Of a stretch of DNA of 64,000 bases, positions 1 through 64,000 are shown piece after piece. Under the pieces are notes generated by a model that did not search any database, was not told the DNA's origin, and saw nothing but the letters and a program-made list of their open reading frames with translations. The first letter of the stretch is position 1. Each line of letters begins with the position of its first letter. The stretch is from Utricularia gibba (taxonomy: Eukaryota > Streptophyta > Magnoliopsida > Lamiales > Lentibulariaceae): the NCBI GenBank assembly GCA_002189035.1, contig CM007990.1:124001-188000 (forward strand), written 5' to 3'. The position numbers were made by a program, and so were the translations under genes.

Positions 1-1049
1 GAGAAGTTGATGAAAGCAACGCAGTTGGTTGTCTGTTATATAAGCAAGGGAAAAGCAACAAGTGGAAAAACCAAAACACTGGATTTGTATCATTATTTGT
101 CATCATTAGACACAAGTGACTCAACAAACTGCATCTCAAACCACTAACGTCGGCCTCAGTCCAGCCTGCCGGCTTCATCTCGCCCTTCCTAACTCACTCG
201 AACATTCAAAGTTGAAAAATTTGGAAGTCGACATTAAAAAAATAAGCAGCGCGTAGTCGCCTCGTGCTTTGCTTGACAGCTGACCCTCCCATTCACATCA
301 AAGCAGGGTTTCCTCGGGTTTACACTTAAGTCGACATGGTCAAATTACGCAACTTTATAAGTCCAAGGCATCCAATGCCCACCCTTGAGCACCTTGCCTG
401 CTCTGTATGAGCCATGACACCATTTTGCAGGTTGGGGTAATATGAATATGCGAGTGCTGATACTATTCTGATGGCTTGCCTTTTTTATCCCATCTCCAAC
501 AGATAAATATGCACCTTGACACGGACGTGATGTCAAGACAAACAGATCATCCATACAACATGTATTGAAGGGTAATCCATCCCATCGGTCCTCCTCCCTC
601 TACCTTGAAAACGGAAAACCCATTCTGTGTGTGTTCATTTATAGCCAATCAACACAAGTATCTTGTTCAGACGCCCACGTGTTTAACCCATAAATAATTG
701 GATAGGATGTGAGTGACTTAAGCATCTATACTATCTAATCAAAGAAAAATTAACAAAGGAAGGAACCCACGTGTTGGTATAAATTTCCAAGTTCGTAGTC
801 CGCCAAACCCACCTCACCTAAACTGGAGAATCTCCAATTCACATCTGGGTTGACAATAAAGACATCATATTCTACTCGTCTGATGAACTTCCAACGCATT
901 ACAGGGAGCCAACGCTCTCCTCCAATTGCCGGTCGTATCGCAAACGCAAACAGCCGATGCAAGGATGCTTGATAACTGATGCAGAGGCGTTCGAAAAAGG
1001 AAACGGAAAAAACATTTATTTATAATCTAGACATACATCAGGTAGCGGC
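1..1049. other. left edge, no supported gene
   Basis: No gene is supported here. Two short minus-strand reading frames (345-554 and 750-962) are open. The second runs into a good donor-like AG|GTGAGG, so the 3' part of a gene or a non-coding transcript is possible, but neither translation is recognisable. The sequence next to 1050 probably includes the 3' UTR of the GDSL gene. Confidence 0.4.
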
Positions 1050-2474
1050 TCAAACTCTAAAGAAGTGCTCGACATCTGTCTGGACAAGTGAGAAGACGGT
1101 CCTCCAACCAGCCTCCGTGGGATGGCTCGAATCCCAGAAGAAAGCCCTGCTCCGATCCGGGCACAACGTGTAATACACTGTTCCATTTGCAGCAGCGGTG
1201 GCGCACGAATGCCCATTTCCCGTTCCTTCACAGCATGGCGTCAACGGAGTCTGGAAGCTCACATCCCCTGCAAGCGCAATCAAAAGTTAATTTCCATTTG
1301 ATAATTGAGTGGTGAAATTTAATCGTTACCTTGATAATCCTTCTTGTTGATGATCACGGTCTCAAAAGCCTTGTACAAGTCAAGGAAAAGGAAGGTGGAA
1401 GTACGGTTGTCAAGCTCCTCTACAGCTTGTTGTAGCAAGGCATTGTGATACCCGACTGCCAAATTCTGAATCTCAATGCAGCTTTTGTATCCTGTCACTG
1501 CCGTCATACGGGGGAGACAGCCCAGAGGCTGTAATCCGACTACAACGATTTTCCGAGCTCCGAGGCGGTGGATTCTCTTCAAATTTGACACGAGCTGGTT
1601 CACCACCCCGGGATGAAGTTCCTAATATCCGCAAGAGATCCGCCAGTGGACATATAAGCCGCGTAGTCGTTCCCGGCGCAGGTTACTAGAACAGCCGAAG
1701 TGTCGAGGACATCCCCGGTGTAGAAACTGTTGGTGAGTAGGAGCTGGAAGAAGTCGATCTGAGCAGTCATATTGGGCAATGTTGGGTATGTGTCGAAAAC
1801 GCCGCTGCCACCGAAGGCGAAGTTCATTCCGTTGGTATACTTGTGAGGCACATAGTTTCTCCATATGTAGCCCAGTGGACTCCTTAGTCCCAAGAACTTT
1901 GCTGCAAAATCCAAAAGAAACTCGTACTTAGTACCACCTTAATGCAATAATCAGTTTAATAATTGAAAATATTATCATTATTTAATAATCAGTTCTGTAA
2001 GTAGTTCCGTTCGTTAGGATCCTATCAAACAGGGGAGCGTGGCGGTTGCGAGATATCTGACTGAATTTATTTATTTTTAAAAAATATAGTAAATAAATAA
2101 TGCACCTAAATCTTGGGGTAAAACAACAAAAAGGAGAGATTACCCAAATAATCGGTGAGAATGAGTCCATCGCTGAAGCGGCCGGCCGGCTTCCCTGGGC
2201 GACTGATTCCGTACGGCTCTCGCCACGAGTCGCCAAGCGACTTTCTTACATTTCCGGTGTCCGCGTACGAGTCCCCGAACACGAACAGCTTCCCTGGTTT
2301 GAAGCCCGACGCGGGCGATAAGCCATGAGCCCCCACCATTCCTGGTGAGTGTATGCGATTTAAAAGTCAGTAAAAGTGGAATGAAATGTTCGATCAACAG
2401 CATGAGGAGCACTACTCACCAGCTATGAAGAGAAGGACCAAACTTGACGCAGGCATCGTTACCGGAACAGCCAT
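1050..2474 (-). CDS. GDSL esterase/lipase, one-base frameshift in exon 3
   Basis: Secreted SGNH/GDSL serine esterase of the plant subgroup resembling Arabidopsis At5g03610; the natural substrate is unknown. Exons on the minus strand are 2474-2420 (ATG plus a hydrophobic signal peptide), 2341-2144, 1901-1330 and 1267-1050, all with GT/AG borders in matching phase. Block I reads FGDSYADTGN (Ser nucleophile, GDSY variant), block III AGNDY, and block V DSSHPTEAG carries the catalytic Asp and His. In exon 3 the frame ends at FIPGW-stop around 1603, while VNQLVSNLKRIH continues in the next frame. A run of four G at about 1607-1610 would need a fifth to read FIPGVVNQL. With that base the protein is about 347 aa, normal for the family. 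Either a recent null allele or an assembly error. Confidence 0.87.
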
Positions 2475-2817
2475 GGAGATGACGCACAAGGGAAGGGGGT
2501 CTGTCTCTCTAGTGGTATCTTGAATTTATAATGGGAGCAACGGAGACAGGGGCTCAGCAATTTCATGAATATTAAAAAAAAAGAAAATGGAAAACTCCCG
2601 AGAGATCTGAAGTTTCGGTAACCCCTAGTTACCCATTCTGTGTCGTGATACTGTCAAAGCCTACAATTGGAAGGAGTGAGAATTGGTAACAAAATCGCAA
2701 TCGAATGACTGTTAGTTCACGGTGTACGACGTCGTACTTGATGAAACATCTCTTAGAAAGTTTTAAATTTTGCATTTATTTTATTATAATTAGCTGGCGG
2801 TGATTTAATATTTAAAC
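2475..2817. other. intergenic spacer between divergent promoters
   Basis: This AT-rich spacer upstream of the GDSL start (minus strand) and of the TATA box at 2818 (plus strand) presumably carries promoter sequence for both sides. I see no reading frame of note in it. Confidence 0.4.
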
Positions 2818-2825
2818 TATAAATA
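2818..2825 (+). promoter_or_regulatory. TATA box candidate
   Basis: TATAAATA, 83 bases upstream of an ATG at 2908. The spacing suits a plant promoter with a short 5' UTR. It is supported only by sequence and spacing. Confidence 0.4.
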
Positions 2826-2849
2826 CCCGGTCCGCCCAGAGGGAGGTCT

Positions 2850-4170
2850 CATTTTGTATTTCAATTTTCATACCGGCATCGGGGTTTCCGTCTTCGAATA
2901 AGGCGGCATGACTTCTTATGGTTTATCGCTCCCGGTGCTTGAATCGGAGTCGAGTGTTAGCGGTTCCAGAATGATGTGGAATGGTGAGGTCTGGGGCTCA
3001 AGTGTGTTTTTACGTTGTTTTTTCGTTCAATAGATTACGATCTCTCAGATCTGAATTTGCATAGTTACTATATTCGTGTATTTTACTGGATGGAATCGGG
3101 ATATCAGGACCTAGTATTTTGATCTTGTTTTCGAAATTCCGTCCGAGGTCTTTCACAATGTTTTGAAATGTTCGATCGATTATGATATGTCAGATTCCAA
3201 GTTTAACGAGGTGTTTAGCCGATTGTTGTAGGTTTAATGTTGTTGTTCCGCCTGTTTTTCCGGATTACGTATTTCCTAATCATGATTTTTGTTTTCGAAT
3301 GTGTTGCACAGCATTTGAATGTCTTTTTTACCATTTTCAGGTCCTTGAATTTGAATCTCTGGTGTTGTATGAGAAAGATAGTATTGATTCGTAGAATCCA
3401 ATGTCAGAGAATTCAGCTGCCTATGATGTGCCAGATTTGAAGTTTTATGCGCTCTTATAGCTTATTAGCCAAGGTATAATCCTTGTGGTTCAGTCTCAAA
3501 AAAGTCCTATGGCTTTTCACGGTCCTATTTAGTCTGAATAAGTCGATTGTTTTAGAGTGTTGAAAATATTCTAATCATCATTCTCGTTTTCTGAATGTGT
3601 CGTGCAGCAGTTGGTTGAAGTTCATTTGTGTTGAGATCCTTGAATTGGAGCGACTGGCACTGTATTAGATAGTTTGATGCCTATTTTCCAATACTAAGCC
3701 AGGCAATGCATCTCAGTCCGATGCGTCAGTGGTAAGACCCACAAGCATACACCTGCAAACTATGTCTGCCTTAAAACGGATATCTTTCATATTTAACCTA
3801 TATTGGTTTTAAAAGGTGTGATTAGTAGAGAGCAATTTCATCTGAATATGTTAGCTGAAAATGGCCTTCCATAAGTCCAAAGAAGAGAGTACACTGTTAT
3901 GAATGCCTATTGATGAGATACTCTTTGTCAAACCTGGCTTGATTAAGTGTAGTTTAGGTGAAACAATGCGAGTCATATTGGGTTTTTCTAACTTACATTA
4001 CGCTTTGCCTCATTTCTTGCAATGGACCAAACTTCTTTTTCTCCCCATTTTTATTTCAGTTGTGCTGGAGACGATTAGATCTCCTTGCCTGGTGGGGTGG
4101 AGTGATCTGAAGATGCTGGATATTACTAGATCATTCAAGGTTCATCCTTTTACTATAAAATCATAATCAT
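2850..4170 (+). other. possible transcription unit, unidentified
   Basis: Downstream of the TATA box an ATG at 2908 opens a 41-codon frame (MTSYGLSLPVLESES..., stop at 3033) containing possible donor sites. Further on there is an exon-like block near 4059-4137, after a pyrimidine tract and TTTCAG, reading VLETIRSPCLVGW. The first peptide and the block do not join into a recognisable protein. It may be a non-coding RNA gene, or a coding gene whose remaining exons I could not find. The middle holds a diverged internal duplication, described separately. Confidence 0.25.
3270..3700. repeat. diverged direct duplication, about 295-bp offset
   Basis: The stretch around 3274-3375 (CCTAATCATGATTTTTG..., GAATGTGTTGCACAGCA, CCTTGAATTTGAATC) reappears around 3570-3670 with substitutions (CTAATCATCATTCTCG, GAATGTGTCGTGCAGCA, CCTTGAATTGGAGC). 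A neighbouring block (ATGATATGTCAGATTCCAAG near 3184, ATGATGTGCCAGATTTGAAG near 3422) is also duplicated, with a shorter 240-bp offset. This indicates an old local duplication followed by indels. Confidence 0.6.
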
Positions 4171-4444
4171 GTTGCTGTCTTTCCATTAATTGTTCCGTTT
4201 GATGCACTAGTTCTGCTAGTAATATGTGAGATGAACTTTTAAGTTTCTTTTCTGCTTTTCGCACAATGGGGTGCAGCGGGGATAAGAACTAGTTTTTGTG
4301 CATTCTAGTTTCAAATCAACACAGTGATGTGCCGTAAATTCGGACCCTTTTGGTCTGAGTATAATTTTCCGCCCATAATATTTTCTTAATTGGGCCAATA
4401 TTTTCCTCTTAATATTTTCGTTCGAATTGGATGATGGTCCAGAC

Positions 4445-4562
4445 AGCGTAATATCTTATGTGCCTATTACGCTTAATGTGCCTATTACGCTGTGACACAT
4501 AAGATATTATACCTTATTTTCTTAATGTGACAACTTCCTAAGCGTAATGTGCCTATTACGCT
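4445..4562. repeat. array of short perfect hairpins
   Basis: AGCGTAAT and its reverse complement ATTACGCT flank short loops repeatedly. The last copy, at 4541-4562, is an uninterrupted hairpin: 8-base arms around the loop GTGCCT. A larger version spans 4445-4473, and a further GTGCCTATTACGCT copy lies at 4478-4491. A second inverted pair, TAATATCTTATGTG (4449-4462) and CACATAAGATATTA (from about 4496), overlaps them. The pattern is compatible with a nested miniature inverted-repeat relic. I see no clear target-site duplication. Confidence 0.7.
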
Positions 4563-5780
4563 GAGTATATCAGGACCAATTTGTCGAGTGGCTATTATCA
4601 TTCACGAGCACAACCTGTACGATGGAGAATAGAATCCTTGTCGTGATAATAAAATATAAGGCAAACATAAAATCCAAGCTTCATAAGCCGATGCTTCTTC
4701 TCAACATTAACTTGTCAAAAATATTCGGTAATATCGAAAGTATTATCCCTATTCAGGTACTTTTTCAGATTAGAGCATGCTAAGGCAGCAACACCAATAA
4801 TATTTGCCAATGTCTGGTCAATACTCCATGCAATCAAACAATCCAACAATACTTCATGCATGAAACTCTCACATAATTGATGCACGACGATAATACTAAT
4901 GGATTCAAGTAGTCTGCCTCAATTCCAAGGGAAAGGAATGATAAAAGTTGAGTACCTTCAGAGAGAGATTTTTGATTGAGAGATTATCCACAGAATTAGT
5001 AGTCAAGCCATAAACATAAAACAAACAAACAAATTTTCTTACGAATCCGGAAAATATTCGTGGATTATACGCTTTCACCCTTCAGTTTGGATGTGAGTGT
5101 AGGTTTCACAATATTCTTAGATCCTATACAACAGACGAGCTTAATTTTCATTCTTTAAACTCCGGCTAATTAAACGAGGGCTCCTATTTTTCTATCTCAA
5201 ATCCGCCTGAAATTTCTTGTGCAGTGAAACTCTATAGACTAATACCTTTGTTGATCATAAATCATTTCAAAACAAAATTCATATCCACTAACATAAAAGG
5301 ACAGTATGCATCTGAGAAAAAGAAATCTCAAGAAAGTGAAATTACCAACTTACCAAAAAATTGTCCACAAACAAGAATACGAGACTTCTCTGGATAGGTC
5401 TTGAAAACCGTTCCTGGAAAAGAAAGGAAAAACATGTTCACACCTGATTGCACATGTCGCATCTACGAAGAATAAATCACAAGGAAAATAGCAACATTAC
5501 AAATTAAATTTGTACATCATCATCCGCAAACCAGATCCAGAGATAACAACATGAATAAAACTCGGAATTGCATCTGATAAGGAAAAAAGCGAAATTACTA
5601 ACTAAATTTCTACAGTGTCATTCCATAGAGCATTCTATGAACTATTCCATAAAACATTATAAATCCTTTAAAATCAGATTCACATTCTATGAAAAAAGCG
5701 AATCTACAGACCGATTAACCAGGATCCACCGAGTATAGAAGCGAACGAAATGAGACTGAAGAAAGACGCACAACTCCGAA
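4563..5780. other. AT-rich intergenic DNA with one exon-like block
   Basis: Mostly AT-rich. On the minus strand, positions 5413-5354 form a neat 60-base candidate exon: a pyrimidine-rich tract ending CCAG, then a block open in all three frames (one reads TVFKTYPEKSRILVCGQFFG), then a strong GTAAGT donor. No partner exon or known protein was recognised, so it may be a relic or an exon of a non-coding transcript. Confidence 0.3.
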
Positions 5781-6285
5781 ACACACACGGCGATAACAGA
5801 AACGTACGAAAACCTGGAAATCAGGCAGATCTCGCAAATTTGATTCGTTATTGCCCTAGATCTGCTGGATTCGTTCTTTCGGAACAGGGAGCGATGGAGA
5901 AGAGCGGACTTATTGCGAATCGAAGTACTCCAAATCTCATCTCAATCCGCAAATCCGGAAACCACAAACCACACGATAAAAGAAACGTACACAAATCTGG
6001 AAATCACGGAGATCTCGCGAATATGACTCGTTAGAGCGCCAGATCGGCTGGATTCGTTCTTTCCAAACAGGAAGCGATTGAGAAGGAGCGGGCATCTTGC
6101 GAGCGGAAGAATTTCAAATCTCATCTCAACCAACAGATCTCGATTTCACACATACCACGAGAACAGAAACGCACGAAAATCTCGAAATCGCGCAGATCTC
6201 TCGAATTTGCCTCGTTATCGCGCCGGATTCGTTCTTTCCGAAATGAAGCGATGGAGAAGAAGCGGGAGAATTCGAGAGATCTGCG
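5780..6285. repeat. three tandem copies of a ~184-bp unit
   Basis: Anchor motifs recur with constant spacing: AACGTACG at 5801, AACGTAC at 5984 and AACGCACG at 6168 (183 and 184 bp apart). Each is followed by a CAGATCTC/GAGATCTC block, GGATTCGTTCTTTC and GCGAT(G/T)GAGAAG. The copies are clearly diverged but colinear. The plus-strand frame 5750-6034 and the minus-strand frame 5942-6133 both owe their length to the repeat. It ends immediately before a TATA box, so it could be promoter-proximal or a decayed leader-intron repeat. Confidence 0.8.
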
Positions 6286-6288
6286 TGA

Positions 6289-6296
6289 TATAAATA
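6289..6296 (+). promoter_or_regulatory. TATA box candidate
   Basis: TATAAATA directly downstream of the 184-bp repeats. The nearest recognised plus-strand start is the phosphatase ATG at 6870, about 575 bp away, which is far for a single leader exon. The functional link is therefore uncertain. Confidence 0.25.
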
Positions 6297-6869
6297 GCGA
6301 GGAGTGGTGCTCTTTAAATACATTTTTGTCCTCCCAAGAACGAAAGAAATTAAGGGCAATTTCGTCTTATCCGTTTGGGCCCCACACCCACTCGTCTTTC
6401 AGGTGTTGCACCGCATCATCGAGGTGGCCCTTGTTTCCAAACAGCGGCGATAATACATGTATCGCTTCTTGTAATTATTTGCATCATGTAATTATTTTAA
6501 AATAATTTAAATTTAATTCAGTCGTCGTTTGTCTAAATCATGGTTATTCTATCTTTTGCATGAAAATTAGTCCCATGCGGCCATGTGGATTGTGAGGACG
6601 GACAAGGACGCATGGTTGCGTGCCGTTTATTAATTATAACTAAATAGGGATCAAATTCAATGCAATATTACTGATTGGTAAGTTACTTTATTTGAGTTTC
6701 TGTTGACCACTCGGAAATAGAACACATACCCAAATCATGGTGCGGGATCGGCAAAATTTGTACACTGCCCAATTTTCAATTACCATGTTTTCCGGACCCC
6801 CTTCTTCATTGCCCCTTCCAAGTGCTCCATTTAACGGAGCCACCGCCAACCAAAACCTCAGAATCCCCA

Positions 6870-8408
6870 ATGGGTGCTGCCCTGAAATGCTACCTTCTGT
6901 TGCTTCTGAGTCCGGCTTCTATGTCCTCGGCCGCCGCCTCCGCGTACCGTCGTCCACCACCGCGTCCATCTGCTGCACGCTTTCTCATTGAACAAACCGG
7001 TGCCGCCAATCCCTATGATCCGCAACAGGTGCTCTTTTTTTTCGGAAGAATGGGAGGGCAGTTCTTTTCTATAGTTGCTCCATTTGTTTTTTTTTTAATT
7101 TAAATTTTTAAAATGCAGGTTCACATATCACTGAGTGGGGCGAAGTACATGAGGATTTCATGGATCACTAAGGCTGAAACTCCGGCAGTCGTGTACTATG
7201 GCACATCCCCTGGAGAAAGCTCACTCTCCGCCACCGGAACCACGTCTTCATACAAATACCTTGTATACCAGTCCGGCTGTATCCACAATGTCGTCATCGG
7301 TCCACTGAACCCCGGCACTCAATACTTCTACCGTTGCGGCAGTGCTTCGTCTCGGTCCTTTAACTTCACAATGCCTCCATCCTTGCTTCCGATCAAGTTC
7401 GCTATCGCTGGCGATCTCGGGCAAACCGGCTGGACAGATTCGACTCTAGACCACGTTGCACAGTCAAACTACGATGTATTCCTATTGCCAGGAGACTTGT
7501 CGTACGCTGACATGAACCAGCCACATTGGGACACATTCGGGAACTTGGTGCAATCGCTGGCTTCTTCCCGGCCGTGGATGGTCACTCAGGGTAATCACGA
7601 AATCGAGCGAATCCCGCTTCTTCATTCGAACAAATTCACGGCTTATAACTCAAGGTGGGTGATGCCGTACCAAGAATGCAACTCTTCATCCAATTTGTAC
7701 TACTCGTTCGAGGTTGCGGGTGTTCATGTCATCATGTTGGGGTCCTACGCCGATTTCGAAAACGACTCCGATCAATATTCGTGGCTTCAGGCTGAGCTGA
7801 ACAACGTTAACCGGAGCAAAACACCGTGGGTTTTTGTCTTACTACATGCTCCATGGTACAGTTCCAACAGCGCCCATCAAGGTGAACATGAAAGTGTGGG
7901 GATGAAAGCAGCCATGGAAGATTTGCTTTACAAAGCTCGCGTAGATGCCGTCTTCTCCGGCCATGTTCATGCTTATGAGCGCTTCGTAAGCATATTCTTA
8001 TCCATCTTTTTTCTTTTAATGACATGCCAAGCACATCTCACGTTAAACTTTTCAGGTTCGTGTGTACAAAGACAAAGCCGATGACTTTGCCCCTTTGCAC
8101 ATTACCATCGGAGACGGAGGCAACCGCGAAGGCCTCGACGCAAAGTCTGACCCATCTCCTATTTCAGTCATCACTTCCCGACATGTCCGTACCAGCACAC
8201 GTGCTAACACTTGCAGTTTGAATTTTGGAGCAGGTTCATGGACCCCAAGCCAAATATATCGGCCTTCAGGGAAGCCAGTTTTGGGCACGGACAACTCTTG
8301 GTCCTGAACGAAACCCACGCTCATTGGACATGGCATCGGAACCAAGATGATGTCGCGGTCCCATCGGACGAGTTCTGGCTAGTCAACAGAGCCTTGGCCT
8401 CTGACTGA
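6870..8408 (+). CDS. purple acid phosphatase, first tandem copy
   Basis: Secreted metallophosphoesterase that hydrolyses phosphate esters with a Fe(III)-metal(II) centre; plant members act in phosphate scavenging. Exons are 6870-7028, 7119-7985, 8056-8144 and 8234-8408, about 429 aa. A hydrophobic leader is followed by a fibronectin-like N domain, then all five metal motifs in order: GDLG (~150), GDLSYAD (~177), GNHE (~211), LLHAPWY (~298) and GHVHAYER (~335). The size and C-terminus resemble the Arabidopsis PAP18/20/21/22 group. The third donor is a weak AA|GTCTGA, chosen because it alone joins GNREGLDAK to [13 protein letters not shown] in frame. Compared with its neighbour it lacks one intron in the catalytic domain. 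Confidence 0.92.
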
Positions 8409-8643
8409 TCAAATTCAAAAATATCAAGGAAATAGAATATTTCCCGCTCCATTGGCCTCATAGTAATAGGCATTAGCATCATCTAGCGTAACTGATGATG
8501 CCATTTCTTTAGGTATCACCTTCACATGTTGCGCCCGGGCGGAAAAGAAAACCACAAACTATATGCGAATCTTCAATAGTGCAAATTAATGAGCAATTAG
8601 GGAATGAGAAGAAGGGTTTGAACTTGGCATCCACTTGCATGTC

Positions 8644-8651
8644 TATAAATA
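8644..8651 (+). promoter_or_regulatory. TATA box of the second phosphatase
   Basis: TATAAATA lies 39 bp upstream of the ATG at 8683. Another in-frame ATG at 8653 sits only two bases past the box, upstream of any plausible transcription start, so 8683 is the better initiator. Confidence 0.6.
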
Positions 8652-8682
8652 AATGCATCTTCTCCAGTACAAACCAATCATC

Positions 8683-10302
8683 ATGGCTACTGGGAAATAC
8701 TTTCTTCTCTTGGCCGTGGGCATCTTAACTGCTTCCATCCACGCTGATGCCGGAGAATATGTTAGGCCGCCGGTGGGTCCATCGCTAGCTCCGGGGCTAC
8801 TTGAACAACTCGGGGCCATTGATCCCAACGAACCACAACAGGTACGGAAACTAGCAATCCGGGAGATTTCACTTTCCATGCAGCTATTCGCTAGTGATAT
8901 TTTCTATTTATTGCCCTGATGAAATGCAGGTGCACATATCATTGAGTGGGGTGGACAACATGAGAATATCATGGATTACGACTAACCCAACTCCGGCCAT
9001 CGTGTACTACGGCACCTCAGCCGGAAATTACTCTCTTTCCGCCAGCGGAACCTCAGGTTCATACACCTACGGCTCCTACACCTCCGGCCAAATCTACAAC
9101 GTGGTCATCGGCCCGCTCGACCCCGGCACCCAGTACTTCTACAGCTGCGGCAGCCCGTCGTCTTTAGTGTTAAATTTCACCACGCCACCGTCTTCTTTTC
9201 CGATCAATATCGCAATCGTCGGCGACCTGGGACAGACTTCTTGGACGCAATCAACGTTGAATCATATCGCACAATGGAACTACGATGTATACTTGTTGCC
9301 CGGAGACTTGTCCTACGCAGATACGAACCAGCCATTATGGGACACGTACGGTAACTTGGTGCAGCAGCTAGCTACGTCCCGGGCCTGGATGATGACGGAG
9401 GGAAACCATGAAATAGAACAAAAGTCGTCCCATCCCCAGCAATTCACTGCATACAATGCTAGGTATGTTTAAAGACGTTCAAAGCGTATTCTTATTCTTT
9501 TAATAAACAATTTTTCATTTTGGTAAAAGGTGGGTGATGCCATACACGGAGAGTGGCTCAACGTCAAACTTGTACTACTCATTCGACGTCGCCGGCGTTC
9601 ATATCATCATGTTGGGCTCCTACACCGCTTTCGAATCGACCTCCGTCCAATACTCGTGGCTTCAGGATGACTTGGCAGCGATTGATCGGAGCCGAACGCC
9701 GTGGGTCTTCGCTTTGGTGCATGCTCCGTGGTACAATTCCAATACGGCACATCAAGGAGAGTATGCTTCCACTGGGATGAAGGCCGCCATGGAAGAGATG
9801 CTGTACAATGCCCGCGTGGATGCCATCTTTGCCGGCCATGTCCATGCTTATGAACGCTTTGTAAGTCCTTGTTACACTAATACCAGAGGAGTTTATGCCC
9901 CAAGCCATTCTTTAATCACCATGTTCAGTAGGGACTGACCCCAAGTTAAATCTTGCATTCTCAGGTTCGAGTGTACAATAACAGCGCTGACTATTGCGGC
10001 CCCGTGTACATAACCATTGGAGATGGAGGAAACCGGGAGGGGCTTGCTACCACGTAAAGCTCCTGTTTCTATTCCCTTAATATTGGCTGCTCTTTGTATT
10101 AATATAGTTTTGTGACAGGTACATTAATCCACAACCAAGCATATCTGCATTCAGAGAAGCCAGTTTCGGGCACGGGGAGCTTTTGGTGATGAATGAGACT
10201 CACGCACAGTGGACATGGCACCGGAATGATGACACTGAGGCCGTCGTTGCTGACTCCGTCTGGCTGACGAGCCTCGTCTCCGCCGGCGGAGGCTGCTCTT
10301 GA
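8683..10302 (+). CDS. purple acid phosphatase, second tandem copy
   Basis: Close paralogue of the gene just upstream, same strand, 274 bp between coding regions. Exons are 8683-8841, 8930-9462, 9530-9860, 9965-10053 and 10119-10302, about 431 aa. A signal peptide ([15 protein letters not shown]...) precedes GDLG, GDLSYAD, GNHE, LVHAPWY and GHVHAYER, so the metal-binding set is complete. Exons 1 and 4 have exactly the same lengths (159 and 89 nt) as the matching exons of copy one. The intron after YNAR (9463-9529) is absent from copy one, where YNSRWVMPY is continuous. The short intergenic distance suggests its promoter lies within the 274-bp spacer. Confidence 0.93.
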
Positions 10303-10435
10303 AAGTTTAAGGTTAGGAGGTAGTAGGGAATGATGATGCATAACCATGGAGATAAACAGCGAGAATAGTAGCAAGGAAAGAGAGATCATGTTTAGTGGTC
10401 TTTATCCTCGCTGCCCATGACATTTCACTTGAGAT

Positions 10436-10460
10436 GAATAATAATAATAATAATAATAAT
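10436..10460. repeat. (AAT)n microsatellite
   Basis: About eight ATA/AAT units just downstream of the second phosphatase. Confidence 0.9.
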
Positions 10461-10898
10461 TCTATTTAACCAAGTTGGCAAATAGCCTAAACATAATAAT
10501 TAATACTTAATAGTGAGATCACTCACTATCCAAAACGCAATACACCTTGCTAATTACAGGATAACAAAAAATGCCACAAAATATTTATTTTCGAAAAGGT
10601 TTAATTTATTTAACTTTTTTCCAAAAAAAAAAAATTAAATTTATCGTATTTTATAACAAAAGAAGTTTCTCGATCGTTTTTCTTGATCCAGCTTCTTAAC
10701 CAGAACCGCCGACACCTATCGCACCTGTTAGTAGCCCAGTAATTCCAGTTATGCCGGCCCAATAGCCGCTACTCAGCCCCATTGCTCAGATCCTCTCGCT
10801 GCTGTGCAACTGCGTGCTCCAGGTTCTGCCTCTGATCACGAATGGAACTGGTTCCACGAAGATAACCAGACTCTTCATAATCCATTATTCCAGCCTTC
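10461..10898. other. intergenic, AT-rich
   Basis: AT-rich spacer between the phosphatase and the kinase gene, with A runs near 10621-10634. The part after about 10700 is more balanced in composition and probably includes the 5' UTR of the kinase gene. No other feature is visible. Confidence 0.4.
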
Positions 10899-13800
10899 AT
10901 GGCATCTTTGTCGCTGCGACTCCCTACCCCTGTTCGTACTTCCAGAAAAGGTAATACAAGAGCCAAAACTGCTCGCTGCTTTAGAAGTACTGCCTGCTAC
11001 AGAAACCGGCAGGAAGAGGATAAAAATCGCTTTGGATTGGGGAGTGTGAGAGAAGTTTTGCAGAAGGACGCAGCGTTTTTGAGAGCGGGATTCAGCGAAG
11101 CATTGCAGTTGGGAAGATTATTGGAGGTTTCTAGGTTGGTGGAGGATTTGATTTGGCTGCGGATTCTACAGGACCCCGAGTCATTGTCCTTGAAATTTCC
11201 AGATTGGCCTCGTCCCTGCTATCCAGGTGCTCAGCTTGGAGTTATAGGATTCTGCATGTTCCCACGAAATGATTCCGTATATATAATTCTGGAGTTTATG
11301 CTTGTCAAAAATTCGGATTCTGATCAGTAGTCGCTGAGGCAGTGTCTATTTGAGAAGCTTGAGATTTATTAGGGAAAGTTCATAGCCTGTTTTATTTAGG
11401 TACTATACTGCTGTTTAAACTGTTAATTCCTTGGCCTAAAAGTTGTTTTTTTTTTTTTTCTTCTTCTGGCCTTTTGTGTAGAACTCTACGGTCTGGATTT
11501 GTTTTTTGCTGACCTGAATGCGTTGGAGGTGTATTCTGTCTACTTCTACCGTCTCTTCAGGATGTGGACCAAACCCCTTCCCGAACTCTATGACGCTGAT
11601 ACAGTGACAGAGTATTTCACCCTGAGGCCACATGTTGTGGCTTTCCGAATTATTGAGGTCTTTAAATCACTATGCATTTCTTTTTCCTTCTGCTTGGATC
11701 CTGAGTATGACATTGACACTTTCACCGCATGGACTGATGCCTAAGCATTTTGGTTGAACTATTTTTCAGTTGAATTATGTAGCTTCTCATTGTTTTCTGA
11801 TGCAGGTTTTTATAGCCTTTGCCTCCTCAATTGTCAAGTTTCAGCTCTCAAGGTTCACTTTTTCTGCAGACAAGGGTGTTCATCAGAACACTTCGAATTT
11901 CTATTTTGGGATGTTACTGAAAGAAACCATGCTATACCTGGGACCGACATTTATAAAAAGTAATAAGGATTCTGTATTTAGAGTTAAATGGATCACCCTG
12001 ATTCTCCTTCACCTGATAAATCATATGAATGTTTTGTCCATGCACAGTGGGCCAGTCTCTCTCTACAAGGCCTGATTTAATTGGCGATGATATTTCGATG
12101 GTGAGTTTAAATCATTTTTAATGGCCTTTCACATGAGAGAAGAAAATCTTGTTGAAATATGCACTTCAAATATCAAGCATTTGGTTTCAATTCACAATTT
12201 CAGGCTCTATCAGAACTCCATGATCAAGTCCCTCCATTCCCTCGGGCTGAAGCAATGAAGATTATTGAAGAAGAGTTAGCTTTTCCTGCAGAGATGTGCT
12301 TTAGCTATATCTCTGAGGATCCTGTTGCTGCCGCTTCATTTGGTCAGGTATAGAGAATGTCATTACGTGCCATTGTCCTTTCTCCACCTTTGAAATCTGA
12401 AGTCAAATATATGAGAGGCAAAGGAATAATATGACCTTAATACAATTGAGGCATTATTATTTGTAGGTCTACAAGGCAAGTACTCTCGATGGAGTTGACG
12501 TTGCTATAAAAGTTCAGCGTCCCAACATGCGCCATGTTGTGTTTCGAGATATATATGTTCTTCGTATTGGGGTTGGTTTCATCTTCATGTATTGCAATAT
12601 TTTATTTTGATGTTCGCCGGATGCTGAAATTTTGTCAACTACTTCAGCTTGGCCTATTGCAAATCATAGCTAAAAGACAAAATGACCTTCGTCATTATGC
12701 CGATGAGGTTGGAAAAGGCTTGATTGGAGAGTTGGATTATACTTTGGAAGCTGCAAATGCTCTAGAATTCATGGTATTCATTGCTCATAACTGAATTAGT
12801 TGTAAGCAAGGGCTTCACATCCTAATTAGTGGTGAGAAGCTTCTATGCAAAAATCATTTCTTTAGGTAGCTCTTGATTTCAAGACTTTTTTTTCTTTCTA
12901 AATCTAGTTTAATAACCCTCTGCTCTCTCTTCCTCTATCTATCACCGATATATTCTAACTTTCTGTTGTCATAATCATTATGCAGGAGGTTCATTCTAGG
13001 TTTACTTTTATGCATGTACCGAAAGTATTGACCCATTTGACTAAGAAAAGAGTATTAACCATGGAGTGGATGGTTGGTGACAGTCCAAAGGAGTTAATAT
13101 CAAAGCGGTCTCCAGAGTCTAACCGAAAGCTTCTTGATTTGGTTGGATTATGATCCATGGAATCTCAACTAAGTGCATCGATATTTTGTTTCCCTTCTCC
13201 TTTTGCGTGTTATCTCTTAAAAACACTGATTCCCAATTCTATGTGAAGGTTAGCAAAGGTGTGGAGGCATCACTCGTTCAACTTCTTGACACTGGCTTAA
13301 TGCATGCTGATCCACATCCTGGAAATTTGCGATATGTATCAGGGAAAATAGGGTATTTAGCTGCTTTGTTCTGCATTGAGGCTGAGTTTCGCCTTGTCCA
13401 CGTGCAATTTTGATTGAAACATGTATCAGTGAAGGATGATTATTTTTTATCACTTCGTGTAACAGGTTTCTGGATTTCGGCTTACTCTGTCGTATGGAAG
13501 AGAAACATCAATTTGCCATGTTGGGTGCCACTATCCACATAGTATATGGTGATTGGGCATCCCTGGTAACCGATCTGAGGGAAATGGATGTTATAAAGCC
13601 TGGAACTAACATAAGGGGCTTCACCATGGTAGTATCAGTTTGTTTAGAAATATAATTTTAAAAATGACGTTTTTAATCTGCATTATGCACCATTACAATA
13701 TCTGTTAAAGGACCTGGAAAGTGCGCTGGGAGAGCTGGACTTCAGCGCTGGGATACCAGATGTCAAATTTAGTCGAGTAAGGATTGTCTGCAACTCTCTG

Positions 13801-15064
13801 TGTTTCAGCGTCTGTGTTTGTTATTTTCAAGTTAGCTGCGTTTCTGTGCTTCACTTATTCTACTAGTCTTCTTGCACTGAAGGTACTGGGTAAAATTTGG
13901 TCTGTTGCACTGAAGTACCATTGCCGATTACCACCATACTATATTCTTGTGTTGCGTTCATTGGCTTCTCTAGAAGGTACCTTTCATCTTTCGAACTCCA
14001 GCCGTGCGGTTTCATACAATTTGTTTTTAAATTGTAGGATTGGCCGTCGCTGTGGATCCAAATTTTAAGACATTTGAAGCCGCGTATCCATATGTTGTTC
14101 AGAAACTTCTCTTTGACAATTCTGCAGCCACAAGAAGAATTCTGCATTCGGTATTGTAGAGGAGAAAAGTGTCTATAACTTTCAATCTCTTGGTGAATCT
14201 CCTTTTTAAACAGCGTGTCAAAATTTTCAGGTCGTTCTGAATAGAAAGCGGGAGTTTCAGTGGCAAAAGCTTTCCATGTTCTTGAGAGTCACTGCAACGA
14301 GGCAAGATACTGCTTCCTCGTCTACTCAGTCATTCATCAACTTTTTAGTCGGCCTCTGAGGATGCTTTCTATCCCATATTTCCTCTAGGAGGAGGCTCCA
14401 ATCTGTCGTCTCGCCGGCCACTGAAAATCATCCTGCAAATCTCACGAAAGGAATTGGACCGGAGGTGAACATTGCAGGCTTTGCACTGAGGCTGCTAACA
14501 TCTAGCAACGGCCAGGCAATAAGAAGGCTTCTAATGACTGCGGTTGCAATCACTACTTCTTCTTCTTTAACTTCTCATTCTTAGAGCATATTGCCTTTTT
14601 GCTCCTCTCCGGAAATGGATCTGCTTCTTACGATTACTCTAAAACAGGAGGGCACGGTGTTGATAAGGGCGCTGGTTTCAGATGAGGCTGCTTTATACCG
14701 ACAACAGCTTTGCCGAGTGATCTCCAATCTGCTGTTTCAAAGGATGAGTCTCGCCCTGCAGAAGGCTTTTAATCTCCAGCTCTCCGAATTCGCCTCCCCG
14801 GTGCTTTCCTCTCCCGAGGACTATGAGCTTCAAACGCTGTCTCTGGAGAAGCATTACAGATCGTTTCTAAGGGACAGAAGACTGAGGGTCATCTTCTTCA
14901 AGTACCTGAATACTGCAAGAAAAGACCCCATCTTGTTGTTTAGGTTCTGCTGGACATCCATGGCCGTAATCCTTATGGCGGCAGCCATGGCATGCCAAAG
15001 AATGATGCTCTCCCTTCCTAGGGCCCGTCTTCTCCCTAAGCGCATTGCCGTGTCTCCTGCTTGA
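10899..15064 (+). CDS. ABC1/ADCK (UbiB-type) atypical kinase, plastid-targeted
   Basis: Sixteen exons: 10899-11226, 11482-11657, 11806-11959, 12048-12100, 12204-12347, 12467-12571, 12648-12773, 12986-13141, 13249-13352, 13466-13628, 13711-13776, 13883-13976, 14038-14150, 14231-14301, 14389-14542, 14648-15064; total 2424 nt, about 807 aa, in phase throughout. The Ser/Arg-rich N-terminus looks like a chloroplast transit peptide. Family signatures: FIKMGQSLSTRPD (KxGQ), AAASFGQVY (Ala-rich nucleotide loop), VAIKVQRP, ELDYTLEAAN, HADPHPGN and LDFGLLC. ABC1 kinases of plants act in prenylquinone and plastoglobule metabolism; this one resembles the long At5g24970 type. The last exon carries a C-terminal extension with a hydrophobic stretch near the end (WTSMAVILMAAAMAC), a likely membrane segment. 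Intron 14 is of GC-AG type (AG|GCAAGA). Confidence 0.9.
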
Positions 15065-15703
15065 CTAAATGTACTAAACAGCACATTCCACACCAGCCCA
15101 TTCTTGTTGTTCATTACACACCAGCCCATCCACACAAAACGTACACGCAGCAAACAAGCCATTCCAAGCTAACCTGATACGTGCAAATGAACATCAGTGG
15201 GTTCAAAAAAGAAGACCAATTTGAAAATGCTGAATTAATCATTTTCCACATAGTGTATTGTAGGGTAAAAATTAGAAATAAAGGAAACAGCATTATGAAG
15301 GAGGACTAGGGGAATCATTAGCATATTCAAAACTAGTCCTGTTAGATCACACTCTGGATTATATGTTAAACATTATTCCTTAAAGAATCATTCTTTGTCT
15401 ACCCGAAGACCGAGATAACTAGATGTGTTACCATATTCGCGTGTAATCTCCACAGGATTTTTTAATAGCGATTAAGGAAATAATAATAAGGTTTAAGCTC
15501 AGTGCCTGCTTATAACTTCATCGACATGGAGGGTGTTTATTGCGAATAACGAGGTGATTTGTCGGAAGATTTGCAGTTGCAGGCCTCCATGATTCGAAAT
15601 ATGACCGTTGGGGGGTGCCATGTAATGGCTGCCGTTCAAAAAAGCTTCACTACATTTTGAGTGGGAGTCTCAGCAGAAATCGAATTCTGCCCAAGAAACC
15701 CAA
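15065..15703. other. intergenic spacer and promoter region
   Basis: AT-rich DNA between the kinase stop and the glutaredoxin-like gene; it presumably holds the kinase 3' UTR and the next promoter. No coding or structured element was seen. Confidence 0.4.
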
Positions 15704-16828
15704 ATGGGTTGTGTTTCTTCGAAGCTCTTCACCAAGGAAATTCACCGAGAGAATGTCGACAAGAACAGAGCTTTCTTCACGCACCATGTGGTGTCTCTAA
15801 CCTCGAGTACGTATGGAGCTCTTAGTCTTGAGAAGAAGAAGCCGATTCTACTGGAGAATGAAATTGTGAAGAAATGGGAAAAAGGAGAAGAGCGCCGCTC
15901 GGCGGAGGCAAAAAGGGCGTCGCCGGTTAAGGAACAGTCGCCGGAGATTATAAATGCATGGGAGCTAATGGAAGGACTAGAAGAAGAAACCAAGAAAAGC
16001 CCGAAATCGAGTGCTTGTGGAGATGAGTATTCGAGGAGGAGTCCTTTCAAGAAATTGAATCGATTTGCGGGTTCTCCGAGGAAGGTGAAGAAAATTGGAG
16101 GTAAAGAAAATACCCCAAAAACTGCTGTTAGAGAATGTAATGATTTGAAGAAGCAATCTCCGAAAATGTGGAGTTTTAGGTTTGATTCCGGCGTCACGCC
16201 GCCGTCGAGACGGCGGAGTTTAGGACCGTTGTTCGATCCCGAACTCTTGGCGTCATTTGAGAAGGAGGTGTCTGAAGAAGAGGAAAATTTGATGAATAAA
16301 CAGATGGTTTCAGACATGAAATTGAGGAAATCTCATGATTCCTCCGCTGTTCTCGAATCGTACAAGAGAAAGTGTCCCGCTGGAGGAGAAAACGGGGTTG
16401 TCTTATACACGACAACTCTACGAGGAATCAGAAAAACATTTGAAGAATGCAATGTTGCGAGATCTATAATCGAATCAAAGAATGTTCAAATGTTCGAGAG
16501 AGATGTTTCAATGCACGCAGGTTTCAAAGACGAACTGAGAACTCTGATGGGCAGCAAGAATGTGAAAGTGCCATTGCTTTTTGTGAAAGGAAGATTGATT
16601 GGTGGGGCGAATGAGATTATGAAGCTGGAAGAGGAGGGGAAATTGGAGGTTCTTCTAGATAGGATACCACCGGCGACTCCCGGCTGCCGTAGCTGCGGCG
16701 GATTCCGATTTCTGATGTGTGTGGAGTGCAACGGAAGCTGCAAGGTGCTCGGTGAAGACAGGATCAAGAGGGTCAAGTGTGAGAAATGCAACGAAAATGG
16801 GTTGATCCAGTGTCCCTCTTGTTGTTAA
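15704..16828 (+). CDS. glutaredoxin-like protein with C-terminal CxxC repeats
   Basis: Intronless, 374 aa. The start MGCVSS is a consensus N-myristoylation site with Cys3 for palmitoylation, pointing to membrane attachment. A low-complexity, basic, Pro/Ser-rich region (about 20-215) leads to a glutaredoxin fold from VVLYTTTLRGIRKTFEEC (about 227) through VPLLFVKGRLIGGANEI. It closes with four CxxC pairs (CRSC, CVEC, CEKC, CPSC), a probable zinc-binding tail. This matches the plant family of At3g28850, At5g39865 and At1g64500. The usual CxxC/CxxS redox site is replaced by TLRG, which is normal for this family and argues against classical oxidoreductase activity. A 191-residue antisense frame exists but is a shadow. 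Confidence 0.93.
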   Translation: MGCVSSKLFTKEIHRENVDKNRAFFTHHVVSLTSSTYGALSLEKKKPILLENEIVKKWEKGEERRSAEAKRASPVKEQSPEIINAWELMEGLEEETKKSPKSSACGDEYSRRSPFKKLNRFAGSPRKVKKIGGKENTPKTAVRECNDLKKQSPKMWSFRFDSGVTPPSRRRSLGPLFDPELLASFEKEVSEEEENLMNKQMVSDMKLRKSHDSSAVLESYKRKCPAGGENGVVLYTTTLRGIRKTFEECNVARSIIESKNVQMFERDVSMHAGFKDELRTLMGSKNVKVPLLFVKGRLIGGANEIMKLEEEGKLEVLLDRIPPATPGCRSCGGFRFLMCVECNGSCKVLGEDRIKRVKCEKCNENGLIQCPSCC

Positions 16829-17523
16829 GTTAAATCTCTGGTTTACAGTATTCTTGGTGTGGTTTGAGTTGCTAGAAAGCTGAAGATACAAGTTATTTGC
16901 CAGGGCTCTAATATGTCTCACAAAATTGTAGTCTTCTGACATGCCTCGGTGATCTGTCCGAGTTCAGTGAAAGTTGCCTTGTTTCGACCTTGTATCTTCC
17001 TGTTTTTCACGATACGTTAGGTTGAATCCTGTCCTAGATTACGGGAAAGATGTCGTCTTTATGCTAAAAAAACAGCTTTCAAGCCCGTTATGCCTGATCA
17101 GCTTCGAAATCTGATTTAACTGACGAGAGACTGTTGACTCGGCTGAGGTGCTTCTGATAAGAAAAGACAGTTGACGCATCAGCTTTCGAGTGCCAACTCA
17201 GACCTCTAAAAGCTTGGCGCAGCCAGATCTGTCAAGAAGCACTATATTCTGATTCTGATGCTTTCCACTATATTCTTTGTAGCCGATGTAGTCGCTTGTC
17301 TTTCGGTGCTTTCAAGGGATCACTTGCATCATTCGACCACTTTTATTTCGCGCTCCAATCTCCATATCTGTGATCTGGTTTTTTCCCTTTTCAATGATGC
17401 ATTTCCGCAACCCATTCCACAACTCGGAGTTACAGGTGTTCTAGAGGCCAAGATAGTGATTTGCAGTGTCCAGTTTTGTAGCTCCTAGGATTCTCCGGCG
17501 ACCGTAAGCCTCGGAAGCAGATT
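16829..17523. other. intergenic spacer
   Basis: 3' flank of the glutaredoxin-like gene and 5' flank of uS11. The plus-strand frame 17258-17488 has no recognisable protein character. Confidence 0.4.
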
Positions 17524-17647
17524 TGGGCCAAAAGGCTGTGACTAATGAAGATTGGGCTCAAAATCATAAAGGGCCGAGAGGTTGCACCATAAGAATAAGG
17601 GCCTCAAATCCATTTCTCCATTAGCTCTTCGTCCCAGTAGGGTTTTC
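17524..17647 (+). promoter_or_regulatory. site II and telo-box promoter elements of uS11
   Basis: TGGGCC at 17524, TGGGCT at 17553 and GGGCC near 17571, followed by a telo-box AGGGTTTT at 17639-17646 in the leader. Site II (TGGGCC/T) plus telo-box is the known combination in plant ribosomal protein promoters, where TCP and telo-box-binding factors tie expression to growth. The arrangement agrees with the gene downstream. Confidence 0.7.
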
Positions 17648-17701
17648 ATTTCCGCACGGGTTGCTGCTGAGTCGTCGTTCCTTTCAGCGACCACCGGAAC
17701 C

Positions 17702-18785
<1,084 letters not shown>

Positions 18786-19830
18786 CTCCATCGCTCATAT
18801 GCATTTGTTCTGCTATCAAGCTTGAATTTTGTTCGTGAACATTTCAATCCCCTTGCTGAAACTCAAGAAATGTTTGTGTCATTTCATCGGACTTGGTATG
18901 CAAAAGCTGGTTTTTTTGGGATTCCCAATTGCCCCTTGCGTCATTGAAATGCCATTATCCCCAATTTTTTTGGTGCTGTTCAAATGATCATTTTTAATGC
19001 TCTGTGTTCTACGGTGCAGTGTTATTAGTGCTATGATGTGTGATTGCTTGTGGGAAATAGCTTTTCCGCCCTTGTTGCTACAAAATGCAAATAAGGGCAC
19101 TATATATTCCCTACATGAAACACCGTCCAACTTTGTCTGCAGTATTCTGTTGCTGTCGATTTTCAAGGATGGTACAAGAAGTAAACTTCAACCCAATTTT
19201 ATCCAGACCGAGTCAATGAGCAAGCTCGTCCATATTTTTATTGTTGCATGACTAAGTCCATCCTGGTCAGGTTCATTTATGTGCATTTCCTTGTAAGAAC
19301 CAAAAGGAATGATGATTGGACGCCAAATCGAGGCAAACTTTTTTTAAAAAAAAGGAGGCGATAATGATGAAGGGAACTTGCCGAATTTTGTCCCAAGTGC
19401 ATCTTCTTCTTGACCTGTGGTTTAGGGGTCAAGTCATGCTCTAATGACGTGAGCCAATTGGTCTCTCTGAGCGGGTCATTGTCTCTCTCGGACACCTAAT
19501 CATCCATTTTTCCAGTTTCTAATATGGTACATGACACAGTTTGTGTAATAGAGCACAGTATCACACACTAGGTAAGTAGCATAAAGATTCCTGTTACTTA
19601 ATTTACACGAGTAGTTCCATACGTGTTTTTTTGTAATTTGTAGTGCTAGAAGTATGTAGTCTGTGGTCTTTCTAAAGTCAAGTCACTACTTAGTGCGGCC
19701 TGTGGAACCGCGTTCCAGGAACATGACTGGAGATTTCCAGGACCTCCCGCGTGGAAATATGTTGCTACTCTTCCCTTCTATTAGACTACTAGAGTTCATC
19801 TTTTTTCCCCTTTCCATGCATCAGTTAGCA
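18786..19830. other. intergenic spacer
   Basis: 3' UTR of uS11, then AT-rich DNA up to the NAC start. I see no gene, repeat array or RNA structure of note. Confidence 0.4.
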
Positions 19831-20670
19831 ATGAGTGCGAATGACTGCCCTGTAGGCTTCAGGTTCTACCCAAACGAAGAAGAGCTTCTCTCCTTTTATC
19901 TCCATCGCAAGATATATGGAAACTGTCCACCCTCCATTGACAGCATCATCCCACTTCTCCACATCTACGACTATGATCCCCCAGACCTCCCAAGTAATGA
20001 ATGGAATTCGAGCGTTCAACCTCGTAGTGAATGACACCTTTGTTAGTCGTAGTAACATGAAATTTATCGTGTTGATTAGGATTTGCAGGGAACCATTCTC
20101 CATTAGGAGGGGAGCAGTGGTTCTTTTTCGTTCCGATGCGAGGGAAAGAAGCGCGTAATGGAAGGACTAACAGGCTAACCCCACAGGGGTACTGGAAAGC
20201 AACCGGGACACAGAGTGACGTTAACTCCCCAGCACCAAATCATCGGCCGGAAAAGAACGATGGTTTTCTACGCTGGACGAGCTCCTACCGGCCGGAAGAC
20301 TCCGTGGAAGATGAATGAGTACAAGGCTGTGGAGACCCCTTCCTCCTTGCCAACCTCGCAGGTGCGGTGAAGCACCTCTTTCATGTTTTAGTTGCGGGTT
20401 TCATGTAGAGGTACTAAAACTTGCTTGCAGGTCAGGGAGGAACTCAGTCTGTGCAGAATCTACAACAGGCCATCATCGGGAAGAGCATTCCAGAGACGAA
20501 CGCTACGAGGTTTGGAGGCAGCTGAGTATCAGCAAAGGGTTGAACCAGCGGTGGAGAAACCATCCAATGGAGAGCCCAAGGATGCTGAAGCAGAAGCTGA
20601 AAATATGGCTGCCAATGGCTTCGCTTCGTGGGATTTGGAGTCCATATGGATGAACTTAGGCTACACATAG
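19831..20670 (+). pseudogene. NAC transcription factor, frameshift in the NAC domain
   Basis: NAC domain DNA-binding protein resembling the ANAC090/ANAC061 clade. Exons are 19831-19993, 20089-20361 and 20431-20670. Subdomain A reads [37 protein letters not shown] and [50 protein letters not shown]. The frame of exon 2 reads into a stop at 20316-20318, while subdomain D lies in another frame. Dropping one C from the CCCC run near 20228-20231 restores [16 protein letters not shown] and gives 224 aa overall. Literal translation would give a protein truncated inside the NAC domain. Splice sites and the C-terminal exon are intact, so a sequencing error is as likely as a real null. Confidence 0.82.
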
Positions 20671-21951
20671 GAAACCAAGGCTCTTCATAAAAAGGCAAGC
20701 GTTAGGAACATTATTATCGATAAGAGTTAACGTTTGGACCAGAAATAATCTTGATGGGCCGTATAATGGGCCTTGCAATCATTATCTGTTAGCAAGCCAA
20801 GCGTGCCGAAGCCCAGCCCATCAATCGCGTGCGAGGCGGCAACCGTTTTCCTCCCGTTTCCCTGTCCCCTGGGCGCCTACGTGGCAAGCACGCGTGACGT
20901 CATCACCAATCATATGAAGATTTCTCAAGTTTCGGTTTTCACTTTTTCACCATGTTAAACGAAGGAATAGTGAAATAGAACAGTGGAAAGGGTTGCCTCT
21001 GGAAAAGGTAAAATGAAAGGGTTTTAATATTTGGTTGTTGCAGGCTGCAGGGGGAGTGATAATGCGGGGGGACAACAAATCAGGGGAACCAACCAGCGTC
21101 AGTATGACTCATACCCATCTACCGTACAACGTTTTTGAGACAAAACATCCAACCGTCCATGTTCTGTCCAATCTTATCATCAGCTCCGTCACTTTCTTCT
21201 TCCTCGACTCATCTTCTCACAGTTAAAAAAAGCTATTTTGTTCTTGTGGGACCGCTTTCTTCTTCAGTTTCTTACGTGACATCAACCCAACCGAGTGCAC
21301 GCTACATCTCTACTCTGGGATTCTTCTTCTTCTTCTTACGCACTCTGCAACTGATGAAGAAAGGCCACCATCCGGTACTTCAGTTCCCCACATGTTATCC
21401 CTCCCTCCTGAGAAACAGTCCCCTGTTCTTGGTTCGCCCGAGAAAGTTATCATATCCTGAGAAAAGAAAAAAAGAAGGCTTGAGGACTGAGATCACGTGG
21501 ACAGATTTCGCAAATCCAAGAAAAGCTTCCGGTGATTTGTGAGCTTAAAACAGAGGAGGAGTTGCAACTTACTATCACCTTCTCGTAACCATCATCATCA
21601 ATCATTTAAAAAAAAGTAGGCAATTGTCTGGTTATCATCTGCAAATCCCCTCCCCCCACGGGAGTGACACTAATCGAAGCATCTCAACTACCCTCCAGTT
21701 AGCAAGGGCCAGAGGCTCTGGGCCACAGGGTTGAGGTAGAAATGAATGCTTCCCTCCACGTACGCGTTGTTCTAGCATAACATTTATGTGGGTTTTAAGG
21801 TTTAAGGTAACTTTTTTCTTCTATGGGCAAATATATGATGCTCCAATGAGAAGAGTTACTCAGAATAGCAATCAAATATCTGGACAACTCCTTTATGTGT
21901 GTTGATTTGACATCAGAACAAGGATCAAGATCACTTTTTTATTTTCTTTTT
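20671..21951. other. intergenic spacer
   Basis: Between the 3' ends of the NAC gene (+) and the B3 gene (-), which converge. There are TTC/TCT-rich stretches around 21310-21345. The plus-strand frame 21135-21542 is low-complexity and not recognisable. Confidence 0.4.
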
Positions 21952-23060
21952 CTAGATGTGAATCTCAAAGATGGAAGAAATTGAAGTGTGTACCATGTGA
22001 TCTGAGTAGTATTGACGATATGGGTTGGTGTGGCCGGAGTTTGGAGAATCCAGCAGCGTCGGATTTTGGGGTTCACCGTCCTGAAACTCCAAGTTCACGC
22101 CGAATAATCTCAGTGTCTTGAAACTGTTATTCCCTCCTGTATTTGCTTGATTCCGTGGCACTGTAGAAGCAGATCCTGTATTTTATTTATATTCTCAATG
22201 AAGGATATGATATGTCACTACAGTGAAGTGCAATGAATGAATCTTTCGGGAAAAAGGAAACCCACACGCATGCACATTCGCAGAGCTCAGTGATTGCTTT
22301 TCTTCAAGGAAACACCAACACAATTTTGGTTGCAGAGAAAATGCAGGAAATGGGTACTTGTTAATCCAATAAAATGAGCAAGAGATTTGGAGAATCACTT
22401 TACTTTTGATTGTTGATTACCTGAAGAAGGGCCTGAATTTTTGGATTGGCCGGAGGTCCCCCTGCCATCGCCACTCGTGGCGGCGTTGTGACTCCTGCGC
22501 CGCCATCCGATGAATAAGCGGCCGGTGGAGGCGCGGTGCCGAGAAAAGGTAACTACATCGCCGGCGTCGAGACGTTTCTCCTTCACGAAACGGCTCCACC
22601 CCTTGGTTAGAACGTAGCTCTGGCTACTGTTCCAGTACGAGTAGCGAAACCTCCAGGTTTTCCCCAGCTCATCCATGAAGTTCAAGAGAACCCCATTCTC
22701 GCAGGAGTCCCCTCCGCAGTTCATCGGAAAATTCCTCTCCGCGTGCTGTTTCGGGATCACCAGACGGTTGAGCTTCCCAACGTCGCTCGGCGTCAATGGC
22801 TTCTCGAACAACATCTCCCTGTGCTCCTGCCCCGGCGCCCCCCCGCCGTCGAGCTCTTCATCCTCATCATTGTTGAGGTTGAGGTTGAAGGCGAAAGGGG
22901 CACGGCGGTGGCTGCCGTGGTTGGAACGCAGAAGACTCCTCTAAAGCCGCTGCGGTCGTGATTGGGTGGCGCAGACTCCGTGCTCAACTTGGACCACCAC
23001 CCCCGCTGCGGCTGCGGCGGCGGCGTCCGGAAGCTCCGAGTAGTAGTGATTGACAGACAT
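21952..23060 (-). CDS. B3-domain repressor, NGATHA-like (NGAL) type
   Basis: Nuclear B3 transcription factor of the NGAL/SOD7 group (Arabidopsis At2g36080, At3g11580, At5g06250), repressors controlling organ and seed size. Exons are 23060-22421 and 22160-21952. The B3 domain starts [20 protein letters not shown] and ends [10 protein letters not shown]; exon 2 carries the RLFGV repression motif ([12 protein letters not shown]). The conserved family start [12 protein letters not shown] is at 23060, but codon 40 is an in-frame TAG (22943-22941). After it the same frame resumes with [13 protein letters not shown] and MLFEKPL. Translation could restart at ATG 22814 and give a 200-aa protein with an intact B3 domain. 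One surplus G in the GGGGG run and one missing C in the CCCC run would bypass the stop, so assembly error is plausible. Confidence 0.85.
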
Positions 23061-26000
23061 GGGGGTTGATGAGTGGCGCGGCAGGAAAAAAGAGCAGCTC
23101 AAGTATGCACCAAAGATGCACACACAAGACCCATACTTATACCCCCAACATTCTATGGATACACACTTCCATAAATAAATCATCCCATTCATTATTCCCC
23201 CAAATTCATCACAAAAATGACCGACAACTATTTGATGCCTTCTCACTCCTACCACCACCACTCAGTTCTCACCTTTTTCTTTAATCAGATACGCAGTACA
23301 AGAATGCAGACCCATCCCTCTCTTCCTAAACAACACAGTTGTACGTTTTGTTTCTAAGGCGCTGGCTGGCTGGCTGGCTGCAGCTGTACGACCACTGTCT
23401 CCCTCGCACGGCATCACTTCAGTCGAGTTTGCTCAGTAATTACAAAGAAAAAACCACTGTGAAGAGGAGAAGGATGGGATGGATAGGAATAGGAATAGAA
23501 GGATAGGGCAGATGTGTATGGAATTCAAATTCAATAAATGCATGCGTGACTCTTGGTGCTCTTTCTTTCTCTCTTGTGAACAGGTAGGTACAGGGACACC
23601 CTTCCTCTCTCTATCTCATTGTTTTGTTTGATAATCGAATAAAAAAATCTCCTAGAAACTAATACGAAATTGTGTTGGTTTTCTGATGGTCCATGTTTCA
23701 TTTCTTGCATAATTGAATATGTTCTTCATACAAAGCACTACGCAGGCAGTCTTCTCATAATTCACCATTACTGTTTCAACCCTTTTTTTTTTGTCCCAAA
23801 GGCGCCTCCCTCACCCATTCTCAAACTCTGTGCACACGTAATTTTCTTCCTTGTATTCTCGCGTGGGAAGTCTCCATGTGCTCCCGTCAATGCACTTTTT
23901 ATTGATTTATTTATTCTCAAAAACTTTGTTGTGATGATGTAATTCCGTGGAAATCTTCAGTGGACCAGGTGGCACGCCCATGGGGGCGCCACGTGTGCGG
24001 TGTCACGTGGGCCTTATCTCCAGTCCCGAGCCAGGTGTATGACTTCACGTTGGCCTTATCCCCGTGCCCGTATATGACACATTGGGTGGGCCCGCTCCCA
24101 CATCTCGAACAACTTGCTTTTTCTCTCTCCCTTAACGAGTGTTCAGACATCTGGAGAAGAGGAGATCTGATGACGTTGATGAATCCACAGCACACAGAGA
24201 GATGGAAAAAAATATATGAAAATTAAGTTATCTGCAACGCCCTAATAAATTAATGCTGTCTAGCTATCTATCTATCTACCTGTCTAACAGACAAAGGCCT
24301 CTACGACTGTGAGACTATGCGCGCATTATTTAATACTCATCATGATAATAATGGGATAAGATATTAACACCAACTTGACGAAGCTGGGAGGCACCATTTG
24401 GTCGGAGGCTTCGTGTCCCAATTCAGACCAAACGCAGCGCCGATCACGATTGGCTCTCCTTGCTGCCTGCACCACGCAACGGAGCTGTCATGTCTCCCAA
24501 TGAAATAATAATGAAGACGGGTCGGAGGCTGGCTCAGATCCGGTTCATGATTGGATTCCAATTTCGGATGAATGCATGCACGAGCTCACTACGGGAAAAG
24601 TGATTGGAGTCAGATTTACTCGGAATCTCACTCCACTTTTGAATGCGGAATACGTAGCCATGCAGGCATTGCACCACGTAGGGGGGGATTCTGTGGGGGT
24701 GCTGCTAACTGAATATTCTCGTTATATTCATGCCAATCGCCACAAAAAGAAGAATTAAGGACTCACAGAAGCGTAGCAGAAGACGACGAACTCCTCCAAC
24801 GTGATTTCCAACTCCCCCCCCCCCCCCCCCCCCTCGAATCTCATCTCATCTCATCCCATTTTCCAAGAAACACACAAAAACACGTGTATGCAGTGTATTG
24901 TTGTATGCGATGGGGCCATTTATAAAAGGTTGGCTCCTCTGTCCAATCTCACATTACAATTTACAACCCCCTCTTGATGATTCAAAGGGCTTGATGCTGC
25001 TCCTTAGCATCACCTGCTACCACCAAACCATGATGCTTATAGCCTAAAACTTCTGTTTCCCATAAATTGCGAGATGGAAATCTATCAGAATGCAATTCAA
25101 AGGACACTTTTAGCCGTAACCATCTTTTCACCAAAGCCCAGAAGGGCAGAGGGCATATCAGTAAATCCCGTAAAGGAAAAAGGCATTAAATTAATAGTAG
25201 TCTCAGGCACGAGGAGTATGTGGGTTCCGTGATTGGGTGGGCCCGTCAACAAATATCTGGACTCATGGACTTGCCCCCAGTCGATGGCAACGTATTATTG
25301 CGGGAATGGAATACGTGTCTGGTTCTTAGTTTCCCAGACGTGGAACCTTTTCCGACCAAGCCTTTTTATTCATTATATTGTATTTTCTTTCTATCCAACA
25401 CCCAAAAGCCACTGCCAAAAAGTCCCGTGTCCTACGGCATACACTTTTCATTCTTGGTGCACCGACGCCCGCGTTTTCCAGGTGATTACACTTTGCACTC
25501 CCCCCATTCTTTATTATCAATATTATTATCCCACTTTTTTCCTTTTTAAAAATCCAAGAAATTACGGACTAAGGAAAGTAAATTTCATTCTTCAAAATTA
25601 AAATATTTGCTCCTCCAAAATTAAAAGGGCCATATTACAAACAAGCGGCGGCTTTTTACTTTTGTTGGGCCATTGTCTGAGTCACTACAAAGAGGCCCAC
25701 ATAGAGCCCAATGTCGGATAATACACACACACACACAATTGCCTAGTCGCCACACTACATGGTAAAAAGAAACACGGTGAGGTAGAATTCTTTTCACCAC
25801 ATGGCGGCAATGTAAAAAAAAACTGGGTAGGGGGAGAAGCGACATGTTGCACCAAAGTCAAGGGTTAGACCTTTCAGGGTAAAACTAATCGCTGACGACT
25901 GCGGGGTTGAAGAGAAACAGTAATTAGTAATTACCACCAGCGCTTACTTTTCGGTTCAAAGGGGTTTTTTTTAGTAGTAACGTGAGAGCGTATCCGCTGC

Positions 26001-28309
26001 GCCGGGATTCAGTCATCGGCATTCAACCCCTTTGGCATTAATTAATTATTCAACAGCCATACCACACGGGCGACGCCCAACCCCAGGCTTTTCTCAAACC
26101 AATACGTAAATAGTGTTTGATTCATGAGATTAGATGGTTTAAGCATAGGATTATAAATTCTGGGGGGCTTAAATAAACCCAATATTACTTTTATCTCATT
26201 TCCATCAATTTACGGGATCCATGTTCCATGAAATGCGGTTTCTTGAGAAGTAGGTTTTTTGGCATTAATTAACCTTGATACCCTCCCAAAATTATTCAAC
26301 AACATTATTAGTGTTGGTGTATATAATAAAAAGAAAATTTGAATTTCGATCAGCATTAATGCAGCCACTTACTTGGAACTCCATTTTTACCAAAAACTTT
26401 AATACAAGACCATGGTCGTTTATCGCGTCACCCAAGGATGGAATGGAAGTTCATGGTGCGGGCGTACCCGTACCAGGAGCAGCAGCAGCAAGGTACTAAG
26501 GGTATTTTTGGCATAGTGCAGAGGATGTCCCGGAACCGGACTCAATTATTTTCGGCCAACATCGCAGTAAATCTTTCAATAGCATCGCCTTAGGGTTTGT
26601 TGTCTGAGGAGATGAAGAAGAATCCGGTGCTAGTGAGTGAGTTGACTGCGTGTGTTTTGTTTATTGTTTTTGGGTGCTATTTCTGCACATAAATGCGAGC
26701 AGATATTTTGAAAGCTGATTTGGCAGCTCCAGCCCTCGGCCAACCACACACTGGAAAGGGAAGGATTGGGTTTCTGAGAAGGCGATGGCGGGGGGTTAGG
26801 GAGTGTGTCGTGTCGAGGGCATGAAACGATAACAACACTGGTGAGTGAGTGGGTGAGTGACTGGGCATGGCGTTGAGGTGGAAGGACAGGGCTACTGGGG
26901 GATTGCTCAAGTAGACGAAATCAAGACTTTGAAAAGCAGGGAATGCTAGGAAGATACATCCACACACAAGTGACAGCACAATAACTTCTTCTTCTACTTG
27001 AAAGGACCCAAGACTGGCTCCAAATTCAAGCTCCGTATTAATGCCTCCTGCCTCGAATTAAAGTGCCAACGGACACATGCCATGAGCTTGTCAACAAATC
27101 GAGACCAGTAGACTTGAATTTCTAACACATCGCAACGTATAATGTCTCTGACTTGTTGCTTGCAGGATTCGGGCAATCCAAGTCCACAAACCCTATAGAT
27201 TTTTCCACCAGATCCGTCACCATTGACTTTTGCTCATTCAATTAATTACCTGCGTTCATGGCTGAAGCTCAAGTCAAAATGGACCGTGTGCTCTCTTCCT
27301 GCCTGCCTCCTCGTCTGTGTCAAAACCGAACCAATGCTTTATCCCCGTTTTTTTCCCCTTAAACATGGGTCAATACATACCCATGAGCGCCTACCAATGA
27401 AAGTGTAACCAACCTAGCAAGGGATCATAATACGCGATTTAGAATATTAAAAAACACGTCTTTGCGATGCATAATTGTCGTTTATGCTGGGCTTAGTATT
27501 ATTCGGTAGGGTGATGCGCAGGTTAGGCCAAAACGGTAAGGCCACATTAATGTTGCTGTTGACAAGCTGTGAAGAAGCCCGTTGCTGGCTGGTTTGCCCA
27601 AAGCATTATTCTATTACTTTCTCTCCCCTGTTTTATTCCTGGAACGGGGCACCCCAGAAGAAGAAACCTGATGAATGCAACGCAGCGAAAGACCGAGCCG
27701 GCAGGCAAAACTCGAAACCCAAACGAGGAGAGCCCCCGGGAAGGGGGAAGAGGGATAAGTAATTGAAGTGTCATAATGGAATGGATACATACCCAGCACC
27801 CAGTTTTGGGCTACGTAAATAATAATTGTTGATCGCTGCGTGTAATAATATTACTGATAATAAAAGAGTTAAGTACAGTGCAGTTGGATTGGTGTTAAGG
27901 AGAATGAATGCAGTGAATGCCGGTAAATGTATGCGCGCGCCTTCTCTCCCTCTACTTCCCTCCCCCGAAAGAAAGATTTCCTGCCTTGCTGCCTGCCTGT
28001 ACTGTAATGTGACTCTGAAATCTGGATAAACCGGCGAGGTCCCGAAGACAACAACACACTTGTGGCCTGTGGGGGTGGTGGTGTTTTCCAGGCCAGCAAG
28101 CAATAACACCCCTTTTTTTCTTTTTCTTTCTACGGCCACCAGATTCAATTGAATTCCATTCATTTCGATTGCATCCAATCCAGTCCAGTCCAGCTACGCC
28201 TACGAATCTATTCTAACAATAATCAATATTTAAGTATTACTTACTTACAATACCCACCACCCCATAATTTAATTACCCAAATCCCTTCCTCTCTCTCCTT
28301 CTCCCTCGT
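23061..28309. other. 5.2-kb gene-poor region
   Basis: No reading frame here has recognisable protein character. The first few hundred bases are the B3 promoter and leader. Simple repeats are (GGCT)n at 23361-23379, a run of 20 C at 24814-24833, (CTAT)n near 24266 and (CA)n near 25724. The last 300 bases carry the promoter of the GIR-like gene. I looked for common miRNA sequences and tRNA boxes and saw none. Confidence 0.5.
24814..24833. repeat. poly-C run of 20
   Basis: Twenty consecutive C, unusually long for a plant intergenic region and difficult for sequencing chemistry. The true length is uncertain. Confidence 0.85.
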
Positions 28310-28316
28310 TATATAA
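28310..28316 (+). promoter_or_regulatory. TATA box of the GIR-like gene
   Basis: TATATAA in a CT-rich core promoter, 64 bp upstream of the ATG at 28380. Confidence 0.65.
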
Positions 28317-28379
28317 CCCCGTCATCTCCTCCCTCCACTTCCCAGACCACCCTGTTCTTTGCTTGCTTACACCGGGAAG

Positions 28380-28715
28380 ATGAGCAGAAGAAACGGGCCT
28401 AAGCTTGATCTGAAGCTGAATCTGTCGCCGCCGAGGGCGAGGCAGCCTTCGCCGAGCCGATCACAGACGGTGTCCCCGTCCTCGACGCTCAGCTCCTGCC
28501 TGTCCTCGGAGATGAACACGGGAGCGGAGTCACGGAGGTACTCGACGAGCCCGGAGGCGACGTCGATGATGCTGGTGGGCTGTCCCAGGTGCCTGATGTA
28601 TGTGATGCTATCGGAGGAAGACCCGAGATGCCCAAAGTGCAAGAGCACGGTGTTGCTTGATGTCATTAATGACAGCCGCACCACCGCCACCACCCGAAGG
28701 TTGAAGAAGAGCTAA
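28380..28715 (+). CDS. GL2-interacting repressor (GIR)-like protein
   Basis: Intronless, 111 aa. The N-terminus MSRRNGPKLDLKLNLSPP contains an LxLxL EAR motif that recruits TOPLESS corepressors. A Ser-rich linker leads to RRYSTSPEATSMMLVGCPRCLMYVMLSEEDPRCPKCKSTVL (split: a CPRC/CPKC zinc ribbon between about 72 and 98). This layout matches Arabidopsis GIR1 (At5g06270) and GIR2, nuclear adaptors that help GLABRA2 repress root-hair genes. The start was chosen because an in-frame TTG-initiated extension upstream is not family-like and MSRR is the family start. Confidence 0.93.
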   Translation: MSRRNGPKLDLKLNLSPPRARQPSPSRSQTVSPSSTLSSCLSSEMNTGAESRRYSTSPEATSMMLVGCPRCLMYVMLSEEDPRCPKCKSTVLLDVINDSRTTATTRRLKKS

Positions 28716-31700
28716 GATTCAGAAGACGCCGGGAAATAAAGGAAAAGAAAGGAATCATCATGACATACCAAGCTATTATAAATTACTAGGTAGGCATTGC
28801 TTCCAATATTAAAGCCCAGAAACCCGAAACAACCGTTTTCTACTACTTTTTCTTTTTCTTTTTTTCTTTTACCTGCAAGTCCATTTCTAACCTTACTATG
28901 AAGTTATAAGAAGTTATATATGACAGCGAAAAAAAAAGGGTGGAGTTACCTTTACATTGTTCTGGCTTACCCTGTTTCTTCTCATTCCAAGGAAAATATA
29001 GGATAAGAATGTGTGGCGCATCTGCAATAATAGTCTTCGATGAACACTACCAATCCTCTTAAGCATTGGGGCACCTTGTTGCTTGCATTTTTACAGAATG
29101 TAGACAGGGTCTAGAATATTCCTCACGCGGCAGCAGTACGGCATCAAAAATCATTTACCTAAACCACAAAGTAGCATAAACTTCCTGATTCAAAGGGGGA
29201 GTCTAATTCACAGCTACAGCATCACAGTAAGATGATGAAGAAACAACAGACATAATTTGTTTTGACGTCTGGTAAAAATGAGATCACATAACCTTAGCAG
29301 AGTAGCCAATAAATGTACGCACAAGTAGTTCAAGGTCGTCATTACAGTTAAGCAAAGAAATCAATGAAATGATGCCGCAACAACCATGCATGTGATGCTA
29401 TTAAGAGATCATCTATTTGTATGTATGCAGTTAGTTATGAAGAAGAGTGAGAAGGTACTCATGTAAATAAGCAACGGGAGGATGGGGTTTGGGGGTAGCT
29501 CCAGCATTGAAAAAAAAGGGGGAACTATATTAGATATGAGAGAACATTAAAAACAAATAAATGCAAGGAGTAAATGGGACAGTTGAGAATAATGAAGATA
29601 TTACGTCATATGATAAATACAAATTTAATTCACATGCAGACGCCCTTTCCTCCTCCTTTAATTCAAAGGTCACCTTCATCATCTACTCATAATTATCGTT
29701 AACAGTCCTCTAAACTGCTTTTAGCTTCCCAGCGCCATTTCATGCGCGCCGCACCTTTATCAAGAACCTATGTGCTCTACAGGCTACAGCCATTTATACA
29801 CAGGAAGCACATTCAAGATGCTAGGGAGCTGTTCTCGGAAATAACGAGAAATGTGATCATAGGGCAGGCAGATGTTGAGACTGTGGTGACTGAAATGTAT
29901 ATTTTCATGGGAGAATAAACTGATGACTTGTAGAAGGAAAACGTAGTGCAGAATGGTGCAAAATGCCCCTAAAAGTTTCAACGGTTTCCATGATCTCTCT
30001 GGAAGTATTGACGAGAGCATGCAGCAGGAATGTAGCAAGGAAAGATGAAAATGAACAAGCAACCTGGTAATACGGTTACCTGGTGAGAGACACATAACCA
30101 CCAGAATGTCCTCTCGTTCTCAGCAGTTTTCACACATCTGAGGCATGGACAGAAAATTGAATGTCGTTGTTCATCCTTGATAACACCGAATGAGACAATA
30201 TATTTCATTCCAAGTAGTGTTTTTCACATTTACACCACATACGGATGGCACCAGTGAGTGGTGAGGTGACAGTGGCGAATAATAGACCGAAGGTAAATTA
30301 AAATTTTCACTTTCCACAATATGGACCAAGTATTGCTGATAAGCATCAGATAATATGGATCGCAGTCACTCTAATGTATTTAGTATTTACTGGATGTGCC
30401 GACATCAATGTCGAGAAAATTATGTGACAGCTGCAGTACGGGACAAATAACAGCTGAAGTCAGTAAAATCACCTCTATCTACAGCCCTGCGGGACTAAGC
30501 ATTGCAAGTTCAGAAGCTGCAGACATAGGTGATTTCATAAACCGAATTCAAGAAAAAGGATTAAATATGGTAAACTAAGAAGCTACACAGTAAGCAACAG
30601 CTGATCAGATGGGTAATATTCTCTGTTCAACACACAGTTAGCTTTAACATCAAACCATGAGAACAAGCTTGTGGGTTTTCAATTTATCACAGTGCGCGCA
30701 TCTTGAGAGGAAAAAGTATGATCATGCAGTGAAAAAAAAATAACTTTTCCGTGTAGTAAAGCGGCTGCATTTTGAAAAGTAGGAAAAATGAAGCTCAATC
30801 TAAACTTCCAGTATCTGCCTTCCATCATATAAAGGAAACTGGCTATATATTCTTTCATCATTTTCCGCAAAAACAAGTCTTACACTACAAAGCGTGTTTA
30901 TCTAAAGGTAAAAACAAGTTCCAAACTAATGCATGGACACTACTGTAAATACTCAGATCAGCTCGAGGAAAAGAATTTAAGCATCAATTAACTCACTGCA
31001 CTTTACATTCTAGAACGACACTCCAACAACCCTACCAGACTTCATTTTACAAAAGAGATCAACCATCGAAAGCTGGATCGTAGATCCTGAAATCAGAGGC
31101 CGCATAAGCCACAACTTTATTACCACACAAGAATACATGATTCTGTAAAATCAATGAAGAGTACAAGAACGCGGACAATGCTCCTAATTTCATACCCAGA
31201 AACACTCAATCACCAAAAGAAACGAAGAATTCGATGGAATATTAGCTGAAGAGAAACATGAAATCAAGAGCAAACACTCCTAATGAAAACTCGGTCTTGA
31301 ATGGCAATCATGTGAGTCGAAAATTGAAGTATAAACGCATTCTGACAAGACGGAGATTTCTAGTGCGCGCTGTATAACAGATGAAATGTAGCCATGACTC
31401 TCGTTGAACCGCGTAACCAAAGCCATCGTCGTTCAGGATTGAGGATTCGACGAACCCATTCCTTCCAGTCAGTTCATTATTTCATTTGGGTCCCCTATCT
31501 TTTGCTTAATTACTTTATTCTTCCTCTGGAATCTTTTATTTTTTGGACAAACACCAAAGAAACCAAAAACTGCAAAGGAACACCCTTTTGGGGTTTAATT
31601 TCAATTTCACAGTTTTATAGTCGTCCCGTAGTAAATTCAATTGATCTCTGTCAATGGCTATTATTTTATTAAAAAAAGGGCAAACGAATATCTTCATCAC

Positions 31701-31921
31701 ATTCAATTTTGTCAATTTTCTGTCGTACTTTTTAATAAAGTTGAAAGATTATTATTACTATTATTTATTATTATTATTGATATGTTTTAGAAATAACTAT
31801 TCTTTTTCAATCATTCAGTTCTCTGAGGCTTTCCCCTCGCCCTTGCGTTTCTCATACATCATCTTTTCCCCAATTTGAACCAAGCGATCTCTTATCCGCC
31901 GCTTGTCTGCGTACCAGCGCC
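28716..31921. other. 3.2-kb gene-poor region
   Basis: AT-rich between GIR and UEV1. Minus-strand frames at 29784-30208 are open for 76-105 codons but not recognisable. A pyrimidine-rich stretch at 31800-31910 is the likely UEV1 leader. Confidence 0.4.
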
Positions 31922-33577
31922 ATGACTCTTGGTTCGGGAGGATCCAGTGTTGTAGGTCTGCGCTTTTTACGCTGTTCTTAAACCCTCGTTTAATTTTTTT
32001 TAATCGAACAACGAATGGGTTTTCCAATTTTCGGGGTCGATTATATGTTTGTATGGCGAATTCCGGATTTTTCAGGCAGGATCTTTACGGAGGCATGCTA
32101 TTGTGCCAGAAATTAATCACTGTCTTGGTTTGTTTTGGTTGAAGATTAGCTGAATGCATTTTATCAGCAGAACTGCAAAAGAGATCTTAGTCTTCTTGTG
32201 ATCCAGTTTTCTAGTCCGCAGTTATGTCGTTTGTGGTGCCAATTGGCCTTCGTGTCATGTTTGGCCATTGTTCTTATACCCTCGATTATTTTTTTTTAAT
32301 CGAACAACGAATGGGTTTTCCAGTTTTCGGGGTCGATTGTATGTTTACATAGCGAATTCCAGATTTTTCAAGCGGGATCTTTACAGAGGGATGCTATTGT
32401 GCCAGAAATTAATCACTGTCTTGGTTTTTTTTGGTTGAAGATTAGCTGAATGTATTTTATCAGTAGAACTGGCAAAGAAATCTTATTCTTCTTGTGATCC
32501 AGTTTTCTAGTCTGCAGTTATGTCGTATGTGGTGCCAATTGGCCTACTTGTCATATTTGGCCATTGTTCTGGTAGTAATGTAGCTACTTGGTTCCTGTAA
32601 ATCCAACCACCATATGACTAAGCTGTCCTTTGTGCATCTATGATATCGAGGCCTCAATTGGGTCGAATTAGTGTACTTATATCAAGCTTGCTGCTTTTCC
32701 GTAGTCCCTAGAAATTTCAGGTTGCTGGAGGAACTTGAACGTGGAGAGAAAGGAATTGGGGATGGGACTGTAAGCTATGGAATGGATGATGGTGATGATA
32801 TATACATGCGGTCCTGGACAGGAACCATCATAGGTCCTCATAATGTAAACAGCTCTCTGTTTCTTGCACCGTATCATTATGATAAATAATAGTTTATCTG
32901 TAACTTGGAACTTCTATTTATCATTTCTTTCTACATGGCTCAAAAACCTTTACTTCTCAATGTTCTGTTTCTCCAAATCTTGTTATTTGGAAAACATGTT
33001 TATGGGAACTTCCTACATCCTGTGTTGAAAACGCAGAAGCTGATGACTTGGTTTCTTTGCAGTCTGTTCATGAAGGGCGGATATATCAGCTGAAGCTTTT
33101 TTGCGATAAAGATTATCCAGAGAAGCCTCCCAGCGTCCGCTTCCATTCTCGGATTAATATGAGCTGCGTGAACCATGAAACTGGTGTGGTACGTAAGTAG
33201 CAATCTTGAATCATCTTATTTTGATTCGACGAAGATCCTTGTGATTGATGATGCAGGTGGAACCGAGGAAATTCGGACTCCTTGGAAGTTGGCAACGTGA
33301 GTATACGATGGAAGACATACTGACACAGCTAAAGAAGGAGATGGCTGCTCCCACAACCGTAAGCTCGTTCAGCCCCCCGAGGGAACTTATTTCTAGTCAA
33401 TGGCAATGCAATGAACCTCGTTATCGGTACTTCCCCCCCTGTTGTATGATGCTGTTTTCAAGTTTGCCGACTAGCACTTCATCATGTCTACTACGCACTG
33501 TCATTCGGCTATACACTTCTGTGTTTGGTTGCCCTTATGATACATTGGGGCTTGCTCGTTTCACATTTTCAAACTGA
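31922..33577 (+). CDS. UEV1: ubiquitin E2 variant UEV1 (MMS2-like), frameshift near C-terminus
   Basis: Catalytically inactive E2 partner of UBC13 for Lys63-linked ubiquitin chains in DNA damage tolerance and signalling. Exons are 31922-31955, 32705-32844, 33063-33188 and 33257 onward. [61 protein letters not shown] and [14 protein letters not shown] match plant UEV1C/1D closely. After KKEMAA the usual tail [14 protein letters not shown] and its stop (33394-33396) are present but one frame off. One more C in the CCC run near 33350-33352 (or a lost T) restores it and gives 146 aa, the family length. Read literally, the protein gains a frame-shifted tail running to 33577. Intron 1 contains a 296-bp tandem duplication. 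Confidence 0.92.
31974..32566. repeat. tandem duplication in UEV1 intron 1, two ~296-bp copies
   Basis: Copies span about 31974-32269 and 32270-32566. The same landmarks occur in both: TAATCGAACAACGAATGGG (32001 and 32298), GTGCCAGAAATTAATCAC, GATCCAGTTTTCTAGT and GTGGTGCCAATTGGCC. The copies differ by few substitutions, so this duplication is fairly recent. It lies wholly within the intron. Confidence 0.92.
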
Positions 33578-34573
33578 AACTTGATAAGAATTGAGAAAAA
33601 ACAACAGGGAACAAAAGCTCCAATGTCCTAGATAGAGCAAACAGGTCTCTTGCCCTTGATTTGAAGATTCTGAGCCTTTCATCACCCCTATCAGTTGCAT
33701 GGTCCAGTCGACAACACCCTATCCAAAGTATGTCCCATTCCCATGGGGACAAAAGTACCCTGAAAACTTGTCCGATTGGTGGGGAAACTGAGTTAATGGT
33801 GACTAAATTTTCTCAATTTACGGTAAAAGTACAGATTCATAGCGCAAGATTTCTTTTCACTGCGCACCGCTCAGCTGCATTATGAGAGCAGTATCACGGC
33901 CCGGGGCTCTTGCAAGTCGGTTCATAAGCACTAACTTGAAACTGTCAAAACCGCTGATATCCATTTCCCTTAACAACTAACTGCTTTGTCTTTCTTCATC
34001 ATCCATCGTCTCTGCTATGCATTAACGGGCCGAGAATGGGGTGACAAACAGTTGGGAATTCAAACCGAAGAAGAGTTGCGAATTGGCGCCATAGATTTAT
34101 TCAAAAGCCTGTGCTTGCCACCGGCCTCGCATCCCCCATCTTAAATGTTCTGCATTTGCTCAGACCACGACGTTGCTTCTTTCGATTTGGGTTTTTGTCT
34201 TTCGAATGATTCACTTTCCTTTGCTCATTTCAGCATTAATTGCCTTAAAATGTGTATCGGAAACCTTAGACGCCGCCCAGGCAGTTTATGGTGTAGCACT
34301 CCCCTCTTTGGCTACAAAACAGAAACACACATTTTAATTATGTAATTTAAGGTTACTGTGTTGTAAAAGAAAAGGTGTATGTATGAATGGCTGGAAATTC
34401 TGACTATTTATTTGACATTTTAAAATTTTGAATGAATAAAAATATATTTAAATCTGAAGAGAGCGGTGGCTTATTTTCTCTGAAATTTATAATGCCCCCA
34501 AAAATAAAAACAGCCGTTAAAAAGCTCGTTTTTTGGAGTTTCACCTCACCCCCTCAAAGCCTGTACCGAGAGA
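33578..34573. other. intergenic spacer
   Basis: 3' flank of UEV1 and 5' flank of the first OVATE gene; no recognisable coding or structured element. The OVATE start is in a GC-richer island beginning about 34540. Confidence 0.4.
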
Positions 34574-35155
34574 ATGAAATTCCCGTTTGTTTTCAAAGCC
34601 AAAGAACAGGCCAACTCCGGCGCCGGGGCGGCAGCATCACGGACATGGCATGCCTGCGCAGCGTCGCCCAGAACTCTCTCCTTCGACACCGCCATAAAGC
34701 CTGTAGCCGAAACGGGGGATTCCGACGAGTTGGCCATCGCCGGCGGGGTGAGATCCGAGCGTCTGTTCTTCGAGCCGGTGCAATCGAAATCCATCGTCGA
34801 AGCCGAAGAAGAATCGAAAGTTTTCAACTTCCCTTTCAAGGAAACAACGGCGATTTTAGCGGTTAACTCTCTGAACCCGTTTCACGATTTCAGAGCATCG
34901 ATGGCGGAGATGATTCAGGCGAACGGGATCAAGGATTGGGATGAACTGGAGATGCTTCTAGCCTGTTATCTTACGGTGAATGTGGAAAGTACTCATGGGT
35001 ATATCGTGAGAGCCTTTGTGGATTTGCTGATTCACCTCGCTCTCTCCCCTGCTTCCGCCATGGATGAAACCCGAAGCTTCTCCTCACCGCTGTCGTTTTC
35101 CTCCTCCACGTCCTCCTTAACGAGCCCCTTCACGTCCTCACTTGAACGTGAATGA
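34574..35155 (+). CDS. OVATE family protein (OFP13/16/18-like)
   Basis: Intronless, 193 aa. The plant-specific OVATE domain (DUF623) runs from about residue 95: NPFHDFRASMAEMIQ, then WDELEMLLACYLTVN and HGYIVRAFVDLLIHL. OFPs are transcriptional co-regulators that bind TALE homeodomain proteins (KNOX and BELL types) and TRM proteins and influence cell and organ shape. The N-terminus has an SRTWHACAASPRTLSF stretch typical of OFP13/16-like members. The C-terminus is a Ser-rich tail of no clear function. A longer overlapping plus-strand frame (34432-34866) is a shadow. Confidence 0.93.
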   Translation: MKFPFVFKAKEQANSGAGAAASRTWHACAASPRTLSFDTAIKPVAETGDSDELAIAGGVRSERLFFEPVQSKSIVEAEEESKVFNFPFKETTAILAVNSLNPFHDFRASMAEMIQANGIKDWDELEMLLACYLTVNVESTHGYIVRAFVDLLIHLALSPASAMDETRSFSSPLSFSSSTSSLTSPFTSSLERE

Positions 35156-37390
35156 TCTGAAGACGAAGCAGCAGCAGATGAGCCCAGATCCCACCGCCGT
35201 TGTGAATGTAGTTCTTAATTTGTAAACCACGGGCTAAAAAACCAAAAAACAAATTGGTGTAGGTGGCGTGTGTAATTTATGCTTGTTCGATTGCTAAGCA
35301 TGCAGATTTGTAGTCTAATAATACAATAATTAGCAACAAGTACGGACGCAAGAACCCCCACAACACAACTCCCAGGGGCACAAAAGACGTACTTAGTCGA
35401 ATTCATGGTACCACGCTGCATTCCTATTCAAATGGTTGGAAGGGAAGGGTTATGTGCACCCAGAGAGCAACATTTAATGCAGGGGGAGGTTGGTGTAAGC
35501 TTCCCTCTTTCAAATTCCAGTGGCAGCGGCATCGCACATCATGCCATTCAATGCCATGTGACATGCCGCTGTTCCGAAATGTTACCCTCCGCGCACTTGC
35601 AGGGCAGGAGGAGTGTACCATCCACTCTACGAGGCTATGTATGTATGTATGTATGTATACTTTTCCCTTTTCCATTGCATTGCATCCTCTTTGTAATACG
35701 AGCGAGCGAGTGTTGGAAACCCAGCAGTCGGGGGGAGCACTTGGAAATTTGCCTCGAAATCCAGGCGATGCGTTGACAGCAACGACACAAACCCACCCCG
35801 TGGAATTATTACCATTTCTTGAAGTCACTGTGTCTGAATCTGAGACCATAAAGATTGCATTTTTACTGCACTGTTTCACTCCCCATCATCATACACCCAG
35901 ACAAACATTTGAGATGTCAATCCATTGCAGCGCAGCCCACCACCATCGATTGCCCCCTTCTTCTCCTCCTCTTTGCACACCGGTTTTGGGATGCCCCCGC
36001 AATAAATAAATAAATAAATTAATTAATTAATTACAAAAACCATCATCCAGACAGCAGAATCCTCTCCCAACAGGTATGGGTTTTGCGTGACACCAGAACC
36101 CTTTGACTTGTCAACCAATACATAAATATTTTGTCTCATCTCTGAACCTTCAGTATTTTGTACATGCCCATGACATATTTTAACACTTGCCTGCCTGCCA
36201 CGGTGCCTGAGTATTGGGCCCGGCCCATTAACAACACCCTTACCCCTTCTTACACTGACTCTGCTCCGAAGAAAATGTGTGCAATTTGACCATGCCATGG
36301 TATCTTTACTGCGACATGTCCTTGGATTGTTACTTTGTCTGTTGCCTTCGGGTGTATTCGTTTGTTGCCCTCAAACATTGCTTAGGTTCGTGACCGCTGT
36401 AAAACTGTAAAAAGTTAAAAAAAACAAACACCGCGATCAGTGCGACAGCGCAGTGAAATTTTTACAGTTCATGATTGTGCCTCTCCCCGGTCAGCCCAAG
36501 AGTGTGACTCATCGTACCACCTTCATAATTACCGTACTAATTAAATACATCAAAATTTCCAAATATCCAGACTTGTTTATAGATATGATTTTCCTGGGAG
36601 TGTACATGTGGAGGGATTCCCCCAATTATGGCCGCACTTTATGGCCATGGGCCCGCTAGTCAACGGGGTACTATTGGTTGCAGATTAATTTATGAATATG
36701 TTTTCTACACTTGCGTGACACAAATATGCCCCATCAATCATTCCACGTACGAACGATATACCTAGGGTTAGGGTGACCCATTTGAAAGTATATTTTACTT
36801 AATGAGTGAATTAATGTAGGTAGGTAGACTAGACTAGACTGCGGGGCTATTTTAACTGCGTACGCGTATCATCATTGTTTTCAGACCAAAGGACTGCATT
36901 TATTATCATGTTATTTTCTACTTTTACTGTCCTTCAATGTCAGATATTTACCCGCCCCTACTTAGCAGGCCACAGTAAAACTCACTCACTCACTCACGCA
37001 CCGACGTGGAATGGAGGAGAAAGGGGAGGGGGGGGTCCCTCCCCCCTCGATTTGTTAGTATTTTTACAGGCCTACCAAGTCTACTACTACTACAGCTTTT
37101 GTGATCATGAGGTGCAACCTGTAAAGTATATTGGATTTAAATACAGAAATATTATTATTAGGACATGGACAACGTTACAAGTAACAAAGAAAGATAGCAA
37201 CTTGCGCTAGTTATTGGTCCTAAGAAGGAATTTCATAATTTTCACTGGATTTTTGGCCACGAGATCGACTCCTTTCGCTTCTTTTTTTTTTTACCGCTGG
37301 GGAATGCCAAAAATGCGGTGAAAATCGAAATTCTTACAGCTGGTTAACAACTTAATAGTACCCATGTAGACTAGGCGTAGTTAGGAGAAG
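35156..37390. other. 2.2-kb spacer between convergent OFP genes
   Basis: It holds a (TATG)n microsatellite at 35635-35658 and an (AAAT)n/(TTAA)n stretch at 36001-36033. The plus-strand frame 35452-36009 (185 codons) overlaps other long frames on both strands and has no family features. Confidence 0.5.
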
Positions 37391-37915
37391 CTACAGCTGC
37401 ACCCACGTCGCCGCTGCGTAGCCATTCAGATCAGGGTACCCGTACCCGTACCCGTGTGCGCCGTTCCAGATCTCGGTGAAGGCTCTGACGATGATCCCAT
37501 GGTAATAAGGCGAGTTGAGCTGCAAGAAGCAGTTGAGAAGCTCCTTGAGATCCTCCTTCGAATACATCTCCTTCTCCAGAATCATCTGCAGCATCGACTG
37601 CCTGAAGTCAAGGTACGGATCGTCGGAATCTTTCTCCACGGCGACGCCGGAGCCGTCGATCTTTCCGAACCCGCGTACCCTCTGGAAATCCGACTCCGCG
37701 TCGGACCCGGAGGAGAACGTCGTCGTGGTTGCCGTCGTAGCCGTGTTGCCGCAGGAGCTAGCAGGCGAGTAGTGCTGGTGATGATGGTGGCGGCGCGGCC
37801 GTGGCTGAAAGACAGCCGAGACCTTGGGACGCCGGCAGGATCCGCCGCATCCGAACGCCGCAGCGAGCGTCCCGAGAATGCCATTCTTCTTCTTCTTCTT
37901 GTTCCCAGCCAACAT
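37391..37915 (-). CDS. OVATE family protein (OFP6/8-like)
   Basis: Intronless; from ATG 37915 the protein is 174 aa. A Lys-rich start (MLAGNKKKKKNG) may serve as a nuclear signal. A His/Thr/Ala-rich linker follows, and the OVATE domain lies in the C-terminal half: DPYLDFRQSMLQMILEKEM, LKELLNCFLQLNSPYYHG and IIVRAFTEIW. The longer frame beginning at 38116 has no conserved residues before MLAGNK, so the inner start is preferred. It faces the other OFP gene tail to tail. The two share only the OVATE domain, so they belong to different subclades rather than being a recent duplication. Confidence 0.92.
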   Translation of the reverse strand: MLAGNKKKKKNGILGTLAAAFGCGGSCRRPKVSAVFQPRPRRHHHHQHYSPASSCGNTATTATTTTFSSGSDAESDFQRVRGFGKIDGSGVAVEKDSDDPYLDFRQSMLQMILEKEMYSKEDLKELLNCFLQLNSPYYHGIIVRAFTEIWNGAHGYGYGYPDLNGYAAATWVQL

Positions 37916-38562
37916 GTTTAGTTCTCCTTCTTCCTCTCGGCCTTGGAACCCAAGGTGAAGAAGTGAGATTTTGGTTTGTTGTTGTTGGTGAAGCAGCGGG
38001 CGTGTGGTATAAATGGTGGAAGGGGTTGATTGTTTTGGTAGGGTCCCACCCACGTATTTCTGCCGGTTGAGGGTTATTTTGGTCTTTGACAGCGCATATG
38101 GTCTGCCTGCCTGCAAGTATTTTTACCCTTAATACGGAAAGTGACGTGGACTCCCCTGCCCCTATGCTCCACCCCTCGCCATGTGGCTGGCTACCTCCTA
38201 AACTTGTTTCATCTTGTGATGTTGACAATCGTCATCCTAACACTGAAATAATTTTTTTTCTAATTTCGAATATGTTATTTACTATTTATTTCAATTGTTT
38301 ATAGAAGGGAAGAGCGAAGCGCCACAGTGTCTTAAGGCCCATGTTAAATGGGCTTTGCAAGCCGTGTACCCGGACCCGGCTAATCAGGCCCGTATGTTTG
38401 ATTCGCCCTCTTCATTTGCTTCGACGGGAAAGACGACAATGCAGGTGGGAGCCTTCGAAACTTGGAAGATTGGATATCCCGCGCATTTCGAAGCGACATG
38501 ATCGTGGGAATATGTTTGCCTGAAAGCTGGTTCACCTTTGGATCCGAGTTAATGCACTTAGA
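37916..38562. other. divergent promoter region, OFP and PPR
   Basis: Shared upstream region of the OFP gene (-) and the PPR gene (+). The last ~120 bases before 38563 resemble the 5' flanks of the other PPR copies (see findings). Nothing else was recognised. Confidence 0.4.
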
Positions 38563-40641
38563 ATGTTTTCCAGGACAGCTGCTCTTGAGGCGGCTTCCCT
38601 TTGCAAGGCGGCGGAGATGGTTAATCTTTCATCCCTTTTTGTAGTCCCTCGAAATGCTGGTGCTCTTTCCACAGAGACTGTCCTGCCCGGGAACACAGTT
38701 GAAATTGATGTAAGAAGGGATGAGAAGCGGCGACGAATATCGCGTCCTTCGTTTTTCGACAAGCGGCTGGTAGGCTATGCCAGGGCCAAGATGTACTCTG
38801 AGTTATTTCGTGTCTTCGATAGAATGGTGGAAGCTAATTACTCTCCTAATCTCGCCGAGTTGACTATTTTATTAAATTGCTTTTGTCGCTTGAAAAGGTT
38901 AGATCTAGCTTTTGCCGTTCTCGGTTGTATCTTGAAAAGGGGTTTCGATCCGGATTGTTATACTTTTGAACCCTTCATTAGAGGGTTGTTGCGGGAAGCT
39001 AAAATTGGTGATGCTGTTTTGTTCTTTAACAAAATCATACCCATTGGAATTTCTCCAAATGCACGTATGTGGTCGGCTTTGATTGAAGGACTATGCAAGG
39101 AGGGAAACATGGAAGCTGCTCTCGGTATTCATGAGGCAAATTTGAATGGAAACTTTGGATCTGGGCTCAGTTACAGTCCTAACTTGTTTTATTATAGTGC
39201 TCTCATTGATGGTGTTTGTAAGCAGGGTTTGATGAAAAAGGCCATAGAGTTGTTTCATGAGATGGAGGGCAGTGGGATTTTGCCAGATGCAGTTGCATAC
39301 AATGTGTTGATCCATGGTTTCTGTCAGTTGGGTGATTGGGAGCAAGCAAAAGCTTTTTTCAATCGGGCATTGGATCGAGGCTTTCATCCTACTACTATAT
39401 CGTTAAATATTCTGATGGATCTCCTGTGCAGAGATGGGAAAGCAGATGAAGCAAGGGGCATGCTGGACCTGATGCGTGAAACCGGTTTGCATCCCGCTGC
39501 TAATACTTTTAACACTCTGTTGAACGGATACTTTAAAAAGGGAAGAGCGGAAGAGGCACTAAAATTGTTTGAAGAAATGAAGAGTAATAATGTGGCGCCT
39601 GATGCTATTACGTATGGCATATTGATAGATGGCTTTTGCAAAAATGGATGTCTCAAAGATGCGTTAGACTTGTTCGAGAGTCTTGAAAAATCTAGTTTTG
39701 TATTTAAGATTGAACACTGTAACTGCCTCATTGATGGGTTATTCAAAGCAAGAAAAATGAAGTTAGCCTGTGAGTTGTTTGAGAGGATCCCCCTCATGGA
39801 CCTTATTCCTAATTCTGTTACATATACCATCATGGTGGATGGTCTGTGCAAGGCTCAACAGTTGGATCGTGCTTATGAAATGTTTGTTGAGATGGAAAAG
39901 AGAGGATGCCTTCCTACTGTAGTCACCTTGAGTGTTTTGATGGCTTTCCTCTGCAAGAATAGTAGATCAAATGAAGCAAGGGGATTGTTGGACTTGATGA
40001 GGAAAAGGGGTTTAAATCCCTGTTCTTCTACTTTTAATACCCTGCTAGGTGGATACTTCAAAGAGGGCAGAATAGAAGAGGCACGAAAACTTTTTCAGGA
40101 AATGAAGAGCCATGATCTCACGCCTACTGATATCACATACACCGTACTAATTGATGGTTTTTGTGAGAATGGATGCATTGAAGATGCATTAGACTTGTTC
40201 AAAACTCTTGAATCTAGTCATAAGTTGAATATCAAGCATGTTAGTTGCCTCCTTGACGGGTTAACCAAAGCAAGAAAACTTGAGCTAGCACTTCAGGTTC
40301 TTCAGAAGGTTCGGCAAGGGAGTCTTACCTCAGATGTCATTTGCTATACAATAATGATAGATGTCCTGTGCAAGGTGGGGCGAGTGGATGATGCTTATGA
40401 TATGCTTGTTGAGATGGAAAAGAGCGGCCTTGTTCCTAATGTGCGCACTTTCAACAGGCTGTTGGTGGGGTTTAGCCGCAATGAAGATGCGCCCAGGGTT
40501 GTTGAGCTTCTTCAGAAAATGGCAGAAAGGCATCTAAGGCCTGATGAATACACAGTCAGTTCAGTTGTAAAGCTACTCACCAAAGTTCCATCCTGCGATA
40601 AGTTTTTGAAGTTGATTCCTCATTTTCCTTCAGGCGAATGA
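38563..40641 (+). CDS. P-class pentatricopeptide repeat protein, copy 1
   Basis: Intronless, 692 aa. The N-terminal ~35 residues are basic and hydroxylated, fitting a mitochondrial presequence. About fifteen 35-residue PPR motifs then run almost without gap from about residue 85 to the end, for example YNVLIHGFCQLGDWEQA, FNTLLNGYFKKGRAEEA, YGILIDGFCKNGCLKDA and YTIMIDVLCKVGRVDDA. There is no E or DYW extension, so this is a P-class RNA-binding protein acting on organellar transcripts. The arrangement resembles the Rf-like lineage that includes restorers of fertility, but assignment needs phylogeny. A related gene and a relic lie 18 kb away on the other strand. Confidence 0.93.
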   Translation: MFSRTAALEAASLCKAAEMVNLSSLFVVPRNAGALSTETVLPGNTVEIDVRRDEKRRRISRPSFFDKRLVGYARAKMYSELFRVFDRMVEANYSPNLAELTILLNCFCRLKRLDLAFAVLGCILKRGFDPDCYTFEPFIRGLLREAKIGDAVLFFNKIIPIGISPNARMWSALIEGLCKEGNMEAALGIHEANLNGNFGSGLSYSPNLFYYSALIDGVCKQGLMKKAIELFHEMEGSGILPDAVAYNVLIHGFCQLGDWEQAKAFFNRALDRGFHPTTISLNILMDLLCRDGKADEARGMLDLMRETGLHPAANTFNTLLNGYFKKGRAEEALKLFEEMKSNNVAPDAITYGILIDGFCKNGCLKDALDLFESLEKSSFVFKIEHCNCLIDGLFKARKMKLACELFERIPLMDLIPNSVTYTIMVDGLCKAQQLDRAYEMFVEMEKRGCLPTVVTLSVLMAFLCKNSRSNEARGLLDLMRKRGLNPCSSTFNTLLGGYFKEGRIEEARKLFQEMKSHDLTPTDITYTVLIDGFCENGCIEDALDLFKTLESSHKLNIKHVSCLLDGLTKARKLELALQVLQKVRQGSLTSDVICYTIMIDVLCKVGRVDDAYDMLVEMEKSGLVPNVRTFNRLLVGFSRNEDAPRVVELLQKMAERHLRPDEYTVSSVVKLLTKVPSCDKFLKLIPHFPSGE

Positions 40642-40988
40642 CATCCAGGGAGGGAAGCTGGTGTTGTAGGTTATTTCATGGGACTCGCCCTCTGTGAGGC
40701 TGCTTCCATATATATATTTTTGTATTAATTTACCGAAATTTGCGTGCAGAGGGAAGAATTTATTTATTATCGAATAGGAATAATAATATTTCTGCTGCTT
40801 ACATACAACTGGGCCTTAAATGACGTCTGGTAGAAGAACTGGGCCTTACAAACTGAAGAGATCCGTTGTCGGCTCCCGCCGAGTTGTAGCCGAATGGTTG
40901 TACAAGAAAGTTCGAACCTTACAACCCTTGGCGCCATCTTCGTTTTCACAGTGGCGATTTGAATATCTGAATCCTTATCGTGTGGAAG
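40642..40988. other. PPR 3' flank and RPA2 promoter/leader
   Basis: The 3' part of this stretch is the RPA2 upstream region with site II motifs. A 60-codon frame (40820-41002) overlaps the RPA2 start in another frame but probably lies mostly in the promoter. Confidence 0.5.
40810..40846 (+). promoter_or_regulatory. paired site II elements upstream of RPA2
   Basis: ACTGGGCCTTA occurs twice, 30 bp apart (TGGGCCT at 40810 and 40840). Site II motifs are known in promoters of plant proliferation genes such as PCNA and bind TCP factors, which suits a replication protein. Confidence 0.55.
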
Positions 40989-42949
40989 ATGTACGGCAGT
41001 AACAGCCAATTTGATGGGAATGCGGCCTTCTCCGGCGGTGGCTTTATGCCCTCACAGGCCACTCAAGCAACCGATTCCGGTCTCTCTCCGGCCAAGGTTA
41101 TCATTCGCTGGGATACGTATTCTTATTGCTGTTTGCTTGTATTTTTTTCTGGATGAGATTAATTTGCCAACTTTCTTCTGCATTCCGAAACCCTAAGCAG
41201 GATGTTTTCGTCTGTTGAGAAACTTTTGAATTATTTTGAGAGATTTGGTTTCTTGGATTCGCAGAATCGTGAGACTCAGGCTTTACTTCCGGTGACGGTG
41301 AAGCAAATAAGTGACGCTTTTCAAACGAGTGATGACAAATCGAATTTCCTTATTGATGGTGTTGATGTGAACAACGTGAGTTTGTGCTTCAGTGGTATCT
41401 GATTTTGTTTAGTTTATGATTTTACTGGGATTATGCACCCCTTGGCGAATTATGTTCGAGCAGGTAAAATTGCTGGGGCTGTTGTTTGGAAAAGAAGAAA
41501 GGATAACTGATGTTTCATTTGTGCTTGATGATGGAACTGGACGTATTGACTGCCATAGATGGTCAGGATATCTATTTACAATTGAAGTTATGAAGATATC
41601 TATTTTGAGCCTTTGGGAATTTAGGGGGTGCTCATTTCAGGATTTCCTTTGCTTCCGCTGCAGGGTAAATGAAGCTATTGACTCCAAGGAGATGGAGCTG
41701 CTGACGTAAAGATCCTCCACATATGAACTTGGACAACGAGTTATTTTCTGTCTTGTTGTAAAGTTTTGCTATTTTCCCTTGTACAGAAATGGCATGTACG
41801 TAAGGGTTCATGGGCACTTGAAGGGATTTCAAGGGAAAAAGCAACTGATGGTTTACTCTGTCCGGTAAGACATCGATTGAAATTAATTGGTATGCTGGTC
41901 AACGATTAAACTTTTTACATTCTCTGTTGGTTCACCTTTTCTATTTTATCTAGTGTAAGTGTTTCTATTTTATGGCTTAATCTTTTGTTGTACTGCCTGA
42001 TTCTTGATTTGAATCCCAACTGGTCCACTTGATGTTGCCTTTCTATGTGTTCTTCCTTTTAAAGTGTGACGGAACTAAGCAATTTTAGTCGTGCACTGTT
42101 ACATTTCTACTTTCAGTCCTGTAACAGACTACGATGAGATTGCCAACCACTTTGCTGAGTGCATCTATGTTCATTGCCACAATTCAAGGGTGCAGGCAAG
42201 TTTTGAGCGCATAAGAGTACACCTTGTTTTCTCTTTTGCCCAAGGCTTACCAATTGTCTAATTCTTCCAGAAACTGCAAGATAGTACCAAGTTTCAAGCT
42301 CCTATTACCCCCTCAAAAACCCATCAGCACACTCCATCAAACAATGTATTCGCAGTTAACATTCCTGTGATGTCCGGGGTTATTCAGTCTTTCCAAAATA
42401 GCTTAATCTGCGGAGAAGGAATCTTCACCCTGTTCCTTCTGATATTCTCTTCTATTCTCGATTTCCAGGCCCCTGTGCAATACACTGGTGGACTTAACAA
42501 CGTCGCCAACCAAGTCTTGGGCTATTTGCAGCAGCCTCGATGCATGTAAGTTGTTGAATAAAGATCTGCTTTTCCTCTCCATCATTCTTTCCTGTTCTGT
42601 AATCAAAACACCACGAATCACAAACACATGAAGGTTGGTTAAGAGGTATCACCTCACAATCATTACCACTGGGCTGTTAGTTAGCCTAACTGCATTTCTT
42701 GTGATGATCCAGTTCTAGTGAACGAGGGGTGCACCGCAGTGAACTAGCCCAGCAGCTGAATATTCCTGATCGCAAGATATCGTACGCCATCCTCGTTCCC
42801 TAACAACATTTGCATGCTCTTCTGTTCACATATTTCATCACCATCTGTTCTCTTCAACCGGCAGGGAAGTTATCGAGTTTCTTGAAGCAGAAGGCTTGAT
42901 ATATTCAACCGTCGATGAAAACCACTACAAATCCATTGCCAACGCGTGA
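40989..42949 (+). CDS. RPA2: replication protein A 32-kDa subunit (RPA2)
   Basis: Middle subunit of the heterotrimeric ssDNA-binding complex in replication, repair and recombination. Ten exons: 40989-41096, 41265-41375, 41464-41561, 41664-41705, 41787-41864, 42117-42195, 42271-42378, 42469-42545, 42713-42781, 42865-42949; 855 nt, 284 aa. A Gly/Ser-rich phosphorylatable N-terminus (MYGSNSQFDGNAAFSGGGF) is followed by the OB fold (LLPVTVKQI, FLIDGVDVNN, FGKEERITDVSFVLDDGTGRI, GMYVRVHGHLKGFQGKKQ) and the C-terminal winged helix (GVHRSELAQQLNIPDRKI, FLEAEGLIYSTVDENHYKS). Intron 6 starts with GC (CAG|GCAAGT), a GC-AG intron. The exon 7 donor GGG|GTTATT is weak but keeps the frame. Confidence 0.95.
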
Positions 42950-43268
42950 GCCCCCTACCTATAGGCTATGCCTTTTTTTTTATTGTTTTGATAATGAATT
43001 AGATGGATGATTCAGGATATTTTCCAGAAAGAAAATCCATATTTCCTTGTCATATGAGATTGTTGGGCCGGGAGTTAGTCAAAAAGCCCAATAAGCTACG
43101 CGGAAACCAACGGACCTGCCAATCAGCGACTCCTCTGCGCGCGAGTCCCCGCGTTGAAGAGTCCCTCTGCTTACTCGTTCAACTAAACCAATATCCCCGT
43201 TTACTTAATCCCTTCAATCTTCTTCATCTTCCTCATTCTCCTCCAAATCGCACGCAGGAGCAGAGAAA
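42950..43268. other. short intergenic promoter region
   Basis: RPA2 3' flank and syntaxin 5' leader; CT-rich just before the start at 43269. Nothing else seen. Confidence 0.4.
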
Positions 43269-44204
43269 ATGAACGATCTTTTTGCAGCGCCGTCGCGGGA
43301 TTCCCATGTGATCGAATTCGCCAACGTCGCCGCAGGCAGCGGCGGAGCCAATCTTAATCGCTTCTTCGATGACGTCGAATCGGTCAAGGAGGAGCTCGCC
43401 GAATTGGAATCCCTCTACGCCCGACTCCAAAACTTCCATGAGCAGAGCAAAACCCTACACAACGCGGCCGCCATCAAGGACCTCCGATCCCGCGTAGACG
43501 CCGATGTCACCACAGCCCTGAAGAAAGCTAAAGTAATTAAACTCCGATTGGAAGCCCTAGATCGCTCCAACGCCGCCCAAAGAAGCTTCCCTGGTTGCGG
43601 TCCCGGAAGCTCCTCCGACCGTACGCGAACGTCCGTCGTCAACGGGCTTAGGAAGAAGATCCAGGACTCCATGGCCCGATTCAACGAACTTCGACAGAAA
43701 ATGAGCGACGAGTACAGGGAAACTGTGCAGCGGCGCTACTACACCGTCACGGGCGAGAACCCAGATGAGAGAATTGTCGATCGGCTAATCGAGAGCGGCG
43801 AGAGCGAGAAATTTCTCCAGAAGGCGATTCAGCAACAGGGGAGAGGACAGGTGATGGATACCATAATGGAGATTCAAGAAAGGGCTGATGCTGTGAAGGA
43901 ATTAGAGAAGAATTTGGTGGAACTGCATCAAGTATTTCTGGATATGGCGGTTTTGGTGGAGAGTCAAGGTGAGCAGCTTGATGACATTCATCTGAATGTG
44001 ACTCGAGCCAATTCTTACGTCCGCGGCGCCGCCGATCAGCTGGCGACGGCGAGGAAGCACCAGAAGAGTACAAGGAAGTGGACTTGTTACGGGATCATCC
44101 TGTTGCTCATTATTGCGCTCATCGTCATCTTGTCTCTCAGGCCATGGACCTGGAACCAGAACCAGAATCAGAACCAGAACCAGAACCGGAACAGTACCCC
44201 ATGA
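43269..44204 (+). CDS. plasma-membrane Qa-SNARE syntaxin, SYP12 type (SYP121/122-like)
   Basis: Intronless, 311 aa. Target-membrane SNARE for secretory vesicle fusion; SYP121 (PEN1) acts in pre-invasive defence and ion channel traffic. MNDLF start, Habc bundle beginning NLNRFFDDVESVKEELAELE, the hallmark GCGPGSSSDRTRTSV and RRYYTVTGENPDE linker, a Qa-SNARE helix from about 205 to 270 (LVELHQVFLDMAVLVESQGEQLDDI, with the zero-layer Gln), and a C-terminal anchor (CYGIILLLIIALIVILSL). After the anchor is an unusual Asn-Gln repeat tail (NQNQNQNQNQNRNSTP), which would face the apoplast. It converges with a PUB gene. Confidence 0.95.
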   Translation: MNDLFAAPSRDSHVIEFANVAAGSGGANLNRFFDDVESVKEELAELESLYARLQNFHEQSKTLHNAAAIKDLRSRVDADVTTALKKAKVIKLRLEALDRSNAAQRSFPGCGPGSSSDRTRTSVVNGLRKKIQDSMARFNELRQKMSDEYRETVQRRYYTVTGENPDERIVDRLIESGESEKFLQKAIQQQGRGQVMDTIMEIQERADAVKELEKNLVELHQVFLDMAVLVESQGEQLDDIHLNVTRANSYVRGAADQLATARKHQKSTRKWTCYGIILLLIIALIVILSLRPWTWNQNQNQNQNQNRNSTP

Positions 44205-44567
44205 GCGTCTGTGAAATTTGGAATGTCAATTTGAGTCATTTAATCATTTCCCTTTTTTTATTTGGTGGGGCTTCGCGGCTATGCTTCGGTAATGGGATTG
44301 ATTTATTATATATCGTAATTTATAGTATTCCATTTAATAAAGGCCCAAGTAACCAAAGCTTATTTTTCTTCGGCCCAATAGGCTGCTGCAATTAAGGAAA
44401 GAACGTGGCCCAATTTATGTTCAAATGGCAGCCCGGGCCAGGCCTTCAAAATCAATCAACAACCAAAATGCTCATTTTTCACAGTTTGTGTGGAATGAGA
44501 TATCAATAAAAACACTTTTTTTTTTACAAAATTCATGTACAACAATGGGTTCAAAGTAACCGTTTTT
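44205..44567. other. convergent 3' flanks of syntaxin and PUB
   Basis: AT-rich; it contains the 3' UTRs of both converging genes. No further element seen. Confidence 0.4.
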
Positions 44568-45838
44568 TTAGGTTTGCTGCAAACTATTTTTCCTCCATGC
44601 CCTACGATGAGCTTGAAGCATTTCCGTGGCTTTTTCCTTAGTCTTCGCACCACAATCTACATGAAGCACCAAGCACAACTTTTCCACGACGCCGGCCCTC
44701 AGCATCTCAGCGAGCACCGCCGGAGTCGTAGAAAATTTGGACACCGAGTACAGTATCCTAACGGCTCTTTCGGTAGCAACATCGGATACCCTTAGAATAT
44801 TTTTGGAAACCATCGCGAGTCCTCCGCTGTGCCCCAAGAGCTCCGCTCTCCCATCCGCACATTGGCAGGCGATGTCGACCACGGTGAGTGCCATCTCGGA
44901 GACCCTCTTATCGTGCGAATCGAGCAAGAGATCGACCAAAATCGACACGATGCCGGCTCCGACCGCTTTGGACCGGTTTTTCCCCGGCTGGGATGCCTTG
45001 ATCAGGACACTTAGAGTTGCTTTAGTGGCTTTCCGAGAGATTTGATCGCTCAAAACTCTCGCTAACTCCTTGAAAAAATCGGGCTTCAGGGATACTAACG
45101 TGTCCGGTTCGCTCACCTGGAACATGGATTTCAGCAGCATCACAGCATGAGCCCGTGAATCGTGGCTCGCGGAGCGCATGATTCCTGTGACGGAGGTTAG
45201 GAACTCCGGATTGACCAGTGATTTCAAGTTCGATTTCGACAGCTGGAGACTGTGCAAAATGGCTAACGCTAGCTCTCTAGCTTTTTCATCGTCCACTGGC
45301 TCGTGAAAGCCTCTCCCGATTATCAACGTCTCCAAGAGACTGCACGCGCCGGCTGCCTGGATGACACGTTTAGCGCCTTCATCGGTAGAGGATGCTATTG
45401 TTCTTAGTCGCCCTAGAGATTCCATTCGCTTGCACGGGCTCTTGATGTCGCCCAAGAGCTTCAAAACCTGTAATACGGAAGATTTTATATTATAGATTAC
45501 TCGTATTAGCCAATCCTTCCGAATCTCCCTCGAGTTATGTATTCGTTTTTACACAAAAGTACCTGAGACGTGGTCATGGGTAGATCATCGGCCCCCTCGC
45601 CGGGGTGGAGGCCGGACCATGATTGAATTAGGCGGCGGAGGATGATGTTAGGAGTGAGCTCCGCCCCGACGGAGATGGGTAGCTTAGAGACGGGACAAGT
45701 GAGGACCTTTTGTGAAGAAAGCCATCTTTGGATGCTCTCCCTGTCGTAAGTGATGCCGGTGGAAAGTGTTACAGGGTCTCTCATGATTTCTAGTGAAATC
45801 GGACAGAGGAAATAGGGAGGAACCTCGGTTTCCGTCAT
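44568..45838 (-). CDS. U-box E3 ubiquitin ligase, PUB22/23/24 type
   Basis: Exons 45838-45563 and 45467-44568, 391 aa. The U-box is at the N-terminus (VPPYFLCPISLEIMRDPVTLSTGITYDRESIQRWL, residues about 5-75), followed by an ARM-repeat half (GGLAMVSKNILRVSDVATERAVRILYSV and LVLHVDCGAKTKEKATEML). Arabidopsis PUB22/23/24 are stress-induced ligases that dampen pattern-triggered immunity and drought responses. The intron after TTSQ is unusual in that many PUB22/23-like genes are reported as intronless; its borders (CAG|GTACTT and TTACAG|GT) are canonical and the reading frame joins exactly. The start was chosen at MTETEVPP, which fits the family, not at the longer upstream frame. Confidence 0.93.
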
Positions 45839-47402
45839 TAAGGGAGAAAGGAAGGGCTCAAGTGCGACAAGAGACTGGGGCCTTGCCTCGCAGGGGAGTT
45901 TTATTACAATGAAGCAATACACAGTCAAGCTTCAAAAGTCAAGCTTTCCGGCTCGACAAATCATTAATCTTGGTACATCACACCTTTGACTGTCTTACCC
46001 TGCCGTGCTCGTGCTTCTTCCCTCTGGGACCCTCTTGCACTAAATAGTAAGAATGTTTATTTGAAGCTTGTCCGAGTGCGTATTGCGAGCTGTGGGCTTC
46101 AAATGCATCAGCACACTGTGGGAGCAAAAGGAAGGCTTATCGATTGTATTAACAACTTGGCCAAGAGGGTAGCAGCCCTGGCGACATTTCTGATCCTCTT
46201 GGTGCAGATCAGGTTTCCGGTAATCAAGTTAAACATGGGGTGGGATTGGAGAACCGTGTTGCTAACAGCAACGTTGTCCGTTTGTGGGAGGGATGGGCCA
46301 CGACGGTGCTGAGCTACGACCAGTCAGCAGTCCACTAGGAGCAGGAGGGGTATTCTAGTCTATTCTGTTCTATCGACAATATGTTACATCTTCAACACCC
46401 GGTCCCCGATGGCTTCTCGATTGGCCCAACTTCATGCGGACATGGTTTTTGACTCTCCATTCTTGTCTGAGTTTCATTCCAAAGTGTCTCTCTCCTCTGG
46501 TTCTGGAAAACAGTAGCCTGAGTGGATTCGAGATAACCCATCGATTCCACTATTCCCAACCTACTCATTTTTTTGTTCTTTGTTTTGGGCCGTGAGCCGG
46601 AGCCATGGTGCCCGACCCGTGTGGAATTCTTAGGCAAATTGCATGCCGAAATAGTCCCAACTGCTTCGTCAATGGAGAAAAGGGTGCTCAGTGTGGACTA
46701 CATTTTAAAAAAAGGTGGCGTCTTCTCTAGTTCCTAATGTGGTTAGCTAGTTTTTCCGGTCTTCTGGTTCTGAGCATGTAGTTGGAGGCTAAAGTCACAA
46801 CTTCATCTTTATTCTCTTCAGGAGCGGCTGGAATCTAAGACTGGGCTATACATGGAAACTTGCCCTCCCTGCCTGCCTCCAATGGGCAATGGGGCTGACT
46901 AACTTGTTTTTATGAATAGAATAGAATGATCCCTGCGCAGCCTCTCCATCCCCTCCAGGGCCCCTGCCCTCTGTCTTCACAGTCAACCTTCAATCAATGC
47001 CCATGGCCCCCGTTTTCAGAAACTACCCAGAAAATGAAGCGCAACCTTCATCAACACCAAATGTGATCACCCACAAGGCTGTTTGTCTCGAAACCCGAAG
47101 GCTGTTTGTGTGTCCTTTTTGAAGTTGGGGCACAGAGTTTGCAAGGCCAATCAACCCTCTTAAAGAGACAATGGATGACTGAGTAGACAACGCTTGGGGT
47201 TCTGGCCTCCATTATTACACAAAAACAACCGTCTATTATTCAAAAACAATATACAATAATCCCCATCCGTCGGATCATGTCATGCCTACCACCCTAAACA
47301 TCTGTCTGTAACAAAGAAAGAGATTCTGCGAATGTATACCAATATGATTTATCATATAATACAAATACTATTCTTTTGTAAATCACTATACCCCAGAATG
47401 TT
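45839..47402. other. intergenic region between two minus-strand genes
   Basis: PUB promoter and leader on the left, BLH 3' flank on the right. The plus-strand frame 45986-46312 and the minus frame 46392-46637 are not recognisable. Confidence 0.4.
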
Positions 47403-49650
47403 TTATTCCATCCCCATCGCGAAATCAGTGATGCTTTTCCGGGCGACGAACTCGGGCAGCAGCTGGGCGGAGAAGTTTTTCTGCCGCTGTAAGCTTAGGT
47501 TTTCGTACAGGCTCGTTGAATGCGGCGGGGCCGGGGAATTCATTAAACTGAATTCGCTGGTGCCTCCCATCTGGATGCGTTGATTCGGAATAAAACTCTG
47601 GTGGGCACCCTGGATGGAGATGTTCTCGCAGTGGGAATGTGGGAGGCCGAGTGTGAGCGAAACGCCGTTACCTGAATAAGCCGCCGGGGGGTACTGCTCC
47701 GTCGTGAAACGCCCCAGATCTCCGATTGAATAGGATCCGAACCCGCCGATGAAGTTGGTTGGGGCTCCGAGCAATGTGAACGCTGCTTCTCTGGCGATGC
47801 TGTTGTTATCTTCGTTTGTGGGCTCCGAGGCTAAGTTCATCGCCGGAATTGATCCCGGGGAGTGAAGAACGTCGCCGGCGGTTCTCAACTTCTTCGGACT
47901 CGCTTGCGCAATGCTTTCGAGGCCAGAGGAGGGTATTAGCTTAAACGCAGTGAAACTGTTCATCGGAGAAGTTACGGCGGTGGAAATCGAGGGATTCCGG
48001 AGAATTGGGCTTTCTTGCAAACTGGGTTTATTGCTCTGCTTCTCAGTCACCGGAGTCTTGGGTTGCGCCGCCGCTGATTTGGAGGTTGATTCATCGTTGT
48101 GTTCGTTTTTATCGTCGGACAAGTTACGCCCCTGCTCCCTCATTTCTTCCGTATACATCTCCTCCACCATCGGCTTCCACAGACGAACTCGAGCGTTGAT
48201 GAACCAATTCGACACCTGATTCCACATTATATTTCTCAAATTCACTCACACAAAACCCCAAACCCCTCAATGAATCTGATCAATCAATGGTCAATACCTG
48301 GCTCCTTGTGAGACCCGTTTGCTTAGCAAGCATCAGCTTATCAGAATCCTTGGGATACCTGGAGAAAAAATATATATATACTTGAGTTGAGAAGGAAAAC
48401 TGGAGGGCCGAATCCAATGACGTTTCTACTTACGGATGAAGAAAATGTTCGAAGAGCCAGGCACGGAGAACGGAGACGGATCGCTCCGGCAAGCCTCTCT
48501 GAGGTCTCCAAGCATTGTGCTGGATCATGCCGAGTTGCTGTAAAGCACGTTGCTGACGAATTTGATTGTCGACGTATTTGAGCCTTGAGCCCTCTGTTTT
48601 CCCATCAACGTTGTCCTCTTCGCCTAAGGTTCTGCTAGCAGTGCGAATTTGGTGAAGTATTGCGTCCTTTAGGCATCGGAATTGCTTTGAAATTGTCTGT
48701 AACGCTAGAGCTGTGTAGCTCTTGGCGGAGCCAATGCCGGCGTTTTGCTCGAACCATGAGATGACGCTCTGCATTTGGTGATGGTAATGTCGGTATCTCT
48801 GGTCGACCTGATGAACAAAAAGGTAAATTAATTTGAGAGATGGAGGGGGAAGAAGACGTCACTCGGTATCGTACCTCATCAAGCATATTGACAAGTTTGG
48901 CTTTCTTCATTTGAATTTCTTGTCGTTCTGCGGTGGTCAGATCGGAGTCACGTTTACTGCTGCCTTCCCCGCCACTTGGGCCATCGCCAGTGGTTGCAGC
49001 CACGGTAGCACCGGAGGAGGAATCTCCGAGGTTCTTGGCGTGAACATCATTACTGAATGGGGTCTTCGAGGACTCGGAGACGTTTTTGGTGCCTTTTCCG
49101 ACGTTGACAACTTCGTCGAGAAGCTCCTGGGCTGCCTTGAGATACTTGGAACTGAACAGTACGCTCTGAACCCCGGTGACGCCGTTAGAAACGGCGGAGG
49201 CGGAAGATGGGGACCCACCGGAGACTCTCAATTCGTCACCACCACCGCCGTAGCCATGCGGCTGCTGGGAAGATAAGCTCAACGATAAACCTTGCTGAGC
49301 GCGCGTGACGTCACGCGTCGCCGCGAGGTCGGCTTGTAGGTTGTAAAGATTATACGGGAAGAACCCGTAAGGCGCCGATATATCCTTCTCCTGATGCGAC
49401 ACCGGCCCATGGAGTGGGACTCCTGCGAAAGTCTGTGTCTGCGACGGCGGTGCGTTGGCGAGGCTACGGCCGTCCCCGCCGCCGAGTTCAAGAACACAAA
49501 GTTGTTGCCAGGCTGTTGCTGCTGCGTCGGTGTCGACGCCGGGTGTTGATTATCTGAATAACCGGCATAAGCGGGGTTCATCAGAATCAGCGTCTGCAAC
49601 CCATCTCCGCCGCTTTGAATCTCCGAGTTCCCATGAAAATACCCCGCCAT
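47403..49650 (-). CDS. BEL1-like homeodomain protein (BLH1-like), frameshift in exon 1
   Basis: TALE homeodomain transcription factor that pairs with KNOX proteins. Exons are 49650-48875, 48807-48434, 48358-48298 and 48215-47403. The N-terminus [12 protein letters not shown] and LQTLILMNP matches BLH1-type proteins; a ZIBEL motif (GLSLSLSSQ), the SKY box ([15 protein letters not shown]), the BELL domain ([19 protein letters not shown]), the homeodomain ([31 protein letters not shown]) and a C-terminal ZIBEL (VSLTLGLPH) follow in order. Near 49475, NNFVFLNSA is in one frame and [19 protein letters not shown] in the next. A fifth G in the GGGG run restores continuity, for about 674 aa. An internal ATG at 49402 could give an N-terminally shortened protein that keeps all domains. 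Confidence 0.92.
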
Positions 49651-52600
49651 CGACCTCGGGAAAAACCACCACCTAACAACGGTTTCAAAACCAAATCAAA
49701 CCGCAAAACATAAAGGAAGAAAGAACAACAAAACACAAGATCAGAGCACATACAGCAGCGTGAACAGTTAACTGCACCTTCTCAAACCCAGGTCATCATT
49801 TCTTCTTCGCTGCAAGAAAAGCTGCAAACTTTGACTTCTCCCAAACCTGAAAATCTCGATTTCAAAAAGCCATCCAAAAAAAGTGGCCAAAACCAGGGGA
49901 AAGAAAACGAACAAGTAACACCCCAAATAAACTTCAAACTCGAAAAAAAGAAGAAAGTTGTTACTGTGTAATTCAGGAAAGGAAGATTGAGTGACCAGAA
50001 AGCGATTGGTTAAGCTAATTCAATTAGCATCCACGTGTTCCATAGATGAATCCTCATGGCTACTCAAGAACTACACCAGAACAAGATGCCTAGACTTACG
50101 AAAGCTAGCTATTTCTAGTAAATCTGCGAAGACAGAAGCCACAGATAGCTACAAGATTCACTCAAGAGTGCTGTGAGGAGAAGAAACTCAAGAATCCATA
50201 GCTTTCTGCAACTCTCTTTACCTTAAACTCTTGTTGGGTAAACAGCGGAAGAAAAGGAGAAGAAGATGATGAGAGAGATGGAGCTAAAAGACATGGAAAG
50301 AAAGAAAGATACCCATCTTTATGCACTCATTTATCCACACAAATTCCATCATTTCTCCCCTCACTTTCTTCAAAACAACAACAAAAATAAAACATCAAAA
50401 GCTACTGCCGTCAAAATCTTAACCTCTGAGAAAAACCTTGACCTCAGTCAAGGTAAAATTCCCTTAGGACAAGGACTAGGCCTGCCATCTTCGTAAAAAA
50501 AATGATCTTGTTGTTCATCCATTGTACTACTGTGTGTGCTCGGCCCATCCCTGCTGCTTTCAATATCAATAGGTACCCACATGAACCGAGTTTGCTGCAA
50601 TATTTTAAATACACAACACATGACACTGGGTTGTTGTTGATGTTGTGAAAGCAGAAAGCAAAAGAATCATAAGACGTCTCTTTCTTTGTGTTTCCAGTTT
50701 GCATAGAAACGCCATTATCAAAGTTGTGTCAGAAGATTCATCATGCAAACAAAACATCTGGGAACTACGAGGATACGTCAATTTCCCAGTTACCAGGCCG
50801 TACGCCCCCCCCAGTGAATTTTACCTTACTCCTCCCAATTCAAAATTCTACCCTCCAAAATTACACATGAAAATCCCCTCATTCTCCAATTTTCTTTCGG
50901 ATTGAAACTGTTTCTGTAAAATAATTCGCCTCTTCTGTTTGTCAAAATAGTTTAAATAGACGAAAGCCTTGCGTACTCTTCTTTACCCAGAACAAAATGA
51001 AAAAACATGTTTTTTTATTATGAAAAAATAATTTTTTTTCAAAGTTTGTTTTTGCTTACCAAGATGGAGTGGTGGGATGGGAGGGTCCCCCGGCTCCAAT
51101 TATTGCATCCTTTTCCTTTGGATTTTTCTTACGAATATTATAATATTTAAATTGGGGGATTTGAAGCTACGGTGTATTTGTGTGGTGGATGACAGAGTTT
51201 GCAGATAACGCAATTTAAAGTTGTCGAGGGACGCGGGACCAACTGCCATCAAACCTATTAAATCTAATTCTAAATTTTAGGTCCCGCTGCCAAGCCGTTT
51301 TATCCCTCCCCGATTTACAAAAATACAGGATAAATATAAAACGGCGTCGTACTACAAAAATCTCAAAATTAAAAAAACAAAAAACGCACAATATTCTCAT
51401 CTTTGTATTTTCCGTTTGAAGAAGTATTAATAAAAAAAATTGAGGTGGGGCCTTTTGGGGGCGAACCAGACGGGGCCCACCAGCGTGCCTATTGGTCAAT
51501 GACTTGAGGGCCACTTTCTTTTTGGCGTAAACACCAATTAGCAGCGGAGCGAATAATTAATTTGCTTTGGGTTTAAATACCATGATCGAATCATCGAAAC
51601 CATGCCCCCGTTTGTGCTCGATGTGGTTTCACGAGAAGAGGGGAGGCTGGCTGGCTGGCTGGCTGGCTGGCTGATCCCCCTTTCCAAGATTCGGTGCATC
51701 ATACGCTTTTCAATCCTGCCTACAATGTGCTCTCCGCTTTGTTGCATACACAGATGCCATTCTCTACCTACGAAGAAGAAGCATCGCAGCAGATTTCGAC
51801 TAATAATTACGGTGTAGCGGATGAAAACACCGTGAAATTTCTACAAGGGGAAAATACAAAATTACAGGGACATAGAAATAGTGAAAAGGCAGAAGCTACT
51901 GGGGCGCAGTGAATGCAGGCACGTGCTAACTCTTGAGTTGATGAATGAATATACATACATACATACATGCACTTAAATTTCCTTTTAGAATACTTTTTTT
52001 GTAGTACTTTTAATTGGAAGCCTTTTATTTATTAAGGTAAAAAAGTTGTTGATGACTGACGAAAATACTTCTTCGCTCCAGTCCACTGGAGAGTCGAGGA
52101 GGGTGTTGGACGGGGCAACGACGCGGGTCGGGTGGATGGGTGGGTGGGGCGAGCAATCATCTTATTTTGGATCCTCTCGGCAGCCGTGAAAGTGTGGGTG
52201 ATAAGTTGGGCCCCACCGGGCCCGGCCCAATAGTAGGAAAAGTAGAAAAAACGGAGACACAAGTCAAGAAAGCGGCCAATGGGAAGGCAGCCGTGTACCC
52301 GGCGAGCAACTGCCTTTTCTATTTATTGCGCCGTGGCTCCTACAGTCACTGTCGGCAGGCCAGGTTTCTAGACGCCATTGGTCCACGTCGCCCGTGACGT
52401 TTTACTTGGAAATCGCCAACAAACGGAGACCCGGTCCGAGCTTGAATTTTCGCATCGACATTATGGGATCGGGTCTTGCTGTCCCGACGCGATCAATCAT
52501 TGGGTTGGATTGACTCCGTCGGGTGGGAGTGCGCGCATCAACTTCACCTGCCAATCAATCCTCTGCCTTCCTCGTGAGTTCAGATTGCTCTGTCAAATGA

Positions 52601-53994
52601 ACCCACCATGCAACTGCTAACTGGTTTAAGAAATGGTGGAGGAACGGCCACACCACGGGGGGCAACGTGGCCCTCGCCTCATCCTACAACACACAGCAGG
52701 AACGCTCTGACAATCTGACCCTGGCCTTCATTGATTAATGTAACACCCCGCTTTTCCAATATCAAATCGCAAGAGTTGCCGTGGTGGTTGTGTTCTGAGC
52801 AATTAGTGTGGCTCCTGAAATGTACAGGGATTTTGATGGAGATTTGTCGCGCCATTCAAGAAAAAATCATGTGTGAGTTAGATAGAGAGAAGGGAGGAGG
52901 AGGAGGAGCATCATCCATCCATGGGGGTTATCACTATCAGTCCCAATAAAAGTACACAAACATGTCCTCAACAGCCACCCAACCAAATCACTCCAATTCA
53001 ATACTTGTCACTTATGACGTTGAAATGTTTGATTGCTTCTCATTCATATCCGAACAAATAGGCATTTCTACTCTTTTCTTCCAAAGTTTAAAGGCATCTG
53101 CAGCAATGGCGGAACAAGGCATCAAGAACTATCTGTGCTTTTGATGTGCTCCACTGGGCATACGTGGGTATTTGCAGACCTAAAAAAAGGAATCACATTC
53201 AAAAACCCAATTTCAGGTGAATAAGAATGGGGATGGAAGAGGGATGTATGTTTGGGGTCTCCTACCCCTTATAAGGGACTGCACTCTCAATTCTGAGCTT
53301 GAAAAGTAGTGGATTGTGACCTTAAAGATGTGTCCCTTGGGTGCACACTCTGCCCATCCCAATAAAAATAATGGTAACAATCATGCAATGAAAAGATAGA
53401 AAAGAAAACCACTTGCAACAAAGACGTACGGTCAAACCTACCCTTTTTGTGTTTTCTACACTATAAACAAGTTTTTATTCTTTCTTTAATTATAGATTTA
53501 CTATTTTTATTTTCACGATGGGATGAGATTTCGTTTCTTTTTTCTTTTTTGTTTTCTTGGGTGCTAACGACGGTTACTTGGAACGAACACAAGTTTATGG
53601 GTGGTAGTTTATGTGCTCCAGGAAGGATTCGGTCTCCATCATGGAATTAGTGTGTGCGCATCGCTCGTATCAGCCCACTAATGGGTGGGCCTTCTCATAG
53701 GCCTCCAGGATGGAATTCGTGACCATGTTTCATAGCCCAATAATTAAAATGGCGAATAGCGATTGGTTTTTTTCTTTTTTTTTTTTTGGTTGTTAATTTT
53801 ATGTGTACTTCGACCATCTCTATGGGTTGGATGTCTACGATTGCCTTGCGGAAGAAGCCGACGATGGTGAAGCACAAGTCCCAGCAGAAAAAGCCCAAAA
53901 ATGGAGGTAGATTTCAAACTTAACTTTATTTTCATCCATGTGATATTGTTGTGGATTTTTTTACTTTGAACTCAACTCAAAGTCCGTGTTCTAG
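49651..53994. other. 4.3-kb gene-poor region
   Basis: Starts with the BLH promoter and leader (minus strand, up to about 50260). No recognised gene follows. It has (GGCT)n at 51645-51673 and (ACAT)n at 51950-51968. A short plus-strand frame at 53801-53906 ends in a good donor (GGAG|GTAGAT) and could be an upstream exon of the next gene, but its phase does not fit. Confidence 0.45.
51645..51673. repeat. (GGCT)n microsatellite
   Basis: About seven GGCT units. A shorter array of the same motif is at 23361-23379. Confidence 0.9.
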
Positions 53995-55551
53995 AATGCA
54001 TTGAGTGATATATTCGAGTTTATTCCCCCCAGTTCAGAGGATTCTTGAATCAGAGTACGTATATATGTATATTTTTTTCATATTCAGTGATGCAACTTCT
54101 TTGGTTGTATTATTTCTTGTTACAGGAATTGTCAGGGCAATTGGTTTCGTTGATGGCATATATATTTAATGCCAGGACCCGTCAAGCAAGTGCTGTGCGA
54201 TTGACAGCATTCTACTTTTTGGATCTCGTGTTCATTTTTCAGCATATGCAAAACCGGTATGCTTAATTGATCAGGTTTTGCACGTGGATGATGAATGCCG
54301 TCATATTTCTATTTCACTTCTACTTGGAGGCAACTGTTACGGTGGATTTTTTTGTCCAAAGCTATTGAGATGCCTTCCTGAAGAACCAGATATTAGAGGA
54401 CAGAACTCGAATACTTGATGGATTGCAACGATTTCTCTTCAATGTAGTGAAACACTGTTGAAAGGAGAAAAAAAGAAAGTGATAAATCAGTAGAGGAAAA
54501 GGTTTTCTTATCACCTTACTCTCTCAGCTCCAGTTCCTTCAGGTACTGGAGCAGAATTTTGGTGAATTCCACTATGAATGTCCTCTGCCACTATAGGCAG
54601 AAATGATGATGATTTCTTTCTGGTCATATTCTCTTCATTTGTTGTTACGCAGATGATTCCCCTGATAAAGCGTTGAATTTGATAGCTTTCAAGAGCATTA
54701 CCGATGATGTGCCCGTCATTGGTGACAATAATCTTCTTTCAAGATGTTGGAGAAATTAGTCGTTCATCAAATACCATCTCAATGTTTAACTCTTTATTTT
54801 CCAGTGACTTCGATCAGCTGTTTTTGGTCCTGTGCTATTGCATCCCCTTAAAATGAAGAGTTTTTCTTGCTTTGCTCCAGTAGTATAAACTACATGTGCA
54901 CAGGTTACTCGCGCTTTCCTCGGATTGCTCGTCACATTAGACTCAAAACCAACGGGGGATTCAAGTCACTACAGAGAATTGATAAGCAATAGCCTTCCAC
55001 AGTACCTGATCGACGGCGTGTCTGTGAGTGCCTTTTTTATTCCCACATTAGTTTCTCCAGCTGCTATTTCCTGATCTCTGCTCAGGTTACTTAATATTAC
55101 ACGAGCCTTTAGCCTTATGCTTTGATGCAGGAGTTCGGTGAAGTTTACATTGAGTGGGAGCCTTCCACCCTCAGCTGATTCCCCGGCTGAATATTCCCTT
55201 ATGCTGCGTTGCATCCTTTCCCTACTCCTCTACGTCTGCAAAGATGCAAGGGTGCTAAAAATCCTCGTGTCTTGGTTACACACCAGCGAGCTGGAGTCCA
55301 TGCTGCAAAATCTGCTCAGTTTTCTGGTATTATACACTGTGTGTGCCTTTTTTTAATCCCTGAAGTCCTAACATAAGGCTTTTGGCCCCCTCTTACAGCC
55401 TGTGTTCCCCCCTTGGGAGATTCGACCAATTAAGATCGATAATCGCACAGAGGGAGCGGCTGAAACAAGGTGGTTGTTAGGGGAGAGGTCCCTCCATGCC
55501 TTTGAATTCGTTCGTTGTTCGGTTGCTTGGGACCCAAGCAAGTTATCGTAG
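53995..55551 (+). pseudogene. unidentified multi-exon gene with several broken frames
   Basis: Exon-like blocks with canonical borders: 53995-54058 (NALSDIFEF then, one frame off, PPVQRILESEY), 54126 to about 54430 (ELSGQLVSLMAYIFNARTRQ..., DQVLHVDDECRHISIS, RILDGLQRFLFNVV), about 54656-54720 (DSPDKALNLIAFKS), 54904-55023 (VTRAFLGLLVTLDSKPTG), 55131-55326 (KFTLSGSLPPSADSPA, LSLLLYVCKDARVLKILVS) and 55399-55551 (PVFPPWEIRPIKIDN ... ending in TAG). Leucine-rich helical segments suggest an ARM/HEAT-like alpha solenoid, but I do not recognise the family. At least three one-base frame changes are needed, some not at G/C runs, so genuine decay is likelier here than in the other genes. Confidence 0.5.
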
Positions 55552-55773
55552 ACAATCTGACGTGTCGTTTATGATTTCGGAGATTTGAAATAATCCGAGT
55601 AATTTCCGCAACGTAGCGGGGAAATTCAGATGTGGCCGCGCGGCTGCTTTCTTAAAGACCCTCTGTGCACCGCCTTACTGTGTATATGATGCAATCGTAA
55701 CCCTCCTCGTTCATCCCCTACCCAGCATTTCCGAATTCGTAGCGCCGGCCTCCGCAGCTACCTTGCTCGATCA

Positions 55774-56616
55774 ATGTCTGCGGCCGGCGGCATGTTTCTA
55801 GGCGGCGGTTTTGATTTCCCGGTGTTTTTCTTCGAGGGAGAACAGGAGATGTACGTCGGAGATGTGAGTATAAGTCCGTCAGTTGAGTACAAGTCTTTCC
55901 AGTTTACGATCAGCCGCAAGATCGGGGTTTCGCCTAACCAAATCTCGATATATCTCGTTGACCGGAGGAAAAATCCTAAACCTCCGTTCTCGGAGGCGCG
56001 GAGGAAGTTACCGATCACAGGAAAAGTCGACTTCGGTTCGATTTGTCGACACGTAGGGTGTTTCTTTCTCGTCGTGCTGAAAAGAACTCGAAAGTTTAGA
56101 AACCGGAGGGAGAAGACTGCGAGCGCCTTCGAGTTTGATGATATTTCCTCGGAATACAACTTCCCGCAGATCCTCATTCTGGATGAGGATGACCAGGCGA
56201 CCGCGGCCGCGGCGCAGTCGATGCAGAACGCTTCGCGCGATCGAATGCAGACACTGGTGGTTGAGAGGGAGAATCAACGAATGGGGAGGCGCGAGTTGGG
56301 TTTGAACCATCCTGAGCATACTCTCCACGACAGACTCAGCCACCACTCTGTTCCATGTCCAGGTCTGATCAGCAACCATCCGATTCAAGCTCAACCGATG
56401 CAGAACCAGTTTTCAAGAATCGTCAAAATGCCCAGGGTTTTCTGCGCAGAATGCGCAGATTCATCCGGGGAGACGACGCCGTTCCATCCTTGCGCAAACG
56501 ACTCAATACTCCTAGGGCACCACAAGTCAATGTTCGGGCCAATAACACAGCCTACTCCCCAGGTTTCTTCAGATGCCGTTCTCTACCCCTCTCTCTTCTC
56601 TCCTGCAGCCGAATGA
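55774..56616 (+). CDS. plant protein of unknown function, DUF7138 type
   Basis: Intronless, 280 aa. The N-terminal half (FPVFFFEGEQEMYVGDVSISPSVEYKSFQ, then KIGVSPNQISIYLVDRRK, LPITGKVDFGSI and CFFLVVLKRTRK) is the conserved domain I recall as DUF7138 in plant proteins, with a ubiquitin-like alternation of strands and a helix. No enzymatic motif is visible. The C-terminal half is low-complexity, rich in Gln, His and Pro, and contains FCAECADSSGETTPFHPCAND with spaced cysteines. The role is unknown. The start at 55774 is the first ATG and fits the family. Confidence 0.75.
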   Translation: MSAAGGMFLGGGFDFPVFFFEGEQEMYVGDVSISPSVEYKSFQFTISRKIGVSPNQISIYLVDRRKNPKPPFSEARRKLPITGKVDFGSICRHVGCFFLVVLKRTRKFRNRREKTASAFEFDDISSEYNFPQILILDEDDQATAAAAQSMQNASRDRMQTLVVERENQRMGRRELGLNHPEHTLHDRLSHHSVPCPGLISNHPIQAQPMQNQFSRIVKMPRVFCAECADSSGETTPFHPCANDSILLGHHKSMFGPITQPTPQVSSDAVLYPSLFSPAAE

Positions 56617-56919
56617 ACCTTCTCAGCCGCCCCCATCTTTCTGCCTTGGTTTATTCGTCCTCTTCATTGATAAATAAAACGGCTAATGCTGGGATTAGAG
56701 CTCATACATATAGTTCCGGAGATGTTTAAAAATTGAAGAACTTTCTGTGGTTGTGATCTGGGAACGGATTTCTCATCCTTGCTGATTTGTACATTCTGAA
56801 ACCTGATATTAGCTTTGGGGCTCTTAGTTACCCCTTAAGGATCTAACATCTTCTTTGTGTTTGCAAATACTACAGTCGTGTTGATTCTGGTTCAGGAGCA
56901 TGCACCATTGGAGCTTAGG
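56617..56919. other. intergenic spacer
   Basis: 3' flank of the DUF7138-type gene and of the PPR relic; no feature seen. Confidence 0.4.
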
Positions 56920-58200
56920 CTGGTAAAACAACGATCTTAGTGGCCCTAACCAGTGGACAGAGGAAAATCGTGGGGTGGAACTTTGGCGGGTAGCTGAAGG
57001 ACCAAATGGATGGTACATTCATCAGGCCTGAGATTTCTCCGGCCATTTTCTGCAGAAGCTCAGCTACCTTGGGAGCATCATCCCAGTCGTGGGTGTGTCG
57101 AAGATGACTACACCAGGAAAGCAACCACTCCTCCATCCCAGCAAACAGATCATAAGCACAGTCCAGTCGCCTAGCCTTGCCAAGACCATCAACCATGATA
57201 CCATATGTAACGGCAGACGGAACTAGGCCCAAGCGGGGATCCTCTCAAGCAACTCATAAGCGGGGAATTAACATGGTTGATATTCAGAGTTCTGAACAAG
57301 TCCAATGCATCCATCAATTATGAATAGTGGGATGCAAACCCTTTTCAGGAATTGGGTCCAACAAACCCCTTGCATCATCTGTTTTCCCGTTTCTGCACTT
57401 GAGATCCATCAGAATATTGAGCGACAAGGTGGTGGGTTGAAGGCCTCGATCCAGCGCCTGATGGAAAAAAAGCTTTCGCTTGCTCCCAATTACCCATCAC
57501 GCAGAAACCATGGATCAACGCATTGTATGCCGTCATGTCTGGTGAAATCCATCTGCGGACCTTCTCATGAGACAATCCTCATCAAACCCTTCTTACAAAC
57601 ACCGTGAATGAGACCAATGTAATACGACAAATTAGGGGTATAACTGAGCTCAGAAACCAAGCTTCCATTCGGATTTGCCTCAGCATCTCTCGCATATTTC
57701 AAACCACGCACGTCCCTCTAGTCAAAATCCCCCAGGGAAGTGTATTTGCAGACGTTCCCGTATGAATGCCTCTGTGAAGCAACAAAACCGCATCTCCATA
57801 CTTACCTTACAGAAACAGCTCCATAGCAAAGAGGATGATAACCCCTGTTCAAAATAGAAATTGAGCAAAATGTTCATCTCGATGAGATTAGGGGAATAAC
57901 CAGCATCCACCATTCCATCGAAGATAGAAAATAGCTCCGGGTACTTCTTAGCATATCTTACAAGCCGCATCCCATCTACTTGGCCGCGTTCCTCTGGATC
58001 CTTGTCCTTTTTGACACGAACCTCAAGTGGGTTCTTGGACAGGATCCTCGCAGTGGAAGGAGTATCGCTCCCATTTCGAGGAATTATAAAAAAGGGATGA
58101 AAGTCTAACCCTCTCCACCCTGAAGAGCAATTGTTCTGGAAAACATGCTGAAAGACTTCCCGGCAAGAACGCAGATTCTGCAACATTCAACGGGTTCTCA
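56920..58200 (-). pseudogene. truncated, frameshifted PPR relic
   Basis: Minus-strand remnant of the PPR gene next to it. The N-terminus is clear (FIIPRNGSDTPSTARIL, RYAKKYPELFSIFDGMVDAG, SPNLIEMNILLNFY), then the frame breaks. Later pieces match in scattered frames: NALIHGFCVMGNWEQAKAFF near 57500, and TYGIMVDGLGKARRLDCAYDLFAGMEE near 57150. The whole is about 1.3 kb against 2.1 kb for the intact gene, with several stops and internal deletions. Unlike the single-base breaks elsewhere in the window, this is a true decayed copy. Confidence 0.88.
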
Positions 58201-58465
58201 AGCAGAACCATTCCTACGATCATTTCACTTCGCGATGCAGCGAGCAATCAAATCTTTCCATCTCTTCAGATCGGCTCCGACGCATTGAAATTGCTAATGT
58301 GGGCCTAACAATAAACTGGGGCCCAAATTACTACAAGCCGACTCACTCACATAGGCCCAATTAACGCAAATGAGCAAATGTATCCTCAATGGAGAAACCC
58401 CAGTTAAATTCGCTGCGGTTTTCCACACAGATGCTACAACAAGAAGATGATGATGCCTGCCGGTG

Positions 58466-60586
58466 CTAACAAGCGGCGGCCGAAGGAAAACGAGGAATCA
58501 ACTTCAGAACTTCCTCGCAGCACGGAACTTTGGAAAGTAGGTTGACAACCAAACCAATCGTGCACTTATCAGGCCTGAGATTTCTTTCAGCCATCTTCTG
58601 CAGAAGCTCGGCGACCTTGGGAACATCTTCGTTGGAAGTAAATCCCCGGAGAAGTACATTGAATGTATCTACATTCGGGAAGCAATCACTCTTCTCCATC
58701 TCAACAAACAAAGCATAAGCGCGCTTCAGCCGCCGGCCTTTGCATAGGCTTTGAAACATCATATGGTATGTGCCGGCAGACGGAGCAAGGCCAATACTGG
58801 GTATCCTGTCAAACAACTCGTAGGCTAGCTTGGCTTTTCTTGCTTTGAACAAGCCGCCGAGGAGGTAATTGACGTGCGTGATATTCAACTCGAAACCAGT
58901 TTTTTCAAGAGTTTGGAACATGTCTAATGCATCTTCAATGCACCCGTTCTTGCAAAAACCATCCATCAATATGCCGTATGTAGCAGCAGTAGGCATGACA
59001 TCCAGGCTCTTCATTTCCTCGAAAAGCCGGCGTGCCTCTTCAATTCTGCCATCGTCAGTGTATCCTTTTAACAACGTGGTGTAGATAACAGTATTGGGCT
59101 TTAAACCCCTTGTTGTCATCAAGTCCAACAAACGTCTTGCTTCATCATTTCTACCATTCTCGCAGAGGAAAGCCATCAGAACGGACAGGGTGAATTGATT
59201 AAAGAAGCAACCTACCTTTTCCATCTCAACAAGCAAATCATAAGCACGATCCAACTCCCCGGCCTTGCAAAGGCCACGGAGCATGATGTTATACATCATG
59301 GCATCTGGGATCAGACCCATTTTACGAACCTTCTCGAAAAACTCACAAGCTAATTCATCTTTTCTTGCCTTGAATAACCCATCAAGAAGGCAACTATAAT
59401 GCTCGATATCTAACTCAAAATGTGATCTTTCAAGAGTCTTGAACAAGTGGAGTGCATCTTCGTGGCATCCATTCTTGCATAAGCCATCTATCATTATGGC
59501 ATAAGTAACAGCATCAGCCGGCACACTATTGCCCTTCATTTCTCGAAACAGTTTAAGTGCCTCTTCCGCTCTTCCATTTTTAAAGTATCCGTTCAACAGA
59601 GTGTTAAAAGTATGAGGAGAGGGATGGAAACCGGTTTCACGCATTAGGTCCAGCATGCCCCTTGCTTCATCAGTTTTCCCGTACCTGCACATGCTATTCA
59701 TCAGAATATTAAACGATACGGTACAAGGTTGAATGCCTCGATCCAATGCCCGATTGAAAACAGCTTTTGCTTGCTCCCAGTCACCCTTACGACAGAAACC
59801 ATGGATCAGCACATTGTATGCCCTTATATTTGGTGAAATCCCTCTGGTCTCCATCTCATGAAACAATTCCTCGGCCTTATTCATCAAACCCTGCTTACAA
59901 ACACCATGAATAAGAGCACTATAATAAACCAAAGTAGGACTACAACTGGGAGCCAAGCTTCCATTCAAAAATTTATCATGAATACTGAGAGCATCTCTCA
60001 CTTTTCCAGCCATACACAACCCTCTAGTCAAAATCCCGCAGGTAAGTGTATTTGCAGACATCATTCCCATATGAATGCTTTTGTTAAGCAACAAAACCGC
60101 ATCTTCATACTTACCTTCCAGAAACAGCCCCTTAGCAAGAGGGTGAAAAGTACAACAATCAGGATGATAACCCCTGCTCAAAATCCCACCCAGAACGGCA
60201 AAAGCAAGATCAGAGCTTTTCAAATCACAATAGCAATTGAGCAAAATGTTCATCTCAGTGAGATTAGGGGAATGACCAGCATCTACCATTCCATCGAAGA
60301 TAGAAAATAACTCCGGGTACTTCTTTTCCTTAGCATATCTTACAAGCCGCTTGTCGAAAAATGTAAAAGTAGATGGTTGCCTACGACGCACCCCATCTAC
60401 TCGGCCGCGTTTTTTCCGATTCTTAACCTTTTTGACTCGAACCCCCAGTGGGTTCTCGGACAGGACACTCGCAGTGGAAGGAGTATCGCTCCCATTTCCA
60501 GGAATTATAAAAAGGGATGAAAGTTTAACCCTCTCCCCAGCCTTGGCCACGGATGCTTCCCGGAGAGCAATTGTTCTGAAAAACAT
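58466..60586 (-). CDS. P-class pentatricopeptide repeat protein, copy 2
   Basis: Intronless, 706 aa. The N-terminus (MFFRTIALREASVAKAG) is a probable mitochondrial presequence and aligns with that of copy 1 at 38563 (MFSRTAALEAASLCKAA). A basic linker (VKKVKNRKKRGRVDGVRRRQ) precedes about fifteen P-type motifs, such as YNVLIHGFCRKGDWEQAKAVF, FNTLLNGYFKNGRAEEALKLF and YGILMDGFCKNGCIEDALDMF. No E/DYW domain is present. The two intact copies are in opposite orientation and 18 kb apart, with the relic between them next to this copy. The function is inferred as organellar RNA binding; an Rf-like role is possible but unproven. Confidence 0.93.
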   Translation of the reverse strand: MFFRTIALREASVAKAGERVKLSSLFIIPGNGSDTPSTASVLSENPLGVRVKKVKNRKKRGRVDGVRRRQPSTFTFFDKRLVRYAKEKKYPELFSIFDGMVDAGHSPNLTEMNILLNCYCDLKSSDLAFAVLGGILSRGYHPDCCTFHPLAKGLFLEGKYEDAVLLLNKSIHMGMMSANTLTCGILTRGLCMAGKVRDALSIHDKFLNGSLAPSCSPTLVYYSALIHGVCKQGLMNKAEELFHEMETRGISPNIRAYNVLIHGFCRKGDWEQAKAVFNRALDRGIQPCTVSFNILMNSMCRYGKTDEARGMLDLMRETGFHPSPHTFNTLLNGYFKNGRAEEALKLFREMKGNSVPADAVTYAIMIDGLCKNGCHEDALHLFKTLERSHFELDIEHYSCLLDGLFKARKDELACEFFEKVRKMGLIPDAMMYNIMLRGLCKAGELDRAYDLLVEMEKVGCFFNQFTLSVLMAFLCENGRNDEARRLLDLMTTRGLKPNTVIYTTLLKGYTDDGRIEEARRLFEEMKSLDVMPTAATYGILMDGFCKNGCIEDALDMFQTLEKTGFELNITHVNYLLGGLFKARKAKLAYELFDRIPSIGLAPSAGTYHMMFQSLCKGRRLKRAYALFVEMEKSDCFPNVDTFNVLLRGFTSNEDVPKVAELLQKMAERNLRPDKCTIGLVVNLLSKVPCCEEVLKLIPRFPSAAAC

Positions 60587-61460
60587 GCTGAAAAACTTCC
60601 GGAAAAAAGTGCAATTCCATAATACTCAAAGCCGCTCCAGCCAAAAGCATCCGTACGATCCTTTCGCTTCGCTCGCGAGGGGCGAGCCACCTCTAAGTCT
60701 ACTCTTCTCCGCCCCGCCTCATTCAAGAAAGAGGGGGGAAGGGGGGGCGGGTGTCGTAATATGGGCCTGAAGTCCCACCCACAATTAAACGTGGGCCTGA
60801 TTCACTGCAACCATTTTTAATAGAAATTGGGCCTGAAACACTGTCAGCAACTAAAGTGGGCCACGTGTGATTATAAATATTAGCAAAATTTGAGGATAAA
60901 ATCAATATAAACAATTTTTAAAAATAAACGAAAAGCAGCCGACGGTCCCCGATAACGTTTAGTGTGCTACAATAATTGGAGCAACCCAATGCTAAACGCC
61001 GTCGTTCCACATCTCTTTGAATTATTAAAGTCATTTTCGTATAATCGTTTCTGAATAAATTTAAAAATAGAAAAGCAATTACTCGGTGACGATTGATTTA
61101 AGCACTGGGTGGGTGGTGGGCCACACAGCTGCATGTGCCGACATTCAATTCCTCTTTCTCCCCCCGATCCTTACTCTTCAGTTTGCCAAATAATTTATGA
61201 TAAAATTGTGAAATATTTTCTGGTATATTTCTTGGTTTAAAAAATAATATGCTGAATTTTTTTAAATTTTCAAAAAATTTTAAATACATTTTAAAATTAA
61301 GTCATTGTTGTTGTAATAGTGACTTCCCCTCCCAAGGGGTGTGGTTACAGATGTTAATCTTACCATTTAATGCGTTAATCTACACCGTATAAGCCTCCCG
61401 AGTAGAGTGCTGCTCTAGGGACATTTTCGTAAATTCCTTCTAGTGAGGAGAGAAGGTTTG
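60587..61460. other. intergenic, AT-rich
   Basis: PPR promoter on the left, then AT-rich DNA; no element recognised. Confidence 0.4.
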
Positions 61461-61660
61461 GTTGTATAACATTCACAGTGTACTGATCCGAGAGCACGAG
61501 TACAGTTGCCTTGGCATACGACTATACGTGAAGGGTGTCGGTGTCGGAGTCGGAGTCGGACACGGGAAAGGTGCGCACCACAAAAGGCGGTCTATAATAG
61601 TGGGCGCGGTGCAAAACAGAAACAACGCACTCGCCATCCATTTCCGGTCTTGCCACCGCC

Positions 61661-62375
61661 ATGGGGAGAACGAGAAGGTGTGCAACCACCATAAAGCCTT
61701 CCGGCGTAAGATTCTCCGGCGAGTCTTCTCGGCCCTTTTGATTCTACTCTTTCTCGTACTCCTCGCCATCCTCATCATCTGGGCGGTTCTCCGACCCACC
61801 AAGCCCACCTTCGTCCTCGAGGACGCCACCATCTTCGTCCTCAACGTCACCGCCCCCAACATCATCTCCGTCACGCTCCAGGTCACCGTCGTCTCCCACA
61901 ACCCCAACGATAGAATCGGAGTCTACTACGACAAAATCTCTGTCTTCGCCGCCTACCGCAGCCAGCAAATCACCATCTACACCGTGATTCCTCCCGTCTA
62001 TCAAACGCAAAACGGTTAGAGGACTGACTTCCCTTACTCCGGTGAACTCCAATTCTATTTTGATTCACAAACCCACTGGTTTTCTCAACAGGTTACAACG
62101 TTTGGTCTCCCTTCTTATACGCGAATAACGTGCCGATCGCGCCCTTCAACGGGCTGCAGCTCACTTCGGATCAAAACGCCGGCAGGGTGCCGATGGTGAT
62201 CAATCTGAACACGCGCGTACGGTGGCGCGTGGGGCTCTTCATCTCCGGGAGATATCACTTCCACGTGACGTGCCCCACCACCATCCCAATCGGCAACCCC
62301 GGCGGCTATGGAGTCCTCGTGCAAGGGAACGCCATCAAGTACCATCTCTCACAGAGCTGCAAAGTGGATGTCTGA
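61661..62375 (+). CDS. NDR1/HIN1-like (NHL, LEA_2) membrane protein, frameshift at the start
   Basis: Exons 61661-62014 and 62092-62375. A basic cytosolic segment (KVCNHHKAFRRKILRRVF) leads into one transmembrane helix (ALLILLFLVLLAILIIWAVL) and a LEA_2/WHy domain (SHNPNDRIGVYYDKISVFAAYRSQQIT, ISGRYHFHVTCPTTIPIGNP). NHL proteins sit at the plasma membrane, and some respond to pathogens. The Kozak-like ATG (CCACCGCCATGG) at 61661 is out of frame with ENEKVCNHH: the run after it has four G where five are needed. With that base the protein is 212 aa, the family size. As read, the only in-frame start is far upstream at 61462, adding a non-family N-terminus with a Gly-Val repeat (GVGVGVGVGHG). Confidence 0.88.
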
Positions 62376-64000
62376 AACACAAAACTACAGTAACTGCCAA
62401 TTTATTTTACCTTTTTTTTTTTAAAAAAAAATGTTGTCTTCTACACAAAATTACAAACGATGTAACATTCCAGCATATGTGAAATCATATCTGATGGTTA
62501 ATTCCAGATGAATTTCAATTTCCGCTACTAATTCTTCTGAAGAACACTCAAGAGTCCGATTTCTCACACCTTTTGCAGAAAAGGGCAAGATCAGTTCTCC
62601 TCTTCTTCAAGAAGCCAACCCATTTGACTTAACATCGTGCCAACTCCTTTTTCAGTTCCCCTCGTTTCAAAAATTACTTCTTTACACGTGTTTAAAAATT
62701 GGTGAACTCAGAAGTCCCCAAATAGGATTCTTCTTTCCGAAATATAAAATCAGAAAAAGCCGTACCAGTTCAATTCAAAATAGGGTGATGTTTAGCCATC
62801 ACGACGCAATGCCATGTGATCAATCCCAATCAGCTTTTCTTCTCCTTTAAATAACAAAGATTCCCAACATAAAACCATTCTACCCATACAATAACAAGAA
62901 TACGAATCATAAGGATAAGATGCCGAGATGGGTGTGGCGCAGCACGAAGAAGCTCAAGTAGCAAGCAAGCAACCGAGATGGGTGCCGAGGGCCACGTTAG
63001 TAGATGCTGATAATGTAAACGTATAGGCGACATAATGGAATGGGGGCGCATAATTATCCACCCTACGGCGGTAACCCTTAATTAACCTGATCGCATTTTT
63101 TTATCTTCTGGGCGATCTGAGGAACTGGAGCCCTCCCCTCCTGGACTGGAGACACCAGAACGAGCACTGAGCAGTGTGGTTGGTATTTGGGAGAACTTCG
63201 TTTTCGATAAATGTGTGGGGGTCGGTCTATTTGTTGTGTTATCGGGGAGGTTCGGTCGTCCTTTTCAATTGTCCATCGCCTCCAGATCTTCCATGGCTCC
63301 ATATCCTTGAAAGGACAAGGCAATTCCAAACACGTCGAGGAGAGGAGCGCTCATGTCTACACCCTACCCTCCTCCAATTGCTTGCTTTTCCATTCTATGT
63401 TGACTATGGCGATGCAAGATCTACAGCTATGATGGCAAGAAAGTAGCACCTTTTTTTTTTTTTTCTAACATCACGAGAAAACCTAGCTATGGTCCGAAAG
63501 AGAATCTCTCTTATCTGGGGAATTGGCTGACAACTGTGGGCCGGGATGGGCTCACTCGGTCTTGTCCAATTCACGGCACTAGAGATAAGCCCAGTTTGGA
63601 AATGGGCCCGAGTCCAGACGCGCAAAGGGGATTTACTTTTTGGTGTGCATTCCCGATTTTAGCCTCGGAAATGGGTAGGTAGATGAACGAACAGGATGCT
63701 GTTTCCGCATTCATCACCGCTGGCCACTTAACGAGAATTGATTGCGGCATTTGTCCGTTGCATTGTATTTTTCGTTCCGTGAGAACCGCAGGCGTCCCCA
63801 CGTCCGCCGCGACGGCTCAGAGAACGCGCCGTGGGGATCGGAAGACCGTATCGAATTTCAAAAAAAGTATTTTTCCCACGGCGGAGAACGTGAAACAATA
63901 ATGTCCAGCAAAAGAAGGCTGACGAGAGTAGAATGGGAATCGTTAAAAGTAGGAACAAGAATCAACGCCAAACGAAATTGCACCTTTGCGATCGGAACGC
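62376..64000. other. right edge, no supported gene
   Basis: 3' flank of the NHL gene, then 1.6 kb without a recognisable gene. The minus-strand frame 63078-63329 and the plus-strand frame 63174-63446 overlap each other and show no family features. Confidence 0.4.

Follow-up and report, generated by a model that had tools for sequence, protein, structure and literature searches.

Single-base frame breaks in five conserved genes of a Utricularia gibba contig are very probably residual homopolymer errors of the assembly consensus

Five conserved genes in a 64,000-nucleotide stretch of the Utricularia gibba genome (the window; C2:124001-188000 of an assembly of 100,091,633 bases in 516 contigs) each read one base out of frame. 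Does the living plant carry these lesions, or only its published sequence? Comparison of the sequences leads us, with high confidence, to regard all five breaks as residual homopolymer indels of the assembly consensus and not as lesions of the plant. On this reading the five frame breaks are not a biological feature. The rebuilt models are as follows.

1050..2474, minus strand: GDSL lipase/esterase gene, four exons (2474-2420, 2341-2144, 1901-1330 and 1267-1050)
19831..20670, plus strand: NAC-domain gene, three exons; carries one surplus base at, or close to, CCCC 20227-20230
32705..33396, plus strand: UEV1/Mms2-type ubiquitin-conjugating enzyme variant, exons 32705-32844, 33063-33188 and 33257-33396 (first coding exon not found)
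47403..49650, minus strand: BEL1-like homeodomain gene (BLH), four exons; one base short within 49549-49279
61661..62375, plus strand: NHL (LEA_2) gene, exons 61661-62014 and 62092-62375

An earlier note on this DNA had described all five genes as one base out of frame with intact splice sites and domains, and the rebuilt models agree: every intron used is bounded by GT-AG, domains flank each of the breaks, and each coding length lies one base from a multiple of three (GDSL, 1043 nt, -1; NAC, 676 nt, +1; BLH, 2024 nt, -1; NHL, 638 nt, -1; and -1 for the modelled part of UEV1, that is, without its first coding exon). Four of the breaks are single-base losses and one, that in the NAC gene, is a gain. 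Each could be assigned to a run of G or C, as the note had also proposed for runs of 3 to 5 bases; the runs at the breaks measure 3 or 4.

A frame-shift scoring script localised the breaks in the NHL, UEV1 and GDSL genes to 3-6 bases, at GGGG, CCC and CCCGGGG, respectively. The GDSL gene is one base short at its CCCGGGG (coding strand, 1612-1606); its two halves match positions 1-105 and 107-206 of the Pfam Lipase_GDSL profile in two frames, and its alignment score against an intact tandem copy (C2:122436-123866) rises from 282 to 553 once one missing base is permitted. The UEV1 gene is one base short at CCC 33350-33352. Permitting one missing base raises its score against the copy on C304 from 138 to 206, and an alignment with human UEV1 across the break reaches to within a few residues of the human C-terminus; the C304 copy has the same C-terminus in a single frame. 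It had been argued that UEV1-type genes are usually retained, but this argument is weak, since the genome holds four UEV1 copies, of which one is truly pseudogenised.

In the NHL gene the break falls directly after the start codon, where GGGG (61663-61666) is one base short; the only ATG is out of frame with the rest of the gene. The homeolog at C304:767438-768067 begins with the matching ATGTCGGAAAATGAT, which identifies the ATG at 61661 as the NHL start and places the break immediately behind it. We had considered whether this gene was a false alarm, given that a good 77-nt intron joins both open frames; the homeolog overturned that view. The intron itself (62015-62091, GT-AG, with GGTTA at both ends) is absent from the C304 homeolog and from the paralogs on C451 and C3, and a genome search with it returned a single copy, at its own locus. 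Judged by these comparisons, it is a candidate for a recent intron gain.

The remaining two breaks were placed by other means. We found no close paralog of the NAC gene in the genome, and the paralog on C1 failed as a reference for localisation; we therefore used a PDB alignment, in which the two frames, once joined, run gap-free at the break against Arabidopsis NAC19. The halves of this gene match positions 1-89 and 94-121 of the NAM profile. The BLH gene keeps intact POX and Homeobox_KN domains downstream of its break, which most likely lies at GGGG 49477-49474. Our search of the genome returned no close BLH relative with which to pin the break, and this run is the least certain of the five because it was placed only by the open frames (49549-49279) and by family resemblance.

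The earlier note had also treated the placement of the breaks in short G/C runs as telling. Runs of 3 to 5 are not rare, however, and placement by itself proved little: in the coding sequences of the window, a G/C run three or more bases long turns up by chance in 17-24% of 9-12 nt stretches and in 53% of 30 nt stretches. Taken alone, the five breaks are thus suggestive. They lie only moderately beyond chance, and it is a genome-wide sample that makes the case.

If the breaks are homopolymer errors, the same lesion should occur everywhere in otherwise intact genes. As a control we searched the whole genome for four conserved, unrelated families with long exons, namely, GRAS, BAHD acyltransferases, HSP70 and KCS. 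Candidate breaks were defined as two adjacent matches in different frames, too close together for an intron, and 33 such stretches were cut out and read. Six proved to be introns (L067, L073, L076, L080, L089 and L090) and were left out of the count, and a few were true multi-lesion pseudogenes. The count excludes L068, which lies near a contig end and is damaged at several points, L078 and L092, whose lesions are genuine, and L093, with its long intron-like gap. One stretch came from a duplicate contig: the HSP70 break on C241 and C304 is an identical duplicate and was counted once. In the slice compared, L083 (on C241, a contig of 31,221 bases) is identical to L084 (on C304), break included, so that C241 is probably a redundant contig.

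There remained 25 single-base breaks in otherwise intact genes (13 GRAS, 5 BAHD, 4 HSP70 and 3 KCS). Each of the 25 has lost a base at a G or C; none lies at A or T. The control slices contain 207 G/C and 223 A/T runs of at least 3, against which 25 of 25 at G/C gives a binomial P of about 1e-8. Where a relative in the same genome was intact at the site, the break could be localised by script (16 of the 25). Every one of these 16 read as a loss, although in L069a the loss was tied with a gain, and all 16 intervals held a G/C run three or more bases long, versus 3.4 expected (product of chances, 4e-12). Two of the 25 breaks fall at runs of no more than 1-2 bases (the first site of L062, and L071). 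The sequence context also recurs: five GRAS genes are broken in or close to one conserved Gly-Gly-Pro-Pro motif, those on C375, C142 and C1 in its C run, that on C244 in its G run, and that on C2 a few codons upstream. Window and control together thus comprise 29 losses and 1 gain among 30 breaks, one of the losses being tied with a gain. Match lengths summed by eye give nearly one break per 5 kb for the control, and the five in roughly 20 kb of the window agree with this; genome-wide, then, every 4-5 kb of conserved coding sequence would hold about one break. The control therefore bears out the prediction, and with the same lesion present in four unrelated families across the genome, the suggestion made in the earlier note of residual homopolymer indels in a long-read assembly is supported. 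Since this single-letter error in G/C runs occurs all over the genome, the plant itself most likely carries all five genes undamaged.

Could the lesions nonetheless belong to the plant? The alternative that survives best, although we consider it very improbable, is that the five genes are real pseudogenes, each with a real frameshift, in a duplicated segment that is losing genes after whole-genome duplication. The window and C304:765000-812500 have copies of NHL and UEV1 in common and look like a duplicated (homeologous) segment; the copies on C304 are intact. True pseudogenes do occur in this genome, and the window has one as well as two intact genes of the same kind; all three served as controls.

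38563..40641, plus strand: intronless PPR gene, 692 aa, unbroken
58466..60625, minus strand: another PPR gene without introns, a single open frame of 719 aa from stop to stop
56915..58186, minus strand: fragment of a true PPR pseudogene, interrupted by numerous stops, gaps and changes of frame

The decayed fragment adjoins the second intact PPR gene and looks like an old tandem copy. Elsewhere in the genome, the true pseudogenes include the copy of UEV1 on C409 (interrupted by a stop and by changes of frame, with stretches missing), a GRAS gene at C244:2105 (many lesions) and a BAHD gene at C412:526 (a 16-bp deletion). The broken genes do not resemble these. Each in the window carries one lesion, and the several mixed lesions and relaxed selection of a pseudogene are not seen; in the window and the control alike, nearly all have a single lesion of one base at G or C, with no stops and no indels of other sizes. 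Moreover, the NAC and BLH genes have no retained close duplicate, and selection after the break is as strong as before it. In the GDSL gene, dN/dS is 0.17 behind the break and 0.20 before it, and in the NHL gene it is 0.22 behind the break, from which it follows that the sequence that would be mistranslated is under normal constraint (purifying selection). Finally, about 11 of about 36 otherwise intact GRAS genes are broken, and these are spread over many parts of the genome. The ageing duplicate segment that the earlier note had offered as its alternative fails on the same grounds: breaks are about as frequent in the window as in the rest of the genome, dN/dS is 0.17-0.22, and true pseudogenes carry many mixed lesions.

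It is exceedingly unlikely that the base counts are real as assembled, which would require thousands of one-base losses in short G/C runs to be tolerated, either as hypermutable alleles or through genome-wide restoration of frame. The former possibility, that a long-propagated clone with hypermutable G/C runs has undergone recent slippage and that the frameshifts are true alleles, has a slimmer chance still. Slippage does favour homopolymers, and a hot spot would fit the breaks that recur at the Gly-Gly-Pro-Pro codons of GRAS genes. However, runs as short as 3 are often affected while A/T runs of similar size escape, there are 29 losses to a single gain, and the implied load would be thousands of broken genes. 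Least credible of all is programmed ribosomal frameshifting or RNA editing that would leave the genes functional as assembled; the conservation of sequence behind the breaks and the recurrence of one GRAS motif among several broken paralogs would suit it, but the breaks lie in many unrelated contexts of nuclear genes with the G/C run as their sole common feature, other members of these gene families need no shift to stay in frame, and the conserved shift expected of a programmed frameshift gene is lacking, the homeologs or tandem copies of NHL, UEV1 and GDSL being single-frame at the site.

We return, then, to errors of the consensus. The genome read here is very probably a PacBio continuous-long-read assembly, built with HGAP and polished with Quiver only. 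A review describes HGAP as working from PacBio reads alone and leaving the polishing to Quiver, and it cites U. gibba, at 88x, as one such case (PMC5793159). In such an assembly the consensus step would tend to drop one base from G and C homopolymers, and occasionally to add one, and each error within an exon would shift the frame of an otherwise healthy gene. The true molecules would carry the other base count; this we infer, as we do, from the review, that short-read polishing was absent. The restriction of the breaks to G/C runs, with A/T runs spared, would fit a chemistry-specific bias. A further trace may lie in the contigs themselves, as the lengths of 4 of 23 (C1, C2, C409 and C505, C2 being that of the window) divide exactly by 500 (P 1.4e-7). 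Quiver processes sequence 500 bases at a time, and these lengths hint at chunked consensus calling by the same software.

The error would not be purely deletional, because the NAC gene and perhaps a B3-type gene need a gain. In the latter gene (23060-22395, minus strand), an in-frame stop (22941-22943) separates the B3 domain from an N-terminus that looks conserved, and the stretch between the two seems to read better in another frame. To judge from its reading frames, the gene may contain two compensating breaks, a gain at a G5 run offset by a loss further on, which the earlier note had not reported.

Studies of gene loss, gene families and regulation rely on this assembly as the reference for a plant well known for the small size of its genome. 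With one false frameshift per about 4-5 kb of coding sequence, automatic annotation would, by extrapolation, split or truncate roughly one in every four or five conserved genes. Many "broken" genes are hence not to be trusted, and claims of gene loss or pseudogenisation made from this assembly need reads in their support. Not every published truncation is in doubt. We considered the reported truncation of DCL3 as a possible assembly error and dropped the idea: it is backed by 5' RACE (PMC8333044), and the genome holds only three Dicer-dimer domains, as expected if DCL3 is without one.

How does this compare with what is known of other assemblies? We searched the literature for a statement on a G/C deletion bias in PacBio-only assemblies and found none. 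A more general statement, not concerned with this plant, holds that leftover indels compromise the prediction of genes and proteins. In the tilapia assembly, according to the relevant passages of that report, a round of Illumina polishing that followed Quiver altered 1,101,609 more sites, and 98.68% of these changes were insertions (PMC5414186), which implies that the output of Quiver was lacking single bases. In this respect tilapia resembles U. gibba, in that losses dominate after Quiver. The two differ in that the tilapia assembly was later corrected with short reads, and the passages concerned give no base context, whereas in U. gibba the errors are still in place, concentrated in G/C runs. 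The tal genes of Xanthomonas offer a second parallel. There, the guanine homopolymer is named as a weak point of Quiver (PMC4853030), and frameshifts in G homopolymers, like those described here, were consensus errors that mostly disappeared with better chemistry. The systems differ in the length of the runs concerned, which is nine in the tal genes and mostly 3-6 in U. gibba.
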